A stretch of DNA of 64,000 nucleotides from Lysinibacillus sphaericus (GTDB lineage Bacteria > Bacillota > Bacilli > Bacillales_A > Planococcaceae), in the NCBI RefSeq assembly GCF_002982115.1, contig NZ_CP019980.1, positions 3,356,001 through 3,420,000 of the forward strand. The letters are read 5' to 3'. The translations under genes were made by a program, and so were the position numbers. Below the pieces are notes generated by a model. That model worked only from the letters and a program-made list of their open reading frames with translations, did not search any database and had not been told where the DNA came from. Of this stretch, positions 1-64,000 are shown piece by piece. How positions within the stretch are numbered: position 1 is the stretch's first letter; each line of letters begins with the position of its first letter.

Positions 1-580
1 GTCCTACTAAATATTCTGGCTGTAATGTCAACTCACGGGCAATCTCACAAATTTTATAAAGTTCGTCCAGTGGAATGATTTCTTCATGCGCAGCAATTTG
101 TAACACAGGATCAGCCGATGTGTAGACAATAATAGCCCCTGTCTCCATATGTTCTTGTCCAAAGTCTTCAATCACCTGTGTACCACTTGCAGGTTTATTA
201 CATAGTACTTTGCGTCCTGTACGTTGTTCAAGCTCGGCAATCAGTTCAGCAGGGAAACCTTCAGGGTATACTTTAAATGGTTTATCAATATTAAGACCCA
301 TTATTTCCCAATGCCCTGTCATTGTGTCTTTCCCGACAGATGCCTCTTGCATTTTACCGTAGTATGCTTGCGGTGTATTTGTTGCTTGCAGTCCTTGCAG
401 TGGTTCGATATTCGCTAAGCCAAACGACTCCATCACGGGCATTGTAAGCCCATTCATTTTTTCAGCGATGTGACCTAAAGTATGTGCGCCTGCATCGCCG
501 AATTTAGCTGCGTCTGGTGCTTCACCAATCCCAACTGAATCCATTACAACGACATGGATTTTTTTAAATGCTTTATTCAT
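1..580 (-). CDS. deoB: Phosphopentomutase, N-terminal part (gene runs off the left edge)
   Basis: Interconverts ribose (or deoxyribose) 1-phosphate and 5-phosphate in nucleoside salvage; cytosolic alkaline-phosphatase-superfamily enzyme. About 193 N-terminal residues are present out of the roughly 390 usual for the family. The start is the ATG at 580, preceded by a strong AGGAGG site. The protein opens with the metal-binding stretch [14 protein letters not shown] and then the family segments HTLGHIAE and [13 protein letters not shown]. It lies downstream of xerD on the same strand, the Bacillus order (fur-xerD-drm). The C-terminal metal ligands lie outside the window, so integrity cannot be judged. 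Confidence 0.95.
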
Positions 581-708
581 AATTATTGCCTCCTAATCTC
601 ACGATTCCATTTTACCAAAAACAAGCGAAAGGATAAAGGTCAGACATCCGACTAAGTAATTTATTTTCCTTAAACAAGAAACAAGCTCTATCTGTCGCTT
701 ATTTTTTA

Positions 709-1611
709 TTAGGCACGCGGATGGTACTGCTTGTAGACTTCTGAAAGTCTCGTTTTACTAATATGCGTATAAATTTGAGTCGTGGAAATATCTGCATGCC
801 CTAGCATCTCCTGCACTGCACGTAAGTCAGCTCCATTTTCCACCAAATGAGTAGCGAAAGAATGACGTAACGTATGTGGTGTAAGCTCATGTTGGATGCC
901 CGCCTTTAATGCGTGCTCCTTCATTAATTTCCAACAACCTTGCCTTGTTAAACGTTTCCCTCGTTGATTAATAAAAAAGGCATCTGTTTTTGGGTATTTC
1001 CCCTGTAATGTACCTCGTGCACCATCTAAATAAACACTCAATGCAGAAAGGGCACTTTTACCAAGCGGAATAATGCGCTCCTTGCCTCCTTTTCCAAATA
1101 CACGTACAAAGCCCATCGTTAGATGAATATCAGCCAAATCGAGTGCAATCAGCTCACTTATACGCATGCCAGAACCATATAAAAGCTCTAGCATTGCTAC
1201 ATCTCGAACACCTTGTGGCTTGCTGCGATTCGGTACTGCCAGCAATGCTTCGATTTCTTCAATCGATAGAATATTTGGAAGTTTTTGTTCAATCGTTGGC
1301 ATTTCTAAATGCACTGTAGGATCTGTTTCTGTGCGCTTTTCTCGAAGTAAAAATTGGTGGAAGCTACGAATGGATGAGATATGACGTGCAACAGTACGGC
1401 TCGTCTTTCCTTGCATGCGCAGTTGCTCTAAATGGCGCAAAATTGTTGTGCGTTCAATAGTGCGAAAATCAGCCATTCCCTCAGCTTCTTGCAAAAAATG
1501 GACATAGTTTTCTAAGTCTCGGCGATAGGATGCTAATGTATTAACGGATAATTGCCGCTCTACCTGGATAAAATGGATATAATCCTCTATTGCATATTGA
1601 AATTCATTCAT
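709..1611 (-). CDS. xerD: Tyrosine recombinase XerD
   Basis: Site-specific recombinase that, with XerC, resolves chromosome dimers at dif during division. About 300 aa, the normal length. An N-terminal SAM-like core-binding domain (about 1-90) is followed by the catalytic domain with the tyrosine-recombinase residues: R in GSGMRISEL, K in FGKGGKER, HTLRHSFATH, the H of LGHADISTT and the nucleophile Y in TQIYTHIS. ATG at 1611 is chosen because GAGGGGG lies about 8 nt upstream; a GTG three bases earlier is possible. It sits between fur and deoB as in Bacillus. No yqzK-like gene was found in the fur-xerD gap. Confidence 0.95.
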   Translation of the reverse strand: MNEFQYAIEDYIHFIQVERQLSVNTLASYRRDLENYVHFLQEAEGMADFRTIERTTILRHLEQLRMQGKTSRTVARHISSIRSFHQFLLREKRTETDPTVHLEMPTIEQKLPNILSIEEIEALLAVPNRSKPQGVRDVAMLELLYGSGMRISELIALDLADIHLTMGFVRVFGKGGKERIIPLGKSALSALSVYLDGARGTLQGKYPKTDAFFINQRGKRLTRQGCWKLMKEHALKAGIQHELTPHTLRHSFATHLVENGADLRAVQEMLGHADISTTQIYTHISKTRLSEVYKQYHPRA

Positions 1612-1763
1612 CACAACGCCCCCTCACTGTCAATTATTCTCTATTTTAGCACGCCTATAAAAAAAGTGCGAAAAGCCCACACTAGAGCTGAGTCGTAATT
1701 TGCTTAGGCTTTTCCTCCCTTTACTAGAATAATAGAGCATCACATCATGCATAAAAAAACAAA

Positions 1764-1808
1764 AAACTGCCTGATGCAATCTATATGCAAGATTTCATCA
1801 GACAGTTT
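1764..1808 (-). terminator. Rho-independent terminator after fur
   Basis: Inverted repeat pairing AAACTGTCTGATGAAAT with ATTGCATCAGGCAGTTT (read on the minus strand, few mismatches), followed by a T-rich tract. It lies just beyond the fur stop codon, so it should end the fur transcript before xerD. Confidence 0.75.
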
Positions 1809-1812
1809 CTCG

Positions 1813-2277
1813 TTATTGTTCTTCATTTGTGTCGTCGTTTTTATCATGACAACGCCAGCAAATACCGTGGAAAGTTAGTCGGTGATCTTTTATAATAAAG
1901 TTCCAACGTTTCTCAACAACGGCTTCCACATCTTCAAGTAAATCTTCTTGAATTTCATCTACAGCACCACACTCGATACAAACGAGATGATGATGGAAAT
2001 GCGCAGCTCCCTCTTGGCGTAAATCGTAGCGTGATACGCCATCACCAAAGTTGATTTTGTCGACGATTTTAAGCTCTGTTAGTAATTCTAACGTTCTATA
2101 AACAGTAGCCAGACCTATTTCTGGTGCCTTATCTTTTACTAAAAGATAGACATCCTCTGCACTTAAGTGGTCCTCTTCATGCTCTAGCAAAACAGCAACT
2201 GTTGCTTCTCGCTGCGGCGTCAGCTTATAACTAGCACTATGCAACTGTTTTTTTATACGATCAATTCGGCTTTCCAT
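1813..2277 (-). CDS. fur: Ferric uptake regulator, Fur family
   Basis: Iron-responsive (or related metal/peroxide-responsive) DNA-binding repressor of 154 aa. The N-terminal winged helix covers about residues 1-85, with LTPQREATVAVLLE and LATVYRTLELL as the recognition region. The dimerisation/metal domain carries HFHHHLVCIECG and a C-terminal CWRCH, the two CxxC pairs expected for structural zinc. Position between xerD and the spoIIM-locus gene matches Bacillus fur, which favours Fur over PerR or Zur. It appears monocistronic: its own terminator follows and about 120 bp separate it from the upstream gene. Confidence 0.92.
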   Translation of the reverse strand: MESRIDRIKKQLHSASYKLTPQREATVAVLLEHEEDHLSAEDVYLLVKDKAPEIGLATVYRTLELLTELKIVDKINFGDGVSRYDLRQEGAAHFHHHLVCIECGAVDEIQEDLLEDVEAVVEKRWNFIIKDHRLTFHGICWRCHDKNDDTNEEQ

Positions 2278-2401
2278 GTGACGCCCCCCTAAACTTATTT
2301 CATTATACCAAAGGAGTAAATCCTATTACAAGATAGTGAATAGATTTCAAATAAGCTTTTAATGTTTTTAGCTGTTGCTTCATATGAACGTATTTTATGC
2401 A

Positions 2402-2914
2402 TCATTTGAGTACATACGTTATAACGATAAACTCAGCAACTATTATGATGAAAAAAGCGATAAAATTCAACAAAATTGTCCGTCCATTCGTCTTTTTCCC
2501 GATTTTTCGCTTCGACCAAGCAGGTACTAGTAAATTACATAGGACTAGCAACAATATACAATAGATAAGCTGAAATGGAAACCACCAAATCGTATATAGC
2601 CAAAATGCTTCAAGTTTTTGTAGTAAAAATACAGAGCTAAAGCCAAAAAACGTTGCGCGTATTGCTACTGTAACACGTACTAACACTTTTAAGACACTAT
2701 GTGTTGCAAGTAACAGTACAATACCGATTGAAGCGGCTACAGGTAACACTAAACGAACAATAGATTGCCTGTCCACATCTGCTAAACGAGGTTCTATAAA
2801 CAAAATAAAAGGCTCTGCATTCGCCCCTCCAATAATATGAAAGCAGATGACGCCACAAACGAAGCTCACTGCAACAATTGATGCGTGATAAAATATAGAA
2901 ACCGTACGAGACAT
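2402..2914 (-). CDS. Multi-pass membrane protein in the spoIIM position
   Basis: About 170 aa with an N-terminal membrane helix, a second helix near residues 45-70, a hydrophobic central block with an aromatic-rich YTIWWFPFQLIY stretch, and a C-terminal helix. In Bacillus this slot between nudF and fur is spoIIM, a sporulation membrane protein of about 215 aa needed for engulfment. The layout (an N-terminal helix, a loop, then a cluster of helices) is compatible with a short, diverged SpoIIM, but I do not see convincing residue identity. ATG at 2914 is preferred: AAAGGAG lies 7 nt upstream, whereas the earlier ATG at 2920 is only 1 nt from it. Confidence 0.55.
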   Translation of the reverse strand: MSRTVSIFYHASIVAVSFVCGVICFHIIGGANAEPFILFIEPRLADVDRQSIVRLVLPVAASIGIVLLLATHSVLKVLVRVTVAIRATFFGFSSVFLLQKLEAFWLYTIWWFPFQLIYCILLLVLCNLLVPAWSKRKIGKKTNGRTILLNFIAFFIIIVAEFIVITYVLK

Positions 2915-2979
2915 AAGCATGCTCCTTTTCTATCAAGGTTTGTACAGCTTATGCTCGTCCGCTTCTATTATGCTAAACT

Positions 2980-3525
2980 TTATTTTTCTTGTTGCAATGC
3001 CAACCACAGCACAGCAAACGCTGTTTTCGCATCATAGATACGCCCATCAGCAACCATTGCTTGTGCCTCTTCCAACGAAACTTCTAGTAATTCGACAAAT
3101 TCATCTTCGTCTAGTTCTGCACTATTTTCAATGTGATATAAATCTGTCGCCACAAATAGATGTATGATTTCATCCGCAAAACCTGGTGAAGTGGCAAAGG
3201 CTTGTAAATACTTGAATTGATGTGCACCATAGCCTGTCTCTTCTTCCAATTCACGACGTGCAGTATGAATTGGCTCCTCACCGCTTTCAAGTTTACCTGC
3301 TGGAATTTCTACAATGGAACGTTCGAGCGCTTTACGATATTGCTCCACCATTACGAGCTTGCCTTCGTTGGTAATGGCAATGATTGCTACCGCTCCAGGG
3401 TGTTTAATAATTTCACGCTTAGCAGACTTCCCGTTTGGTAATGTGACATCATCAACCTGTAAGTTCACGATTTTGCCCTTATAGATAGGTGTCGTCTGTG
3501 TCGTTATTTCTTCAAACTTTTTCAT
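2980..3525 (-). CDS. nudF: ADP-ribose pyrophosphatase, Nudix family
   Basis: Hydrolyses ADP-ribose to AMP and ribose 5-phosphate; cytosolic. About 181 aa from the ATG at 3525, which begins MKKFEE and aligns with B. subtilis NudF; in-frame ATGs further upstream lack a ribosome site and run into the divergent neighbour. The Nudix box is intact: G in AGKLESGEEP, then RRELEEETGY. TSPGFADEIIHLF and the C-terminal IYDAKTA are also typical. It diverges from the aldo/keto reductase gene with under 80 bp between starts. Confidence 0.93.
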   Translation of the reverse strand: MKKFEEITTQTTPIYKGKIVNLQVDDVTLPNGKSAKREIIKHPGAVAIIAITNEGKLVMVEQYRKALERSIVEIPAGKLESGEEPIHTARRELEEETGYGAHQFKYLQAFATSPGFADEIIHLFVATDLYHIENSAELDEDEFVELLEVSLEEAQAMVADGRIYDAKTAFAVLWLALQQEK

Positions 3526-3601
3526 TGCCCATAACCTCGCTTGTTCTTCAGATATGTTCATTGTACCATTACAAGTAAAGAAATCGAAGGAGGGCATTCG
3601 C

Positions 3602-4501
3602 ATGAAAAAAAGACAACTTGGCTCAAGTCATTTATTTATTTCAGAGATTAGTTTAGGAGGTATGTCTCTTTCGACAGATAAACATAAGGCAGCAGCCATA
3701 CTTGATATGGCGTTAGATGCGGGCATTAACTACATTGATACGGCTGATTTATATGATTTAGGTGCCAATGAAGAAATTATCGGTACAGTTTTGGGTAAAC
3801 GTCGACAAGACCTGATTATCGCAACGAAAGTGGGGAATCGTTGGACAGAAGGGGTGGACGGCTGGCAGTGGGATGCCTCCCCTACATATATTAAAGAAGC
3901 TGTTCATAAAAGCCTAAAAAGACTCGGTACAGATTACATTGATGTCTATCAACTACATGGTGGCACAATAGAGGATGACTGGGACGGTATTATCGACACA
4001 TTTGACAACTTAAAAAAAGACGGTGTCATTCGAGAATACGGCATATCCTCAATTCGACCAAATGTACTGAAACGTTTTTTACCTGCTAGCTCGGCAAAAA
4101 GTGTCATGATGCAATATAGTGCGTTAGATCGTCGCCCAGAAGAATGGTTAGATTTTATAGCTAGTGAGGGGGCTTCGGTCGTAACACGCGGCACCATCGC
4201 AAAAGGATTATTAACAAATAATTGGAAAGAACGTTTGCAACAGGTCAATGGCTATCAAACATACACTGTAGATGAATTAACAACAACATTAACAAACTTA
4301 GCCAAACACTATGAAGATTTACATGCATTAGGGCTAGCCTTTAATTTGAAGGAACCCACTATAGCTTCAACGGTGATTGGTGCTAGTTCGCAGGAGCAAC
4401 TCGCCCAATCACTAAATGCCTATGAAAAAATAAATGCAATCACTAATTTTGAAGTAGCGAACGCTCTGACTAAAGCAGACCAATACGTTGACCACCGATG
4501 A
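3602..4501 (+). CDS. Aldo/keto reductase (YqkF-like)
   Basis: NADPH-dependent oxidoreductase of about 299 aa. The catalytic tetrad is visible: D and Y in YIDTADLYDLG, K in IATKVGNRW and H in YQLHGG. The C-terminal VIGASSQEQL belongs to the nucleotide-binding pocket. Substrate cannot be told. Start ATG 3602 has GGAGGG about 7 nt upstream; an earlier in-frame start would overlap nudF. The stop overlaps the start of the VanZ-like gene (ATGA), so the two are translationally coupled. Same position as yqkF beside nudF in Bacillus. Confidence 0.9.
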   Translation: MKKRQLGSSHLFISEISLGGMSLSTDKHKAAAILDMALDAGINYIDTADLYDLGANEEIIGTVLGKRRQDLIIATKVGNRWTEGVDGWQWDASPTYIKEAVHKSLKRLGTDYIDVYQLHGGTIEDDWDGIIDTFDNLKKDGVIREYGISSIRPNVLKRFLPASSAKSVMMQYSALDRRPEEWLDFIASEGASVVTRGTIAKGLLTNNWKERLQQVNGYQTYTVDELTTTLTNLAKHYEDLHALGLAFNLKEPTIASTVIGASSQEQLAQSLNAYEKINAITNFEVANALTKADQYVDHR

Positions 4502-4962
4502 AAAAATGGTCCGTTTTACTTTTATTTTTAATCATTCTTGCAATATCCTCTAGCATGACTTATGAACAACAGTCGATTATCCCTGAACTAGAGGAACTAT
4601 TAGCGCATAAGCCTTTTGAAAAACAACTGTCCGTTTTAAAAATCCCCTATTGGGATACAGTCGTATCTATAGAAGAGCGAGGCTACTTTAAATTTGTAGA
4701 ATTTCTAATTCGAAAATTTACGCATTTTGTAGGATTTGGTTGTATTGCACTGGGGATTTATTTTGCGTTAAGTAAACGTCGATTCGCTGCGCGTATAGCC
4801 ATTGTCATTACGGCTGTCATAGCCACGCTAGATGAATTTCGTCAAAGCTTTACACCTGGACGTACCATGAGCGGACAAGATGTCCTAGTAGATACAGCAG
4901 GCGCTATTGTATTTATTAGCATTGCCGTAGTCGTAAAGAAACTACGGTCGCTTAGAAAATAA
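4498..4962 (+). CDS. VanZ-like membrane protein
   Basis: 154-aa membrane protein with an N-terminal signal/anchor helix and about three further helices. The family signatures are present: FLIRKFTHFVGFGCIALG (conserved K and H) and LDEFRQSFTPGRTMSGQDVLVDTAGA. VanZ family members occur beside teicoplanin resistance genes but most chromosomal copies are uncharacterised. Translationally coupled to the preceding reductase by an ATGA overlap. Confidence 0.85.
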   Translation: MKKWSVLLLFLIILAISSSMTYEQQSIIPELEELLAHKPFEKQLSVLKIPYWDTVVSIEERGYFKFVEFLIRKFTHFVGFGCIALGIYFALSKRRFAARIAIVITAVIATLDEFRQSFTPGRTMSGQDVLVDTAGAIVFISIAVVVKKLRSLRK

Positions 4963-5049
4963 AATTTTGTTTTTATCAACAATTTCCTAAGAGTTTGTGG
5001 CGATTCTATAGTGACGATTCAAAGCAGTCTAAATCAAAATCAACAAAAA

Positions 5050-5082
5050 AACAGTGAATCTCATTCCAAGAGATTCACTGTT
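5050..5082 (-). terminator. Terminator between vanZ-like gene and yqkE (likely bidirectional)
   Basis: Perfect 13-bp inverted repeat AACAGTGAATCTC / GAGATTCACTGTT with a 7-nt loop. On the minus strand it is followed by TTTTTTTG, directly after the yqkE stop. The plus-strand tail is only TTTCT, so termination of the convergent vanZ-like transcript is less certain. Confidence 0.85.
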
Positions 5083-5092
5083 TCTATCAAAC

Positions 5093-5359
5093 TTAAAATT
5101 TCGAGCCTTTGTCACCGTATTCGTTCAATAATTCTTCGAACGTTTTGTTTTTCTCACGTTGCTTACGCTCAAAAGCTAACTGTGCTTGACGCTCTTCCTC
5201 TGCCGCTTGCTCTTTCGCTGACAAATCTTGTTTCGCTGCTTTTAACTTCGCTAACACATCGCCAGCAAGCTGATCTGCTAATGTAACAGCCTCCTGCTTT
5301 GGTAAACTAGCAGAAATACCAGCGTCAACACGTTGCTGTTGTTTTCGTTTTTTTCCCAT
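5093..5359 (-). CDS. yqkE: YqkE-like small charged protein (DUF3886)
   Basis: About 88 aa, Lys/Glu/Gln-rich and largely predicted alpha-helical or coiled coil, beginning MGKKRKQQQ and ending near FEELLNEYGDKGSKF. Function is unknown. Identification rests on composition, the conserved C-terminal motif and position in the yqkD-yqkE-yqkF-nudF block. ATG 5359 is chosen because AGAAGGTG lies 7 nt upstream; an earlier in-frame ATG would overlap the thiolase gene. Confidence 0.75.
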   Translation of the reverse strand: MGKKRKQQQRVDAGISASLPKQEAVTLADQLAGDVLAKLKAAKQDLSAKEQAAEEERQAQLAFERKQREKNKTFEELLNEYGDKGSKF

Positions 5360-5381
5360 TACTTTCACCTTCTTACTAACT

Positions 5382-6566
5382 TTAAGGGCGTTGAACAACT
5401 GTTGCTACGCCTTGTCCCCCACCGATGCATAATGTAGCAAGGCCTGTTTTTGCATCACGTTTTTCCATCTCATGTAACAGTGTCACTAAAATTCGTGCCC
5501 CACTTGCTCCAATTGGATGACCAAGGGCAATTGCTCCCCCATTTACATTTAGTTTATCATGATTAAAGCCTAGTTCGCGATCGACAGCAATCGATTGTGC
5601 TGCAAATGCTTCATTTGCTTCAATTAAATCTATATCTACTAGCGAAACATCCGCCTTCGCTAATGCTTTCTTCACCGCTGTGACCGGCCCAGTTCCCATA
5701 ATCGATGGATCTACACCTGCGCTCGCATTGGCTGAAATAAGCGCCATTGGCTGAATACCTAACTCGATAGCCTTCGCTTTTGACATAACAACCACCGCTG
5801 CTGCTCCATCGTTAATACCTGAAGCGTTCGCTGCAGTTACAGAGCCGTCCTTTTTAAAGGCTGGACGCAGCTTTGCTAATGATTCCGCCGTAACCCCTGC
5901 ACGTGGGAATTCATCTTGGTCAAAAATAATCGACTCGCCTTTACGTTGTGGGATTTCCACAGCAACGATTTCATTATTAAATTTCCCTGCTGCAATCGCC
6001 GCTTCTGCACGTTGCTGTGATCGCGCAGCAAAAGCATCTTGCTCCTCACGTGAAATTTCATACGCATCACATAAATTTTCGGCAGTAATCCCCATATGAT
6101 AGTCATTAAATGCACACCATAAGCCATCATGAATCATCGTATCCACAACTTTTTGATCGCCCATGCGGAAGCCTTCACGTGCATTTTTTAATACATAAGG
6201 CGCTTGGCTCATATTTTCGAAACCGCCTGCCACGATGATATCTGCATCGCCAGCAATAATTGCTTGTGTTGCTAAATGCACTGCTTTTAAACCTGAGCCA
6301 CATACTTTATTAATTGTTAAAGCTGGCACTGTGTTCGGAAGTCCTGCAGCAATCGATGCTTGTCGAGCTGGATTTTGTCCAAGACCTGCCGATAAAACAT
6401 TCCCCATAATGACTTCATCAACTTGTTCACCTGCTACACCAGCACGTGCTAATGCTTCTTTAATAACGATACTTCCAAGAGTTGTTGCTGGTACATCTTT
6501 TAATGTTCCTCGGAATGAACCGATTGCCGTACGCACGGCACTAACAATCACTACCTCGTTTGTCAT
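5382..6566 (-). CDS. Acetyl-CoA acetyltransferase (thiolase)
   Basis: Condenses two acetyl-CoA to acetoacetyl-CoA, or the reverse. About 394 aa, full length. The nucleophile C is in [11 protein letters not shown], the H in [11 protein letters not shown] and the second catalytic C in [18 protein letters not shown] is also conserved. ATG 6566 ([13 protein letters not shown]) has GGGGAG about 8 nt upstream and matches the usual thiolase N terminus. Only 22 bp precede yqkE, so they may share a transcript. A thiolase within the yqkD-yqkE block is not the B. subtilis arrangement. Confidence 0.93.
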
Positions 6567-6823
6567 AACCATTCTCCCCTTTTCCCCGTTCAAAAATCCA
6601 CACTGCATGCATATGCTACTAGCAGATATGTATATTTTAACAAATGTTTAGACGATTTTCGATAACAGAAATAATCGCAGTTTTTCAAAAGTTGTTGTAA
6701 AATGTTGTCGTGTTTTAAACAAACGTAGTTGGGAACATTACAAATAAGAAATGTGCATTGGCTTACGATCAGTTAAGTACAATGCCTAGACATGAAAAGA
6801 AATAGGGTGTGGAGGTGTAGAAG

Positions 6824-7798
6824 ATGAAAAAGAAAGTGCTTTTATTTTCAGGTATTACAACGACGCTTGCTGCTGCAGCAACGGGGCTGTTCGGCTTTGC
6901 GCTTTCCAATAAATTAATGTACATTCAAAAAAAAGATCCCGAATTTATTCGTGAACGTGAGACAACTGCCAAACGCTTTGACGAAGCTTGGTACAATAAA
7001 AATTTTAAATGTGAATTAAATATTGACTCTCCCAATGGTTATTCCATTCACGGCATTATGTTTCAACCATTACAAACAAACAATACAATGATTATTTGTC
7101 ACGGTGTTACAGAAAATAAAATTAACTCGGTCAAATATGCACGTCTTTTTGAACGGTTAGGATACAATTCTGTTATTTTTGACCATCGAAGACATGGCGA
7201 TTCCGGTGGCAAAACGACTAGCTATGGCTATTATGAAAAAAATGATTTAGATGCTGTTGTAAAAACAGTGAAAGCGATGATTGGTGAAAATGCCTTGCTC
7301 GGCATCCATGGGGAGTCAATGGGTGCTGCAACCATGCTGTTGTACGCAGGAACGGTTGAAGATGGCGCTGATTTTTATATTGCAGATTGTGCCTTTTCGG
7401 ACTTCTCAATGCTGCTTAAGCAAATCGCCAAGACCGAATTTAAATATGGCTCCATTATTCCGATTCGTTTCGCAGATTTCTTTATCCGGTTACGCGATGG
7501 CTATTCATTTAAGAGTGTAACGCCCTCTGAAGCTGTGACCCATATTGAAAAACCGATTCTCTTTATTCACAGTATTCCTGATACATTTATACCTGCTTCA
7601 ATGTCACTCGATTTATACAATAAAAAAAATGGACCTAAGAAATTGAAGCTTTTTGAAAAAGGGGCGCATGCTCAATCCTTTAATGAAAATATGGCTGAAT
7701 ATGAAGATCTCATACATGACTTTTTAGAAAGTTTTATTTATGAAAAAATCAATCATGATGCTTCATCATCCAATGTGATTCCTTTTCACTTTCGATAA
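6824..7798 (+). CDS. Membrane-anchored alpha/beta hydrolase (YqkD-like)
   Basis: 324 aa. An N-terminal hydrophobic segment (about residues 4-28) should anchor it or direct export. The hydrolase fold shows the oxyanion region ICHGVTENK, the nucleophile elbow GIHGESMGA, the acid D in SIPDTFIP and the H in KGAHAQS. Substrate unknown; related proteins are annotated as esterases or peptidases. It resembles YqkD, the B. subtilis neighbour of yqkE. A GGAGG site precedes the ATG. It faces luxS across a shared terminator. Confidence 0.82.
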   Translation: MKKKVLLFSGITTTLAAAATGLFGFALSNKLMYIQKKDPEFIRERETTAKRFDEAWYNKNFKCELNIDSPNGYSIHGIMFQPLQTNNTMIICHGVTENKINSVKYARLFERLGYNSVIFDHRRHGDSGGKTTSYGYYEKNDLDAVVKTVKAMIGENALLGIHGESMGAATMLLYAGTVEDGADFYIADCAFSDFSMLLKQIAKTEFKYGSIIPIRFADFFIRLRDGYSFKSVTPSEAVTHIEKPILFIHSIPDTFIPASMSLDLYNKKNGPKKLKLFEKGAHAQSFNENMAEYEDLIHDFLESFIYEKINHDASSSNVIPFHFR

Positions 7799-7801
7799 GT
7801 G

Positions 7802-7840
7802 AAAAAACCTTGCAAGCTTTGACAACTTGCAAGGTTTTTT
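7802..7840 (+). terminator. Bidirectional terminator between yqkD-like gene and luxS
   Basis: Perfect inverted repeat AAAAAACCTTGCAAG / CTTGCAAGGTTTTTT with a 9-nt loop; the arms themselves give a U-tract on either strand. It sits between two convergent genes. Confidence 0.9.
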
Positions 7841-7841
7841 A

Positions 7842-8312
7842 TTATTCTGCAAAAACAATATGCCATTCGTCTCGCTTCGCTAAAAATTCTTTTGCCAGCG
7901 CCTGTGCGCCTTCAAGACTATGACTTGCAGCCCAGCCACATTGCACTTCGTTGCATGCTGGAACAGCCGTTGCCTTCGTTACATCTGTAAAAGTTTTTTC
8001 TAAAATCGTCAGCAATTCATCATAATCATTATGATTAATCAACGATACATAAAACCCTGTTTGACAACCCATTGGACTAAAGTCAACGATGTGATCTGAA
8101 TAATTGCGGATAATATCTGCCGATAAATGCTCCAAAGAATGGAGTGCTGGCATTTCCATATGCTCTTTGTTAGGCTGTTTTAAGCGAATGTCGTACTTAT
8201 AAACTTCATCGCCATTTTTCCCCACTTTCACACCCGCTAAACGAACATAAGGGGCTTTCACTTTCGTATGATCTAAATCAAAACTCTCGACATTTGTTTT
8301 TTCGCGTTCCAT
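7842..8312 (-). CDS. luxS: S-ribosylhomocysteine lyase LuxS
   Basis: Cleaves S-ribosylhomocysteine to homocysteine and the AI-2 precursor DPD; part of the activated methyl cycle. About 156 aa, family length. The metal ligands are visible in HSLEHL (two His) and in the C of [18 protein letters not shown] is also conserved. ATG 8312 ([11 protein letters not shown]) is chosen because AAAAGGAG lies 9 nt upstream; the ATG eight codons earlier has no spacing for that site. Confidence 0.96.
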
Positions 8313-8419
8313 TGCTAACAGCTCCTTTTCTGACAATACTAACTATTATACCTAGTTTTCTATGAAATGTGTAAATTTTTGAAATAGAATGATAATTTAG
8401 GTGCGAATTTACTAAAAAA

Positions 8420-8450
8420 GAAGACAAAACGCCCATTTCGTTTTGTCTTC
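8420..8450 (-). terminator. Terminator downstream of the 8.5-kb small membrane gene
   Basis: Perfect 12-bp stem GAAGACAAAACG / CGTTTTGTCTTC with a 7-nt loop. The minus-strand tail is TTTTTTAGT, which fits termination of the gene at 8487-8684. Confidence 0.8.
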
Positions 8451-8486
8451 CCGCTGAAATTTATTTTTGCTGGTGTATTGCGGCTT

Positions 8487-8684
8487 CTACAATGGAAATT
8501 CAAAGTCTTGAACACGGCTCGGTATGTTTAAAAGCAATGTAATCACAATACTCATTGAGATTAGTATTAACACTGACTTCCATTGTAATTTAAAATCGTT
8601 CTTTTTCAGTAATAACATTTGATTAATAAAGTGAAAGAACGAAACAAACAGCAACACAACAACAAACTGTAAGAAAAAATTCAT
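8487..8684 (-). CDS. Small two-helix membrane protein, unknown
   Basis: About 65 aa with two hydrophobic helices (roughly residues 3-20 and 38-56) separated by a Lys-rich loop; no recognised family. The start is uncertain: ATG 8684 follows GGTG by about 6 nt, and an in-frame ATG at 8696 overlaps an AAAGGATGG site. Support comes from the ribosome site, the membrane-protein pattern and its own terminator. Confidence 0.5.
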   Translation of the reverse strand: MNFFLQFVVVLLFVSFFHFINQMLLLKKNDFKLQWKSVLILISMSIVITLLLNIPSRVQDFEFPL

Positions 8685-8821
8685 TGTTGTCACCATCCTT
8701 TACATGTACAGAGTTCTCGCTAATGTTTAAGTAATATTTTTATCGTCAGTTACTTGGTTTATGCAGCTACCAAGGCAAGTTGACGTTTCAAGCAGGCAAG
8801 TCACCAGTTTCTTCTATTTTC

Positions 8822-9328
8822 TTATTTTTCTATAAATCTCAAAAATCTGTTGTTCCATATATTTTCGTAAAAATCTATTGTCTCTCTTGCTGTCATAAAA
8901 GGATTATTTATCGTAGAAGTAGCATGACGAACCATCAAGTTTTCGTATCCTAAACCATGGGCAAATTTAATCGTTGCATCCATGCAGTATTCTGTTTGAG
9001 CGCCGCAAAATTCTATGCGTTGTACTGCTAATTGCTCTAAAATCGTTTGTAAGTTTGTTTTGTAAAAGGAATTGGCATGTTCTTTTCTGACCAAATAATC
9101 TTGTTCTTGTACATTTAGCTCGGCATGAATTGCCCAATTTCCCTCTTCAGGTACTAGTTCTTCGTCACAATGTTGAACAAAAATAATTGGTTTTTGGTGT
9201 TCTCGATATAGTGCAATTCGATTATTTACTTTAGTGAGTAAATTTTGTAAAGCAAATAAATGCTCTCCACTGAAACATACACCATTTTGTAAATCTATTA
9301 CGATTAAAACATCTGCATTAGCCTTCAT
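8822..9328 (-). CDS. Isochorismatase-family cysteine hydrolase
   Basis: About 168 aa, cytosolic. The catalytic triad of the family is visible: D in IVIDLQNGVC, K in LVRKEHANSF and C in GAQTEYCMDAT, with the usual cis-peptide position before the Cys segment. Family members hydrolyse isochorismate, nicotinamide or other amides; with no pathway genes adjacent, the substrate is open. ATG 9328 is preferred over the adjacent ATG 9331 on spacing from AAGGGGG. Confidence 0.85.
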   Translation of the reverse strand: MKANADVLIVIDLQNGVCFSGEHLFALQNLLTKVNNRIALYREHQKPIIFVQHCDEELVPEEGNWAIHAELNVQEQDYLVRKEHANSFYKTNLQTILEQLAVQRIEFCGAQTEYCMDATIKFAHGLGYENLMVRHATSTINNPFMTARETIDFYENIWNNRFLRFIEK

Positions 9329-9494
9329 CATTTCCCCCTTCTTTCATAAACAACCAACCATTTTATGTTAGATTAACAATAATTATAAATTTAATAATGG
9401 AGGAATTCACTTAAAATAGATTAAATCTAGATTTATCAGCGACGAACTCTGCTAATTTAACTAAATCACTTCCTTTTTTAAAAAAACGAAAAAA

Positions 9495-9520
9495 GCAACC
9501 GGTTACCTAAACCAGTTGCT
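9495..9520 (-). terminator. Terminator after yneF
   Basis: Stem AGCAACTGGTT / AACCGGTTGCT (minus-strand sense, one mismatch), then TTTTTTCGTTTTTT. It follows the yneF stop at 9536 directly. Confidence 0.8.
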
Positions 9521-9535
9521 CCTTAAAAACTCCAA

Positions 9536-9754
9536 TTATTTTTGGAATTTGTTCATTTGCGTCATCATTTGGCGTACTTGCTTTTCAGACGGCGTACGAC
9601 CCATTTGTGCCATCATCATTCGAATCATTTGTTCGTTAATTGGTGGGTTCTCTTTTAAATATTTCATCATAGCTTGACGTGCAAAGTAGAAACCAAGTGC
9701 TGCACCAGCTGCTAATGCGATAATTACAATAATAATCCAGCCCCATGTAGGCAT
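9536..9754 (-). CDS. yneF: YneF family small membrane protein (UPF0154)
   Basis: 72 aa, matching the family. One N-terminal membrane helix (about 3-26) is followed by the conserved ARQAMMKYLKENPPINEQMIR segment (in part) and a Met/Gln-rich tail with MMMAQMGRTPSE. Function unknown. ATG 9754 has GGAGGAGG 8 nt upstream; an upstream in-frame ATG would add 18 non-conserved residues. It lies downstream of sirA as in Bacillus. Confidence 0.9.
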   Translation of the reverse strand: MPTWGWIIIVIIALAAGAALGFYFARQAMMKYLKENPPINEQMIRMMMAQMGRTPSEKQVRQMMTQMNKFQK

Positions 9755-9854
9755 ACAACCAACCTCCTCCACTACAATATACCGAGAAAAAAACTCTCCA
9801 CGCTCCATTATACACCAAATACTAGCGTGTTACTATATATTATAGTGAAAAATC

Positions 9855-10280
9855 CTAGTGCATTGTATACTTCATCGGCTTTAGCCAACCACACTCATTA
9901 TCTTGTTTATTAAAGGCAATAAAACGCTCACTCATCTTGGCTAGCATTTGAAATAAGTCCAAATCAAGCATGCGCGAGCCTTCGCAATAGACACAAATTT
10001 TACGATCTACTAGATAAATCGCCATTTTTCCTTTTATCGGATGTTCTAAAAATAAAGCATTACGCGCTCTTTCTAAATGTGCATATTTGGAGTCTAGCTG
10101 TGCTTCTAACATGATGGCAATGTCATCGAAGCGAACAGTTTCACATATATACGCGAGTTCTTTTAAGGATTTCTCATTGGCATCTTCACAGCCTTGCATC
10201 ATCTCTAACAACTTACGCTCTCTGCCGAAAATAAACGTTAAATGCTCTTCTTTTATTTTATATATGGAATAGGTTCTCAC
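9855..10280 (-). CDS. sirA: Sporulation inhibitor of replication SirA
   Basis: 141 aa. In B. subtilis SirA (YneE) is induced early in sporulation and binds DnaA domain I to block new replication rounds. Identification rests on the N-terminal RTYSIYKIKEEHLTFIFGRE pattern (in part), length, and its position immediately upstream of yneF. The start is GTG at 10280 with AAGGGGG 6-8 nt upstream. In B. subtilis tkt sits directly upstream; here the lia operon and a lipoprotein gene lie in between. Confidence 0.85.
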   Translation of the reverse strand: MRTYSIYKIKEEHLTFIFGRERKLLEMMQGCEDANEKSLKELAYICETVRFDDIAIMLEAQLDSKYAHLERARNALFLEHPIKGKMAIYLVDRKICVYCEGSRMLDLDLFQMLAKMSERFIAFNKQDNECGWLKPMKYTMH

Positions 10281-10510
10281 CAGAAATCCCCCTTCGCTCA
10301 GTTTCTTTAACGTAAGTATAGCGGATTGTCTCTAGTTAATTTGTCAAACGAAGGAGGCAACCATCTTCTATTTTTGTCGAAAACCTTCTACTTTCAGCTT
10401 AAAAAATAACTGCTCCGCCTCAAGACCTAGAGGAAAATCCATTTCCAGTCCGTTTTAGATGTTCTCGTAAGCAGGTAACATAAAGGTACAAACGAAAGGA
10501 GCTAAAACAT

Positions 10511-10864
10511 ATGAAAAAATTTCTTTTATTAACTGGAGGTATTATTGCAGCATGTGTCGCACTTGCCTTAATCGGACCAATTACTGGCCTAGTATTTTCA
10601 GTTGCATTCGTTGCACTAGGCATGCACTTCTATATTGGTAGTAAATCGACATTTGCAAAAATTATTTGGTTTACAGTTGGTTTAATCGGAGTACTATCGG
10701 CTATCTCTAATATTCCAGCAATGATTGGTCTTGCAGCAATCGCCATTATTTATGTGATTTATAAAAAATGGAATGGCGAAAAAGTGAACATCCCAACAAT
10801 TGAAGCGAAAGAAGAAGATCCGTTTACAAACTTTGAAAAAGAATGGTCAAACTTAACAAAATAA
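10511..10864 (+). CDS. liaI: LiaI-like membrane protein
   Basis: 117 aa with several hydrophobic helices in the first 85 residues and an acidic cytoplasmic tail. LiaI is a membrane anchor for LiaH in the envelope-stress response. It is first gene of a liaIH-liaFSR cluster, with GAAAGGAG upstream of the ATG and 16 bp to liaH. In Bacillus this operon is switched on by LiaR under lipid II cycle antibiotics; I could not define a LiaR site with confidence. Confidence 0.8.
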   Translation: MKKFLLLTGGIIAACVALALIGPITGLVFSVAFVALGMHFYIGSKSTFAKIIWFTVGLIGVLSAISNIPAMIGLAAIAIIYVIYKKWNGEKVNIPTIEAKEEDPFTNFEKEWSNLTK

Positions 10865-10880
10865 AAGGAGCGAACTAAAA

Positions 10881-11519
10881 ATGAACTTATTACAACGTTT
10901 TAGATACACAATTGAGGCAGACTTACATCAATTATTTGATAAAAAGGAACAAAAAAATCCTATTGCGATGTTAAATCAATACATTCGCGAGGCTGAAAAA
11001 CAAACTGAGCAAACGGGTACATTATTAGAGCGCCAGGGCAAACTAAAAGAAAAAATGGAACTGGAGCTTAAACAAAATGCTGATTTACTAGCAAAACGTG
11101 AAGCACAACTTCAATTAGCACTTGCGAGTGGCGAGCAAGATTTAATTGATTTTGCTTCCGACGAAGTAGCAGCCTATACAGCTCGTAACCATACATTACA
11201 GACAAGTATCGAAGTGAACACGCGTGAATATTTTGAACTTGAACGCAAATTTGAAACAATGAAGCACAAAATTAAAGATATGAAAGTTCGTCAATTACAG
11301 CTAATGGGCAAAGAAAATGTGACGCGCGCTCACCATCAAATGGACGGCATGATTGCAAACAACAATAAAACGAATTTCGAAGATTTAGAATCCTATATCG
11401 AAAAACTTGCCCACCGTATCGACAAAGATCATGAGGTAACAACTTTCGAAGCACGCCTAGCAGCGCTTGAAAAAAATTCAACTGAAGCTGTTTCACCACT
11501 ACTCATTGAAAAGAAATAA
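10881..11519 (+). CDS. liaH: PspA/IM30 family protein LiaH
   Basis: 212 aa, almost wholly charged helix/coiled coil, typical of PspA/IM30 proteins that coat stressed membranes. Recognisable are the N-terminal LLQRFRYTIEADLHQLFDKKE and the following NPIAMLNQYIREAEK. AAAAGGAG precedes the ATG. It follows liaI by 16 bp, and a hairpin separates it from liaF, which would let IH be expressed far above FSR. Confidence 0.9.
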   Translation: MNLLQRFRYTIEADLHQLFDKKEQKNPIAMLNQYIREAEKQTEQTGTLLERQGKLKEKMELELKQNADLLAKREAQLQLALASGEQDLIDFASDEVAAYTARNHTLQTSIEVNTREYFELERKFETMKHKIKDMKVRQLQLMGKENVTRAHHQMDGMIANNNKTNFEDLESYIEKLAHRIDKDHEVTTFEARLAALEKNSTEAVSPLLIEKK

Positions 11520-11532
11520 CATGTTATAATAG

Positions 11533-11573
11533 AAAGAAATGCGCCACTAAAAGCGGCGCATTATTTCTTGTTG
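11533..11573 (+). terminator. Hairpin between liaH and liaF (partial terminator/attenuator)
   Basis: Stem around AATGCGCC / GGCGCATT, extended by flanking AAGAA / TTCTT with a small bulge. The T-tract is weak (ATTATTTCTTG), so I read it as attenuation or an RNA-stability element rather than a full stop. Confidence 0.6.
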
Positions 11574-11608
11574 TAAAATATTACATAGTAGAAAGAAAGG
11601 TGACCCTT

Positions 11609-12289
11609 TTGCAAAACTTCACAACTAATAAACTCACATTTTGGGTACTATGCTTCTTTTTACTCGTATTTGTAGAGCTTACCATTTTCAATAACGGCGG
11701 TGCTTTTTGTTTATTAATCGGTGCTGTCCTGCTCTATTTAAGCTTTTCAAAAAACAAGCGATTTTTAAAATGGACAGGAATTTTCTTTATTGCAATTGCT
11801 CTCTTTACGATGTGGAGTTTGCGACTATTTATCGTCATACTGCTCTTATACATGCTCTATCAATACTTACAACGAGAAAACGAACCGAAAATCGTCACAT
11901 TGGAATTTGATAAGTTACCGGCAACTAAAAACGAACTATTCGGTACAATACCTGCGCCTGAAGATGCTTACAAATGGCAAGATGTACAAATTCAACGACT
12001 CGCTGGTGACATTACAATCGATACAACGCAAACAGTTTTACCTGCTGGCCCAAGTCTCGTTACGATTCGACAAGGCATTGGTAAAGTACAGATTTATGTC
12101 CCTTATGAAATTCCTTTTCGCTTACACTACACAACGCTATTCGGAGACTTTACATGTTTGCAAGGACATCCACAGCGGCTTCTGAATGAAAGTATCGTGT
12201 TCTCAGATGGCAACCCTGAGGATGCAAAACGTACCCTCGTCATTCACGTCGCTACATGGCTAGGAGATTTGGAGGTGCTACGTAAATGA
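11609..12289 (+). CDS. liaF: Membrane regulator LiaF
   Basis: About 226 aa: four hydrophobic segments in the first 95 residues, then a soluble C-terminal domain of the LiaF/YvqF type. In Bacillus LiaF holds the LiaS kinase inactive in unstressed cells. The start is read as TTG at 11609 because AAAGGTGA lies 5-6 nt upstream; the GTG at 11600 overlaps that site. Its TGA overlaps the liaS ATG. Confidence 0.85.
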   Translation: MQNFTTNKLTFWVLCFFLLVFVELTIFNNGGAFCLLIGAVLLYLSFSKNKRFLKWTGIFFIAIALFTMWSLRLFIVILLLYMLYQYLQRENEPKIVTLEFDKLPATKNELFGTIPAPEDAYKWQDVQIQRLAGDITIDTTQTVLPAGPSLVTIRQGIGKVQIYVPYEIPFRLHYTTLFGDFTCLQGHPQRLLNESIVFSDGNPEDAKRTLVIHVATWLGDLEVLRK

Positions 12290-13323
12290 TTGCCTTTCTT
12301 TCTAGAGCTTTCTCTATATTTTTCATATTGATTGGCGCGGCATTCGGTCTCCTTTTTGCGATTTGGGGTGAACCAAATGAAAAAGTATGGGAACCTTTGT
12401 GGCAACAAGACTATGATAATATTCCATTAGGTGGCATAATTTTAATCAGTCTCTTTGCGCTTAGTTTCTTTATTGCAAGCTGGATTAGCATGACTGCACG
12501 CGCGCGTGAGGCGCAAGCAACTCGCTTTGTAAAAGAATTAATCGAGCCGGATTTTGTTCTACCTAAAAAACATGCACTACCGAAGCCACTGAAAAAAGCA
12601 CTTGTTCAAACGAGCGAATTGATTGATACACAGCGGAAAAGCTTACAGCGCCTTTCCAATGAACGAGCAGAAGCCAATGATAAAGTGATTCAAGAGCGCA
12701 TTATTGCCGAACGTCAACGACTTGCACGTGAGCTCCATGACTCGGTTTCACAACAATTATTTGCCGCTTCAATGTTACTTTCTGCCTTAACGGAAAGCGA
12801 TGAAAATGCCAAAAGTTTAAAGCAAGTAGAAAAAATTGTACAGCAGGCCCAGCTAGAAATGCGCGCATTATTATTGCATTTACGCCCTGTTGCACTGCAC
12901 AATAAAACCCTCGCCCAAGGCTTAGAGGAATTGATTATTGAACTACAACAAAAAGTATATTTTCATATAGAATATGAACTAGAAGAAATAGCTTTAACAA
13001 AGGCTGAGGAAGATCACCTGTTCCGTATTGCTCAAGAAGCATTATCCAATACATTGCGCCATTCTAAAGCAACAGAAGTTGAACTACTTCTTGTTGCCCG
13101 AGACAATCTTGCTATTTTACGCATTCAAGATAATGGTCTTGGCTTTGATGTAGAGGCTGATAAATCGTCTTCCTACGGTTTACAAAATATCGCTGAGCGA
13201 GCCGTGGAAATTGGTTGTAGGTATAAAATTGTTTCGGTACCTGGAGAAGGTACAATAGTGGAGGTAAAAGTTCCGCTACAGAAGGAGGTTGTTGAAGTTG
13301 ATTCAAGTATTAATAGTGGATGA
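12286..13323 (+). CDS. liaS: Sensor histidine kinase LiaS
   Basis: 345 aa. Two N-terminal membrane helices (about 5-25 and 45-65) lead to a HisKA_3 dimerisation domain with the phosphorylated H in [18 protein letters not shown], then the ATPase domain with N box [15 protein letters not shown]1 QDNGLGFD and G2 SSYGLQNI. NarL-type kinase partner of LiaR. Start overlaps the liaF stop; end overlaps liaR. Confidence 0.93.
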
Positions 13324-13930
13324 CCACGAGATGGTACGAATTGGCGTATCTGCCTACCTGTCAGCACAGCCTGATATTACTGTTGTGGGGGAAGCTGAAA
13401 ATGGCGTCGAAGCTGTTGAACGTGCGCTCGCCCTTCGTCCTGATATTATTTTAATGGACAATGTCATGCCTGTGATGACCGGAGCTGAAGCAACTGTTAA
13501 AATACTTGAAGCTTGGCCAGAAGCGAAAATTATGATGGTCACAAGCTTTTTAGATGACGATAAAGTGTATCCCGCTTTAGAGGCTGGTGCGATTAGCTAT
13601 ATATTAAAAACATCCAATGCTAAGCAAATTGCCGATGCCATTCGTAAAACAATGGGCGGAGAAACTGTTTTGGAGCCAGAAGTCACATCTAAAATGATGC
13701 ACCGTATGCGCTATGGAACAAATACACCCCTTTATGAGCAATTAACTGAACGTGAAATGGAAGTTCTTTTGTTAATGGCAAAAGGCAAGGCAAACCAAGA
13801 AATTGCGGATGACTTATACATCGCCTTAAAAACAGTGAAAACCCACGTCAGCAATATTTTAGCCAAACTAGACGTTCAAGATCGAACACAAGCTGTCGTC
13901 TACGCCTTTCAAAATGGTTTAGCAAAGTAA
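13298..13930 (+). CDS. liaR: Response regulator LiaR
   Basis: About 210 aa, NarL/FixJ type. Receiver domain with the acidic pair in [10 protein letters not shown], phosphoacceptor D in [13 protein letters not shown], and K in YILKTS; C-terminal LuxR helix-turn-helix with [22 protein letters not shown]. Start TTG 13298 sits about 9 nt after GGAGG inside the liaS tail; two earlier in-frame TTGs are too close to that site. Controls liaIH in Bacillus. Confidence 0.92.
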
Positions 13931-13986
13931 TTTTTATTAATGTCGCTAGGTTTGTGGCGATCGTAACATCGAAAAGATCAAAAAAT

Positions 13987-14014
13987 ACCGCAGCGCTCAA
14001 TAGGAGCTTGCGGT
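13987..14014 (+). terminator. Terminator at the end of the lia operon
   Basis: Imperfect hairpin ACCGCAGCGCTC / GGAGCTTGCGGT followed by TTCTTTTT. It lies between convergent liaR and the lipoprotein gene. Confidence 0.7.
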
Positions 14015-14020
14015 TTCTTT

Positions 14021-14527
14021 TTAATTATTTGTTTGTTTTAATCTATCTAATAAATCAAATAAACTCCAATAACCTTTTATTAAATCCTCATTTGTATTTC
14101 CATTCAAAGCAACGCCAAAAGTAGTACCTTGATAATAACCGATAAAATAATCTTGAGCTTGATTTTCAAATGTATTTTCGTACGTGTGGTTAGGAATAAT
14201 AAAAGCTGAAATAGCTTTGTCTGACTGAACAAATACAATAGGTATAGAGGAATTTAAATAAAATTGAGTATATTGTTCGTCGGAAGCTTCTTGTAAATAA
14301 TCTTTCGTAATCATAATAGCATCAAAAGAATCTTCATTTTTTTTATGTAAATCTTGTAACATTATTTTTTTAAATTTTATATTGTTTTCTGTAATTAACG
14401 AAGGTATTTCCCCTACAATCCCAATTTCTATAACTTCATGTTTTTTGACGATATTTACTTCTTCATTTGAACATCCCACTAATAAAAATAAAAAAGCAAA
14501 AAAAGAAAAAAAGTATTTTTTAATCAT
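14021..14527 (-). CDS. Putative lipoprotein, unknown
   Basis: 168 aa. Hydrophobic signal peptide (about 5-17) ending in the lipobox LVGC, so C19 should be lipidated and the mature protein held on the outer face of the membrane. The rest is soluble, with no recognised domain. The start has AAAAGGTGAG upstream. It lies convergent to liaR and downstream of tkt, with tkt terminators in between, so it is likely its own unit. Confidence 0.7.
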   Translation of the reverse strand: MIKKYFFSFFAFLFLLVGCSNEEVNIVKKHEVIEIGIVGEIPSLITENNIKFKKIMLQDLHKKNEDSFDAIMITKDYLQEASDEQYTQFYLNSSIPIVFVQSDKAISAFIIPNHTYENTFENQAQDYFIGYYQGTTFGVALNGNTNEDLIKGYWSLFDLLDRLKQTNN

Positions 14528-14843
14528 TTAAGCTCACCTTTTACATTTTTTTATGCTTTATGATAAAATTTCTTTTAATAATATTATCATATTGAAAGGA
14601 TTGAGGATAAGCGGGTAGTAAAAAGTTTGACGGAAATCGAAGTAGATTTGGATAACACAGAAGGATACGGCTTACCATGTACAAGTAGCCAGCTTTTTCA
14701 TTGAAATAAACGGTAGTTGTCATCTACATATATTTTTAAAATAAAAAAAGGACTGTAGACAACCTCGAAAATTTCCGAGTTTGTCTACAGTCTGACCGTA
14801 ACGCTTAATTAGAGCTTACGGTATTTTTTATGGAAGCCAAATC
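14528..14843. other. Intergenic region between lipoprotein gene and tkt
   Basis: No convincing gene. It contains the tkt terminator (14751-14792), a second hairpin with arms CCGTAA / TTACGG at 14796-14822, and presumably the lipoprotein promoter. A 60-codon minus-strand frame at 14541-14723 has no ribosome site or family resemblance and was not called. Confidence 0.6.
14751..14792 (-). terminator. Terminator after tkt
   Basis: Long hairpin with outer arms GACTGTAGACAA / TTGTCTACAGTC and inner CTCG / CGAG. The minus-strand tail is CTTTTTTTAT. Confidence 0.85.
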
Positions 14844-16838
14844 TTATAGTGCTTTAACTTTTGCTACAACGTTTTCTACAGTGAAACCGTATTTTTCCAT
14901 AACTAACTCACCTGGAGCAGAAGCGCCGAACTTGTCGATTGCAAGAACGTCACCTTCAAAACCAGTATATTTGTGCCAACCGAATGATGCACCCATTTCG
15001 ATTGCTAGACGTTTTGTAACAGCTTTTGGAAGAACCGATTCTTTATATGCTGCATCTTGTTTTTCAAAGCGATCCATTGAAGGCATTGATACGACTGCAA
15101 CGTCCATACCTTCAGCTTTTAAAGCTTTTTGCGCTTCAATTGCAAGTGAAACTTCAGAACCTGTTGCAATTAAAATAGCATCTGCTACTTCTTTCGATGC
15201 AGGTGAAACAGTGTAAGCACCTTTTGCTACACCTTCACGAACTGTTTCGATTGACGCGTCAAGCACTGGTAAGTTTTGACGAGATAATACTAATACAGTT
15301 GGTGTTTTTTCTGATGATACTGCAAGCTCCCATGCTACTGCTGATTCGTTCGCATCTGCTGGACGAACAACAGAAAGGTTTGGCATTGCACGTAATGAAG
15401 CTAAATGCTCGATTGGTTCATGTGTTGGACCATCTTCCCCTACAGCGATTGAGTCATGTGTGAATACATATGTCACAGGAAGACCCATTAATGCAGAAAG
15501 ACGTACAGCTGGACGTACATAATCAGAGAATACGAAGAATGTTCCGCCAAAGACGTTAACACCGCCGTGAAGAGCCATACCGTTCATTGCTGCGCCCATA
15601 GCGAATTCACGGACACCAAACCAAATATTGCGACCTGCATAGTCATCCGCTGAGAAGTCGCCTGCACCCTTCATCGTCGTTTTATTTGAGCCTGCAAGGT
15701 CAGCAGAACCACCGAAGAATGATGGTGTTTTCTTCGCAATCGCATTAATTGCATCGCCTGAAGATGAACGTGTTGCTACAGATTTACCTGCTTCATAAAC
15801 TGGCAATTCTGCTGCGAAATCTTCTGGTAGCTTACCATTCATCGCATCTTCGAATTGAGCTGCTAATTCTGGGAACTCTGCTTTGTAAGCTTCAAATTTT
15901 GCATTCCAAGCTGCTTCCGGCTGTGCACCTTGTACTTCAGCTGCTGCATTGAATGTATCATATACTTCAGCAGGAATTTGGAATGGCTCATGTGCCCACT
16001 CATACGCTGCTTTAGTTAATACAACCTCATCAGTGCCTAGTGGCGCACCGTGAGAATCTGCTTTACCTGATTTGTTTGGAGAACCGAATCCGATGACAGT
16101 TTTCACTTCAATCAGCGTTGGCTTGCCAGTTGATTTTTTTGCTTCTTCGATTGCTTGGTTAACAGCTTCTGTATCTGTACCGTCAGCCACTTTTAAATAG
16201 TTCCAGCCATATGACTCAAAACGTTTTTGTACGTTTTCTGAGAATGATTTTTCTAAATCACCATCTAATGAAATATCATTTGAATCGTATAACACGATTA
16301 ATTTTTCAAGTTTTAAATGTCCAGCTAATGAAATCGCTTCAGCCGCAACACCTTCCATTAAGTCGCCGTCGCCACAAAGCGCAAATGTATAGTGATCGAC
16401 AATTTCATGTCCTGGTTTATTATAAGTCGCTGCTAAATGACGCTCTGCCATTGCCATACCAACTGTCATCGCAATCCCTTGTCCAAGTGGACCTGTTGTT
16501 GCCTCTACCCCAACCGTATGGCCGTATTCTGGATGTCCTGGAGTTAATGAATCCCATTGACGGAAGTTTTGAATTTCTTCCATTGGTAGGCCGTAACCGC
16601 CAAGGTGAAGTAGGCTATATAAAAGCATAGAGCCATGACCTGCTGAAAGTACGAAACGATCGCGGTTATACCATTTTGGATTTGCCGGATTATGGCGAAG
16701 TTGTTTTGTCCAAAGCGTATAAGCCATTGGCGCTGCCCCCATTGGTAAGCCTGGGTGACCTGAATTTGCTTTTTCAATTGCATCAATTGACAATGTTCGG
16801 ATAGCATTAATCGCTAGTTGGTCCGCATGTTGAGTCAT
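14844..16838 (-). CDS. tkt: Transketolase
   Basis: 664 aa, full length. Thiamine-diphosphate enzyme moving two-carbon ketol units in the pentose phosphate pathway. Shows the substrate H in [10 protein letters not shown], ThDP-binding [13 protein letters not shown] with SNDISLDG, the family signature [10 protein letters not shown] and SRQNLPVL. The start has GAAAGGATG upstream. It follows ynzC in the same direction, the Bacillus order, with about 300 bp between, so it probably has its own promoter. Confidence 0.96.
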
Positions 16839-17135
16839 TATGTTGTGACATCCTTTCTCGTCCTATATATTGTTCTACTACAGTTTAGTCAACATTGTCC
16901 TAGAAAACAATGCTTTTGTTATACTATTTGAGATTTATGACATACTTTATCATCATTCTGTAACTTAGACATAGCAATGATAGAAATAACGACAAAATTA
17001 CTGCCTATTTTGGAGGAAGGTTTAACAAATAAAAAAAGAAACCTTCTTCAGTGATGGCAAGGATTTTGCTAGAAATCTATAGTGAAATGTCCACGCGAAA
17101 TGTGTTTGCTTACATCCTGCATGAAATGTGTCATA

Positions 17136-17369
17136 TTAATTTAGAAATTTATTTTTTTTCGCTTGTTTTACCTTCTCAGGCGTTACGTCATTACCTTCTT
17201 GATCGACAACTTTAACATTTTCAATTGTATTGCGCATCGTTGCTCTAAATGTATCTAAATATTCTTTGCGAAGGGATGTACGCTCTTTCGCTTCTTCTTC
17301 CGTTAAACTGCCCGCTTTAGCTTTTGCTGCTAATTCATTGATTCGATTAATTTTTTCTTTGGATAACAT
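17136..17369 (-). CDS. ynzC: YnzC family small protein (DUF896)
   Basis: 77 aa, the family length. Conserved opening [25 protein letters not shown] (in part) forming a two-helix hairpin, then RKEYLDTFR. Highly charged and cytosolic. In Bacillus ynzC belongs to the LexA-controlled yneA-yneB-ynzC group, but a plus-strand acetyltransferase gene separates it from yneB here. AAAGGTGTG precedes the ATG. Confidence 0.88.
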
Positions 17370-17541
17370 CGTTACACACCTTTCAATACCTTGATGACTT
17401 CAGTATGCAAAGTATAGCATGCTTTCCCTTAAAATGCAGTTATACCAACCCTTAATCACACAGCTTAGCCACAATTTACATGACTTCCAAATGTTAGTAG
17501 TGTATAACTATTAATAAAGAACACATATTGGGGGAAATAAG

Positions 17542-18054
17542 GTGAACATTACAACACAGCGATTACATATCCGAAAATTTGAAATACAAGATTGGCAGGC
17601 TGTTGTTAACTATATGTCCGATCAAACCGTGATGCACTATATGCCAGAAGGCGTTTTAACTGCACAACAAGTGCAAAAATTTATATCAGATAATCGTGAT
17701 GAAGCAAAGCATTTCGCCATTGTTTTACAGGAGCAGTCACAGGTTATCGGTCATCTCGTATTCCATCCTTACTTTGGCGAACATACATATGAAATTGGAT
17801 GGGTGTTAAATCCTGCGTATTATCGTAAAGGCTATGCGTCGGAGGCAGCACAAGCACTATTAGATTACGGCTTCACGAAAATGAAGCTTCATCGAATCAT
17901 CGCCACATGTCAGCCCGAAAATATCGCTTCTTATCGCGTTATGGAAAAAATCGGCATGCGTCGTGAAGGATTTTTCAAAAAATGTATACCACATGGTGAC
18001 GATTGGTGGGATGAGTACTATTACGCTATTTTGCAGGAAGAATGGCAAAGTTGA
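17542..18054 (+). CDS. GNAT acetyltransferase, RimJ/RimL type
   Basis: 170 aa. Acetyl-CoA dependent N-acyltransferase fold with acceptor region TTQRLHIRKFEIQDW, beta-4 IGWVLNPAYYRKGYASEAAQALLDYGF (motif A, in part; RKGYA binds the pyrophosphate) and C-terminal PENIASYRVMEKIGMRREG. Substrate unknown; relatives act on ribosomal proteins or small molecules. GGGGGAAATAAG precedes the GTG start. It sits alone on the plus strand within the yneB-ynzC gap. Confidence 0.85.
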   Translation: MNITTQRLHIRKFEIQDWQAVVNYMSDQTVMHYMPEGVLTAQQVQKFISDNRDEAKHFAIVLQEQSQVIGHLVFHPYFGEHTYEIGWVLNPAYYRKGYASEAAQALLDYGFTKMKLHRIIATCQPENIASYRVMEKIGMRREGFFKKCIPHGDDWWDEYYYAILQEEWQS

Positions 18055-18110
18055 GCTCTCTACTACACTTCAAGACTGTTAGTAGAATAAAAAAAGACTA
18101 GCAGTGCAAA

Positions 18111-19087
<977 letters not shown>

Positions 19088-19106
19088 GCATCATATCCCC
19101 TTTTTA

Positions 19107-19184
19107 GAATGTTTGTTCGGAATGTATGTTCTTATAATAAAGCGAACAAACGTTTTTGTCAAACACTTTTCGAACCTATGTTTG
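19107..19184. promoter_or_regulatory. SOS operator cluster between yneA and lexA
   Basis: Four sites resembling the Gram-positive LexA box CGAACN4GTTCG: 19107-19120 (GAATGTTTGTTCGG), 19119-19132 (GGAATGTATGTTCT), 19143-19156 (CGAACAAACGTTTT) and 19171-19184 (CGAACCTATGTTTG). None is a perfect palindrome. The third lies between the yneA -35 and -10, the fourth overlaps the lexA -35. This fits joint repression by LexA. Confidence 0.8.
19134..19162 (-). promoter_or_regulatory. yneA-yneB promoter (SigA-like)
   Basis: Minus-strand TTGACA (19157-19162), 17-bp spacer, TATTAT (19134-19139). The consensus -35 and exact spacing, with an SOS box inside the spacer, suggest a strong promoter kept off by LexA. 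Confidence 0.75.
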
Positions 19185-19210
19185 CATAAGTGTTCGCATT
19201 CTGCTATACT
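19182..19210 (+). promoter_or_regulatory. lexA promoter (SigA-like, extended -10)
   Basis: TTGCAT (19182-19187), 17-bp spacer, TGCTATACT with TATACT at 19205-19210. An SOS box overlaps the -35, consistent with autorepression. Confidence 0.75.
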
Positions 19211-19252
19211 ATCTAGTAAGAAGAATGATATGAAAAAAAGAGGTGAGCAATC

Positions 19253-19870
19253 ATGAAAAAAGTTTCGAAAAGACAAGAAGACATACTAGCGTTTATCAAA
19301 GAAGAAGTACGCGCAAAGGGCTATCCACCATCTGTACGTGAGATTGGTGAAGCAGTTGGACTTGCATCAAGCTCAACAGTTCATGGACATTTAGCTCGTT
19401 TAGAGCAAAAAGGCTTTATTCGACGAGATCCTACTAAACCGCGTGCAATTGAAATTTTAGAGCCTGAGGATTCGATTCAAAAGCAAAGTGTTATCCATGT
19501 ACCACTTGTAGGGAAGGTTACTGCTGGATCTCCAATTACAGCGATTGAAAATATCGATGAATATTTCCCTTTACCGGATATTTACGGGACAAGCGAAGAT
19601 CAGTTATTTATGCTAGAAATCATGGGTGAATCGATGATTGAGGCAGGAATTTTTGACGGGGACTTAGTCATCGTCAAGCAAAAGGCAACAGCCGATAACG
19701 GTGATATCGTCGTAGCCATGACCGAAGAAGATGAAGCAACTGTCAAACGCTTCTTTAAAGAAAAAAATCATTTTCGCTTACAGCCAGAGAACGCTACAAT
19801 GGAACCGATTATTGTAGACCAAGTTTCGATTTTAGGACAAGTTGTCGGCTTATATCGCCGTGTACATTAA
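19253..19870 (+). CDS. lexA: LexA repressor
   Basis: 205 aa. N-terminal winged helix-turn-helix ([35 protein letters not shown] in part) and C-terminal S24 protease domain: cleavage site AG in GKVTAGSPI, nucleophile S in [11 protein letters not shown] and the K in ATVKRFF. RecA-stimulated self-cleavage relieves SOS repression. AAAGAGGTGAG precedes the ATG. Confidence 0.97.
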
Positions 19871-19914
19871 TGCATTCTTATACTAATTTTGCGAAAAAAT
19901 AATGTTCGATTAGG

Positions 19915-19953
19915 AAAGCCACGAAATGTTGATGGGATAACATTCGTGGCTTT
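19915..19953 (+). terminator. lexA terminator
   Basis: 15-bp inverted repeat AAAGCCACGAAATGTT / AACATTCGTGGCTTT (one small offset), ending in TTTT. Confidence 0.8.
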
Positions 19954-20011
19954 TGCATGTGTGCTCAAACTTACATTTAGGAGCGTTTGATGGCATATAT
20001 CATTAAGTTCA

Positions 20012-20467
20012 TCAACGTGATAACGATTGTTTAATGTTCTTATGTAGAAAGATGATTCTTTCTATTTCTTGAAAACCATTTTTTTTATAAAATTCTTCGG
20101 CAGGTATCCCTCTATCTGTCAGCAGTACAATGTTATTTATTTTGTTATTATCGAGTTCTTTAATTAAATGATTTAACAGCGCTCTTCCAATTCCCTTATT
20201 CTGCTGTTGTTGTTTTACGTACATTTCATTAATAAAGAATTCATCTCCGCTCCACCAAACTCTATTGACTCCTAAAATACAGCCTAAAATCTCGTCATTT
20301 TCTATTGCTAAAACTCCTAAGAATCCAGGTGTCTGATAAAAATCTAATAAATATTTTTTAGCTTGCGAAAATGTCCATTTATCATTCCAAGGCGCATCAT
20401 TAAATACTTCAATAAATGTTTCGGTACATTTACTTAAATCCTCTTCCACTAATAATTTATATTCCAT
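20012..20467 (-). CDS. GNAT acetyltransferase
   Basis: 151 aa from ATG 20467, which follows AAAGGGGTGG. A longer in-frame reading from 20596 lacks a ribosome site. Motif A is in INEMYVKQQQQNKGIGRALL (QNKGIG binds CoA pyrophosphate), followed by IVLLTDRGIPAEEFYKKNGF. Many relatives are annotated as aminoglycoside or unspecified acetyltransferases; substrate not inferable. Confidence 0.83.
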   Translation of the reverse strand: MEYKLLVEEDLSKCTETFIEVFNDAPWNDKWTFSQAKKYLLDFYQTPGFLGVLAIENDEILGCILGVNRVWWSGDEFFINEMYVKQQQQNKGIGRALLNHLIKELDNNKINNIVLLTDRGIPAEEFYKKNGFQEIERIIFLHKNIKQSLSR

Positions 20468-20639
20468 TACAACCACCCCTTTATTTAACATATAAATGCA
20501 ATTATAACATTTATTATTAATCCTTTGTTTCACTGTAATTACCTGAAGAAACTCTGCGTAGCTGCCTTTTGCCTTGAAGTAATTATCAATTTGCATAGTT
20601 AGTATTTCTCTTAAACTATACCTCCAATTATGACAATAA

Positions 20640-20673
20640 AAATACAGCCTTTTCTATGTGAAAGACTGTATTT
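20640..20673 (-). terminator. Terminator after the glutamine amidotransferase gene
   Basis: Hairpin AAATACAGTCTTT / AAAGGCTGTATTT region (minus sense, one mismatch) followed by TTATTG. Lies beyond the stop at 20720. Confidence 0.6.
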
Positions 20674-20719
20674 AAAGGCTAAACTATTAAATTTTCGTTT
20701 GGTTTCTTAGCTGTCATCC

Positions 20720-21442
20720 CTATGCTTCTCTTTTATATAGCATGCTCGCTTTAACGAAAGCTGAAAAAAGTTTTTGTGCAGCAATATCTCCTACAATTGC
20801 CTGTTCTTCTGGGTGCCACTGAACTGCTAGACAAAACGGAAACTCTTCATGGACCACCGCTTCGACTAGACCATCACTAGATTTTGCTGCAACGACTAGC
20901 TTCTCTGCTAAAACATTTACTGCTTGATGATGAAAGGAATTAACAGCAATTTTTTCTTCTTCAATAATTGTTTTTAACAATGTATGAGGTGTTATGTGAA
21001 CATAATGCGTTGCGACGCCACGAGCTGCTTGTTGTGCATGTTTTAACAGTTTACTACTATGATATTCACTATCAACATCTTGGTATAATGTTCCACCTAA
21101 TGCAACATTGAGCATTTGAATACCACGGCAAATACCGAATATCGGCATTTTCCTTGTAAAGGCTGCATTAAGTAAGGCCAGTTCCACCTTGTCTCTCTCC
21201 GGGTGTATCTTTCCTAGCCTTGGTAAAGGTTCAGCACCAAATTCAAATGGATGAACATCGTGCCCACCCGATAAAAGTAAACCATCCGTTAACGATAGAA
21301 TTTGTGCCGCATCTTCCTCTACCCCCAGCGGAATAATAAATGGGATCCCTCCAGCCTCAATAATGCTTTCGCTATAGGCTACATTTAATCTCGATGATAA
21401 ATCATCTTCCGCAAACGCCGTTATACCTATAATTGGTTTCAT
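20720..21442 (-). CDS. Class I glutamine amidotransferase-like hydrolase (peptidase C26, PuuD-like)
   Basis: 240 aa. The triad is present: nucleophile C in IFGICRGIQML, H and E in VQWHPEEQ; GLLLSGGHDVHP is the oxyanion region. The family includes gamma-glutamyl-GABA hydrolase (putrescine catabolism) and gamma-glutamyl peptidases. No putrescine genes adjoin, so the substrate is open. AAGGAGGGAG precedes the ATG. It follows the prepilin peptidase by 12 bp. Confidence 0.85.
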   Translation of the reverse strand: MKPIIGITAFAEDDLSSRLNVAYSESIIEAGGIPFIIPLGVEEDAAQILSLTDGLLLSGGHDVHPFEFGAEPLPRLGKIHPERDKVELALLNAAFTRKMPIFGICRGIQMLNVALGGTLYQDVDSEYHSSKLLKHAQQAARGVATHYVHITPHTLLKTIIEEEKIAVNSFHHQAVNVLAEKLVVAAKSSDGLVEAVVHEEFPFCLAVQWHPEEQAIVGDIAAQKLFSAFVKASMLYKREA

Positions 21443-21454
21443 CTATCTCCCTCC

Positions 21455-22207
21455 TTACCATAATCCTACATACCACTGTATTATGACATTTCCATAGAAA
21501 TACACTATGACCGCTGCTAGTGCGATGGCAGGGCCAAATGGAATCGCTGTTTTTCTACCTTGCTGGCGCACTTGCAGCACAATCATTCCAGCAACCATTC
21601 CAATAACGGCTGCTATAAATAATGTCAATAGTGTGTGGATTGTACCTAATACAAGGCCGAGTAAAAAGAATAATTTTATGTCGCCACCACCAATTCCACC
21701 ACGCGACACAACTGCGATACTATATACTACGCCAAAGCCAACGACAGCACCTACAATACTATCCCACCAAGGCGTCAAAGGCGCTAGCATACGCCCAATC
21801 ACTAATAATGGCAAAAAGCACAATAGCACTTTATCTGGTATAAGCATATAGGTAATATCCGATACAACCACAATCACCAATAATGAAATCAATAATAATG
21901 CCACGATAAATTGTTCACTAAATCCATATTGCCAATATGAAAAGGCAAATAATATCCCGGTCAGCAGCTCGATGAATGGATAAATCCATGCAGTTTTTTG
22001 CCCGCAGCTACGACATTTGCCTCCTAAAAATATATAGGACAATACAGGTATTAAATCTATTGCCGTCAATTGCCTCTGACAGGTCGTACAGTGCGATGGT
22101 GGTTGGATTATCGACTCCTTCATCGGCACACGTAAACCTACCACATTAAAAAACGAACCAAATACAAGTCCAAATACGAATACAAGTATTGTATAAGCCA
22201 TTTCCAT
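21455..22207 (-). CDS. Type IV prepilin peptidase (ComC/PilD-like)
   Basis: 250 aa, polytopic. Cleaves and usually N-methylates prepilin-like proteins such as competence pseudopilins. Has the N-terminal cytoplasmic zinc region with two CxxC pairs (CTTCQRQ, CRSCGQK) and the aspartyl protease residues in VVSDITYMLIPD and GGIGGGDIKLFFLLG. Full length for the family. No pilin genes adjoin. Confidence 0.93.
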   Translation of the reverse strand: MEMAYTILVFVFGLVFGSFFNVVGLRVPMKESIIQPPSHCTTCQRQLTAIDLIPVLSYIFLGGKCRSCGQKTAWIYPFIELLTGILFAFSYWQYGFSEQFIVALLLISLLVIVVVSDITYMLIPDKVLLCFLPLLVIGRMLAPLTPWWDSIVGAVVGFGVVYSIAVVSRGGIGGGDIKLFFLLGLVLGTIHTLLTLFIAAVIGMVAGMIVLQVRQQGRKTAIPFGPAIALAAVIVYFYGNVIIQWYVGLW

Positions 22208-22456
22208 TTTTCTTACCCCCTAAACTAACATAGTGCTTATACTTGTTGTCCTTTATAATAAGGTTGTGACCTCGACGGTCGTGGTAATAGTAGACTCTAC
22301 ATTCTGCTAATGTTTCTAGTTTGATTTCATTATTGGTGAATGATAATTATAAAATTCTACAGCCGCTATGCGTGTTCCTGTCACCACTTTATTGACAATA
22401 ATACTTTCAAAGAGCACGTATTTGAGTGGCTTTTTTACGCCAAAACAAATTTACCG

Positions 22457-22501
22457 TAAAATAAAAGACCATTTACTAGTCACACTAGTAAACAGTCTTT
22501 A
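22457..22501 (-). terminator. Terminator after the DUF2339 gene
   Basis: Two-part stem: AAAGAC / GTCTTT outside and TTACTAGT / ACTAGTAA inside with a short loop, followed on the minus strand by TTTTATTTT. Confidence 0.75.
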
Positions 22502-22504
22502 TTT

Positions 22505-24595
22505 TTATTTCCTCAACAATCGGCCCGACAGTAGCATGCCGATGCCACCAATTGAGATGAAAAGTATTGCGCGTATTAATAAATCGAGTGCGGATAAGTC
22601 GAAGAATATCAGCTTTATAAAGGCGATGGCTAATATGATAAAGCCGGAAAGTCGCAGTATTCGTAAGTGCCGCACTGCGCCAAGCCAAAGTGATAGGCTT
22701 GCCGTGAGAAAGAGCGTAATTGTTGTTAGTGCAATGCTAAGCTTCCAATCTAGTAAGTCGTTATAAGCGAGTTGTGACACAAGACCACATACTGCTAGCA
22801 TCGCACTTACTACACCTATACTAACAATGGCATCTAAAAATTTCGGCATATAGTCTTGATAGATTCGATAAATACGTCCCTTCATGAGCAAATCCAGGAT
22901 GATAGCCTTAATCGTAGCAATGAAGGTTAACCGTGTCATAATATTGAGCCATTCAATCCCCTGTATATTAGAAGGAATAACGTTTAACATAAATGTAAAT
23001 AACAAGAATAACACAGTCAGCACTGGCGTTAATGCCCGCCCTTTAAATGTTACTGGTAGAAACAGTGACACTACAAACAACAATACAATGCTGATACTCA
23101 TTAGATGTGGGGTATTACTAGCACTTACAATATAAACACTATCCAGCTTGCCTATATAGGCGATAAAGTAACTAGCTGTAATAACTGCTATTATATCAAG
23201 CACATATAAATCTTTCATCCATTTCTCAAAGGCATTTAATGTTTCTTTACGACGTAATGCATACATATAAATAACGAAGAGATATACCCCTGGCATCAAT
23301 AAAGCGATATGTTCTATACTAAAAAATGGGGTTGGCTCGTGTATGATAAAGCTCATCATAAGTGCAATGACAAACCCTATTGAACTGACAACCTTCATCA
23401 TACTTGCTCGTAGTCGTAAGCTCATCATAACGCCTGCAAATAGTATGAATGGAAGAAGTAAATCATCCACTTTTTCTGGTATATTCATAATCAACAGCGT
23501 ATTACAAAGTGTAATAAATGCGAGTGTTACGGCACTATCAAATGCCTCCTGCCATTTTTGCTTATAGCCATAACCCGCTATAACTATAAATAACATACAT
23601 AAACCGAACAGTAGGAGCTCTTTATAATCAAGTGGACTACTTATCAAGTTCATCATTAGTAAACTAAAGATCCCTAAACTAAATTGCAGTCCAACATAAA
23701 TATGCTTCCACTTCGATTCAACATTATACAAGCGACACCAACTCGTGTAGAAAATAGCGAGTGTCATGAACAAACCTAAGGCAAACATTCCTTGATTATC
23801 ATTATTCATAAAGGCGACAATACTAATTGCCAAAATTGAGAAAAAAGTAGCGACATAAAGCGCAATTTTTTGTTTATGTTGAAGAATAACAAATTGCAAC
23901 ATTGTAAATAAGACAATGACAAAGAATAATATAATGTATGCGCTAAAATCCATGTATTCTAGTAAATAAGGTAATAACAATGAGGTAAAACTGACAAATA
24001 AAGTAAGTACCTCATTTTTCTTTAGATAGCTGATTGCTATGCCATAGCCAATGAATAGGATGGCAATAAACAATGCTAATGTTAAGCCCAATACATCGTA
24101 TAGCATAGCACCAGCAGCAGTAGTTAAAATACCTACGATAAATGCCCCCCCATATAAGGAAATGGTTACGGCTGATGACCCTAGCTTTTTACGTTCTGCT
24201 ACATATGCTATGGTTGCTAATGCGATGGATAATAAATAAGCGAGGATGATTTTTACCTCGTTTGATAAGTAGCCATAATCACTAACTAGTTTTAGCCCCC
24301 ATAACACACCCAATACTAAAATAACCATAAATACTTTCGGAAGCGCCCACATAATTTGCTCTTCGATTGAACGCCCTTGTTGTACATTTGTTTTTGCTGT
24401 TGGTATTGGTGAAGTTGGTGGTGTTGGCTTAGCTTTTGCGATTGGTAAGGCAGATTGGCCAGTGATGGATTTGTTGATGTTTTGTATCGTAGTCTTTTCT
24501 TGTGACTGTTGGTGCTTTAACTCATCCATTTCCCGCCGTAACGCTACCATCTCTTTTTCTAGCTTAGCAATTCGCTGCTCCATTTCTAGCGACAA
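22505..24595 (-). CDS. Large polytopic membrane protein (DUF2339)
   Basis: 696 aa. An N-terminal coiled coil (about 1-35, EMEQRIAKLEKEMVALRREM in part) and a Pro/Thr-rich linker precede some 20 closely spaced hydrophobic helices from residue 85 to the end. Matches the DUF2339 layout; function unknown. The start is read as TTG 24595, 8-9 nt after AAGGGGG; the first in-frame ATG (24583) is too far from that site. Confidence 0.8.
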   Translation of the reverse strand: MSLEMEQRIAKLEKEMVALRREMDELKHQQSQEKTTIQNINKSITGQSALPIAKAKPTPPTSPIPTAKTNVQQGRSIEEQIMWALPKVFMVILVLGVLWGLKLVSDYGYLSNEVKIILAYLLSIALATIAYVAERKKLGSSAVTISLYGGAFIVGILTTAAGAMLYDVLGLTLALFIAILFIGYGIAISYLKKNEVLTLFVSFTSLLLPYLLEYMDFSAYIILFFVIVLFTMLQFVILQHKQKIALYVATFFSILAISIVAFMNNDNQGMFALGLFMTLAIFYTSWCRLYNVESKWKHIYVGLQFSLGIFSLLMMNLISSPLDYKELLLFGLCMLFIVIAGYGYKQKWQEAFDSAVTLAFITLCNTLLIMNIPEKVDDLLLPFILFAGVMMSLRLRASMMKVVSSIGFVIALMMSFIIHEPTPFFSIEHIALLMPGVYLFVIYMYALRRKETLNAFEKWMKDLYVLDIIAVITASYFIAYIGKLDSVYIVSASNTPHLMSISIVLLFVVSLFLPVTFKGRALTPVLTVLFLLFTFMLNVIPSNIQGIEWLNIMTRLTFIATIKAIILDLLMKGRIYRIYQDYMPKFLDAIVSIGVVSAMLAVCGLVSQLAYNDLLDWKLSIALTTITLFLTASLSLWLGAVRHLRILRLSGFIILAIAFIKLIFFDLSALDLLIRAILFISIGGIGMLLSGRLLRK

Positions 24596-24686
24596 TTCAT
24601 CATCCCCCTTAGCGATTAGAATTTTCTTACATTATACCACATTCACTTTTATTGTAAAATTACACTTTTTATACATATCATAAATT

Positions 24687-24938
24687 TTATCGAGGTTTTC
24701 GATACATTAAGGCACGTTCACTATCACTGGTACCGCTCGTAGTCGGATCGACAACAACCCCCATTAAAACAAGAATCGATAATACTGTATTTAAAATGGA
24801 CGTTAGTTGCTCACTCATTGCACTTGTTAAATCATAACCAAACAAGGCGCCCACTTGTTGAGCGAGTAGTAACAGCATGGAAAATAAAGCTAATAAAAAC
24901 GGCTTATGCATGAATCGAATCTTCCAGTTAATTCTCAT
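24687..24938 (-). CDS. Holin-like protein (phage phiLC3 type)
   Basis: 83 aa with two hydrophobic segments (about 13-30 and 45-62) and a charged C terminus. The pattern NWKIRFMHKPFLLALFSMLLLLAQQ (in part) and VLSILVLMGVVVDPTTSGTSDS (in part) is that of phiLC3-family holins, which permeabilise the membrane for an endolysin. No endolysin or other phage gene adjoins, so this is an orphan copy. GGAGGTGAG precedes the ATG. Confidence 0.8.
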   Translation of the reverse strand: MRINWKIRFMHKPFLLALFSMLLLLAQQVGALFGYDLTSAMSEQLTSILNTVLSILVLMGVVVDPTTSGTSDSERALMYRKPR

Positions 24939-25070
24939 AAATGCTCACCTCCCCCCTCCTCACCACAGTATATGCACCACGTCACTTGACACATATGCAA
25001 AAATATAGCTTTAGCAAGGAATAAATAAATGCTTCCTCCTAAATTATCGTTACACTTTCTATCAATACTA

Positions 25071-25133
25071 GGCGCTAATGAATCAATGATTTACATGGGT
25101 TAATCGGGGATTTACATCGACTTATCAGCGCTT
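25071..25133. repeat. Small inverted-repeat element with internal direct repeats
   Basis: Outer arms GGCGCTAATGAAT and ACTTATCAGCGCT are imperfect inverted copies. Between them GATTTACATGGGTTAATC and GATTTACATCGACTTATC are imperfect direct repeats. Lies in the 270-bp gap between the holin-like gene and the 33-codon ORF; could be regulatory or a degraded repeat. Confidence 0.4.
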
Positions 25134-25208
25134 ACAACCTTTTCTATGAACTAAAAGTTACAACTTCACATACTATAGAAAGGAACGATTTGATAAAGGG
25201 GATGTCAA

Positions 25209-25310
25209 ATGTCTTGTAGGGAAAGACCCGATGTGTGGGACGAAGATGGAAGAGATATTGAGCGTTGGGAAAATGACGGTGGTCGAAGTAATTTTACTAG
25301 ATACTTCTAA
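25209..25310 (+). CDS. 33-aa highly charged peptide ORF, unknown
   Basis: ATG 25209 to TAA 25310, with AAAGGGG 7 nt upstream. The peptide begins MSCRERPDVWDEDGRD and ends GGRSNFTRYF; it is rich in Asp, Glu and Arg, with two Trp and one Cys, and no membrane segment. It is the only plus-strand gene at the edge of the biosynthetic island and has a terminator just downstream. Not recognised. Confidence 0.45.
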   Translation: MSCRERPDVWDEDGRDIERWENDGGRSNFTRYF

Positions 25311-25347
25311 GCGGCTATATAACGGTTTCCAAAAAATCTGTAAAAAA

Positions 25348-25381
25348 GCAGGCTGTCCTCTAAATAACTAGGACAGCCCGC
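25348..25381 (-). terminator. Terminator closing the biosynthetic island
   Basis: Hairpin with arms GCAGGCTGTCCT / AGGACAGCCCGC (one bulge) and a 10-nt loop. The minus-strand tail is TTTTTTAC, right after the PPTase stop. It also serves the convergent 33-codon ORF. Confidence 0.88.
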
Positions 25382-25387
25382 TGAACA

Positions 25388-26068
25388 TTACCATATATCA
25401 AGATGGTCAAAAGAAACAATGGAAATCGGTTCTTTCGATAACTGCTTGGAACACAAGGCAACGATATGACAATCATCTAAATCAAACAATTGAAAGCTAT
25501 ACTTTTGTGACAGTTGGTTGCTTTCATACAGTTGTATTGTTTCGGGTTGAATGCAAAACGAAAAAGAATCAAGTGGAATAGTCAATCCTTTTCCCTCAGC
25601 CTTTACATAACTTTCTTTCAATGTCCAAAGTTTATAAAAATACTGTATTTGTTTGTCTTTTGGTTGACTTAAAATATCTTGATACTCACTGCTTGTAAAA
25701 TAGGCTTTTGCAATGTCCATCTCTATCATTGCTACTTGTTCTATATCTATTCCAATAGGCGTATCACTTACTGCACATACAACCCAGTCACCTGAATGCG
25801 CCAAATTAAAATGAATATGGTCGAAATTTTGAAGATTAGGCTTACCATATTCATTGATAGTGAAATGAATATGGTCATTTGTCATGCCAAAGTCCCTCTT
25901 CAAAGAATGACGCAGAAGAACTTCTGCCAATATAGAGCGCTTTTTATCTTCATCAAAGTGAAATTTACTTACTTTTTCTTTTCTTTCAGCAGATATCCTT
26001 AGCTCAAATTGTTGGAAAATATCTTGATACGCTTTTTCTGTTATTTTTATTGCATATTTATATATCAT
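25388..26068 (-). CDS. 4'-phosphopantetheinyl transferase, Sfp type
   Basis: 226 aa, the Sfp size. Transfers phosphopantetheine from CoA to the serine of carrier domains. Motifs: NLAHSGDWVVCA, the Mg-binding GIDIEQ, and FYKLWTLKESYVKAEGKGL (W-x-x-K-E). As last gene of the island it should activate the eight carrier domains upstream. The upstream gap to the ABC ATPase is 88 bp. Confidence 0.95.
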   Translation of the reverse strand: MIYKYAIKITEKAYQDIFQQFELRISAERKEKVSKFHFDEDKKRSILAEVLLRHSLKRDFGMTNDHIHFTINEYGKPNLQNFDHIHFNLAHSGDWVVCAVSDTPIGIDIEQVAMIEMDIAKAYFTSSEYQDILSQPKDKQIQYFYKLWTLKESYVKAEGKGLTIPLDSFSFCIQPETIQLYESNQLSQKYSFQLFDLDDCHIVALCSKQLSKEPISIVSFDHLDIW

Positions 26069-26156
26069 TATTGTGCTCCATATAAATTTTAATACTGCTA
26101 GTCTTTGGATTTCACTTTATAGTATAATTTTGCAACAAGAAATACAAAAGCGTAAA

Positions 26157-26960
26157 TTACTTGGCCATTCTCTCTTCATCCTTGTTGCTATAAGTATCGG
26201 TACTTTCCACTATCCATTTCATAATGCTTTCTTCTCTTTCCTTAATATTGTCAACCTTCGCATCAAATTTATTCATTTTCTTAGAAGCGACAATTTTTCC
26301 ATCTACCATAAATAGAACTCTTTCAGTTTTTGCAGCAACTTTTGCATCATGTGTTACCAGCATAACTGTTGTTCCTTTTTTATTGATTTCTGTTAAAAGT
26401 GACATAATCTCTGTCGCAGATTTAGAATCTAATGCGCCTGTCGGTTCATCTCCAAATATAATATCTGGATCATTAATTAATGCCCTACATATCGCGACCC
26501 TTTGTAACTGGCCCCCTGAAGCTTGATTAATATTATTATTTTCAAGCGCTGCAATTCCAGTCATCTCTAGTAATTTTTTTGCTCTTTTATACACTTTAGT
26601 TTTATCTGCATCTTTGGATACAAGCGCAGGGAACATAACATTATCAATTAACGAGAGGTTTTTTAAAAGATTTATATTTTGGAATATAAAACCCATATTA
26701 TTTAAGCGGATCTTCGCTAGATTTTCTTCTTTTAGTTTGCCAATCTCATTCCCTTTAAAAAGTACATCGCCAGAAGAAATTCGGTCCATACCACTTACAT
26801 TATATAAAAGTGTTGATTTTCCACTGCCTGATGGGCCCATTACGGCTACAAATTCGCCCTCTTTAATTTCTAGATTTACATCTTTTAAAATATGCAGTTC
26901 ATTATTTTTTCCTAATTCTACTATTTTGTTAATTCTTGTCGCCTCTAAAATATTATTCAT
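26157..26960 (-). CDS. ABC transporter ATP-binding protein (MacB/FtsE-like)
   Basis: 267 aa. Walker A GPSGSGKST, signature QASGGQLQRVAICRAL, Walker B DIIFGDEPTGALDSKS and H-loop LVTHDAKV are all intact. The type pairs with FtsX-like permeases in peptide-antibiotic export or sensing (Bce/Mac class). It follows the permease gene by 33 bp with GGAGG upstream. Likely role: self-protection against, or export of, the cluster product (inference). Confidence 0.93.
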   Translation of the reverse strand: MNNILEATRINKIVELGKNNELHILKDVNLEIKEGEFVAVMGPSGSGKSTLLYNVSGMDRISSGDVLFKGNEIGKLKEENLAKIRLNNMGFIFQNINLLKNLSLIDNVMFPALVSKDADKTKVYKRAKKLLEMTGIAALENNNINQASGGQLQRVAICRALINDPDIIFGDEPTGALDSKSATEIMSLLTEINKKGTTVMLVTHDAKVAAKTERVLFMVDGKIVASKKMNKFDAKVDNIKEREESIMKWIVESTDTYSNKDEERMAK

Positions 26961-26993
26961 ATCTATTCCTCCATTGCATCGTCTTTCTACTTC

Positions 26994-29348
26994 TTAACCC
27001 TTTAAAATAACAGATAAATCATCTTTTACAGTTACTTTACAGCACACAGATATCGTAATACCAACTACTACAATTAATGCTAAAGGACATAGTAGCCAAG
27101 TCTGCCATGCAACGTTTACTAACTCTATTTTCGCAGCGCCCATAGAAGACATCCCCATACTTACAAGATACTCTCCTAAGTAATTTGAAACTAGTACACC
27201 TAAGAAGATTCCTACTATTAGTACTAGTAGTGTTCCTGCCATATATTGTTGTTTAATATGATTGGCTGTTAGACCCATACTTCGCATAATAGCGATTTGA
27301 GACATATCTTTTGATAATAACATTCTCAGGAATAGGGCTGTAATTAAAACAATAATGATTAATGAAATGGCAATTCCACCGATAACAACCGTACTCATTT
27401 GGCTAATAATATTGCCAAGCGTTTGCTGAGTATATTCTTTAATATCATTGACCTGTGCAGAGGCATATTGACTTTGATAATATTCCATTTTTTCTGGAAT
27501 ATTGACATCTTTAGCCACATCCATGTTCACTATATACCAAAGAATCGCATTTTCGTTTAGTTCAAGACTTGTTGTTGCCTTTGCCGTTTTCCCGCCATTT
27601 GTAATATCTTGATAGATACCACTTACTGTCATCTTCTTTTCTGCTCCAGCAACCTTTACAATTACCGTATCTCCGACTTTTTTATCCAAGCCATCTTTAG
27701 AGGCATTCGCATAAGATAGAGCAATTTCTCCATCCTCTTTCGGCGCATTTCCCTCCAAATAACTTAGTGGAAATACTGAAAAATCACCGGTTTCAATATT
27801 TATATAATCCCATGCACCTTCTGTATTTTTAACTTGAAACGAGCCTGTAATATAAGCTGCGTATTTTTCAATATCTGGATCATTTGCTAACTCTTCTTGC
27901 AATTTTTTATAATCTTCTGTAATCGTATCTGTTTTTCGAAGGTCAATCCTCATATCAGATTTCCCTACACCCATATAAGTAGAGAATTCCGGTGAATTCA
28001 TCGTATTATATACACTTATTGGAAGTATGATAATAAATGTACAGATAACAAATATAACGATAAGTAATCTATATAATTTGAAACGCTTAAATACATCCCT
28101 AATCCCCATATAAATATTGGTACTGAAAAATTTATTTTTTAGCAGGGAGAAGCTGTATTTCTTATTCTTACCGCGTTGCATAATATCTGAACGTAGTGCT
28201 TCTACAGCAGAAATCTTATCAATTCGTTTTAGCACTTTCTTGAAGTACAACGTAATGATGAAATAAACAAATAATGGCGCTATAAGAGAAAGTACATATT
28301 TCAAGTTACCTGATAAATCAGAAGATATGTAAAGTCTCATATTCCCCGTAAACAGATTAACAACTACAAAGGACAGTAAATATCCAACAATACCTGCAAC
28401 TACAGATATAGCTCTATACTTATTAAGATATACCTTTTTAATATCTTTCTTAGAGATTCCGATCGCTTTCATTACACCGATTTCTCTTAAATCCTCATCA
28501 ATCGTTGCTAAGAATGTCAGTCTAATACAAAGCGATGCAATAATAATAAGCAAAATACTAATCAGTATAATAACCATTGCTACAATCGTATCTGACATTG
28601 CATTAAAGATTAAGAATATTTTTCCGCCAACTGTAGGTCCATTTGCTGGAAGACCTGCATCAATATATGCTGTCTGAACAGCTTGAGCATCGCCAGTCTC
28701 ATGTAGTTTGAATTGAATTAAATATTCGCGTTCGCCTACTTGATTGACCAACATTTCATTATAATCAGATTGATTGATAACAAAACGTTTTGACGAAGTA
28801 AGTGAAGAATTCATCTCATAATCTCGGGCATAATCTGAAATGGTAAAGTCCTTTTCATAATCGCCTCTTTTTACCGTAATCGTTTCGCCAACTTTTAAGT
28901 CATATTGCTGCATAAAATAAATAGGAACAGCTACAGTCCCTTCTTTTACGTCCAACTTATTGTTGTTTAGATCCAATATATAGTCAAAACTTTTATTTTG
29001 AACAACAAATGATATGTCCTGTACAGTACCTGCCATTGTATTGTTGTTTCCGAAATGTATATTATTTCCATCTAAAGTGAGAAGAACCATCGTTTCCTGC
29101 ATAGCAATATGTTCACGTTGTTCTTCTGTAAATTTATCAATATCTCGCTGATTATAATCTCCTGCATGCATCTGCGTGATATCGGCTGGGTGTGCTCTTT
29201 CTTGCAGTTCTGACATTGACTGCGTTAAATTTGCAATGATATTTGTTGCACTAGCTCCTAAGATTACTGCCATCGTTATAAAAATAAATATTGTTGCCGT
29301 AACAATTTTCTTTCTGTAGCAATCATTCTTTACCATCTTCAGAAACAA
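26994..29348 (-). CDS. ABC transporter permease, FtsX domains
   Basis: 784 aa. An N-terminal helix, an extracytoplasmic domain (about 45-235), an FtsX helix trio (about 255-385), a further helix near 425-445, a second extracytoplasmic domain (to about 655) and a last FtsX trio (665-775). VMKAIGISKKDIKKVYLNKYRA (in part) and AIMRSMGLTANHIKQQYMAG are the two cytoplasmic coupling motifs. Start is TTG 29348 with GGAGG 7 nt upstream; the first in-frame ATG is 12 nt later. Confidence 0.9.
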   Translation of the reverse strand: MFLKMVKNDCYRKKIVTATIFIFITMAVILGASATNIIANLTQSMSELQERAHPADITQMHAGDYNQRDIDKFTEEQREHIAMQETMVLLTLDGNNIHFGNNNTMAGTVQDISFVVQNKSFDYILDLNNNKLDVKEGTVAVPIYFMQQYDLKVGETITVKRGDYEKDFTISDYARDYEMNSSLTSSKRFVINQSDYNEMLVNQVGEREYLIQFKLHETGDAQAVQTAYIDAGLPANGPTVGGKIFLIFNAMSDTIVAMVIILISILLIIIASLCIRLTFLATIDEDLREIGVMKAIGISKKDIKKVYLNKYRAISVVAGIVGYLLSFVVVNLFTGNMRLYISSDLSGNLKYVLSLIAPLFVYFIITLYFKKVLKRIDKISAVEALRSDIMQRGKNKKYSFSLLKNKFFSTNIYMGIRDVFKRFKLYRLLIVIFVICTFIIILPISVYNTMNSPEFSTYMGVGKSDMRIDLRKTDTITEDYKKLQEELANDPDIEKYAAYITGSFQVKNTEGAWDYINIETGDFSVFPLSYLEGNAPKEDGEIALSYANASKDGLDKKVGDTVIVKVAGAEKKMTVSGIYQDITNGGKTAKATTSLELNENAILWYIVNMDVAKDVNIPEKMEYYQSQYASAQVNDIKEYTQQTLGNIISQMSTVVIGGIAISLIIIVLITALFLRMLLSKDMSQIAIMRSMGLTANHIKQQYMAGTLLVLIVGIFLGVLVSNYLGEYLVSMGMSSMGAAKIELVNVAWQTWLLCPLALIVVVGITISVCCKVTVKDDLSVILKG

Positions 29349-29403
29349 AGCTATTCCTCCTTCATCTAACTACACGACTTTACTATTTATTAAATTTTTA
29401 TTA

Positions 29404-30726
29404 TTAAATTGACTGCTCAGTTGGTATTAGCTCAGTATCTTTTTGTTTTTCCATTTCTCGAATACCTTTAGATTTTGAAACAAATAATGCCGTAATTATT
29501 AGTCCTACTCCAGAAAGAATGATTAAAAAACCAATTCCCCTTGTTTCACCAGTACCTATAATTTTTCCAACAGAATTTGCTAGAACGCCTCCTTCAACTA
29601 ACGCTGGGTTAAATACGTAATCGGCCAGAACACCTGCAATAACGTAAGCAACGACGAAACCTATTTGTGATATTAAAGAAATCAGTCCCCATGCTCTACC
29701 TTGCTTCTCATTGTCTATCGATTTTCGTATTAAAACATCAATACATGTCGTTGCAAATGGTAATGAAGCAAAGAATAAAAATCCGGAAATAATAATAACT
29801 GGGATACTTGTTGTGGCGCCGAATCCTGCCATCGTTATACCTGATACAATGAAACTAACGACCATTACTTTTACAAAATTTCTTTTGATAATTCCTGTAC
29901 CGATTAAAATACTGGATACCATCATACCGCATGCTACAACTGTCTGAAGTATTCCGGTTGTTTTCTCACTCGCAAATGATAAAATCATAGGTTTTGATAG
30001 TACTTGAATAATTCCCATATAGAACATTAAAACGGAAACCAGTACTATAAGAAGCATAACCCCTTTTGATTCAACAATAATTTGCCAGCCTTCTTTTAAA
30101 TCTTTGAAAAAGTCTAAATCTTTTTTCTCCAAAGGCTTTACCGAAAGCGATTTTCTTACAAAAAGAATTGTTGAAACTGTTACAGCAAGTGTCAAAATAT
30201 CAATGATGATAATTAATTCCATACTGTAAAATGCTAAAATTAGACCACCAATAATTGGTGAAATCAAAAATTTAGAAGAGGAAGCAATCCCCACCATACC
30301 ACTTGCCTTTGCATATTCATCCTCTGATAGTAAATCCGTTAGTGTTGCTTTATACGCTGGATCTAATAATGATGCGAAGGCTGAACTAAATCCTACACAA
30401 AGACAGATTTGCCATACTTGAATATTTCCTGTATTCATTAGCACTAATAACAAAACGAGTCCCAACCCTGAGACACAATCACCAATAATCATAAGGAGTC
30501 TTCTGTCAAATCGATCTGCAAGAACTCCTGCAGCCGGACTGAATAAGATCATGGGAAGTAGCGCTGCCATTTCAACCATAGCAACATCCAATGCGGATTT
30601 CGTAAGTTGCCAAACGTATACGCCAAGACCGAAGGCAGTCATACCAGTACCGATATTAGATATCAGCTCCCCCATCCAGATGACCAAGAACTTTTTAAAT
30701 CCTGCATCTGTCTTTACGTCATTCAT
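29404..30726 (-). CDS. MFS transporter (EntS/MFS_3-like)
   Basis: 440 aa with about twelve hydrophobic helices. The cytoplasmic loop GVLADRFDRRLLMIIGD is the MFS signature; SLLDPAYKATLTDLLSEDEYAKASG resembles proton-dependent exporters of siderophores and macrolides. Probably exports the pathway product (inference from position). GGAGG is 9 nt upstream of the ATG. It is separated by about 290 bp from the thioesterase gene, so it may start a second transcript with the ABC genes. Confidence 0.9.
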   Translation of the reverse strand: MNDVKTDAGFKKFLVIWMGELISNIGTGMTAFGLGVYVWQLTKSALDVAMVEMAALLPMILFSPAAGVLADRFDRRLLMIIGDCVSGLGLVLLLVLMNTGNIQVWQICLCVGFSSAFASLLDPAYKATLTDLLSEDEYAKASGMVGIASSSKFLISPIIGGLILAFYSMELIIIIDILTLAVTVSTILFVRKSLSVKPLEKKDLDFFKDLKEGWQIIVESKGVMLLIVLVSVLMFYMGIIQVLSKPMILSFASEKTTGILQTVVACGMMVSSILIGTGIIKRNFVKVMVVSFIVSGITMAGFGATTSIPVIIISGFLFFASLPFATTCIDVLIRKSIDNEKQGRAWGLISLISQIGFVVAYVIAGVLADYVFNPALVEGGVLANSVGKIIGTGETRGIGFLIILSGVGLIITALFVSKSKGIREMEKQKDTELIPTEQSI

Positions 30727-30814
30727 AATTCGAATCCTCCTTCGTTTAAAAATTTACTCCAATATTATTTTACAATTTTATCCGTTAAATAACACATATA
30801 TATTTGAATTTTTT

Positions 30815-30997
30815 TTATTTTTTTCCATAATCTAATACCTTTTTATATGTAAAAACAGCTTCAAATATCGGTTTCTCATTTTCAAGTATTATTGTTATGC
30901 AAGCAGTCCTCTTTTTATTTCCGTAAAACACGCTCTTTCCGTCTGCGACACTCTGTTTATAAAAGTTGCACCATTCAATTCCCAGATCTAAGAATCC
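30815..30997 (-). pseudogene. Possible gene remnant: 60-codon open frame without ATG
   Basis: Stop-to-stop frame whose translation looks protein-like (contains KSVFYGNKKRTACITIILEN and ends PIFEAVFTYKKVLDYGKK). There is no ATG; a GTG inside would leave about 34 residues without a clear ribosome site. The last 35 residues are vaguely like the end of a hotdog-fold thioesterase, which is speculative. Could be a degraded biosynthetic gene or chance. Confidence 0.25.
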
Positions 30998-31010
30998 TTA
31001 GACCTGGGAA
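30979..31010 (-). terminator. Hairpin after the type II thioesterase gene
   Basis: Imperfect stem TTCCCAG..CTAAG / CTTAG..CTGGGAA just past the thioesterase stop. No T-tract follows on the minus strand, so it may be an attenuator or mRNA 3' stabiliser rather than a full terminator. Confidence 0.4.
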
Positions 31011-31019
31011 GAACAGTAA

Positions 31020-31769
31020 CTACCTCACTTTAATTTCTAAGTTAAGAAACTGATTGATGAACGTGACAACTTCCTTTTCCATATTATGAATAAACATATG
31101 CTCTGCATTTTCAATAGAAGTTACATTTAAATCTTGAACAAGATAATCATCCCACATGATCGCTGAACGAATATTCTCTGATTTATCATTTTCTCCCCAT
31201 AACAAATGTGTTTCGATATCAATTTTTTTGTATGGAGCTTTTGCTGAGGATTCTAAAATGCCATAATCAGCGCGAAATATTGGAAGCATAATATTCATTA
31301 ACTCTTTGTCTTTTAATACAGCCTCTGGCATACCACCATAAACCTGTATTTGCTTTATCAAGTCCTCATTACTCAACTTGCTATACTGTTTATTTGCAAA
31401 ACTGGATGGTGCAACAGATGCAGATAATATTAATGTTTTTGGAAGAATTTTTTCTTGATTTTGAAACATTCTTTCTAACAAAAAATATGAAACTACGCCA
31501 CCCATACTATGCCCCAAAAATACGCTTTCTGGGCGAATAATCTTTGATATCTCCTGATAATATAGCGAAATCAGTTCATGAATATCACTAATTAATTCGA
31601 GTTGAGAACCAAAATGTCCAGGAGGATTCGCCACCCATATTTCAACATCCTCCGGCATTGCACGCACAATTTCATTGAATGAGTTGACATAGCCCCCTAG
31701 ATAAGGAAAACAAATTAACTGCCCCTTACTACCTTCTTTGGATTTGAAAAATGTTTTTAGCTCCATCAT
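31020..31769 (-). CDS. Type II thioesterase
   Basis: About 249 aa, stand-alone alpha/beta hydrolase that clears misprimed carrier domains, as GrsT/SrfAD do. Shows ICFPYLGGYVNSF near the N terminus, nucleophile S in VFLGHSMGGVVS and the H in NAEHMFIHN. ATG 31769 has AGGAG 7 nt upstream; an earlier in-frame ATG encloses that site. As no thioesterase is fused to the NRPS, it might also aid release, but editing is the safer reading. Confidence 0.92.
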   Translation of the reverse strand: MMELKTFFKSKEGSKGQLICFPYLGGYVNSFNEIVRAMPEDVEIWVANPPGHFGSQLELISDIHELISLYYQEISKIIRPESVFLGHSMGGVVSYFLLERMFQNQEKILPKTLILSASVAPSSFANKQYSKLSNEDLIKQIQVYGGMPEAVLKDKELMNIMLPIFRADYGILESSAKAPYKKIDIETHLLWGENDKSENIRSAIMWDDYLVQDLNVTSIENAEHMFIHNMEKEVVTFINQFLNLEIKVR

Positions 31770-31797
31770 GATATTTCTCCTATTTTTCAACTAAAAA

Positions 31798-32628
31798 TTA
31801 TGCTCCAATCCCAACATAATCGGGTAACACTTGAAGCTTTTGTTCAATATTTCTCTTCTTCGTAATGAAATGCATAATAACAACAGACACTGCAAAAAAT
31901 GCAATCTGTAATAATTGAACTTGTGCATTAAAATAATATAACTCTAGTCTCGCACCTGATGAAATGAGCCAGAATAATAAAACGTAAAACAGTAGATTTC
32001 CGTTTGTCGCATTAAACATATAACTAATAAATATAAGGAATAACATTAATTGAATAACGTACAATGGAAAAATAGCTGCCAATTCAAATGATGTAATTAC
32101 ATAACCTGGTAATACATAGATGCCGAATATAAGACCTGTTATTACACCCGCTTTTATATTACTGTTATATTTTTTCTGAAGATACGGCATTAAAAATCCG
32201 ATCCAGCCAAGTACTCCACCAAGAATTCCTGCTTCTTCAAACAGATTTTTAACTACTTCTATGACCATTTGCTTAAAAGTTAATGTCATCTCTGGTACAT
32301 CAAAACCAACAGCAATGGAACCGTAATGAATACTACCTACATAAATAAGAAACAAACCGATTATGATTGGAAACCATATCAAATCTTTTTTTCTAGGAAT
32401 AAACTTAGAAAATAGATTTTTTATCGCCTCAAAGCCGCCCATTAACCAATAAACAAATAAACCTGCAATGGATGGCGAATACAAAGCAATCATAACAATT
32501 GGGTTCGTAAAGGACGTTTCACCAAAAAGTTTTGTAAAAAAATCATTGAAAATCATAGATGCTGATGCAAGCCCCCAACATAAGCCAAATGTAATAATTA
32601 AATAAATCGTTAAATATTTATTTTTCAT
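31798..32628 (-). CDS. CPBP-like membrane protein with altered catalytic motifs
   Basis: 276 aa, about eight hydrophobic helices. Helix order and the stretch GWIGFLMPYLQKKY resemble CPBP (CAAX-like) intramembrane proteases. Those carry EExxxR and a later H; here EE is separated from GWIGF by an insertion (FEEAGILGGVLGWIGF), the R is I, and the usual WGIWHLP region reads FGIYVLP, without His. Probably non-catalytic. CPBP members near peptide clusters often give self-immunity (family knowledge). Its ATG overlaps the NRPS stop. Confidence 0.65.
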   Translation of the reverse strand: MKNKYLTIYLIITFGLCWGLASASMIFNDFFTKLFGETSFTNPIVMIALYSPSIAGLFVYWLMGGFEAIKNLFSKFIPRKKDLIWFPIIIGLFLIYVGSIHYGSIAVGFDVPEMTLTFKQMVIEVVKNLFEEAGILGGVLGWIGFLMPYLQKKYNSNIKAGVITGLIFGIYVLPGYVITSFELAAIFPLYVIQLMLFLIFISYMFNATNGNLLFYVLLFWLISSGARLELYYFNAQVQLLQIAFFAVSVVIMHFITKKRNIEQKLQVLPDYVGIGA

Positions 32629-35600
32629 TGTGATACCCTCCCTTGTTCGCTTCTTTTTTCTACAATAGTTCTAAATTTTTTCTCATCAATTCCAATAACA
32701 TCTTCAATTTCAATGTAAAGGTGGTCACTATCATAATTTAATGTTACAGACATACGGGCAAGGCTGTTTTCAGTATTGTTATGACTAAATGCTTGTTTCT
32801 CCTCCGCTTTAACAAATCCTTGGAAATTATAGAGGATGAAATTACAGTACTGTTTATCATTGAAATAGTATTTTCTAAGGAGTTGATTTAATTTTGGATA
32901 GTCCTTACTAAATCGTTCTTCCCCAAGTAATGCGAGATAATTGATGGAATGATCTTTACAAAGTTGAATGGCCGTTTCAACCGATGTTCTATTTCCTTTT
33001 TCACTAATAATCGGTACAATATCTAAAAACTCGCCTACGCTATTATAAAAATCCTTCCCCTGATAACTTCTTGCATACTCCAGCACTGCAAAGGGAATGA
33101 CTTCTGTATTTGTGTAATCTCTTAAAATATCAGATACAAAATCGAATGCATACCACCAAATATCTAAATGCTTTTTATCTGATAAAGGAATGATAATTTC
33201 TATATTATTTCGCAAGGCTGTATTACGCTTTGGTTGTGCCATTACCTTACGGTTATTTTCACTCCACTTCACCAAATTAAATTTTTCAATTAGCTCCTTC
33301 TCACTAATCCCTAATGGCCCTTCGTTTAGCACATCAACATACTCTTTAAAACTTCGAATAGTATTTTCCATGCTCGTTGTACCTTTTAACCCCTGTTCAA
33401 TCTGAGTTTTGATAATCTCGGCACTCATACCATCGAATATCAAATGATCGGCACCCCAGATAATGAGATGTCTCGTATCACTTTCTTTTAGTACACACAT
33501 TCGCCATAGTAGTTCATTATTTGAGTAGGTTCTTAAAAGTATTTCTTCACTAAGCTTATTGATGATAGTTGTTTTTACACTCTCGGTATACATAGATATA
33601 TCTACATATGTAAGATAATTACTCATAATGGTTTCTAATTTGAGTACTTCATGTTCACACCATTTCTTTTCGCCATCGGTTTCTACCAATGAACAACGCA
33701 GCAACTGATTGTTACTTATTACGTCTGCAATAGTATTCTTTATTCTATTTTTCGAAATTATTCCATCGAAATGGTTTGTAAACCCACTATAGTTCGACCC
33801 CTTTGACATATGACCTTTCTGAATTGGGGAAAGAGAAAACGCCATTCTCGTATCAGATGCAGTAATAATGTCAGAGAGACCTTCAATACGTGCAATAACA
33901 TTCTTTACGAGACTAGTAATTTGTTTCGCATTTAATTCTATATCTTTGCTTGTCCTTATTTTATCAATCATAGGCGGCGATACTTCCGCAAGCGGTTCTA
34001 TGGATGCAGCAATTTTTTCTGCTGTCTGGTACTGGAAAATTTCATTAATTTTGAGGTCCACACCTTTGTTAGACAATGCCTTCACTAAAGCAATGGCTTT
34101 AATTGATTGACCACCGAAATGAAAGAAGTTGTCTTTCAATCCAAATTCCTTAACATCCAGTATCATCTGCATTGTTTTCAGAACCGTTTTTTCTAAAGTT
34201 GTTCTTGGCTCATCCTGCACCATCACTTTTTGAGAATATTGTTCTGCGTTTACAAGCGCTTTTCGATCAACTTTTCCGCTAAAGTTGAGAGGAAATTCTT
34301 TTAAGACCACAAATTTAGATGGAATCATATATTCAGGTAATCTATTATTTAAATGATTGCGCACATACTCTCCATCATATTTTTCTATATGATGATTTTC
34401 ATTCACCGTATAGTAAGCCGTCATATATAGCGTGTCTAGATGATCCCTTTCGGCAGTAACAATGACATTTTTTATTCCATCGATATTTTTTATATGTCGC
34501 TCAACTTCACCAAGCTCGACTCTGAATCCTCTTAGTTTTATCTGAAAATCTTTGCGACCTAAAAATACAAGTTGGCCTCTGCTGTTCCACATCACTTTAT
34601 CACCGGTACAGTACACTCTTTTACCGCCTACTGCATCAAGGGTAATAAATTTTTCATTTGTAAGGTCTTCTCTATTTAGATACCCTACTCCTACCCCATC
34701 TCCACCTAAACATAATTCACCTGCAACGTTCATCGGTACCAGCTGTTTCTTTTCGTCCACAACATAAACTGTTGTATTCGATATTGGAATACCAATAGGA
34801 ATAATGGAAACATCCTCTATATCATCTATCGGGTAATATGTTGCAAATACTGCCGATTCGCTTGGACCATAGGCATTAATAAGCTTCCCCTTGCCAATTT
34901 GATTTACTGTTTGTTGCGCATGTGTGAGCGAAATCTGCTCTCCCGCTACAATGATTTTACGTACATTCTTCAAAAATTCGACTTTTCCGTCAACTAACAT
35001 ATGGAATAAAGCGGTTGAAATACAAAAAACACTAATTTCTTTCTTCTCTATAAATTCCGCTAGCAAAGGAATATCAAGGGAGGTCTCTCTTGGAATAATG
35101 ACAAGATTGGCACCATTCAGTAAAGCGCCATAAATATCAAATACAGAACAGTCAAATACATAATTAGATATCTGCATAATTCGGTCATTTTCGTTAATAT
35201 CGATATAGTTCGTATTCTTCACGACACGCACGACATTTTTATGCTTAATTAATGTTCCTTTCGGTTTTCCTGTAGAACCGGACGTATAGATAACATAAAT
35301 CAGATCATCACTATTGAAATATTGAGATGTATAGGTGGATTCTATGCCCATATCGTGTTCTCGATTGAGTGTATTTTCATCTTTATCGATTAGGAATTTT
35401 TCAATATTTACACTTATTTTTTCTTCCAAAGAATAATCTGTAACGATTACTTTGCTGTGACAATCCTCTAGAATATAATCAATTCTCTCTTGAGGAAATT
35501 TAGGATCAATCGGCACATAGACAGCGCCAAGTTTCATAATGCCCAACATACTGACAATTTGCATATAACCGCGGTCTAAAAGTATGGCCACCTTATCTTG

Positions 35601-38390
35601 GTATCCAACATTTCTATCTTTAAGTTTTTCAGCTAACTGATTTGCCATATTATTTAACTGTTTGTAAGAAATTTTATCTTCCAACCATTCAATAGCAATA
35701 GCATTTGGCGTATCTCTAGCATAGTCTTCAAAAATAGTTAACACTGTTTTATGTGCTGGATAATCCGTAGTCGTTTGATTTACTGTTTCAATAAGCCAGT
35801 TCCGCTCTTCCACAGTCATCATATCAATATCTTTAAGCTTTACGTTTACATCCTTAAGCATTTGCGAAATGATATAAATAAGTCGCTCGCCCATGACACG
35901 AATCGTATCTTCTTTATACAATGCTTTTGAATAGTCAATATCCATATAAAATTGCTGATTCTTTTCTTCTAATGTAAAACTAATATCAAATTTCACATTA
36001 ATTTCGTTATTTTCATATGGTGTTAAGGAAAGTCCTTCAATATTGACCTCATCCGTACCAATATTTATATAATTAAACAAAATATCAAATAACGGATTTC
36101 TAGATACACTCTTTGGTATACCAAGTTCCTCCACTAGCAATTCAAACTGACAATCTTGATTATCATAAGATTTGACTAGCTTATTTTTTGTATACTGAAG
36201 AAATTCTTCTAGTGGTATATCTTCATCGAGCTCACTTTTAATAGCCAAAGTATTAACAAACATACCGACAATCGATTCTAATTTTGCATGGTTTCTGCCT
36301 GAAATAACTGTACCAATGACAATATCTTTTTGGTTTGTATATTTCCAGAGCATGATATTAAGGGCTGCCATAATAAACATGTATGGTGTGATTCCATGCT
36401 TCTTAGTGAAAGCAAGAATTCCTTGATTTATATCACGTTCAAAAGAATAGTGAATTTTACCGCCTTCATAGCTTATAAACTCTGGTCTGTCATAATCGGT
36501 ATACAAATCTAGTACTGGAACACCTTCTTTAAATTCATTTTTCCAATAGTCCAGTTGCTTTTGCACTTTTCCGCTGTTGTAAAAATCGTTTTGCCATTTA
36601 GCAAAATCTTTATATTGAATCTCTAAATCTGGAAGCTCCTCACCCTGATACATACAGCCGATTTCTTTTAGCAGGATATCTAAAGAACTCTGGTCCGAAA
36701 TAATATGATGCATATCCAGAACCATGACATGTTCTTCCTCATTTAAGCTAATAAAAGTTACGCGCAATAATGGTGCTTTTTCAAGGTTAAATGGCTTTAA
36801 ATTTGCTGTTATTGCTTCTTCTAACCGCTCTTTTTCAGACGTTTGAAACTTTACTTTGAAATCGACATTGTCTTCAATAATTTGAACTATTTCACCATCG
36901 ACCATGTCGAACCGAGTTTTGAATGCCTCATGTCTTTCGACCACTTTAGAAAAGCATTGTTGGATTTTAGTATGCTCTAATCTTCCTTTGACATGATAGA
37001 CGGCTGCAAAATTATACGGGATTGCATCCTCCACCAATTCGTTCATTATGTACATTCTCTTTTGTGCAGAGGATGCTTCATAATATTTCTGAACGCCCAG
37101 CTTTTCAATTACATCTACTGATTTTTGATCTAAATGCGCATCTATATATTGTTCCATTTTGCCAAATGTTGAATGAATAAATACGTCAGACACTGGAAAC
37201 TCAATTTTTAATGTTTCCTTGATTTTCGAAGAAAGCATAATTGCATTCAGTGAATCTCCACCCATTTCAAAGAAATCACTCGTTTTCTGAATATCTGTTA
37301 CACCAATTACTTCTTCCCAAAGCTTCCTTAATACAACAGCAGGGTCGAGTTGCTCCATTTCAACTTTTTCTATAGTAGAATGTATTGAATTATTACTTGG
37401 TAAAGGATTTATGGAATTCACTACGTCACTATCATATTCTTTTTTATCGAAGACATATGTTGGTAGTGCAACTCTTTTTAACGAAGAAGTAGTAGCAGCA
37501 CTGATCATATCCCAATCAATTTTCAGCCCTCTACACCATAGGTCCCCGATAAGGCGGTAAACATTATTGATAAAGCTATCACTCGAATTTTCTATCAGAT
37601 TCAAGACATTTTCAGCTTCAACATTTGTCATACATCGTTTTGTAATCGAATTTTCTAAATCACTACTGCCAAGTTTTATGACAAGTGCATCTTCAATATG
37701 TTGTTTAGCTTTTATACCAGGCTTTTTTATTAACGGAATCTGTTTTTTTCTTAAATCATATTTTTCATAAATGGCTTCATACGTAGCAAGTTGTCCATAT
37801 GTTTGAATTATGCTAATTGCATCCCTCAAGGTCACTGCACCTGCGCAAACCATAGATACAAGTTCAGCAATCCCTTCCCCAACTAATGCGGATGGTTGAA
37901 CGCCAAGCTCCCTTAGCATCTGGACACATGCATATCCACCTAGCAATGCTCTATAACACTTGACCTCATTATCATCATTTTCAATGTTTCTTACTTTTTC
38001 TGCAGTTTGCTGTGGTAACATTTTTAATAGCTGCTCTACTGTACGTTCATAACCTTTTAATAGGGGATAGAGACCTTCTACCGTCCCGCTTTTTCTCCAT
38101 AAAATATTAACATCTTGTACACCAGGTAATATCAATACAAGGTTTCGTTTCCTTTTCCCATTGTTACTGCAGACATGGAAAGTACTACTTTCCATGTCTT
38201 TTCTGCTCGTAACAAACACTTTTCTATGTTCTAATGCTCTTCTCCCTTTTTGAAGGGTCCAGGAGGCATCTGCTAAATCAATATGATGGAGTTCCTTTAA
38301 ATAACTCATCACTTGCGCAGAGGTATTATTCAAAGCCTCCCAACTCTTTGCAGAGAAAGGTAAAATGTATGAAATATTGTCTCTTTGCAT
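32625..38390 (-). CDS. Hybrid PKS/NRPS: degenerate AT-ACP-C-A-PCP-terminal C-like (1921 aa)
   Basis: Domains in order: KS-AT linker and a shrunken AT (1-315) in which GHSxG reads GEGIA (G173 in place of Ser) and the HAFH half is missing; ACP (345-420, S380 in GGDSL); C (436-860, HHIISDQ at 561-567, Gly of the motif replaced by Gln); A (885-1385, YTSGSTGKPKG, K1373; pocket residues read by alignment to PheA D-C-F-C-I-A-A-V-F); PCP (1395-1465, S1429 in GGQSI); C-like domain (1510-1920) with ADHLIFDG at 1647-1654. No thioesterase domain. The upstream protein ends in a KS, so this protein supplies the rest of that module. GGAGG is 11 nt from the ATG. Confidence 0.92.
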   Translation of the reverse strand: MQRDNISYILPFSAKSWEALNNTSAQVMSYLKELHHIDLADASWTLQKGRRALEHRKVFVTSRKDMESSTFHVCSNNGKRKRNLVLILPGVQDVNILWRKSGTVEGLYPLLKGYERTVEQLLKMLPQQTAEKVRNIENDDNEVKCYRALLGGYACVQMLRELGVQPSALVGEGIAELVSMVCAGAVTLRDAISIIQTYGQLATYEAIYEKYDLRKKQIPLIKKPGIKAKQHIEDALVIKLGSSDLENSITKRCMTNVEAENVLNLIENSSDSFINNVYRLIGDLWCRGLKIDWDMISAATTSSLKRVALPTYVFDKKEYDSDVVNSINPLPSNNSIHSTIEKVEMEQLDPAVVLRKLWEEVIGVTDIQKTSDFFEMGGDSLNAIMLSSKIKETLKIEFPVSDVFIHSTFGKMEQYIDAHLDQKSVDVIEKLGVQKYYEASSAQKRMYIMNELVEDAIPYNFAAVYHVKGRLEHTKIQQCFSKVVERHEAFKTRFDMVDGEIVQIIEDNVDFKVKFQTSEKERLEEAITANLKPFNLEKAPLLRVTFISLNEEEHVMVLDMHHIISDQSSLDILLKEIGCMYQGEELPDLEIQYKDFAKWQNDFYNSGKVQKQLDYWKNEFKEGVPVLDLYTDYDRPEFISYEGGKIHYSFERDINQGILAFTKKHGITPYMFIMAALNIMLWKYTNQKDIVIGTVISGRNHAKLESIVGMFVNTLAIKSELDEDIPLEEFLQYTKNKLVKSYDNQDCQFELLVEELGIPKSVSRNPLFDILFNYINIGTDEVNIEGLSLTPYENNEINVKFDISFTLEEKNQQFYMDIDYSKALYKEDTIRVMGERLIYIISQMLKDVNVKLKDIDMMTVEERNWLIETVNQTTTDYPAHKTVLTIFEDYARDTPNAIAIEWLEDKISYKQLNNMANQLAEKLKDRNVGYQDKVAILLDRGYMQIVSMLGIMKLGAVYVPIDPKFPQERIDYILEDCHSKVIVTDYSLEEKISVNIEKFLIDKDENTLNREHDMGIESTYTSQYFNSDDLIYVIYTSGSTGKPKGTLIKHKNVVRVVKNTNYIDINENDRIMQISNYVFDCSVFDIYGALLNGANLVIIPRETSLDIPLLAEFIEKKEISVFCISTALFHMLVDGKVEFLKNVRKIIVAGEQISLTHAQQTVNQIGKGKLINAYGPSESAVFATYYPIDDIEDVSIIPIGIPISNTTVYVVDEKKQLVPMNVAGELCLGGDGVGVGYLNREDLTNEKFITLDAVGGKRVYCTGDKVMWNSRGQLVFLGRKDFQIKLRGFRVELGEVERHIKNIDGIKNVIVTAERDHLDTLYMTAYYTVNENHHIEKYDGEYVRNHLNNRLPEYMIPSKFVVLKEFPLNFSGKVDRKALVNAEQYSQKVMVQDEPRTTLEKTVLKTMQMILDVKEFGLKDNFFHFGGQSIKAIALVKALSNKGVDLKINEIFQYQTAEKIAASIEPLAEVSPPMIDKIRTSKDIELNAKQITSLVKNVIARIEGLSDIITASDTRMAFSLSPIQKGHMSKGSNYSGFTNHFDGIISKNRIKNTIADVISNNQLLRCSLVETDGEKKWCEHEVLKLETIMSNYLTYVDISMYTESVKTTIINKLSEEILLRTYSNNELLWRMCVLKESDTRHLIIWGADHLIFDGMSAEIIKTQIEQGLKGTTSMENTIRSFKEYVDVLNEGPLGISEKELIEKFNLVKWSENNRKVMAQPKRNTALRNNIEIIIPLSDKKHLDIWWYAFDFVSDILRDYTNTEVIPFAVLEYARSYQGKDFYNSVGEFLDIVPIISEKGNRTSVETAIQLCKDHSINYLALLGEERFSKDYPKLNQLLRKYYFNDKQYCNFILYNFQGFVKAEEKQAFSHNNTENSLARMSVTLNYDSDHLYIEIEDVIGIDEKKFRTIVEKRSEQGRVSQ

Positions 38391-38406
38391 GTTGTTCCAT
38401 ACCTCC

Positions 38407-41400
38407 TTACTTTGGCGCTTCTTCTAAAACAATATGTGCATTCGTTCCACCGATGCCAAAAGAGCTGACTGCTGCTTTTAGTTTCCCATGAGTTGTTTCT
38501 AGCTTCTTCGCCTCAGTATTGAAATAAAATGGACTGTTGTTTAGATCTAGTTTTTCATTAGGCTGATTAAAATTAATCAATGGTGGTACTACTTTTTTAT
38601 CAAGCACTAAAACTGTTTTTATAAATCCTGCCACTCCTGCTGCTGCATCAAGATGACCGATGTTTGCTTTTACCGCTCCAATAGCACAGTAATTTTTTTT
38701 ATTCGTTCCCCACGCCTGTTTTAAAGCTTCTATTTCAATTGGATCTCCTAAAGAAGTTCCCGTGCCATGTGCTTCTACAAAACTAATCTCCTCTGGTTTA
38801 ATACCAGCGTTGCCTAATGCAGATTTAATGACATCTGTTTGGCCTTTAATACTTGGTGCCGTATAGCCAATCTTGTCAATACCATCATTGTTAACTGCAG
38901 AGCCTTTAATGACTGCATATATATGATCGTTGTCTTTTAAAGCTTTTTTCAAAGGTTTTAACAATACGACGCCGCATCCGTTCCCAGAAACCGTACCTGA
39001 TGAATCATCAGAGAAAGGTCGACAATGGCCTTCTTTTGAAAAGATCATACCTTCATGCCATAGATAGCCTTCTTTTCGAGGATAGGAAATACTTACTCCA
39101 CCTGCGATTGCCATATCCGCCTCTCCATTTAGAACAATCTGTGCTGCTTGATGGATTGCAACAAGAGACGTAGAACATGCCGTCTGAATGTTCATATTAG
39201 GACCTTTTAAATTCAACTTGTAGGCAATTCTAGTTGTCAGAAAATCCTTCTCATTGTATGTGATTGCTTCGAATGCATCGATGATATCATTCTGGTTGTT
39301 CCCAAACTTTGACATCCATAACAGATTGGAACCACTTCCAGCGTACATAGCAATTTTTCCGTCATAGTCGAATGAATTGTATCCCGCATTTTCCAATAGT
39401 TCATACGTACATTGATGCAATAAACGTATTTGAGGGTCCATCATGCTCGCTTCTTTATCCGAATAGTCAAATAGTTTTGCGTCAAAATATTCTACATCCT
39501 TTAAGAAGCCTTTTGCCCTTACATAATTCTCTTTCTCAAATACTTCTTTAGGAATGCCACTTTGTAAAAGATCGTCATCATTAAAGAAATGAATACTCTC
39601 CTTGCCATTGACAATATTCTGCCAGAATGAATGAATGTTTTCTGCGTCTGGGAATCGACATGCCATACCGATTACAGCTACATCATCATTACGAATTCCC
39701 TCGGTATTCACCGCTTCAGTTGAATCCTCGAAGGCTTCATCAAATCCGTCGTCATCAAAATAATCTTGATCAAATGATGGTTCCTCGGCAGTCGTCTCGT
39801 TTTGGCTACCATTCTTACCACTTTCCTGTGATAATTCTTGAACTAAACCATCTATGGTCGGATATTCAAAAAGCTTCATTACTGGAATCGTTAGCCCTAA
39901 CTCACTATTAATCTTGTTATTGACCATCATTAATGTTAATGAAGTCCCTCCTACATCAAAGAAGTTATCATAGACACCAATATGGTCTTTTTGTAAAATC
40001 TCTTTCCAAATTTTCAGTATTTCACTTTCAAGTACTGATTTTGGTGGCATATTAACCTCAAGTACTTTCTTTTCCTCTAAGGTTGCTAATGCATTTTTGT
40101 TAATCTTTCCATTTGGAAGAACAGGCATGTTATCTAATTGCATATATTCAGTAGGTACCATATAATTTGGCAATTTTGACTGTAACCAGTTCTTTAGCCA
40201 TAGTGAATCTTTTCTTGCTGCACTAGGCGCATCATCCTTTAGGCAATAATATAATGTCAAATTTTTGTTATAATCTGCATCTTCATTTGCCTTTACTACA
40301 ACTATGTTGACATTTGAATGTTCTAAAGCAGCTTTTTCAATTTCACCAAGCTCAATTCGATACCCTCTGATTTTAATCTGATTATCTAATCTACCAGAAA
40401 TTTCGATTTCACCATTAGCATGCATTCTCCCTCTATCACCCGTTTTGTAAACTTTAATACCAGGTAAATCTTCTACTAAAGTGAACTTTTTATCTGTTTC
40501 TAGCTTATCGTTGTAATAGCCCCTTGCAAGGCCTTCTCCTGCAATACATATTTCTCCATAAACACCATACGGTTGTAACTGTTGTTCTTCATTCAAAATA
40601 AAAATTTGTGTATTGGCAATTGGCTTACCGATACTTATATAATCTGAATGTGTAAGATCTTTTGTAGTTGACCATATAGTAGTTTCAGATGGTCCATACA
40701 TGTTATAGATACTTGCTAGAGATTTTGACCTTATATCTTGAAGTAGTTGAATTGGGAAATTCTCTCCACCACTTAAAATACATGTCAACTGTGATAATGC
40801 CGGTGCAAACGCAGGATTATCGACAAATGTTTTAATTCTTGATACCGTACTTAAAATATGCGTAACCCCATATTTTATAATTTTTTGTGCAGCTAAAGTT
40901 GAATCTAGCTGTTCGATTTCATCTGCCATGTATATAGAATGACCTGTGCACATTGGTACAATGGATTCAAATGCAAAAATGTCAAATGATAATGTCGTTA
41001 AGCAAATGACTCTATCCTCTTCATTTCTAAAAATCCTTCTATTGACAATATCGTATATAAAATTAATGACAGAGGCATGATTGACCATAACGCCTTTTGG
41101 TTTTCCTGTTGATCCAGAAGTAAATATCGTATAGGCTAGTGAATTTACGGTGCAGGTAACTTCAGGATTTTTAATATTCTGTCCGTTTGCTTCTAATGCC
41201 CTACAGTCTATAGAGACACCGTTATAATCGACTGTTCCTACATGATCTCTATCTACTAACAATGCCTTTGGTTTGCTTAATTGCATCATATGGTCAATTC
41301 GCTCTTTTGGATAATTATGATCAATCGGAACATAGGCAGCCCCTGCTTTTAAAATGCCAAGCATACCAGCTAACATATTTTCATTCCTTGTTGTCATAAG

Positions 41401-44400
41401 TCCAACTAAATCTTCGTGTGCGACATGTAAGGATAGTAACTTGTGGGCAATTATATTGGCTTTTTTATTCAATTCTCGGTATGTCCAGACTGTACCATCT
41501 GAAGTAATCAATGCTGTTTTATCTGGATGTTTATCGACATTTCTTTCAAACATTTTGTGAAGTGTTACTTGTTCTGCTATATCAAGCTTGGTCTCTTCTA
41601 ATTGTTTTAAGATGTTGTCTTTATCTATAGAAGAAACTACAGTCATTTTGCCAATTAGCGTTTCGCTATCCTTTAAGATACTTTCAAGAATTGTCTTGTA
41701 ATTACTTTGCATTCTCTCCATCGTATCCTCGTTAAATAAATCAGTTGAAAAGTCAATAAAACAGTCAATTTCTTTATTCTTGCTCTGTTGTTGACATGTT
41801 AGAACTAAATCATAAGCAGAAGTTTGCGTATCAAATTGGAATGGACTAATTTTTATGCCATCAATATTCAAATCGTGAGTCTCCATGTTTTGGAAATCAA
41901 AACAAACATCAAACAGTGCGTTGCGGTTAAGTGTCCGCTTAATATCCAGTTGCTCAATCAAATCATCGAATTGATATTCTTGATTTTTTAATGCTTGAAT
42001 GGTATTTTCTTTCACTTCATGGAAGAAATCGATAAACTTTTTCTTTGCCATTGGCTTGTTTCTTATCGCAAGCATATTAACAAACATACCCATGATATCC
42101 TTGACTTCATCTGTTGTACGTCCTGCTACTGGTGAACCAATCACGATGTCTTCCTGTCCAGAATATCTTTGAAGCAATACATACCAAGCACTTAGTAACG
42201 TCATATACATCGTGGCACTATTTTTTTGTGCAAACTTTTCCAATCTCTCCGCCATTTCACTTTCAATAGAAAAATGAACTCTTTTTCCTGCGAAAGTTTT
42301 GATTGCAGGTCTTTCCTTATCAATCGGAAGCTCCAATACAGGAATCCCATCTTTAAACATCTCAGTCCAATATTTTTTAGATTCTTGTATTTTTTCAGAT
42401 GCTAGATACTGATTTTGCCATTCTGCAAAATCTTTATAGTGCACAGTTAATGGTGGCAACGAAGAAACATATAAATCATTAAAATCTTTTGTTAAAATTT
42501 CAACAGATGTTCCGTCTGCAATAATATGGTGTACATCGAATAGTAGTATGGATTTTACATCTGAAACTGTCACTAATTTCAGTCTACATAAAGGCGCTTT
42601 CGATAAATCAAAAGGTCTTATGAAGTCGTCAATTAAATCTTTTATTTGATCATCATTGTCTATCAATTGTTCTGTAAAAGTTAATTCCATATCTACATGG
42701 TCTTCAATCAGCTGGACAACTTTATTATCTTTAATGTCAAAGGATGTTCTTAATATTTCATGTCGCATCAATAGTTTTTCAGCAACTTGTCGCACCTTTT
42801 CCTCACTTAGTTTTCCTTCTATTATTGTGGCTGAAGGAAGATTATAGGCGGTACTTGTTTTATCCAGCAAATGCAAACTATACATACGCTTTTGCGCTGA
42901 AGAAGTATTATAATAAGCAGCTTTTTTTAATGGGACTATTTTATTTTTATTTACAGAATGTCCATTCAAACTAGCGATATAGGCATTCATTTTCTTTGGT
43001 GTCGTATGTTTAAATATTTCAGTAACAGCTATTTTTATACCTGTTTTACTCTCTATCACATTAGAAAGGCTTACCGCTTTTAATGAATCTCCGCCTAATT
43101 CAAAGAAATCCTGATTTTCTGTGATATTTTCAAATCCTAGTACGGATTTATAAGATTCAATAATGCATTCCTCTAAAGAATCCTTGCTTTCAATTGTTGC
43201 CGTAACTTGCTCTGAAGCTTCGAGTACTTTTTGTATTTCCGGATTACTTCTCAATGTATTTCCTTCTTGAGCTATTGTAATCGTAATAGGGTATCGTTTT
43301 TTCTCGAAATGATAGACTGGTAACGACACTCTATTGCGGACGTTACTGCCCATAAATTTCTGCCAATTTAGTTTTACTCCAGCACTCCAAGCAAGTCCAA
43401 GTTTTGCATAAACATATTCCAAATCATGTTCTTTTTCTATTGCGTGCCGTAAAATATTTAGGAATATTTGTCCTTCTTTTCTCTCTTTATGCTGTAATGC
43501 GAAGGTACATAAAGATCTTCCTCCACCTATCTCGATAAAGGCTGCATGCTCATCTTGTAAGATTAATGCTAGGTTTTTATCAAATTGTACTGGGTTTATA
43601 ATATGTTCTGCCCAATATGTTGGCGTGCACATTTCATTTTCCTTCACCCATTCACCAGTGACATTTGAAACAATCGGAATGGATGGATTATTAAATTGAA
43701 ATGCTTTGAGATATTCGCTGAACTCCGTTGCGGCATCCTGCATCATATAGGTATGGAATGCATGTGAGGTTTTAAGTATTGTCGCACCAATGCCTTTTTC
43801 TGACATTATTTTTTCAAATGCCTCTATTTTTTCTTTCGTTCCACCTACGACACAACGATCCGAAGTATTATTTAATGCTAACGATACGCCATCAATTAGC
43901 ATTTCTTTCACTTCGTCTACACCTTTCATTACAGCAAGCATGACACCTGACTTCTGCTTCTGCATAATATCTCCACGGGCTCTGACAATTTTTACGGCAT
44001 CAGCAAGACTCCATACGCCTGCAACTGCTGCGGCTGTTACTTCACCAATACTGTGTCCGATAAACGCCTTTGGCATTATCCCTACATCTATCAGTATTTT
44101 GGCAAGTGAAAATTCCGTAACAAACAATGCAAATTGACTATATTTTGTCTGATTAACGAGAGAGGAATCTGCATTGCCATAGATAATATCAAAGAATTCA
44201 TGTTGTTCTTCTTCATTGAGATAGCCGAATATTTCATCAACATACTGACGGTAACGTTTACCTATAAAGCTGTCTGTTGCGTAATATAACTCTCTTCCGA
44301 TTCCTTGATATTGGCTGCCCTGTCCTGAAAACATAAAGTAAACATTCTTACCTTCGTCAGCTTTTTTACATTCACTGTCAAGAATATCTTCTATAAATTC

Positions 44401-47400
44401 ATCGACATTTATATCCTTTCCAAGATGCTCATTCACTACAATAGCTTTTCTATATTTGAAATGCTTTCTGCCCGCCATCAATGTCCAAGCAGCATCGGAA
44501 CGGTTTATACTTTGATCTGACGCAACATACTTTAGCGTTGATTTTATATTTTCAATTAATGCATTTTTTGTTTTTGCTGAAAACAGGAACAGATTTGTTT
44601 TTTCTTCCTTACTGCTGTTTTTTACAGTTGGTGCTTCCTCCAATACCATATGTGCATTCGTTCCACCAACACCAAATGAATTAATGCCAGCTCTAAGAGG
44701 GAGATTGTTGTTATTTTGCCATTCCATACCATTACTTTGTACAATAAATGGTGTCTCATCAAAATTAATCTTTGGATTAGGATTTTTATAATTTACTGTC
44801 CCAGGTATAAATCGATTCTTTAAGCTTAATGCAACTTTTATCAATCCTGTTACACCTGCTGCCGTATCAGTATGGCCGATATTGCCTTTTACAGAACCTA
44901 ATAAACTGTATCTCTTTTTATCTGTGGCAAATGCTTTTGTTAACGATTCAACCTCAATCGGATCTCCTAATATAGTACCTGTCCCATGTGCTTCAATATA
45001 GCCGACCGTTTCGGGATCGATTTCTGCTCGTTTATAAGCTTCCCTTATTACCTCCGCCTGCCCATCTACACTTGGCGCAGTAAAACCTGCCTTTTGACTG
45101 CCATCATTATTAATAGCAGAGCCTTTAATAACTGCATAAATATGATCTCCCGCTTCCAGTGCCTCATCTAGTCTCTTTAATACAACAATTCCCATTCCAT
45201 TTGAAAATATTGTACCGCTAGCTTCTGCATCAAATGGACGACAATGCCCATCAGATGAAAACATCATCCCATCTTGATACATATAACCACCATCATTTGG
45301 AAGTTCAACAGTAACACCGCCAGCAATAGCTATATCACATTCTCCTAACATGAGAGATTGACATGCTAGATGTGTCGTAACGAGGGTCGTTGAGCATCCA
45401 GTAAGTGATGAGAACACAGGCCCTTTAATATTAAATTTGTAAGCTAACCTTGTTGCAAGAAAATGATTCGTACTCATTGTAAATGCTTGATACATATCAC
45501 TGTAATTGTCATTATTGCCCAATGCTTCGTTATACCATTGGAAATCATCTGAACCACCGATGAAGATGCCCATCTTATCTTCTGTCGATTCTGGATAATA
45601 TCCCGCATCCTCCAAGGCCTCCCATGTTCCTTTGTACAAAAGCCTTAACTGCGGCGACATAAGATTTACTTCGCTCGGTGTATATTCGAAAAATTCTGAA
45701 TCGAAGTATTCAATGTCATCTACACGACCTTTAGCCTTTACATAATTCTTGTTGTGAATCGTTTCTTCACTAATGCCAAGGTTGCGAAGTTCTTCATCAT
45801 TATAAAAATGAATACTCTCTTTTTCATGTTTCAAGTTATGCCAAAAATCCTTAATATTATCGGCACCTGGAACGTCAATTGCCATTCCAATAATGGCAAT
45901 ATCAGAATAGACTGATTTTTTCTTTCTCTTGAAAAAATTCTTTCTGTCCTGAATTTCTACCTGTTCGTTTTTCATCATTTGCTCAGATAATAGACGTATC
46001 GTTGGGAATTGATATAAAACAGTAATAGAAAATTCCATATCAAGTACTTGCTTTAATCTGCTATGTACTAGAATCGCAGCCATGGAATGCCCACCGATTT
46101 CAAAGAAATTATCTTCTATTCCTACATGATCAATTTCTAATACCTCTTTCCAAATACGAGCAATAATTGTCTCTAATTCAGATTCTGGTACTTGATTAAT
46201 TGTCGTAGTGTGATGATTATAGGTAGTATCTGCAATAAGTATTTTCCGGTCTATTTTCCCACTACTATTAATCGGCATTTTCTCCCTATGAACAAAGAAT
46301 GCTGGAATCATATAGTCTGGTACATAATGACTTAAAAATGCTCTTAACTCAGCTACAGGCACTTGTTGTGGAGCAACATAATAAGCACATAGTACAGGTA
46401 AATGGTTGGAAGATTGCTTCGTAACTACTACAGCTTCTAAAATGCCGTCAAACTGAACCATTGCATTTTCAATTTCTCCCAGTTCAATCCGTAATCCGCT
46501 AATTTTAACTTGGTGATCCATTCTCCCCATAAATTCGATATTGCCGTCAGGAAGCCATCTCGCCAAATCACCTGTTTTATACATCTTCTTAAACCAAACG
46601 GGATCTTTTCTTTCATCATAGAATGGATTTTCACAAAATTTTTCATTTGTAAGTTCTTCTTTATTGAGATAACCTCGGGCCAATCCTACTCCACTTAAAC
46701 ATAACTCACCAGGTACACCTACCACCTGAAGTTGATTATTTTCGTCAATAACATACCATCGAATTTCATTTAACGGATGTCCAATCGATACATTCGAAAC
46801 ACGCTCGCATTTTTGAATAGAATGGTGTGAAGCCCACATTGTACATTCTGTTGGACCATAAACATTTTCAAGATTTACAGCTAGTTTCATGTCAAAAAAT
46901 TTATCAATTATATCAGCAGTTAATGCCTCTCCTCCAACAAAAATCCATCGTAAGGAGTGTAACTTTTCTTTATTATTTTTTTCATTCAACAGTTCTAAAA
47001 ATACCTTGAGCATGTTTGGTACAAAGTTTATATGGGTTACATGATAGCGATCTATAAATTCTAAGATAAGTTCTGGATTTTTCTCGCCATCATGTTCTAA
47101 AATACACAGAGCACCTTTTCCCATAAACCAGCCATACAGTTCCGTTCCCGAAATATCGAATGAAAAAGGCGTTTTATATAGATAAACATCGCCTTCTTGA
47201 ACAGGGAAACGTCTTTCCAAATCCATAATTGTATTGACTACACTATGGTTTTCAATCATTACCCCTTTTGGCTCACCAGTCGAACCTGAAGTATACTCAA
47301 TGTAGGCCAAGTCAAAAGGATTTAATACAATATCAAGATTGCTATCATCCCCGCTGTATGTTTCATTATCATCAACAAAAATAATTTGTTTATCCTGACA

Positions 47401-49098
47401 AAAATCATATTGCAAGTCTTTCGATGTAATTAAAATATTGATATCGGCATCGTTAAAAATATAATTTTTTCGATTTTCAGGATAATAATTTTCGATTGGT
47501 ACATAAGCACAGCCAGCTTTCAAAATTCCTAATATAGTAAGAACCATTTCTTTAGAACGTTTTAACTGTACGCCAATTACTTCATTCTCTTTTTTCTTGT
47601 GTTGCAATATTTTTCTTGCTATCTGATTCGCTTTTTTATTGACTTCTTCATAGCTCATGCTGCCATTATCAAAAAGAAGTGCTGTATGTTCTCTATACGT
47701 GCGAACTCGCTCATGGAAAATATCTATAATGTGCATTGGTTTATAATCGAAGAATGCACTCTGATTGAAAGTATTCAAAATATGCACTTTTTCATCTTCC
47801 AAAAATAAGTCGATATCTTTCACTAGTACATCCGTATGCGCTGTTACAGTTTCTAACAGTTTAATAAAACGTCTTCCTAGCATTTCGATCATTTCTTCTG
47901 CATAGATATCAGACTTGTACTGAATCTTAATCATGTCACCATCAGGCATTTCAGCAAGAATTACCATCATATTTCCAGGGAACATCGTATTGTCCATTTC
48001 AAATGTGTCACATTCTACGCCTTCCCATGTCGGTTTACTATATTTGTCATAGACGAAGGTAATATCGAAGATTGACTGAATCCCTGTATAGATACTAGAT
48101 TCTGTTTCACGGGCAATTAAATTGTTGGGATATCCGATATTTTTATATGCTCCAATCATTTCCTCATACATTGCCTCAATAACATCTTTAAATGGTTTAT
48201 GATTGTCGATTGTTACACTTAATGGCAATGTATAAATAAAGCATCCTATCGTTTCTTCAAAGTCGAATCCCGGTCTATTTGTGAATGGACTAGAAACTAC
48301 TACATTCTTTTCATTACAGCATTTTCCCATCAATGCACTAAATGCCGCTAAACAGAAAATAAACGGTGTCACTTCTTCTTTTTGAGATGCTTTCTTTATA
48401 CTGTTCATTAAATCCTTAGAAATTCGATAAGACTTCTCTTTCCCTATCCCGTTATGATGAGCATTCGAGAAGTCCTTTGGAAAGTTCAAAGCATTTGCAT
48501 CTTTTACTTTTTCTCGCCAATATTCCTTTTGTTTTTCATAGTTACCATTCGCCAGTTTTTTATTTTCGCTTTCAACAAAATTTAAAAATCCGCAGTCTTC
48601 TTTTAATTCAATTACTTCACCATTTAGCGAATTGGAATAATAGGTAAATAGTTTTTTGATAAAAATATCAAGTGACACTCCGTCAGCAATAATATGATGA
48701 AGATTCAGTACTAGAATAAATAAATTATTATCCTCTTTAATTAAGGACACTCTAAAAAGTGGTGCCTTTGATAAATTAAACTCATAGCCAACCTCTTCGT
48801 TAACTATTTCATCTATTCTCTTATTATGATGTTCCTTGGAAACATCATAATAATGAACAGCAGCATCTACTTCTTCATTAATTACCATGGACAGACTGCC
48901 ATCTAGTAATTCAATATGACTGCGCAGTGCTGCTTGTTCATTCACCAACATTTGTAATGCCTTTTCGAACTTTACAATATCTATTTCATTCTTTATTTTT
49001 ATTGCCGCTGAGATATTATAATTATTTTTTTCTCCTGTTTGGCATTCAAAATAGATTCCCTTTTGGATCTCTGATAATTCAATCTTTTTTTTCAGCAT
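38407..49098 (-). CDS. Hybrid NRPS/PKS: C-A-PCP-KS-AT-ACP-C-A-PCP-KS (3563 aa)
   Basis: C1 (1-445, HHIIADG 134-140); A1 (455-960, EYTSGSTGEPKG; pocket about D-I-T-N-F-G-V-M-W); PCP (970-1045, S1005); KS (1065-1495, C1235 in TGCSTTL, HGTGT, NIGH); AT (1585-1890, GHSIGE with S1683, HAFH 1779-1782, pointing to malonyl-CoA); ACP (1970-2040, S2005); C2 (2060-2500, HHIIADG 2190-2196); A2 (2510-3010; pocket about D-I-F-L-L-G-M-I-W); PCP (3020-3090, S3053); acidic linker; KS (3138-3563, C3308 in TACSTSL). It ends right after the KS. No reductive domains. Both A pockets recall the Gly code (DILQLGLIW) at D, I, G and W only, so substrates stay tentative. 16 bp precede the next gene. Confidence 0.95.
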   Translation of the reverse strand: MLKKKIELSEIQKGIYFECQTGEKNNYNISAAIKIKNEIDIVKFEKALQMLVNEQAALRSHIELLDGSLSMVINEEVDAAVHYYDVSKEHHNKRIDEIVNEEVGYEFNLSKAPLFRVSLIKEDNNLFILVLNLHHIIADGVSLDIFIKKLFTYYSNSLNGEVIELKEDCGFLNFVESENKKLANGNYEKQKEYWREKVKDANALNFPKDFSNAHHNGIGKEKSYRISKDLMNSIKKASQKEEVTPFIFCLAAFSALMGKCCNEKNVVVSSPFTNRPGFDFEETIGCFIYTLPLSVTIDNHKPFKDVIEAMYEEMIGAYKNIGYPNNLIARETESSIYTGIQSIFDITFVYDKYSKPTWEGVECDTFEMDNTMFPGNMMVILAEMPDGDMIKIQYKSDIYAEEMIEMLGRRFIKLLETVTAHTDVLVKDIDLFLEDEKVHILNTFNQSAFFDYKPMHIIDIFHERVRTYREHTALLFDNGSMSYEEVNKKANQIARKILQHKKKENEVIGVQLKRSKEMVLTILGILKAGCAYVPIENYYPENRKNYIFNDADINILITSKDLQYDFCQDKQIIFVDDNETYSGDDSNLDIVLNPFDLAYIEYTSGSTGEPKGVMIENHSVVNTIMDLERRFPVQEGDVYLYKTPFSFDISGTELYGWFMGKGALCILEHDGEKNPELILEFIDRYHVTHINFVPNMLKVFLELLNEKNNKEKLHSLRWIFVGGEALTADIIDKFFDMKLAVNLENVYGPTECTMWASHHSIQKCERVSNVSIGHPLNEIRWYVIDENNQLQVVGVPGELCLSGVGLARGYLNKEELTNEKFCENPFYDERKDPVWFKKMYKTGDLARWLPDGNIEFMGRMDHQVKISGLRIELGEIENAMVQFDGILEAVVVTKQSSNHLPVLCAYYVAPQQVPVAELRAFLSHYVPDYMIPAFFVHREKMPINSSGKIDRKILIADTTYNHHTTTINQVPESELETIIARIWKEVLEIDHVGIEDNFFEIGGHSMAAILVHSRLKQVLDMEFSITVLYQFPTIRLLSEQMMKNEQVEIQDRKNFFKRKKKSVYSDIAIIGMAIDVPGADNIKDFWHNLKHEKESIHFYNDEELRNLGISEETIHNKNYVKAKGRVDDIEYFDSEFFEYTPSEVNLMSPQLRLLYKGTWEALEDAGYYPESTEDKMGIFIGGSDDFQWYNEALGNNDNYSDMYQAFTMSTNHFLATRLAYKFNIKGPVFSSLTGCSTTLVTTHLACQSLMLGECDIAIAGGVTVELPNDGGYMYQDGMMFSSDGHCRPFDAEASGTIFSNGMGIVVLKRLDEALEAGDHIYAVIKGSAINNDGSQKAGFTAPSVDGQAEVIREAYKRAEIDPETVGYIEAHGTGTILGDPIEVESLTKAFATDKKRYSLLGSVKGNIGHTDTAAGVTGLIKVALSLKNRFIPGTVNYKNPNPKINFDETPFIVQSNGMEWQNNNNLPLRAGINSFGVGGTNAHMVLEEAPTVKNSSKEEKTNLFLFSAKTKNALIENIKSTLKYVASDQSINRSDAAWTLMAGRKHFKYRKAIVVNEHLGKDINVDEFIEDILDSECKKADEGKNVYFMFSGQGSQYQGIGRELYYATDSFIGKRYRQYVDEIFGYLNEEEQHEFFDIIYGNADSSLVNQTKYSQFALFVTEFSLAKILIDVGIMPKAFIGHSIGEVTAAAVAGVWSLADAVKIVRARGDIMQKQKSGVMLAVMKGVDEVKEMLIDGVSLALNNTSDRCVVGGTKEKIEAFEKIMSEKGIGATILKTSHAFHTYMMQDAATEFSEYLKAFQFNNPSIPIVSNVTGEWVKENEMCTPTYWAEHIINPVQFDKNLALILQDEHAAFIEIGGGRSLCTFALQHKERKEGQIFLNILRHAIEKEHDLEYVYAKLGLAWSAGVKLNWQKFMGSNVRNRVSLPVYHFEKKRYPITITIAQEGNTLRSNPEIQKVLEASEQVTATIESKDSLEECIIESYKSVLGFENITENQDFFELGGDSLKAVSLSNVIESKTGIKIAVTEIFKHTTPKKMNAYIASLNGHSVNKNKIVPLKKAAYYNTSSAQKRMYSLHLLDKTSTAYNLPSATIIEGKLSEEKVRQVAEKLLMRHEILRTSFDIKDNKVVQLIEDHVDMELTFTEQLIDNDDQIKDLIDDFIRPFDLSKAPLCRLKLVTVSDVKSILLFDVHHIIADGTSVEILTKDFNDLYVSSLPPLTVHYKDFAEWQNQYLASEKIQESKKYWTEMFKDGIPVLELPIDKERPAIKTFAGKRVHFSIESEMAERLEKFAQKNSATMYMTLLSAWYVLLQRYSGQEDIVIGSPVAGRTTDEVKDIMGMFVNMLAIRNKPMAKKKFIDFFHEVKENTIQALKNQEYQFDDLIEQLDIKRTLNRNALFDVCFDFQNMETHDLNIDGIKISPFQFDTQTSAYDLVLTCQQQSKNKEIDCFIDFSTDLFNEDTMERMQSNYKTILESILKDSETLIGKMTVVSSIDKDNILKQLEETKLDIAEQVTLHKMFERNVDKHPDKTALITSDGTVWTYRELNKKANIIAHKLLSLHVAHEDLVGLMTTRNENMLAGMLGILKAGAAYVPIDHNYPKERIDHMMQLSKPKALLVDRDHVGTVDYNGVSIDCRALEANGQNIKNPEVTCTVNSLAYTIFTSGSTGKPKGVMVNHASVINFIYDIVNRRIFRNEEDRVICLTTLSFDIFAFESIVPMCTGHSIYMADEIEQLDSTLAAQKIIKYGVTHILSTVSRIKTFVDNPAFAPALSQLTCILSGGENFPIQLLQDIRSKSLASIYNMYGPSETTIWSTTKDLTHSDYISIGKPIANTQIFILNEEQQLQPYGVYGEICIAGEGLARGYYNDKLETDKKFTLVEDLPGIKVYKTGDRGRMHANGEIEISGRLDNQIKIRGYRIELGEIEKAALEHSNVNIVVVKANEDADYNKNLTLYYCLKDDAPSAARKDSLWLKNWLQSKLPNYMVPTEYMQLDNMPVLPNGKINKNALATLEEKKVLEVNMPPKSVLESEILKIWKEILQKDHIGVYDNFFDVGGTSLTLMMVNNKINSELGLTIPVMKLFEYPTIDGLVQELSQESGKNGSQNETTAEEPSFDQDYFDDDGFDEAFEDSTEAVNTEGIRNDDVAVIGMACRFPDAENIHSFWQNIVNGKESIHFFNDDDLLQSGIPKEVFEKENYVRAKGFLKDVEYFDAKLFDYSDKEASMMDPQIRLLHQCTYELLENAGYNSFDYDGKIAMYAGSGSNLLWMSKFGNNQNDIIDAFEAITYNEKDFLTTRIAYKLNLKGPNMNIQTACSTSLVAIHQAAQIVLNGEADMAIAGGVSISYPRKEGYLWHEGMIFSKEGHCRPFSDDSSGTVSGNGCGVVLLKPLKKALKDNDHIYAVIKGSAVNNDGIDKIGYTAPSIKGQTDVIKSALGNAGIKPEEISFVEAHGTGTSLGDPIEIEALKQAWGTNKKNYCAIGAVKANIGHLDAAAGVAGFIKTVLVLDKKVVPPLINFNQPNEKLDLNNSPFYFNTEAKKLETTHGKLKAAVSSFGIGGTNAHIVLEEAPK

Positions 49099-49132
49099 TT
49101 ACACAGCACTCCTAAAATGGATTTTTATGTTT

Positions 49133-49609
49133 TTAGCCAATTACCCATATTCCACCAATAACAATAGATAATACGGTTATAAAGGTCTGATATGCAATAT
49201 CCATTATGATATTTGCAATGCTGTCCGCGTCTGCCTTTTTATTCATTTTCATAACATTCCAGTGTGACCAAAGACCACTAATTCCATATATATACATAGC
49301 TACGATTGTTCCTAACCAGAACCCATCTCTAAACCAAATACACATAACGCCCATAACACCTAGACCCAATTGTGAAAACCCGTATTTTATCTGGAACGGC
49401 CCACCTGGCCAACCGACCATTTTGGCATTTTGTTTTGCAAAAATCATATTACTTAATAATCCTGTAATACCTAAAAGTCCAAATGTTACTACGAACTGAT
49501 GAAGTAAAATTACCGAGCAGATCAATTGAGGGTCAGACGGAAATCCCTTCATATATAAGTCGATAACAGCTGTAACAATTCCTAATCCCCATAACACTAA
49601 AAAGAACAT
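49133..49609 (-). CDS. Four-helix membrane protein, DUF6790-like
   Basis: 158 aa with four hydrophobic helices and a conserved-looking central GWPGGPFQIKYGFSQLG. I associate this pattern with DUF6790, function unknown, but from memory only. AGGAG is 8 nt upstream. It lies within the biosynthetic operon between the aminotransferase protein and the largest NRPS, 34-46 bp from each. Possible roles are immunity or membrane tethering of the synthase (inference). Confidence 0.7.
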   Translation of the reverse strand: MFFLVLWGLGIVTAVIDLYMKGFPSDPQLICSVILLHQFVVTFGLLGITGLLSNMIFAKQNAKMVGWPGGPFQIKYGFSQLGLGVMGVMCIWFRDGFWLGTIVAMYIYGISGLWSHWNVMKMNKKADADSIANIIMDIAYQTFITVLSIVIGGIWVIG

Positions 49610-49655
49610 ATTTTTATCTCCTATTTATATAAATCTATTTTCTGTCCAATCTTGT

Positions 49656-51608
49656 TTATTGATTAAAAAAATTGGCTTCTTTCATTTCATATACAGTTTT
49701 CTTGACAGCCTCTATAACGTATTCGATATCTTCTTTGGAATGCTCTGTAGATAAGAAACAATTACGTCCTTCCCAAATATAGATACCTTTTTCTAACAAA
49801 CCATAGTAGAATATTTCTTTTTCTAAATTTACGGTAAATCTAAATAATGAACCAAACTGATTGATACGAATATCTACGTGTTCACGTTCAAAGAATTGAT
49901 TTAATTCGTTGACAAATTCAGTAGTTTTTAGATTTAATGTTTGATAAATAGTGTGCTTATTTTCCTTTATATATTCGAGCACTGCATTCGTAGCTGCCAT
50001 CGCCATCGGATGATGACAGAAAGTACCTGCAACAAATGTTCTTTTGTCTTCATTAGGAGGAACAGAGTCGTCTCCGAAGTTCCACATGCCACCATCTATA
50101 CTATCTAAATATTTCTTCTTACCCGCTAAAACACCTATTGGCATTCCGCCACCAATAACTTTTCCATACGTTACAATGTCAGCTTCCACACCAAAGTATT
50201 CTTGTGCTCCACCACTAGCAATTCGGAAACCTGTAATAATTTCATCAAAAATTAAGGCAACGTTATTGTCTTGTGTCACTTGTCTTAATTTCAACAGGAA
50301 ATCCTTCGGTTGAATATCTGGTCTTCGGCTTTGGATTGGTTCCGTTATAACGGCCGCAATCGTATCACAATGTTGTTCGATATATTGCAAAGAAGATTCG
50401 GAGTTAAAATCCAACATCACAACGTCTTGCACTGCACTATCAGTAATTCCCGGTACTAATGAAGTAGTTGTATGATTTGAATCATCTAAATAATTCGGCA
50501 TTCCTAAAAATCCATCGTAAGTTCCATGAAAAGCTCCTGTAAAACAGACGATTTTCTTTTTACCTGTAACAGCTCTTGCTACTCTAACTGCAAACATATT
50601 TGCTTCTGTTCCAGAATTACAGAAAAATACTCTGTCTACTCCCGCTAACTCGGAAATATTTTGGGCTACTCGTCCAGTAAGCCTGCCCATTGGACCAACA
50701 GGCATTCCCTTTTCAAGTTCATTTCTCAATGCTTTTCTAACAAATTCTGGGCTATGTCCAAACATTAAGACCCCAAAGCCCATCGTCAGATCAATCATTG
50801 TATTGCCATCAATATCTATTATCTTAGAACCTTGGCCTTCTTCCGCAATAATTTGATAGAGCATTTCTTTATATAAAGGTCTAAAGCCCGCAGAGTTTCG
50901 ATTACTCGCATATATATTTCTATATTGTTGGGTTCTATCCTTTGAATTTTTAGTAAAAATATTAATGCGTTGTTCTATATTTTTAATGTATTTTAATTGA
51001 AGTTCATCTACTTCATCTTCTTTGTTAAAATCTAGCTTTTTATAAGGCTTGTAATAATCATCGGATTTTGCCGGGGCTATTGCCGAACTGACTTCCTTTT
51101 GCACACCCTTTGTTTTCTGGCCATTATTTTGTGCTTTCGTTGTACTGGCAATTACTTTTAAAATCTCATTTTGTTTTGTCATAACATCATATTGGTTGTT
51201 AAATACTTGCACCATCATATCCATATCTAATTTTCCTACACTATGATAAGTGACTTCGTTTGTAGAGTTGTTAAGTTCTTCAGGTAGCGCGTCAATAACA
51301 TCCATTACTTCTTCATACGTTTCCTCTTGTTGTTCAGCCTCCACAATGCCATTTTCTGCAATGTAATCTGCAATTAGTTGTAACGTATTTAAAGTTGTAA
51401 AAAATACATCTAAAGGAATTTCTACCTTGTACTTTGCATGGATTTGCTTGGCAAGTGTTAGGAGAAGGATTGAATCAAGACCATAGGAAATTAATCTCTT
51501 CTTTTCATCTATTTCTTCTTTTTCCATGGCGGATATAATATGAACAATTTCTTTTAATTCTTCTATTACGATCATCGTTTTTGTTTCATCTAGAACTAGA
51601 TTCTTCAT
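49656..51608 (-). CDS. ACP-aminotransferase protein (beta-aminating, MycA AMT-like)
   Basis: About 650 aa from ATG 51608 (AAGGAG 7 nt upstream). N-terminal ACP (about 10-90; S46 in YGLDSILLL), a 100-residue linker, and a class III PLP aminotransferase of the glutamate-1-semialdehyde type (about 190-650) with CNSGTEANMFAVRVAR, D454 in IFDEIITGFR and the PLP lysine K482 in TYGKVIGGGMP. In mycosubtilin and iturin synthases the equivalent domain turns a beta-ketoacyl-ACP into the beta-amino acyl chain. Here it is a free protein with its own ACP, receiving the chain from the preceding KS-AT protein. Confidence 0.92.
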   Translation of the reverse strand: MKNLVLDETKTMIVIEELKEIVHIISAMEKEEIDEKKRLISYGLDSILLLTLAKQIHAKYKVEIPLDVFFTTLNTLQLIADYIAENGIVEAEQQEETYEEVMDVIDALPEELNNSTNEVTYHSVGKLDMDMMVQVFNNQYDVMTKQNEILKVIASTTKAQNNGQKTKGVQKEVSSAIAPAKSDDYYKPYKKLDFNKEDEVDELQLKYIKNIEQRINIFTKNSKDRTQQYRNIYASNRNSAGFRPLYKEMLYQIIAEEGQGSKIIDIDGNTMIDLTMGFGVLMFGHSPEFVRKALRNELEKGMPVGPMGRLTGRVAQNISELAGVDRVFFCNSGTEANMFAVRVARAVTGKKKIVCFTGAFHGTYDGFLGMPNYLDDSNHTTTSLVPGITDSAVQDVVMLDFNSESSLQYIEQHCDTIAAVITEPIQSRRPDIQPKDFLLKLRQVTQDNNVALIFDEIITGFRIASGGAQEYFGVEADIVTYGKVIGGGMPIGVLAGKKKYLDSIDGGMWNFGDDSVPPNEDKRTFVAGTFCHHPMAMAATNAVLEYIKENKHTIYQTLNLKTTEFVNELNQFFEREHVDIRINQFGSLFRFTVNLEKEIFYYGLLEKGIYIWEGRNCFLSTEHSKEDIEYVIEAVKKTVYEMKEANFFNQ

Positions 51609-51630
51609 TTTTTTACTCCTTTCTTGCTGT

Positions 51631-54468
51631 TTATTTAAAAATATTTTCAAGAAGCTGTTTCTGTAACATTAGTTGCTCATTTTGTTTTTCCAATAACTGT
51701 TCCAAATTCACATAGCTTGTATCTGCTACAGAAGTTGCTTTGTTTTTCCACAAGGTCTTTCTCTCAAAAGGATAGTTAGGTAAAATAATTTTCTTTTTAT
51801 TGTAATTTTTATAGAAGCTATTCCAATCAATTTTCATCCCATTAAGATATAAAGATTTCAAAGATTCCAACAACTGCTTATAATCGCCTATTCCTTTTCT
51901 AAGTGATGGAACAAAAATGGCATTGTCATTTTGCAAACATTGGCCTGCTAAGCCACATAAAGTTGCATTACCACCAATTTCAATAAATGTGGAAACGCCT
52001 AATTTATCTACTTCCTGCATCGCTTTCATAAAATGAACCGTTTTTTCAAGATGTTCTGTCCAATACCCTTTATTTTCAAATGTACCGACGTCCTCTAGCT
52101 TTCCTGTTACACTTGAAATAATTGATTTTGGCGTTTTATTGCAAACAACATGCGCTAAACTTTCCCCATATATTTCTTTATATTCTTCCATTGCAGTTGA
52201 ATGATAAGGATATGGAATATTTAAATCGGTAACAAAAGCTCTGACCTTTTTATGTAATTGATTAATTACCATATCAACTTCTTCACTTAGACCAGATACT
52301 GTAATATTTTTAGGTGCATTAACAGCAGCTATTGATACATTTTTACATCCGCTTTCCAATATTGCTTCCTTCATCGTCAATTCATCTACTAACACGCCCA
52401 CCATTTTGCCATTCGGTGTCACACTAACCATAAGTCTACTTCGCATCGCAATCATGTTCGTAGCATCTTCAAAACTTAGCATGCCGACATAACATGCTGC
52501 GGCATACTCGCCAACACTATGCCCAATCACATAATCTGCTTTTATATTGAATGAATCCCAGATTTTCGTTAAAGCGTATTCCAACGAGAATATAATTGGT
52601 TGCGAATAAAGCGCATTTGTTAATAGTTCTTCGTTTGCTCCAAACAAAGTGTCTTTGATAGAAATGCCTAGGAGCTCCTTAAATCGATTATCACAAAGAT
52701 CGAAGGTTTCTCTATACGCTTGCGAATTTTCATAAAATTCTCTTGCTGCATCTTTGTAGATGGAGCCTTGTCCTGTAAATAAAAATGCAATTTTTTTCTT
52801 TTTACTTTCTGCTTGTCCAATGTAGTATGCCAGTGAATCTTCATTTTTGAGCACATGATCTATTTCTTCAATAATTTGCTCTTTATTGTTACCAACTATT
52901 GCGAACCTGTATTCATGTTTATCTCTTGTAATATTTGTTGAATAGGCAATATCACTAAGTAGTTCTGTGGAAACGCTAAGGTAATCTCTTATTTGAGAAA
53001 TTGCTTTTACTAACACATTTTTGTTCTTTGTTGAAATCGTTAGCATACTTTCAGGTAGATTACTTTTTTCAGTTTGTGGTGTATTTTCTTCGTGCTCTGC
53101 TTCTTCTAGTATTAAATGAGCTAATGTTCCACTAATGCCATACGCACTAATACCCGCTCGTCTTTTTTTCCCATTACTTTCCCATTCCGAGAGCCTATCG
53201 ACTACTTGAATTTTATCCCAATCAATATTGGGGTTTGGATTTTTAAAATGGATACTTGGCAAAAGCTGTTTATGTTTTAAGGAAAGTAATACCTTGATCA
53301 TACTTGCCATCCCAGATGCCGCCTCTAGATGACCAATATTCGACTTTACAGAACCAACCTTTATGGGTGCTTTTCTGTTTTTAAACACCTCACAAATTGC
53401 CTGTGCTTCAATAAAGTCACCAAGAGAAGTTCCTGTCCCATGAGCTTCAATATAATCAATATCGTCTACATCTAGCCCTGTCCTTTTCAACGTTTCTGCA
53501 ATCACTCTTTGCTCTGCCAGCCCATTTGGTGCAAAGAAGCCATTGGATTTACCATCTTGTCCGACATATATCCCTTTTACTAATGCCTCTATACTGTTGT
53601 TATCTCTTTTAGCATCACTTAATCTTTTTAATATGATAATTCCACAGCCTTCGCCTCGGCCAAATCCATCAGCGGATGCATCAAAAGTTTTACAACGTCC
53701 ATCTGGTGATAAACCACTGTTTTGAGATAGTCCCACATAGGGCTCTGGATTTAGCAGCAGATTTATCCCTCCAACAATGGCTACATCACATTGACCACTT
53801 TTTAGGCTGTCTACTGCCATGTTCATCGCCGTTAATGACGATGAACATGCAGTACTTAAACTTACTGCTGGTCCTTTAAAATCATAAAAATAAGATATTC
53901 TACCTGCAGCAGAATGAGAGGATGCTCCAACAAGTGAATATAAACCAATATCTTTTATATCCCCTGACATCATTTCTCTGTTTACATAGTCAACTGCGTC
54001 GATTCCTATAAATACGCCTGTTTTACTGCCCTTCATCTCTTCGATATTCAGACCAGCATTCTCCATTGCCTCCCAGCTTACTTCCAATAGAAGTTTTTGC
54101 TGGGGATCGACAGATACTGCCTCTAGTGCAGAAATTTCAAAATGCACATTATCAAATGTCTTAATATCTTGATCTATAAAGGAACCATAACGCGTATACA
54201 TTTTTCCCTTATCTTGCCTATCTTCACTGAAAAACGCTTCAACAGGGAATCTTTCAGGTTTGATATTAGTAACAGCATCATATCCTTGTGATAATTTGTC
54301 CCAGAATAAACTGCTGTTATTTGCACCGCCTGGAAATCTACAATTATAGCCAATTATTGCAATTTCATTTTCCTCTTTTGATTTTTTCAATTCTAAATCT
54401 AGTTCTTTGATTTTTTTAGCAGCCTTTAATAAGGCCTCTTTATATTTATTTTCAATGTCATTGTTCAT
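51631..54468 (-). CDS. PKS module KS-AT without carrier domain (945 aa)
   Basis: A coiled N-terminal docking helix (1-35) precedes KS (35-455; C208 in STACSSSL, HGTGTSLGD, NIGH) and AT (560-860; GHSVGE with S651). The AT selectivity motif reads YPYH, not the HAFH of malonyl or YASH of methylmalonyl ATs. The KS-end motif usually GGTNAH is SGTLAH. A C-terminal coiled coil (about 920-945) probably docks the ACP-aminotransferase protein, which provides the missing ACP. ATG 54468 has AGAGGTG 7 nt upstream. Confidence 0.93.
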   Translation of the reverse strand: MNNDIENKYKEALLKAAKKIKELDLELKKSKEENEIAIIGYNCRFPGGANNSSLFWDKLSQGYDAVTNIKPERFPVEAFFSEDRQDKGKMYTRYGSFIDQDIKTFDNVHFEISALEAVSVDPQQKLLLEVSWEAMENAGLNIEEMKGSKTGVFIGIDAVDYVNREMMSGDIKDIGLYSLVGASSHSAAGRISYFYDFKGPAVSLSTACSSSLTAMNMAVDSLKSGQCDVAIVGGINLLLNPEPYVGLSQNSGLSPDGRCKTFDASADGFGRGEGCGIIILKRLSDAKRDNNSIEALVKGIYVGQDGKSNGFFAPNGLAEQRVIAETLKRTGLDVDDIDYIEAHGTGTSLGDFIEAQAICEVFKNRKAPIKVGSVKSNIGHLEAASGMASMIKVLLSLKHKQLLPSIHFKNPNPNIDWDKIQVVDRLSEWESNGKKRRAGISAYGISGTLAHLILEEAEHEENTPQTEKSNLPESMLTISTKNKNVLVKAISQIRDYLSVSTELLSDIAYSTNITRDKHEYRFAIVGNNKEQIIEEIDHVLKNEDSLAYYIGQAESKKKKIAFLFTGQGSIYKDAAREFYENSQAYRETFDLCDNRFKELLGISIKDTLFGANEELLTNALYSQPIIFSLEYALTKIWDSFNIKADYVIGHSVGEYAAACYVGMLSFEDATNMIAMRSRLMVSVTPNGKMVGVLVDELTMKEAILESGCKNVSIAAVNAPKNITVSGLSEEVDMVINQLHKKVRAFVTDLNIPYPYHSTAMEEYKEIYGESLAHVVCNKTPKSIISSVTGKLEDVGTFENKGYWTEHLEKTVHFMKAMQEVDKLGVSTFIEIGGNATLCGLAGQCLQNDNAIFVPSLRKGIGDYKQLLESLKSLYLNGMKIDWNSFYKNYNKKKIILPNYPFERKTLWKNKATSVADTSYVNLEQLLEKQNEQLMLQKQLLENIFK

Positions 54469-54483
54469 ATATAACACCTCTGA

Positions 54484-57400
54484 CTATATCGTTAACTTAT
54501 CAATTTCAGATAATAAGTCATCTATGTTTTCGGATTGTTCTTCTAATTCACCCATATTTTCATTTTCAAGAATTAGAACTTCACTTAATAAATAATCAGA
54601 AAGTTTTACGATGGTTGGATAATTGAAAAATACAGAGACATTGACATCGATACCTAGCAATTTATTAATCGCTGTTCGCATAGAGAATATCATTAAAGAA
54701 TCTGCACCTTGTTCTTGGAATGCTTTATCTATGGATAGTACTTGGTTATGATCAAAGCCCATAATTTTCCCGCAAATACTTTGCAGTTTTTCAATTAGGA
54801 GTTCATTTTGGCCTTCACCTGATAAACTCATAAGCGTTTCCAAGAAATTGTCCTTTTCATCTTGAACTATATCCACATGTAGGTCCTTTTCAGACACTAA
54901 TTTGGATAGGAATTCTGTCTTGCCTGCTGCAGTTTCCAAAGATTTTACTAGGGTATTCCATTCTATATCGGCAATTACCAGATTCTCATATGGTTGATCC
55001 ATAAAATCATTAATAATGCTTTGTCCCTGGCCTTTTGAAAAAGTTTTCATACCCATTCTTGCCATCGTACTCGATATCGCATCATTATCTGCTGCCATCC
55101 CACTTTCATTCCATGGTCCCCAGCAGAAAGTATAACCAGGAAGCTTGTTCATGTTCATATATGTTGCAAATGAATTCATAAAATGATTGGCAGCAGCATA
55201 GTTGCCTTGTCCCATATTTCCAATAACACTCGTGATAGAGGAAAGCATCATGAAGAAATCCAATGTTTCCTTGTCAATTGCATTGAAAACATTAAGCGTT
55301 CCAACAACTTTTGGATTCATAACCTTTTCAAAATCCTCCCAATTGAGGTCAATCAACATCTTATCGTTTAACACACCTGCTGCATGAACGACGCCTCTAA
55401 TAGGAGGCATCGTAAATTGAATGTCATCCAGCGCTTTTATCAGACTTTCATCATTACATACATCCGCATGGACAATCTTTACTTGCACTGCTTTGTCTAT
55501 CAATTTTTGAATCGCTACTTTGGCATGTTCACTTGGTTCACGTCTGCTTATTAAAATAAGGTTTTTAGCACCTGCATTTACAAGTTGTTCAGCATAAGCA
55601 AGACCCAATGCTCCTGTTCCACCTGTAATTAAATAAGAAGCTTCTTCTTTTAATACAATTTTCTTATTTTTTTCTAACCCTTTTTTCAAATAATCCGCAT
55701 GAGCAATTAATCTTCCTACATAACGTTCGTTTTCTCTGAAGCAAACTTCCTGTACACTATCCCCTAATACTTCATGGATAAAATCACTATTTTCATAGAA
55801 AGTTATTTCATCCGTATCAATGATGCCACCAAAAATTTCAGGATATTCTATACTCATTACTTTTGCTAATCCCCAGACCATTGATCCTGATAAATTTAGT
55901 TTTTTCTCATGACGAAGCTTTTGCACATCTTTGGTCACGATTTTAATTTTGCTACCTTGTGTGTAACCCTCTTCATTCATAACTTGAACCAAATAGTGTA
56001 ATGCTTTAATTGCTCTATAATTCACCTTATTATTCGCTAGATTCGGAACACTATCCTTAGTAGTACAATAAATAATATTTAAGTTTTTCTTCCCGCTGTC
56101 TTTGCATACATCTGCAAGAAGCTTCGACCACTCTTCTTTATTGTCCTGATTGATCGTATAATCATGGGTATTTTTCTTTAGGAATTCATCTCCATGTAGT
56201 ACACATATTGTGTTTAAATGGTGTTTCTCCATATTTTCTTTTAAACTTGCTGCCGCAATTGCCTCATCTGCAATCAGAAGGTACTGTTTATTGACTGGCA
56301 ACTCCTCTAATTTTCTAATGGCATCTGTTTGCACCCAGTCTGTATGGTAATACAATTTGTTTGCACTACTCATTTCTTGTAATAAACTTTCGCTTTCTGT
56401 AATTTTAGCCATGAGGTTATCTATTTTCATTAATACTTCGCCTTTTTCGTTATATACAATAACGTCCGCATACGTAATATCATTTTTTACAGTTGATTTT
56501 GAATAACACCATAACTGATCGGATTCTCGATAGTTAAACGTCAATTTCTCTAAATAGTATGGAATAACTGTTTTATTGCCATCTTCATTAACATTTGTAC
56601 GTTCTTTTAATTTTTCTAAAACTAAGGCAATACCTGTTTGGAATATGGAGTCAATTGTTCCTGGGTAGAGTACATAATCTTTAAAGTATGGAATGGTTTT
56701 TAAAGGCTCTACCACACAGACACATTCATCTTCTCCGTAGCTAATACGCTTAATCCGTTGGAAACCTTCTCCTAATTCAAAACCAGATTTACTCATAAAA
56801 TAGTAGATACTATTTTCAATATTTTCTTCATAGGACAGGCGTTTATAATCATCCATATTTGCTGTCATTTCTGAAAACTCATATTCATCTTGCATACATA
56901 CATTGCCTTTAGCATGCATTAGCCATTTATCATATTTAGAGTTAAAATCTCTACTGACAATATTAAATTTGTAATCATTGTCTTCTTTTTCTAAACAAAT
57001 TTGCACCTGTTTTTCTTCATCATCTGTTGCAGCTAATGGTACCCTGAAATCTACTTTACTTAACACGCAACTTTTAGCATTTCCAATTTCTTTCACAGCC
57101 GAAAGTATCATGGCCATATGGGCTGCTGCTGGAGAAATAGCTGTTTTGAAAATTACATGTTCTCTCATAAAGTAAGGTTCCAATGCAGTAAATTTCCTTT
57201 GGAATACTACAGCGTCACTCATTGATGGAAGATCAATTCTTTGGCCTAGAATATTATGATAATCTTCAGCATTGATACTCTCTGATGCTCTATCGTATTT
57301 CAAATCCATCCAATATTTGTTCTTCTCATATGGATAGTTAGGAAGTTTTACTTTGTTCCAATTCGTTTTACCAGCGAACGTAATATTGCTCCAATCCACA

Positions 57401-60400
57401 TCTACACCCGTTACATAAAGCAATGCAATTTCATTTGCCAGTTGTACTTTATCTTCCTTCTTCATGTTTAAAGTAGATGCAATGACTCTTTCATCTTCAA
57501 AAATTAATTTACAAAGTGCTGCCAACACTCTATTACTTCCTACTTCTAGCAATAAATAGTTTTCTTTTTTATCAATGCTTGTAACCGCTCCAAAGAAGTC
57601 AACTTTTTCTCTAATATGACTAGTCCAATAGTCGCCATCAAGAATTTGACCTTCTTCTAATTCTTTGGCGTAGAGCGACGAAACAAATTTTACCTTAGAT
57701 TCTTTATAATCCAATTCTTTTGCTATTAAATGGAAGTCGTCTAATATTGGCTCCATTAGCATAGAGTGAAAAGCATGAGATACCTTTAATTCTTGTACAC
57801 GCATGCCTTCCATCTTTGCCTTCTCAACCACTTTTTCTATATCTTCCGCCATTCCAGAAATTACACAAGTTTCTTCAGCATTGTGTGCCGCAATACATAC
57901 CGTCTCTTGGAATCCAGTAAGAAGTTTTTGTACTTTCGCTTTATCTGCAAAAACAGTTGCCATCTTACCTTTTCCAGGTGCAGCATCCATCAGTCTTCCT
58001 CTTATTGAAACTAGTTTAATAGCATCTTCCAGTGTCATAATCCCTGCTACAACTGCTGCTGGATATTCACCAATGCTATGTCCCATCACTACCTCTGGTT
58101 TAACACCATAGCTCTCCCACAGTTTGTATAAAGCATATTCCACCGCAAAGATTAATGGTTGCGCATAAACCGTTTTTTCAATCACTTGTTCCTCTGCATT
58201 TTCCCCATATATTAAATCGGCAATGGATTTTAATAAATACGGTTTAAACAATCGATCACAAGTGTCAAATGCCTGTTTAAAGACAGCATTAGAATCATAG
58301 AGTAGTTTCCCCATATTGAGATACTGTGAGCCTTGTCCAGTAAACATAAAGACAACTTTTCTATCTTTTTGCATCAACTGGTGCTTATCTATATTTTCAA
58401 AGACCCCTTCTGCATACCCATCTTTTAGATAGCTTTCTAGTCTCTCAGCAATCATTTTTCTGTTACTGCCACATACAGCAAATCGGTATTCTAAATCCGC
58501 TCTTCCTAGATTGGCTGTATAAATAATATCTTCTAATTCATTGTCCGAACTATTTGCTATCAAATTATAGTACTGTTCAATTAGTTCATTTAATGATTTC
58601 TTGCTTTTTGCTGAAATTTTAAGTATATAATCTATGCCATCTTGGATGTTTGTTTCGTTTTTACCGAAATCCTCATTTTTGTATTCTTCGATAATCGTAT
58701 GGGCATTTGACCCACCAAATCCAAAGCCATTAATAGCTGCAGCTCTTAAGCCATCCTCTTTTTTCCACGATGCATGTTCGCTTATCACTTCTACATTTGC
58801 ACCTTCCCAGTCAATAAACGGATTCGGTGTATGGAAGTGAAGATTTGCAGGAATCATATTATGCTTCATGGATAATAAAACTTTAATTATTGATGCTACC
58901 CCTGCAGCAGCCTCCAAATGACCAATATTAGATTTTACAGAACCTATCTTTAATAGATTATTTTTACTTCTGTTCTTTCCGTAAGTTGCACCAACTGCAT
59001 GAACTTCGATTGGATCTCCAAGTTTTGTGCCTGTTCCATGCATTTCTACAAAATCAACATCATGAGGATCCATACTGGCATGCATCAAAGTTTTTTCAAT
59101 CAATTTTTCTTGCGCTTCCCCATTTGGTGCAGTTAGGCCGTTACTCTTACCATCCTGATTAATTCCAGTTCCTCTGATAATACCTAGAATTTCATCTTGA
59201 TCTTTAATAGCGTCAGATAATTTTTTCAGTATAAGGACGCCACCGCCTTCTCCACGCCCATAACCATTTGCCGCTTCATCAAATGCTTTACTATGACCAT
59301 CTACTGATGTCGCTTGCAGTTTCGAAAAACCGATATTAGTCGTTGGAGATTCCATTAAGTTAACGCCAGCTACAATTTGCATATCGGCTTCTCCGGCCTG
59401 CATTGCGGTACAGGCTAAATGCAACGCCGAAAGCGTGGACGAGCATGCGGTATCAACTGTAATACATGGTCCTTCAAATCCAAACGTATAAGATACCCTT
59501 CCACATGCAGTACTCATACAGCTTCCTGTCAGAGCATATGCACCAATAGTTGATAATTCTCCTGAATATAATTGCGCTAGATTGTATTCATTATTAGACA
59601 TGCCTACATATACGCCGGTGTTCGATCCGTTGTATTTAGTGATATCCATATTTGCATTTTCAAAAGCTTCCCATGTGAGCTCTAATAGCATTCTTTGTTG
59701 GGGATCAAGGGCAGCTGCTTCTTTTGGAGATATATTGAAAAATCCTGCATCAAATTCATCAATATTGATATTTAAAAAACCACCCTTTTTGCAATACATT
59801 TTTCCCGGAACGGTTTTATCTTCATCATAATACTTTTCAATTTCCCATCTATTTTCAGGAACATCACATACGCCATCTACTCCATTTACAAGCAAATTCC
59901 AGTACTCATCAATACTATTAGCACCACCTGGAAAGCGACAACTCATTCCAACGATTGCTATTTTATCTTGCATATGCTGCTCTTCGTTCATGTTCCCTAG
60001 ACTCCTTTGCTTCTCTTCTAAATTAACAAGTGAATAAATATGTTCAGACAAATCATATATAGTGAAATACTTAAAAATATCAGCAACAAGAATATTTACG
60101 TTAAATTCTTTATTTAAATTTTCAATAAACGATGGGATATTAATAGATACAATGCCATATTCAGAAAAAGGAATGTCATGCGCTAATACTTTTACATCGA
60201 AACGACTCTCAATATATGTCACAATTTTCTTCGCAATAGAATTTCGAGAGTATCTCGTTTTTTCAGTATTAACCATTTGGCTTTTCTTACTATAATTCAA
60301 GTTATTTAGTATTGTTTCATATGTGCCAGCATTATATTTTTCAGTTAACCCACGTCGAAATGCTTTGCCACTGTTTGTTTTAGGAATATCTTCAACGGGT

Positions 60401-61977
60401 ACTACCTCACTAATAGTCAGTCCCATTTTTTCAAAAACCATTGAAATAATGTCGTTTTTAAAGTCCTTAAATTCTTCTATATCCTTGTTATTTTCAAAGT
60501 CCATTTGTGTTTTTATAAAAACAATCACTTTCTCATTGTCATTTTCCTGCTTTGTTCCATTGCATACTGCACACTGTTGGTGCTTTGTATTATGCAAATG
60601 TTTATTTATTAGTTCTTCAATCTGTGCGCACGAGACTTTTTTCCCGTTGGCTACAACAAGTTCTTTTTCTCTTCCAATAATGATAAGATTGTTATCTTGA
60701 ATAAATCCTATATCCCCTGTACATAACCATTTCTCTTCAAAAAATACTTTATCGGTCGCTTCTGAATCTTGATAATAACCTGCTGTAATACAAGGACCAC
60801 TTGCACAAATTTGTCCTAAATGCCCTTCTGGGAGCTCTTGGAAGTTATCATCGCGGATACTAAGTTGTACAGTTTCCAAAGGCGTACCCATTTCAAGAAA
60901 TACATTATCTGCTGTTTCGCCATCCGCTAATTCCCTACACTGCACTTTGTCACCAATCACAAGCTTATCGTTTGTAATTTCGAATGTTCTAGCATGCTTT
61001 CCTAATCTATTTGCGGTTAACATAATTGTCGCTTCAGTCAATCCATATAGCGGATAAACCTTATCTATAGAAAACCCATAAGCATTTACTTCGTTACAGA
61101 ATTCTTTGTATAATGCTTGACTAACCGACTCCCCACCTAAAAACATGCTATCTACACAGGACAAATCCCATTTAAAGTTTTTCTCCGAATTCATATAAAC
61201 ATTATTAAAATGCTTCAATGCGAATGGCAGTGAACCAATTCTAGTTGCGCGATATTCATTAATGGTTTCCGCCCAAATTAACGGCTGATTCATGTACAAT
61301 TTAGTAGAAAGCAGGCATTGATCTGCGCCCGCCATTAATGGTACAAGGTGGAATATGACTAAACCATAACAATGTGTTAATGGTGTCCATGATAAAAACT
61401 TATCATTTTCATCTATTGCATAATGTTTAACAAAGCCATATACGTTAGCAGCCACATTGGATTTGCTAATCATTACCCCTTTTGGCGTGCCCGTTGTTCC
61501 AGAAGAATATAAAATATATAGGATATCTTCTGGTGAAGTTTGATACTCTACATTCAGATTATTCGGACACTTTAAAATCTCAGTATAGAAGTCCTGAAGG
61601 CATAGCACTTTCCCTTTGTCCTTATCCTGTTCACTATCACTGACGATAATTGGATGAACCGACTTTTCCAATACATGTGTTAAAAGACTATCGACATTAC
61701 TATTTTTACTTGCATCAATCGGAACAGCGATATAGCCTCCTATTGCACACGCCCAAAATGAATATAAAAAGAGCTCTAGATTTTCACACCGAATAATGAC
61801 TTCTGCATTTCTGCTAACACCTTGCTTTTTAAATATTTCAGAAACATAAAAACTTCTATTCCATAGTTCTCTGTATGAAATAAATTTTTTATCCTCTTTT
61901 GAAAGGACAATTGTAATTCCTTTATCTGTTTTACTAAGTTTTTTTAGTGCTCCTAATATATCATCTGTTTTTTTCAT
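54484..61977 (-). CDS. Loading PKS: fatty acyl ligase-ACP-KS-AT-DH-KR-ACP (2497 aa)
   Basis: AL (1-545; YSSGTTGTPKG, the WTPLTHCYGLVIFHLVPLMAG pattern in part as in MycA; K538 in NSGKAFRR) adenylates a fatty acid for the adjoining ACP (575-650; S611 in GIVSI). KS (670-1100; C845 in TACSSTL); AT (1205-1510; S1301 in GHSIGE, HAFH 1401-1404, malonyl-type); DH (1575-1870; H1607, with K in place of the Gly of HxxxGxxxxP, and D1776-Q1780); KR (1880-2340; TGGTGALG, S2247, Y2260; LND where B-type KRs have LDD); ACP (2390-2465; S2427 in GADSL). An acidic C-terminal tail is probably a docking element. Expected output: 2-enoyl-ACP. GGGGAGGG precedes the ATG; about 72 bp follow ETF alpha. Confidence 0.95.
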   Translation of the reverse strand: MKKTDDILGALKKLSKTDKGITIVLSKEDKKFISYRELWNRSFYVSEIFKKQGVSRNAEVIIRCENLELFLYSFWACAIGGYIAVPIDASKNSNVDSLLTHVLEKSVHPIIVSDSEQDKDKGKVLCLQDFYTEILKCPNNLNVEYQTSPEDILYILYSSGTTGTPKGVMISKSNVAANVYGFVKHYAIDENDKFLSWTPLTHCYGLVIFHLVPLMAGADQCLLSTKLYMNQPLIWAETINEYRATRIGSLPFALKHFNNVYMNSEKNFKWDLSCVDSMFLGGESVSQALYKEFCNEVNAYGFSIDKVYPLYGLTEATIMLTANRLGKHARTFEITNDKLVIGDKVQCRELADGETADNVFLEMGTPLETVQLSIRDDNFQELPEGHLGQICASGPCITAGYYQDSEATDKVFFEEKWLCTGDIGFIQDNNLIIIGREKELVVANGKKVSCAQIEELINKHLHNTKHQQCAVCNGTKQENDNEKVIVFIKTQMDFENNKDIEEFKDFKNDIISMVFEKMGLTISEVVPVEDIPKTNSGKAFRRGLTEKYNAGTYETILNNLNYSKKSQMVNTEKTRYSRNSIAKKIVTYIESRFDVKVLAHDIPFSEYGIVSINIPSFIENLNKEFNVNILVADIFKYFTIYDLSEHIYSLVNLEEKQRSLGNMNEEQHMQDKIAIVGMSCRFPGGANSIDEYWNLLVNGVDGVCDVPENRWEIEKYYDEDKTVPGKMYCKKGGFLNINIDEFDAGFFNISPKEAAALDPQQRMLLELTWEAFENANMDITKYNGSNTGVYVGMSNNEYNLAQLYSGELSTIGAYALTGSCMSTACGRVSYTFGFEGPCITVDTACSSTLSALHLACTAMQAGEADMQIVAGVNLMESPTTNIGFSKLQATSVDGHSKAFDEAANGYGRGEGGGVLILKKLSDAIKDQDEILGIIRGTGINQDGKSNGLTAPNGEAQEKLIEKTLMHASMDPHDVDFVEMHGTGTKLGDPIEVHAVGATYGKNRSKNNLLKIGSVKSNIGHLEAAAGVASIIKVLLSMKHNMIPANLHFHTPNPFIDWEGANVEVISEHASWKKEDGLRAAAINGFGFGGSNAHTIIEEYKNEDFGKNETNIQDGIDYILKISAKSKKSLNELIEQYYNLIANSSDNELEDIIYTANLGRADLEYRFAVCGSNRKMIAERLESYLKDGYAEGVFENIDKHQLMQKDRKVVFMFTGQGSQYLNMGKLLYDSNAVFKQAFDTCDRLFKPYLLKSIADLIYGENAEEQVIEKTVYAQPLIFAVEYALYKLWESYGVKPEVVMGHSIGEYPAAVVAGIMTLEDAIKLVSIRGRLMDAAPGKGKMATVFADKAKVQKLLTGFQETVCIAAHNAEETCVISGMAEDIEKVVEKAKMEGMRVQELKVSHAFHSMLMEPILDDFHLIAKELDYKESKVKFVSSLYAKELEEGQILDGDYWTSHIREKVDFFGAVTSIDKKENYLLLEVGSNRVLAALCKLIFEDERVIASTLNMKKEDKVQLANEIALLYVTGVDVDWSNITFAGKTNWNKVKLPNYPYEKNKYWMDLKYDRASESINAEDYHNILGQRIDLPSMSDAVVFQRKFTALEPYFMREHVIFKTAISPAAAHMAMILSAVKEIGNAKSCVLSKVDFRVPLAATDDEEKQVQICLEKEDNDYKFNIVSRDFNSKYDKWLMHAKGNVCMQDEYEFSEMTANMDDYKRLSYEENIENSIYYFMSKSGFELGEGFQRIKRISYGEDECVCVVEPLKTIPYFKDYVLYPGTIDSIFQTGIALVLEKLKERTNVNEDGNKTVIPYYLEKLTFNYRESDQLWCYSKSTVKNDITYADVIVYNEKGEVLMKIDNLMAKITESESLLQEMSSANKLYYHTDWVQTDAIRKLEELPVNKQYLLIADEAIAAASLKENMEKHHLNTICVLHGDEFLKKNTHDYTINQDNKEEWSKLLADVCKDSGKKNLNIIYCTTKDSVPNLANNKVNYRAIKALHYLVQVMNEEGYTQGSKIKIVTKDVQKLRHEKKLNLSGSMVWGLAKVMSIEYPEIFGGIIDTDEITFYENSDFIHEVLGDSVQEVCFRENERYVGRLIAHADYLKKGLEKNKKIVLKEEASYLITGGTGALGLAYAEQLVNAGAKNLILISRREPSEHAKVAIQKLIDKAVQVKIVHADVCNDESLIKALDDIQFTMPPIRGVVHAAGVLNDKMLIDLNWEDFEKVMNPKVVGTLNVFNAIDKETLDFFMMLSSITSVIGNMGQGNYAAANHFMNSFATYMNMNKLPGYTFCWGPWNESGMAADNDAISSTMARMGMKTFSKGQGQSIINDFMDQPYENLVIADIEWNTLVKSLETAAGKTEFLSKLVSEKDLHVDIVQDEKDNFLETLMSLSGEGQNELLIEKLQSICGKIMGFDHNQVLSIDKAFQEQGADSLMIFSMRTAINKLLGIDVNVSVFFNYPTIVKLSDYLLSEVLILENENMGELEEQSENIDDLLSEIDKLTI

Positions 61978-62049
61978 TCCATTCCCTCCCCTATCAAACC
62001 TTCTAAAAGCTTTTTATGTCTTATAAAACGCTAAGTACATCTCTTGTAC

Positions 62050-63024
62050 CTATCCTTCAGCCATTTTTTCTAATTCAGCCAGTACTGCCTCCACATCATC
62101 TACGATAGCGTAATCCGCATATTCGAATATGGGTGCATTTTTATCTTTATTGATGGCAACGATTATTTCAGCATTTTTAACGCCAATCATATGTTGGCTA
62201 GCGCCCGATACACCGAATCCTACATAAATAGGTGAAGCCAGCATTTTCCCAGACTGACCAATCATTCTCTCTTTTTCAATATATCCCGCTTCAACGACTG
62301 CTCGGGTTCCAACTATTCCAACATGTAGTTTATTTGCAATTTGGCAAATTTTTTCAAAAGTATCTTGATTTTTAACTCCTCTACCAATACAAAAAACTTT
62401 ATTTAAATTGTTCATCTCTTTCTTGTCGAACTTTTCTATTCGCTCTAGAACACCCCATGAATTGGACAACTTCTCCATATCATCATCGTATGTAACTTCC
62501 TCTATCATTCCACTACATTGCCCAGCCTTCATTTGTTTTGCAAAGATGTCTTTTTTCACAGTTGCGATGATAAATTCGCCATTAGAACAATTGTTTTTGG
62601 CAATTGTCACACTATTAAAGGCAGTTCTCAAAAAAGACAGTTCGTTATTTTCATCAAATTGAATATCAGTACAACCTGCTATAAGCCCGACCTCAAATCT
62701 GGCAGATAATATCGATGCCGTTATTTTTCCATTGCTAGATTCCGGAACCAATATGACTTTTGGGATGCGTGTCTTTATCATATTTGAGATTATATTTGTA
62801 AAATATGTCATATCAAATGGCTCGTTTTGTCTACAGATCACTATATTGTCTGCTCCATATTGAAAGAACTTATCAAGTTGCTCACTATCCTTATGTCCAA
62901 CACATAATACTGTTACCTTATAGTTGCATTGATTACTGAGACTACTAGCTTTTGTGATGACCTGTAATATATTTTCATCGTCGTATTCTTGAAAATCACA
63001 TATGATAACAATTTCTTTTTCCAT
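62050..63024 (-). CDS. etfA: Electron transfer flavoprotein alpha subunit
   Basis: 324 aa. N-terminal domain as in ETF alpha, and the C-terminal FAD domain with GTRAVVEAGYI, MIGQSGKMLASPIYVGFGVSGA (in part), QHMIGVKNAEIIVAINKD and APIFEYADYAIV. Carries electrons from an acyl-CoA dehydrogenase to the quinone pool in beta-oxidation. Here, directly after ETF beta and an acyl-CoA dehydrogenase and ahead of a fatty-acid-loading PKS, it is more likely dedicated to oxidising a substrate of this pathway (inference). Confidence 0.93.
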   Translation of the reverse strand: MEKEIVIICDFQEYDDENILQVITKASSLSNQCNYKVTVLCVGHKDSEQLDKFFQYGADNIVICRQNEPFDMTYFTNIISNMIKTRIPKVILVPESSNGKITASILSARFEVGLIAGCTDIQFDENNELSFLRTAFNSVTIAKNNCSNGEFIIATVKKDIFAKQMKAGQCSGMIEEVTYDDDMEKLSNSWGVLERIEKFDKKEMNNLNKVFCIGRGVKNQDTFEKICQIANKLHVGIVGTRAVVEAGYIEKERMIGQSGKMLASPIYVGFGVSGASQHMIGVKNAEIIVAINKDKNAPIFEYADYAIVDDVEAVLAELEKMAEG

Positions 63025-63047
63025 TCAACGTTCATCCTTCATGCAGG

Positions 63048-63818
63048 TTATCGTTTACTATTGTGTGCCTTATCTGTTACTAAGTTATAGATTAAAATCG
63101 CTTTTTCTTGTGCCGTTTCTTCTATAAATAGCTTTTTCTGTTTTGCTTCTTTTTGAACATGCCATTCTTTCACCTTTACACTAGCAAAACCACACTTTTC
63201 TACATCAACAGCTAAATCAGTAGCATTCCATACAAGGATCTCTTTTTTTCTTGCTTTTTTTAATGCTAGTAAATTGATTAAAGGCTGCGTAACTACATAA
63301 TCGTAAAAAGAAATAACAGCGGGTGGTTTCAATCTCCCAATAATTGTTTCAGTGTCTTTTACTTGTTTTAGCTGAATTGCTGAAGCCTCATTCCCTAAAA
63401 TCTCAGCTATATCAGTTAAACAATAATAGTTAAGACGTTCTCCTATGCCATATACTGCTTGTCCAACTTCTCCATCACTACTTCGTCTTCCACATGCTAC
63501 AAAATCCACATCTTCTATTTTTTTGATTGCCTGTACTAAAATGTATGAAGTAGCGACTGTATCCGAACCTTCGAATAGCTCATCATTTAATAGAATGGCT
63601 TTATCTGCTCCTAAAGCAATAGCCTTTTGAAGCAATCCTTTTGTACTGTGATTACCCATACAAAGACAGATAATTGTGCAATCAATCGATTTTTTTAATT
63701 CTATAAATTGTTGTAATGCATATAAGTCATATGGATTTATAATAAAGTCCTCTGTTCGTAATTCATTTGGAAACATCTCTTCAGCTTTGATTGGTTTTAA
63801 ACATACTACAACTTTCAT
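63048..63818 (-). CDS. etfB: Electron transfer flavoprotein beta subunit
   Basis: 256 aa. Opens MKVVVCLKPIK; INPYDLYALQQFIELK and GADKAILLNDELFEGSDTVATSYIL (in part) follow the ETF beta fold, and GRRSSDGEVGQ is the nucleotide-binding segment. ATG 63818 has AAGGAG 5 nt upstream; a GTG six bases earlier is inside that site. Partner of ETF alpha, 23 bp downstream. Confidence 0.92.
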   Translation of the reverse strand: MKVVVCLKPIKAEEMFPNELRTEDFIINPYDLYALQQFIELKKSIDCTIICLCMGNHSTKGLLQKAIALGADKAILLNDELFEGSDTVATSYILVQAIKKIEDVDFVACGRRSSDGEVGQAVYGIGERLNYYCLTDIAEILGNEASAIQLKQVKDTETIIGRLKPPAVISFYDYVVTQPLINLLALKKARKKEILVWNATDLAVDVEKCGFASVKVKEWHVQKEAKQKKLFIEETAQEKAILIYNLVTDKAHNSKR

Positions 63819-63830
63819 GAGCACTCCTTA

Positions 63831-64000
63831 TCACATATATCTTGCATTGGCCATATTATAAATTGTATTTTTTTGCATTTCATTTGTGCCTGAATAAATA
63901 CTGCTTGCCAGGGCATCCCTTAGCTCTCGTTCCATTTCATACTCTTTTGTATATCCATATGCACCAAAAATTTGCATTGCATCTCTACACGTTTTTATGT
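63831..64000 (-). CDS. Acyl-CoA dehydrogenase, C-terminal end (gene runs off the right edge)
   Basis: The last 55 or so codons are present, ending in TGA at 63831. The translation contains DAMQIFGAYGYTKEYEMER, then RDALASSIYSGTNEMQKNTI, the classical FAD-contacting end of the family. 13 bp separate it from ETF beta. It would desaturate an acyl chain, feeding electrons to the adjacent ETF. Whether the substrate is acyl-CoA or acyl-ACP cannot be seen here. Confidence 0.88.
   Translation of the reverse strand, partial: IKTCRDAMQIFGAYGYTKEYEMERELRDALASSIYSGTNEMQKNTIYNMANARYM

Follow-up and report, generated by a model that had tools for sequence, protein, structure and literature searches.

The 64,000-nucleotide window from Lysinibacillus sphaericus carries a minus-strand PKS/NRPS cluster in uninterrupted frames, whose KS, AT, C and A domains give whole-protein Pfam matches with E-values of about 1e-39 to 1e-191 (Table 1). 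The domain inventory of the original prediction was confirmed: a FAAL-like loader, four KS, four AT (one dead), three A, three C and a terminal C-like domain, eight carriers and an aminotransferase. By motif reading, all four KS retain Cys-His-His, and the phosphopantetheine Ser is present in 8/8 carriers, including the first PKS ACPs and the loading ACP, which gave no separate Pfam stretch and whose carrier Ser motif was read directly. The window edge at 64000 cuts the cluster; its biosynthetic genes reach 67116 and the adjacent com genes 71371 in extended coordinates. Sequence right of the edge, to which the original prediction had pointed, holds the acyl-CoA dehydrogenase (ACAD), FkbH, ACP and 3-hydroxyacyl-CoA dehydrogenase (HCDH) genes.

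Table 1. Features of the cluster and its neighbourhood. Extended window coordinates are L004 position + 60000; G numbers denote genomes of relatives.
Feature	Position	Strand	Evidence and remarks
Sfp/AusB-type phosphopantetheinyl transferase	25388..26068	-	PF01648 3e-20; 96% in G029 and G013
ABC exporter ATPase (LolD/MacB type)	26157..26960	-	PF00005 5.5e-30; 98.5% in G013
FtsX-type permease of 784 aa, presumably paired with the ABC ATPase; putative export/self-protection role	26994..29348	-	PF02687 6.8e-24, two stretches; 99% in G013
MFS efflux transporter	29404..30726	-	PF07690 3.5e-37; 99% in G013
Stand-alone thioesterase (TE)	31020..31790	-	PF00975 7.6e-30; 51% in G427
Polytopic membrane protein, ~7 hydrophobic segments; overlaps NRPS stop	31798..32628	-	simple hydropathy; no Pfam match at 0.001; 44% in G427
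KS-AT linker, degenerate AT, ACP, C, A, PCP, terminal C-like protein	32625-38390	-	Pfam, motifs
Terminal condensation-like domain; candidate release/cyclisation	32628..33983	-	PF00668 partial, 1.6e-11; DHLIFDG
A3 adenylation domain	34272..35732	-	PF00501 1.8e-81; code DCFCIAAVF
C3 condensation domain	35799..37094	-	Pfam, motif reading; HHIISDQ
ACP	37143-37331	-	
Degenerate AT of split KS4 module	37401..38138	-	motif reading; without GHSxG and catalytic His
C-A-PCP-KS-AT-ACP-C-A-PCP-KS protein	38407-49098	-	Pfam, motifs
KS4	38569..39687	-	Pfam, motif reading; Cys-His-His intact
A2 adenylation domain core	40513..41550	-	Pfam; code DIFLLGMIW
C2 condensation domain	41611..42915	-	Pfam, motif reading; HHIIADG
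AT3, malonyl-type	43528..44337	-	PF00698 1.7e-41; GHSIG/HAFH
KS3	44794..45876	-	Pfam, motif reading
A1 adenylation domain	46249..47721	-	code DITNFGVMW, identical in G427
C1 condensation domain	47809..49086	-	Pfam; HHIIADG
DUF6790 small membrane protein	49133..49609	-	PF20589 2e-20
ACP-aminotransferase protein	49656-51650	-	Pfam
Class III aminotransferase domain, MycA type	49770..50855	-	PF00202 5e-57; PDB 6kfm 4e-148
ACP, aminotransferase module	51360..51557	-	PF00550 1.3e-10
KS-AT protein	51631-54477	-	Pfam, motifs
AT2, predicted hydroxymalonyl-ACP specific	51838..52785	-	PF00698 2.9e-48; GHSVG, F-V-T at R-x-R, YPYH
KS2	53245..54369	-	Pfam, motif reading
Loader-ACP-KS-AT-DH-KR-ACP protein	54484-61977	-	Pfam, motifs
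AT1-DH-KR-ACP, module 1	54589..58353	-	AT1 R-V-Q, HAFH, malonyl type
KS1	58831..59967	-	Pfam, motif reading
FAAL-like loading ligase + loading ACP	60043..61896	-	PF00501 7.2e-53
Electron transfer flavoprotein (ETF) alpha; predicted electron acceptor of cluster ACAD	62050..63024	-	PF00766, PF01012; 49-60% in G425-G427
ETF beta	63048..63824	-	PF01012 1.9e-24
ACAD, 3' end in window	63831..64000, on to 64994 (extended)	-	Pfam
FkbH	64918-66009 (extended)	-	family domain 1.9e-76, above NCBIfam cut-off
ACP	66006-66320 (extended)	-	
HCDH	66271-67116 (extended)	-	
ComA-like	67446-68093 (extended)	-	
ComP-like	68062-70308 (extended)	-	
ComX-like	70313-70498 (extended)	-	
ComQ-like	70502-71371 (extended)	-	
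ProRS	72304-73740 (extended)	-	

One near-identical and several distant copies of the cluster were found. With G029, another species of this genus, the 23 compared proteins share 91-100% identity, which is far beyond chance. The assembly line of G427 is collinear (NRPS2 57% over 3563 aa, NRPS3 44% over 1912 aa), and the DUF6790 protein is kept across the cluster family (100% in G029, 89% in G425 and 57% in G427). A record titled uncultured Bacillus holds a 98-100% identical fragment, and relatives were also seen in records under the titles Clostridia and Paenibacillaceae; L012 matched at 27% over 115 residues, and plasmid searches returned no cluster relatives. The comparison with described pathways covered the literature, and none with the same domain order was seen among the matches listed.

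In the mechanism that we propose, the FAAL-like ligase would load a carboxylic acid, probably fatty, onto the ACP, and module 1 would add a malonyl unit and reduce and dehydrate it to a 2-enoyl chain; the acid:AMP ligase at the start and the extra DH/KR module ahead of the aminotransferase module are both present, as predicted. In module 2, AT2 would draw hydroxymalonyl from a dedicated ACP for addition to the chain, and the MycA-type aminotransferase would convert the beta-ketone to an amine. The predicted starter is a 3-amino-2-hydroxy-4-enoyl chain formed without a monooxygenase, and no monooxygenase domain was detected in the cluster genes scanned with Pfam. The earlier assignment of the aminotransferase holds, its nearest solved relative being that of MycA (6kfm, E 4e-148). 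The plain 3-amino-4-enoyl chain proposed with it is not fully supported, as the extender of this module is probably hydroxymalonyl; the cassette lies beyond the part seen for the original prediction.

FkbH, ACP, HCDH and ACAD genes lie side by side together with the ETF genes; the first four are by definition a hydroxymalonyl-ACP cassette, which, with its own ETF, would make hydroxymalonyl-ACP. A methoxymalonyl-ACP cassette has an additional O-methyltransferase, and this assignment was rejected because no O-methyltransferase family was found among the cluster genes scanned; weak methyltransferase matches of HCDH (9e-6 and 9e-4) were read as Rossmann-fold cross-matches. The cassette or a variant adjoins the KS-AT-aminotransferase module in all eight loci of that type that were examined, representing about six independent lineages. 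FkbH stands at the module in our locus, G029, G023, G374, G426 and G427. The seventh locus (G425) has an FkbH remnant of just 32 residues, with FkbH homologues elsewhere in the genome, and the eighth (G366) has a SerRS-like protein in place of FkbH beside the aminotransferase module. Two cyanobacterial aminotransferase relatives (L010 and L011, 44%) have neither a cassette nor an AT2-type KS-AT within 21 kb.

According to an excerpt of PMC4207774, ATs for ACP-tethered extenders have hydrophobic residues at the R-x-R before the YASH motif, GYSxG occurs in ZmaA and ZmaF, and Leu or Phe follows the Ser in the ZmaA and FkbA ATs. In AT2 the first R-x-R residue is hydrophobic and the third is Thr. 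A hydrophobic first residue with no charge at R-x-R was found in 8/8 aminotransferase-module ATs versus 0/7 module-1 ATs. Our set held 49 ATs, 21 of them in the first comparison; the remaining 28 minus 5 duplicates gave 23 other same-class ATs of unspecified substrate, whose first R position is Phe in 14 and hydrophobic in 19, with 5 also uncharged. Because these 5 of 23 fit the same reading, the motif argument is weaker and our confidence in hydroxymalonyl is lower; the motif alone is weak. Two of the five, G181 and G191, are the nearest in the tree, and no aminotransferase domain or cassette was found there in 40 and 35 kb. AT2 falls in a clade of seven (support 100/99) and scores higher against CurL (210 bits) than against ZmaA (152 bits); AT1 reaches 161 bits against ZmaA. 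Separately, G023, G366, G426 and G427 carry discrete GYSxG ATs. An ACP-extender role was considered for these; their R-x-R is charged and all four loci have no loader-domain match, so that a starter role is equally likely.

What the loader takes determines whether the product is a lipopeptide. Fatty-acid loading, as originally predicted, is likely from the NCBIfam ranking, in which fatty acyl-AMP ligase (242 bits) precedes amino-acid adenylation (146 bits), with neither score reaching its family cut-off; it finds less support among solved structures, where 6ulx (222 bits) and McyG (4r0m, 176 bits) precede FAAL-type proteins (at most 150 bits). We take 6ulx to be StsA, selecting keto acids, and 4r0m presumably reflects an aryl starter. 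These matches favour a loader for an aromatic or keto acid, giving an Adda-like beta-amino acid peptide and no lipopeptide, as does the relative G427, which lacks the loader domain and has a PF14535 ligase and IorAB-like genes that would, we assume, suit an arylacetyl starter. We nevertheless consider this somewhat unlikely: besides the NCBIfam order, the loader region past the YGLTEAT motif aligns to the ligase 3kxw, which we take to be the Legionella FAAL, with gaps of just 1-2 residues. Of 398 same-class genomes, 43 have loader relatives; except for our own and that of G029, these are 28-33% identical and uninformative. An aromatic or keto starter is compatible with a hydroxymalonyl module 2.

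The choice of extender can also be read differently, with module 2 using malonyl-CoA to give the plain 3-amino-4-enoyl chain and hydroxymalonyl going to the AT-less KS4 or the AT3 module. KS4 needs loading by something, AT3 is likewise uncharged at R-x-R (G-A-T), and AT2 has a malonyl-like GHSVG and an R-x-R motif shared with other ATs. This reading is unlikely, however, because AT3 has the malonyl HAFH motif, and because G023, G366 and G374, in which no collinear NRPS2/NRPS3 pair was seen, still have the cassette together with the aminotransferase module. In addition, Pfam AT matches in the whole genome are AT1-AT3 and one FabD-like 318-aa frame, so that no discrete AT is left to bring hydroxymalonyl to KS4. 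A decaying, silent cluster would agree with the dead fourth AT and with the loss of the synthesis block in the relative G013, but is improbable: all compared frames are open and nearly identical in G029, and the fourth AT is dead likewise in G427, which points to a family feature. Taking our preferred explanation as a whole, a complete PKS/NRPS cluster adding hydroxymalonyl in module 2 is slightly favoured.

After this starter, which C1 would accept as a beta-amino acyl chain, the order would be NRPS (A1), malonyl module, NRPS (A2, perhaps Gly), KS with dead AT and NRPS (A3). The alternation of three NRPS modules with two KS-containing modules agrees with the original prediction. Of its two unreduced malonyl units, one would be added by the module with the malonyl-type AT3; the other falls on the module with the dead AT, where the unit is not demonstrated. 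This fourth AT has no GHSxG and is short of about 150 residues, the His among them; it is degenerate in G029 and G427 too, and its module would be served in trans. A-domain codes were read on a reference, and that of A2 is the only one of the three that resembles what we take to be a Gly code. The chain would be released by the TE, the terminal C-like domain or both, possibly as a tetramic acid or through macrolactam closure onto the free beta-amine. The C-like domain is 36% identical to that of G427, and AlphaFold models of two sequences had a pLDDT of 38, too low to be of use. ABC-FtsX and MFS transporters may export the product and/or protect the producer. Judged from its genes, the cluster is probably a new version of known peptide-making machinery for a small lipopeptide built around a hydroxylated, aminated fatty acid.

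Adjacent to and upstream of the cluster lies a comQXPA-like locus with conserved com genes, four adjacent same-strand genes in the order Q-X-P-A (289, 61, 748 and 215 aa). The products contain PF00348 (ComQ-like), HisKA_3/HATPase (ComP-like, with nine N-terminal hydrophobic segments) and response regulator/GerE domains (ComA-like). The ComX-like protein had no family-model match; its N-terminal part is conserved and its C-terminus reads YWRP, YWRA, YWRA and FWRP in four genomes. The locus thus fits comQXPA by gene order, sizes, domains and a near-C-terminal Trp with a variable tail, and it would probably switch the cluster on at high density, with an isoprenylated peptide as the predicted activator of ComP and ComA as the putative regulator of the cluster. 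With an assumed consensus, no good ComA box was found in 20 kb of L004; the best sites had three mismatches (8 versus 3.68 expected, equalled in 2 of 200 shuffles) and were scattered, one lying in the comA-cassette gap (L004:7263). A promoter scan was no better than shuffles (4 vs 3.2). G013 has kept ComXPA and the transporters and lacks a 36.4-kb synthesis block; among related species, one has receptor, regulator and transporters without signal enzyme and synthesis, and two have signal genes alone. Our joint reading is of a Firmicutes pathway family making an oxygenase-free 3-amino-2-hydroxy residue via hydroxymalonyl-ACP (in G366 via aminomalonyl-ACP, giving a 2,3-diamino residue), under a dedicated comQXPA in this genus and with stepwise social decay in relatives; it is tentative, and we put its chance just short of even.

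Alpha-hydroxy-beta-amino acids, such as bestatin-like units, are valued pharmacophores. If our reading is true, the hydroxyl would be set via the extender unit, which would make an oxygenase unneeded, add a swappable module and give a route suited to anaerobes. The natural genotypes of this one site (producer, receptor-plus-transporter-only, signal-only) would allow a test of the loss of quorum-controlled public goods.

In the mycosubtilin/iturin pathway, a single large ligase-ACP-KS-ACP-aminotransferase-C-A protein (MycA/ItuA), served by a trans AT, starts with its ligase-ACP part and uses its aminotransferase to give a beta-amino fatty acyl chain. The likeness drawn in the original prediction stands up to the aminotransferase step and ends there. 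An acid-AMP ligase and ACP begin both pathways, and a MycA-type aminotransferase with an adjacent carrier (PF00550, same protein) is present here; the class III aminotransferase beside an ACP, leading to a beta-amino acyl chain, is shared (excerpt of PMC4219810). In contrast, our cluster has separate proteins, the aminotransferase included, with cis-ATs and just a FabD-like discrete AT, an extra KS-AT-DH-KR module and the hydroxymalonyl cassette; its KS and NRPS modules alternate, and it has three amino-acid modules versus seven in iturin (excerpt of PMC4219810). An iturin/mycosubtilin family member that gained PKS modules is thus highly improbable despite the ligase-ACP start and MycA as the PDB-closest aminotransferase, given the cis-ATs, the different gene order and downstream modules, and cluster relatives that share the AT2/cassette core and not a MycA-type protein; plain iturin membership was rejected on architecture.

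Puwainaphycin (PMC4219810) and floridanemamide/tychonamide (PMC13252402) likewise combine PKS and aminotransferase, giving peptides with a 3-amino-2-hydroxy acyl residue, for which the excerpts of these reports hold an aminotransferase and monooxygenase domain pair responsible. Our cluster differs in having the hydroxymalonyl cassette and no monooxygenase family found. The zwittermicin extender gene set consists of FkbH-type, HCDH, ACAD and ACP genes. Zwittermicin A shares with our cluster this extender supply and a hydrophobic residue at the AT R-x-R (excerpt of PMC4207774). Here, an aminotransferase module and ETF genes of the cluster accompany the cassette, and AT2 keeps GHSVG with YPYH rather than the GYSFG and GAAH of the ZmaA AT. 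Unlike comQXPA of Bacillus, the com locus lies directly beside a PKS/NRPS cluster, a linkage absent from the excerpt of PMC4008528 and from the literature matches listed. Its gene order, sizes and ComX-like Trp near the end are those of comQXPA of Bacillus, and its ComP-ComA overlap matches that reported for the non-subtilis clade (excerpt of PMC4008528).

ORF and Pfam scans confirmed the predicted domain inventory on the minus strand of the source genome (4.68 Mb, single contig, with the window at 3356001-3420000; table), and the general class proposed was right. The underlying observation was right but slightly incomplete, as the cluster runs on past the window edge into the overlapping stretch L004. 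Motifs read directly showed the catalytic Cys, His, and His intact in all four KS domains, the carrier Ser in all eight carrier domains, HHxxxD in the three main C domains, and DHLIFDG in the last one. Beyond the terminal C-like protein lie, in order, genes for a membrane protein, TE, MFS protein, FtsX permease, ABC ATPase, and PPTase. The GC content per 2 kb is 33-38% in the block vs 34-42% to its left.

Features of the cluster; positions beyond 64000 are L004 positions plus 60000
Feature	Position	Strand	Size	Remark
Linker-dead AT-ACP-C3-A3-PCP-terminal C-like	32625-38390	minus		last assembly-line protein
C1-A1-PCP-KS3-AT3-ACP-C2-A2-PCP-KS4 (NRPS2)	38407-49098	minus		after DUF6790 gene
DUF6790 membrane protein	49133-49609	minus		between ACP-aminotransferase and C1 protein
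ACP-aminotransferase	49656-51650	minus		third in synthesis order
KS2-AT2	51631-54477	minus		second in synthesis order
FAAL-like loader-ACP-KS1-AT1-DH-KR-ACP (PKS1)	54484-61977	minus		first in synthesis order (right to left)
Acyl-CoA dehydrogenase	63831-64994	minus		L004
FkbH	64918-66009	minus		NCBIfam 257 bits vs cut-off 147
Discrete ACP	between FkbH and 3-hydroxyacyl-CoA dehydrogenase	minus		L004
3-Hydroxyacyl-CoA dehydrogenase (HCDH)	ends 67116	minus		L004
ComQ-like			289 aa	PF00348
ComX-like			61 aa	frame ends YWRP
ComP-like			748 aa	histidine kinase, ~9 hydrophobic segments
ComA-like			215 aa	

The original prediction had a malonyl extender in the aminotransferase module (module 2), which is probably wrong because a putative hydroxymalonyl-ACP cassette and, less clearly, the motif of AT2 favor hydroxymalonyl. 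The frames of this cassette (FkbH, ACP, HCDH, and acyl-CoA dehydrogenase) overlap or almost touch, ETF beta and ETF alpha genes are placed between it and PKS1, and no member of the O-methyltransferase family was found among the cluster genes scanned. The corresponding zwittermicin set takes as its starting material an ACP-bound C3 unit from glycolysis. According to the available text of PMC4207774, an FkbH-type set leads to hydroxymalonyl-ACP in that pathway; here, the cluster-borne ETF would accept electrons from the second oxidation of extender synthesis.

Co-occurrence argues more strongly than the AT motif for this assignment, since the cassette or a variant of it adjoins the KS-AT-aminotransferase module in all eight such loci read. 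In one variant, from the Clostridia MAG G425 (CALGKJ010000057.1; G425:C57, L086), FkbH is down to a 32-residue stretch between the ACP and acyl-CoA dehydrogenase with the other cassette genes present, and this remnant could be either genuine or an artifact of assembly. The genome G366 has no FkbH match at E 1e-20 anywhere, and a 403-aa SerRS-like protein (L067 10534-11745) lies near its ACP, HCDH, and acyl-CoA dehydrogenase; this candidate would suit aminomalonyl-ACP supply to the same type of aminotransferase module. Around two cyanobacterial aminotransferase relatives (L010 and L011), neither the cassette nor an AT2-type KS-AT was found within 21 kb. Another species of the genus (G023:C6; L021, L019, L020) carries a different PKS/NRPS cluster that includes an aminotransferase, an FkbH cassette of its own, and a discrete AT.

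Hydrophobic residues at the R-x-R before the YASH motif have been proposed to mark ATs for ACP-tethered extenders (PMC4207774, available text). AT2 has F-V-T and YPYH, and AT1 has R-V-Q and HAFH. We aligned 49 AT stretches, 44 of them distinct after removal of 5 duplicates: 8 from aminotransferase modules, 7 from module 1, 2 AT3s, 4 discrete ATs, and 23 others from the class search, whose substrates are not known. A hydrophobic first residue with no charge at either R position occurred in 8/8 aminotransferase-module and 0/7 module-1 ATs (about 6 and 5 independent cases, given the near-identical pairs own/G029 and G426/G427), in neither AT3, in none of the discrete ATs, and in 5 of the 23 others. 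Because many ATs carry Phe as the first residue (14/23 others), the motif is not generally diagnostic, and it tells modules apart inside the cluster family. In a tree of 45 ATs, seven AT2s formed one clade (support 100/99), and the G374 AT fell outside it with those of G181 and G191, which carry the same R-x-R motif as the AT2s; around the latter two, where 40 and 35 kb were read, only the carrier part matched, and the aminotransferase domain and cassette were absent. AT2 does not stand out by its likeness to ZmaA, as it scores CurL higher (210 bits) than ZmaA (152 bits) and AT1 scores 161 bits against ZmaA.

Two unreduced malonyl units had been placed between the three amino acids, and the second is not demonstrated, since the AT after KS4 is dead and the genome holds few other ATs. 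In the source genome, its congener G029, and the Paenibacillaceae MAG G427 (SVDS01000016.1), this AT has GEGIA, GEGIA, and GTGIT, respectively, in place of GHSxG and is short of about 150 residues, including the catalytic His; both KS4 and the ACP of its module seem intact. The only Pfam AT hits in the whole source genome are AT1, AT2, AT3, and a FabD-like 318-aa frame, any of which could serve the KS4 module in trans; alternatively, the chain would simply be handed on. The nine-residue A-domain codes are DITNFGVMW (A1; identical in G427), DIFLLGMIW (A2; DIFAIGVIW in G427), and DCFCIAAVF (A3; DAMAIGGVI in G427). The A2 code resembles what we take to be a Gly code, and A3 presumably has an aromatic look. 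Pfam scans of the cluster gave no additional condensation-type stretch as an E-domain candidate. Release may proceed by cyclization through the free beta-amine at the terminal C-like domain, or a tetramic acid could form from the beta-keto-acyl amide adjoining A3.

G029 has all of the genes from PPTase to ComQ at 91-100% identity, and a MAG fragment titled uncultured Bacillus (L009) matches at 98-100% across the aminotransferase end, DUF6790, and the NRPS2 start. G425 has PKS1 at 74%, loader included, on a contig that ends inside NRPS2. G427 holds the full assembly line in a different gene order; because the fused loader is missing and a PF14535 acyl ligase, IorAB-like genes, and a discrete GYSLG AT are present (L008 12006-16616), its sequence suggests a different starter, perhaps arylacetyl. 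The small DUF6790 protein is among the best-conserved parts of the cluster family (100% in G029, 89% in G425, and 57% in G427). Within the genus, 3 of 32 genomes gave a match to the aminotransferase protein (E 1e-60). Among 398 sampled class genomes, 21 contained relatives of PKS2 (E 1e-150 or better), with only G029 and G366 exceeding 50% identity besides the query.

Directly upstream of the cluster lie com genes in the order of a comQXPA census (PMC4008528), whose available text gives ComQ as 286-309 aa and ComA as 196-245, and records such loci in Lysinibacillus strains; the ComP-ComA overlap it reports for the non-subtilis clade is also present here. ComX-like frames from four genomes share a constant N-terminal part and Trp and have a variable tail. 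The position of the ComA-like gene suggests that its product may control the cluster, and a ComA-box scan of L004 gave no convincing site. Because a terminator-like hairpin follows comA (L004:7360-7328), transcription of the synthesis genes may require a separate promoter.

A genus survey gave 31 genomes with a ProRS match, of which 30 loci were read, one (G020) over only about 350 bases. Com genes follow ProRS (96-100%) in five (the source genome, G013, G021, G027, and G029), and no query genes lie within 1.5 kb of it in 24. G021 (L065 14649-15709) and G027 (L064 15263-16323) have both an intact ComQ (81-82%) and an intact ComX-like frame (70%), and the 20 kb read there contained nothing that matched ComP, ComA, or the cluster. 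G013 (G013:C87, L066 4728-16188) retains ComX, ComP, ComA, MFS, FtsX, ABC, and PPTase at 75-99%, with no match from HCDH through TE; about 149 nt replace 36.4 kb (own 30799-67198) between flanks aligned at 89-90%. By gene content, it is a putative receptor-plus-transporter non-producer. We read this variation as loss of the block because ComQ persists in G013 as a remnant with stops. The opposite direction, gain of the cluster in the source genome and G029, is possible.

A literature search on hydroxymalonyl-ACP, aminotransferase, and polyketide matched solely an actinomycete genome paper, and none joined hydroxymalonyl, aminotransferase, nonribosomal synthesis, and Bacillus. By title or abstract start, among the matches listed, neither such a cluster in the Lysinibacillus antiSMASH literature nor a comQXPA-polyketide synthase linkage appeared. 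Novelty is thus provisional, as the literature compared mostly excludes subscription papers. In cyanobacterial peptides, 3-amino-2-hydroxy acyl residues are attributed to an aminotransferase and monooxygenase pair in the available text of PMC4219810 and PMC13252402. The pathway provisionally appears to be a new combination of known parts in an unusual regulatory and evolutionary setting.
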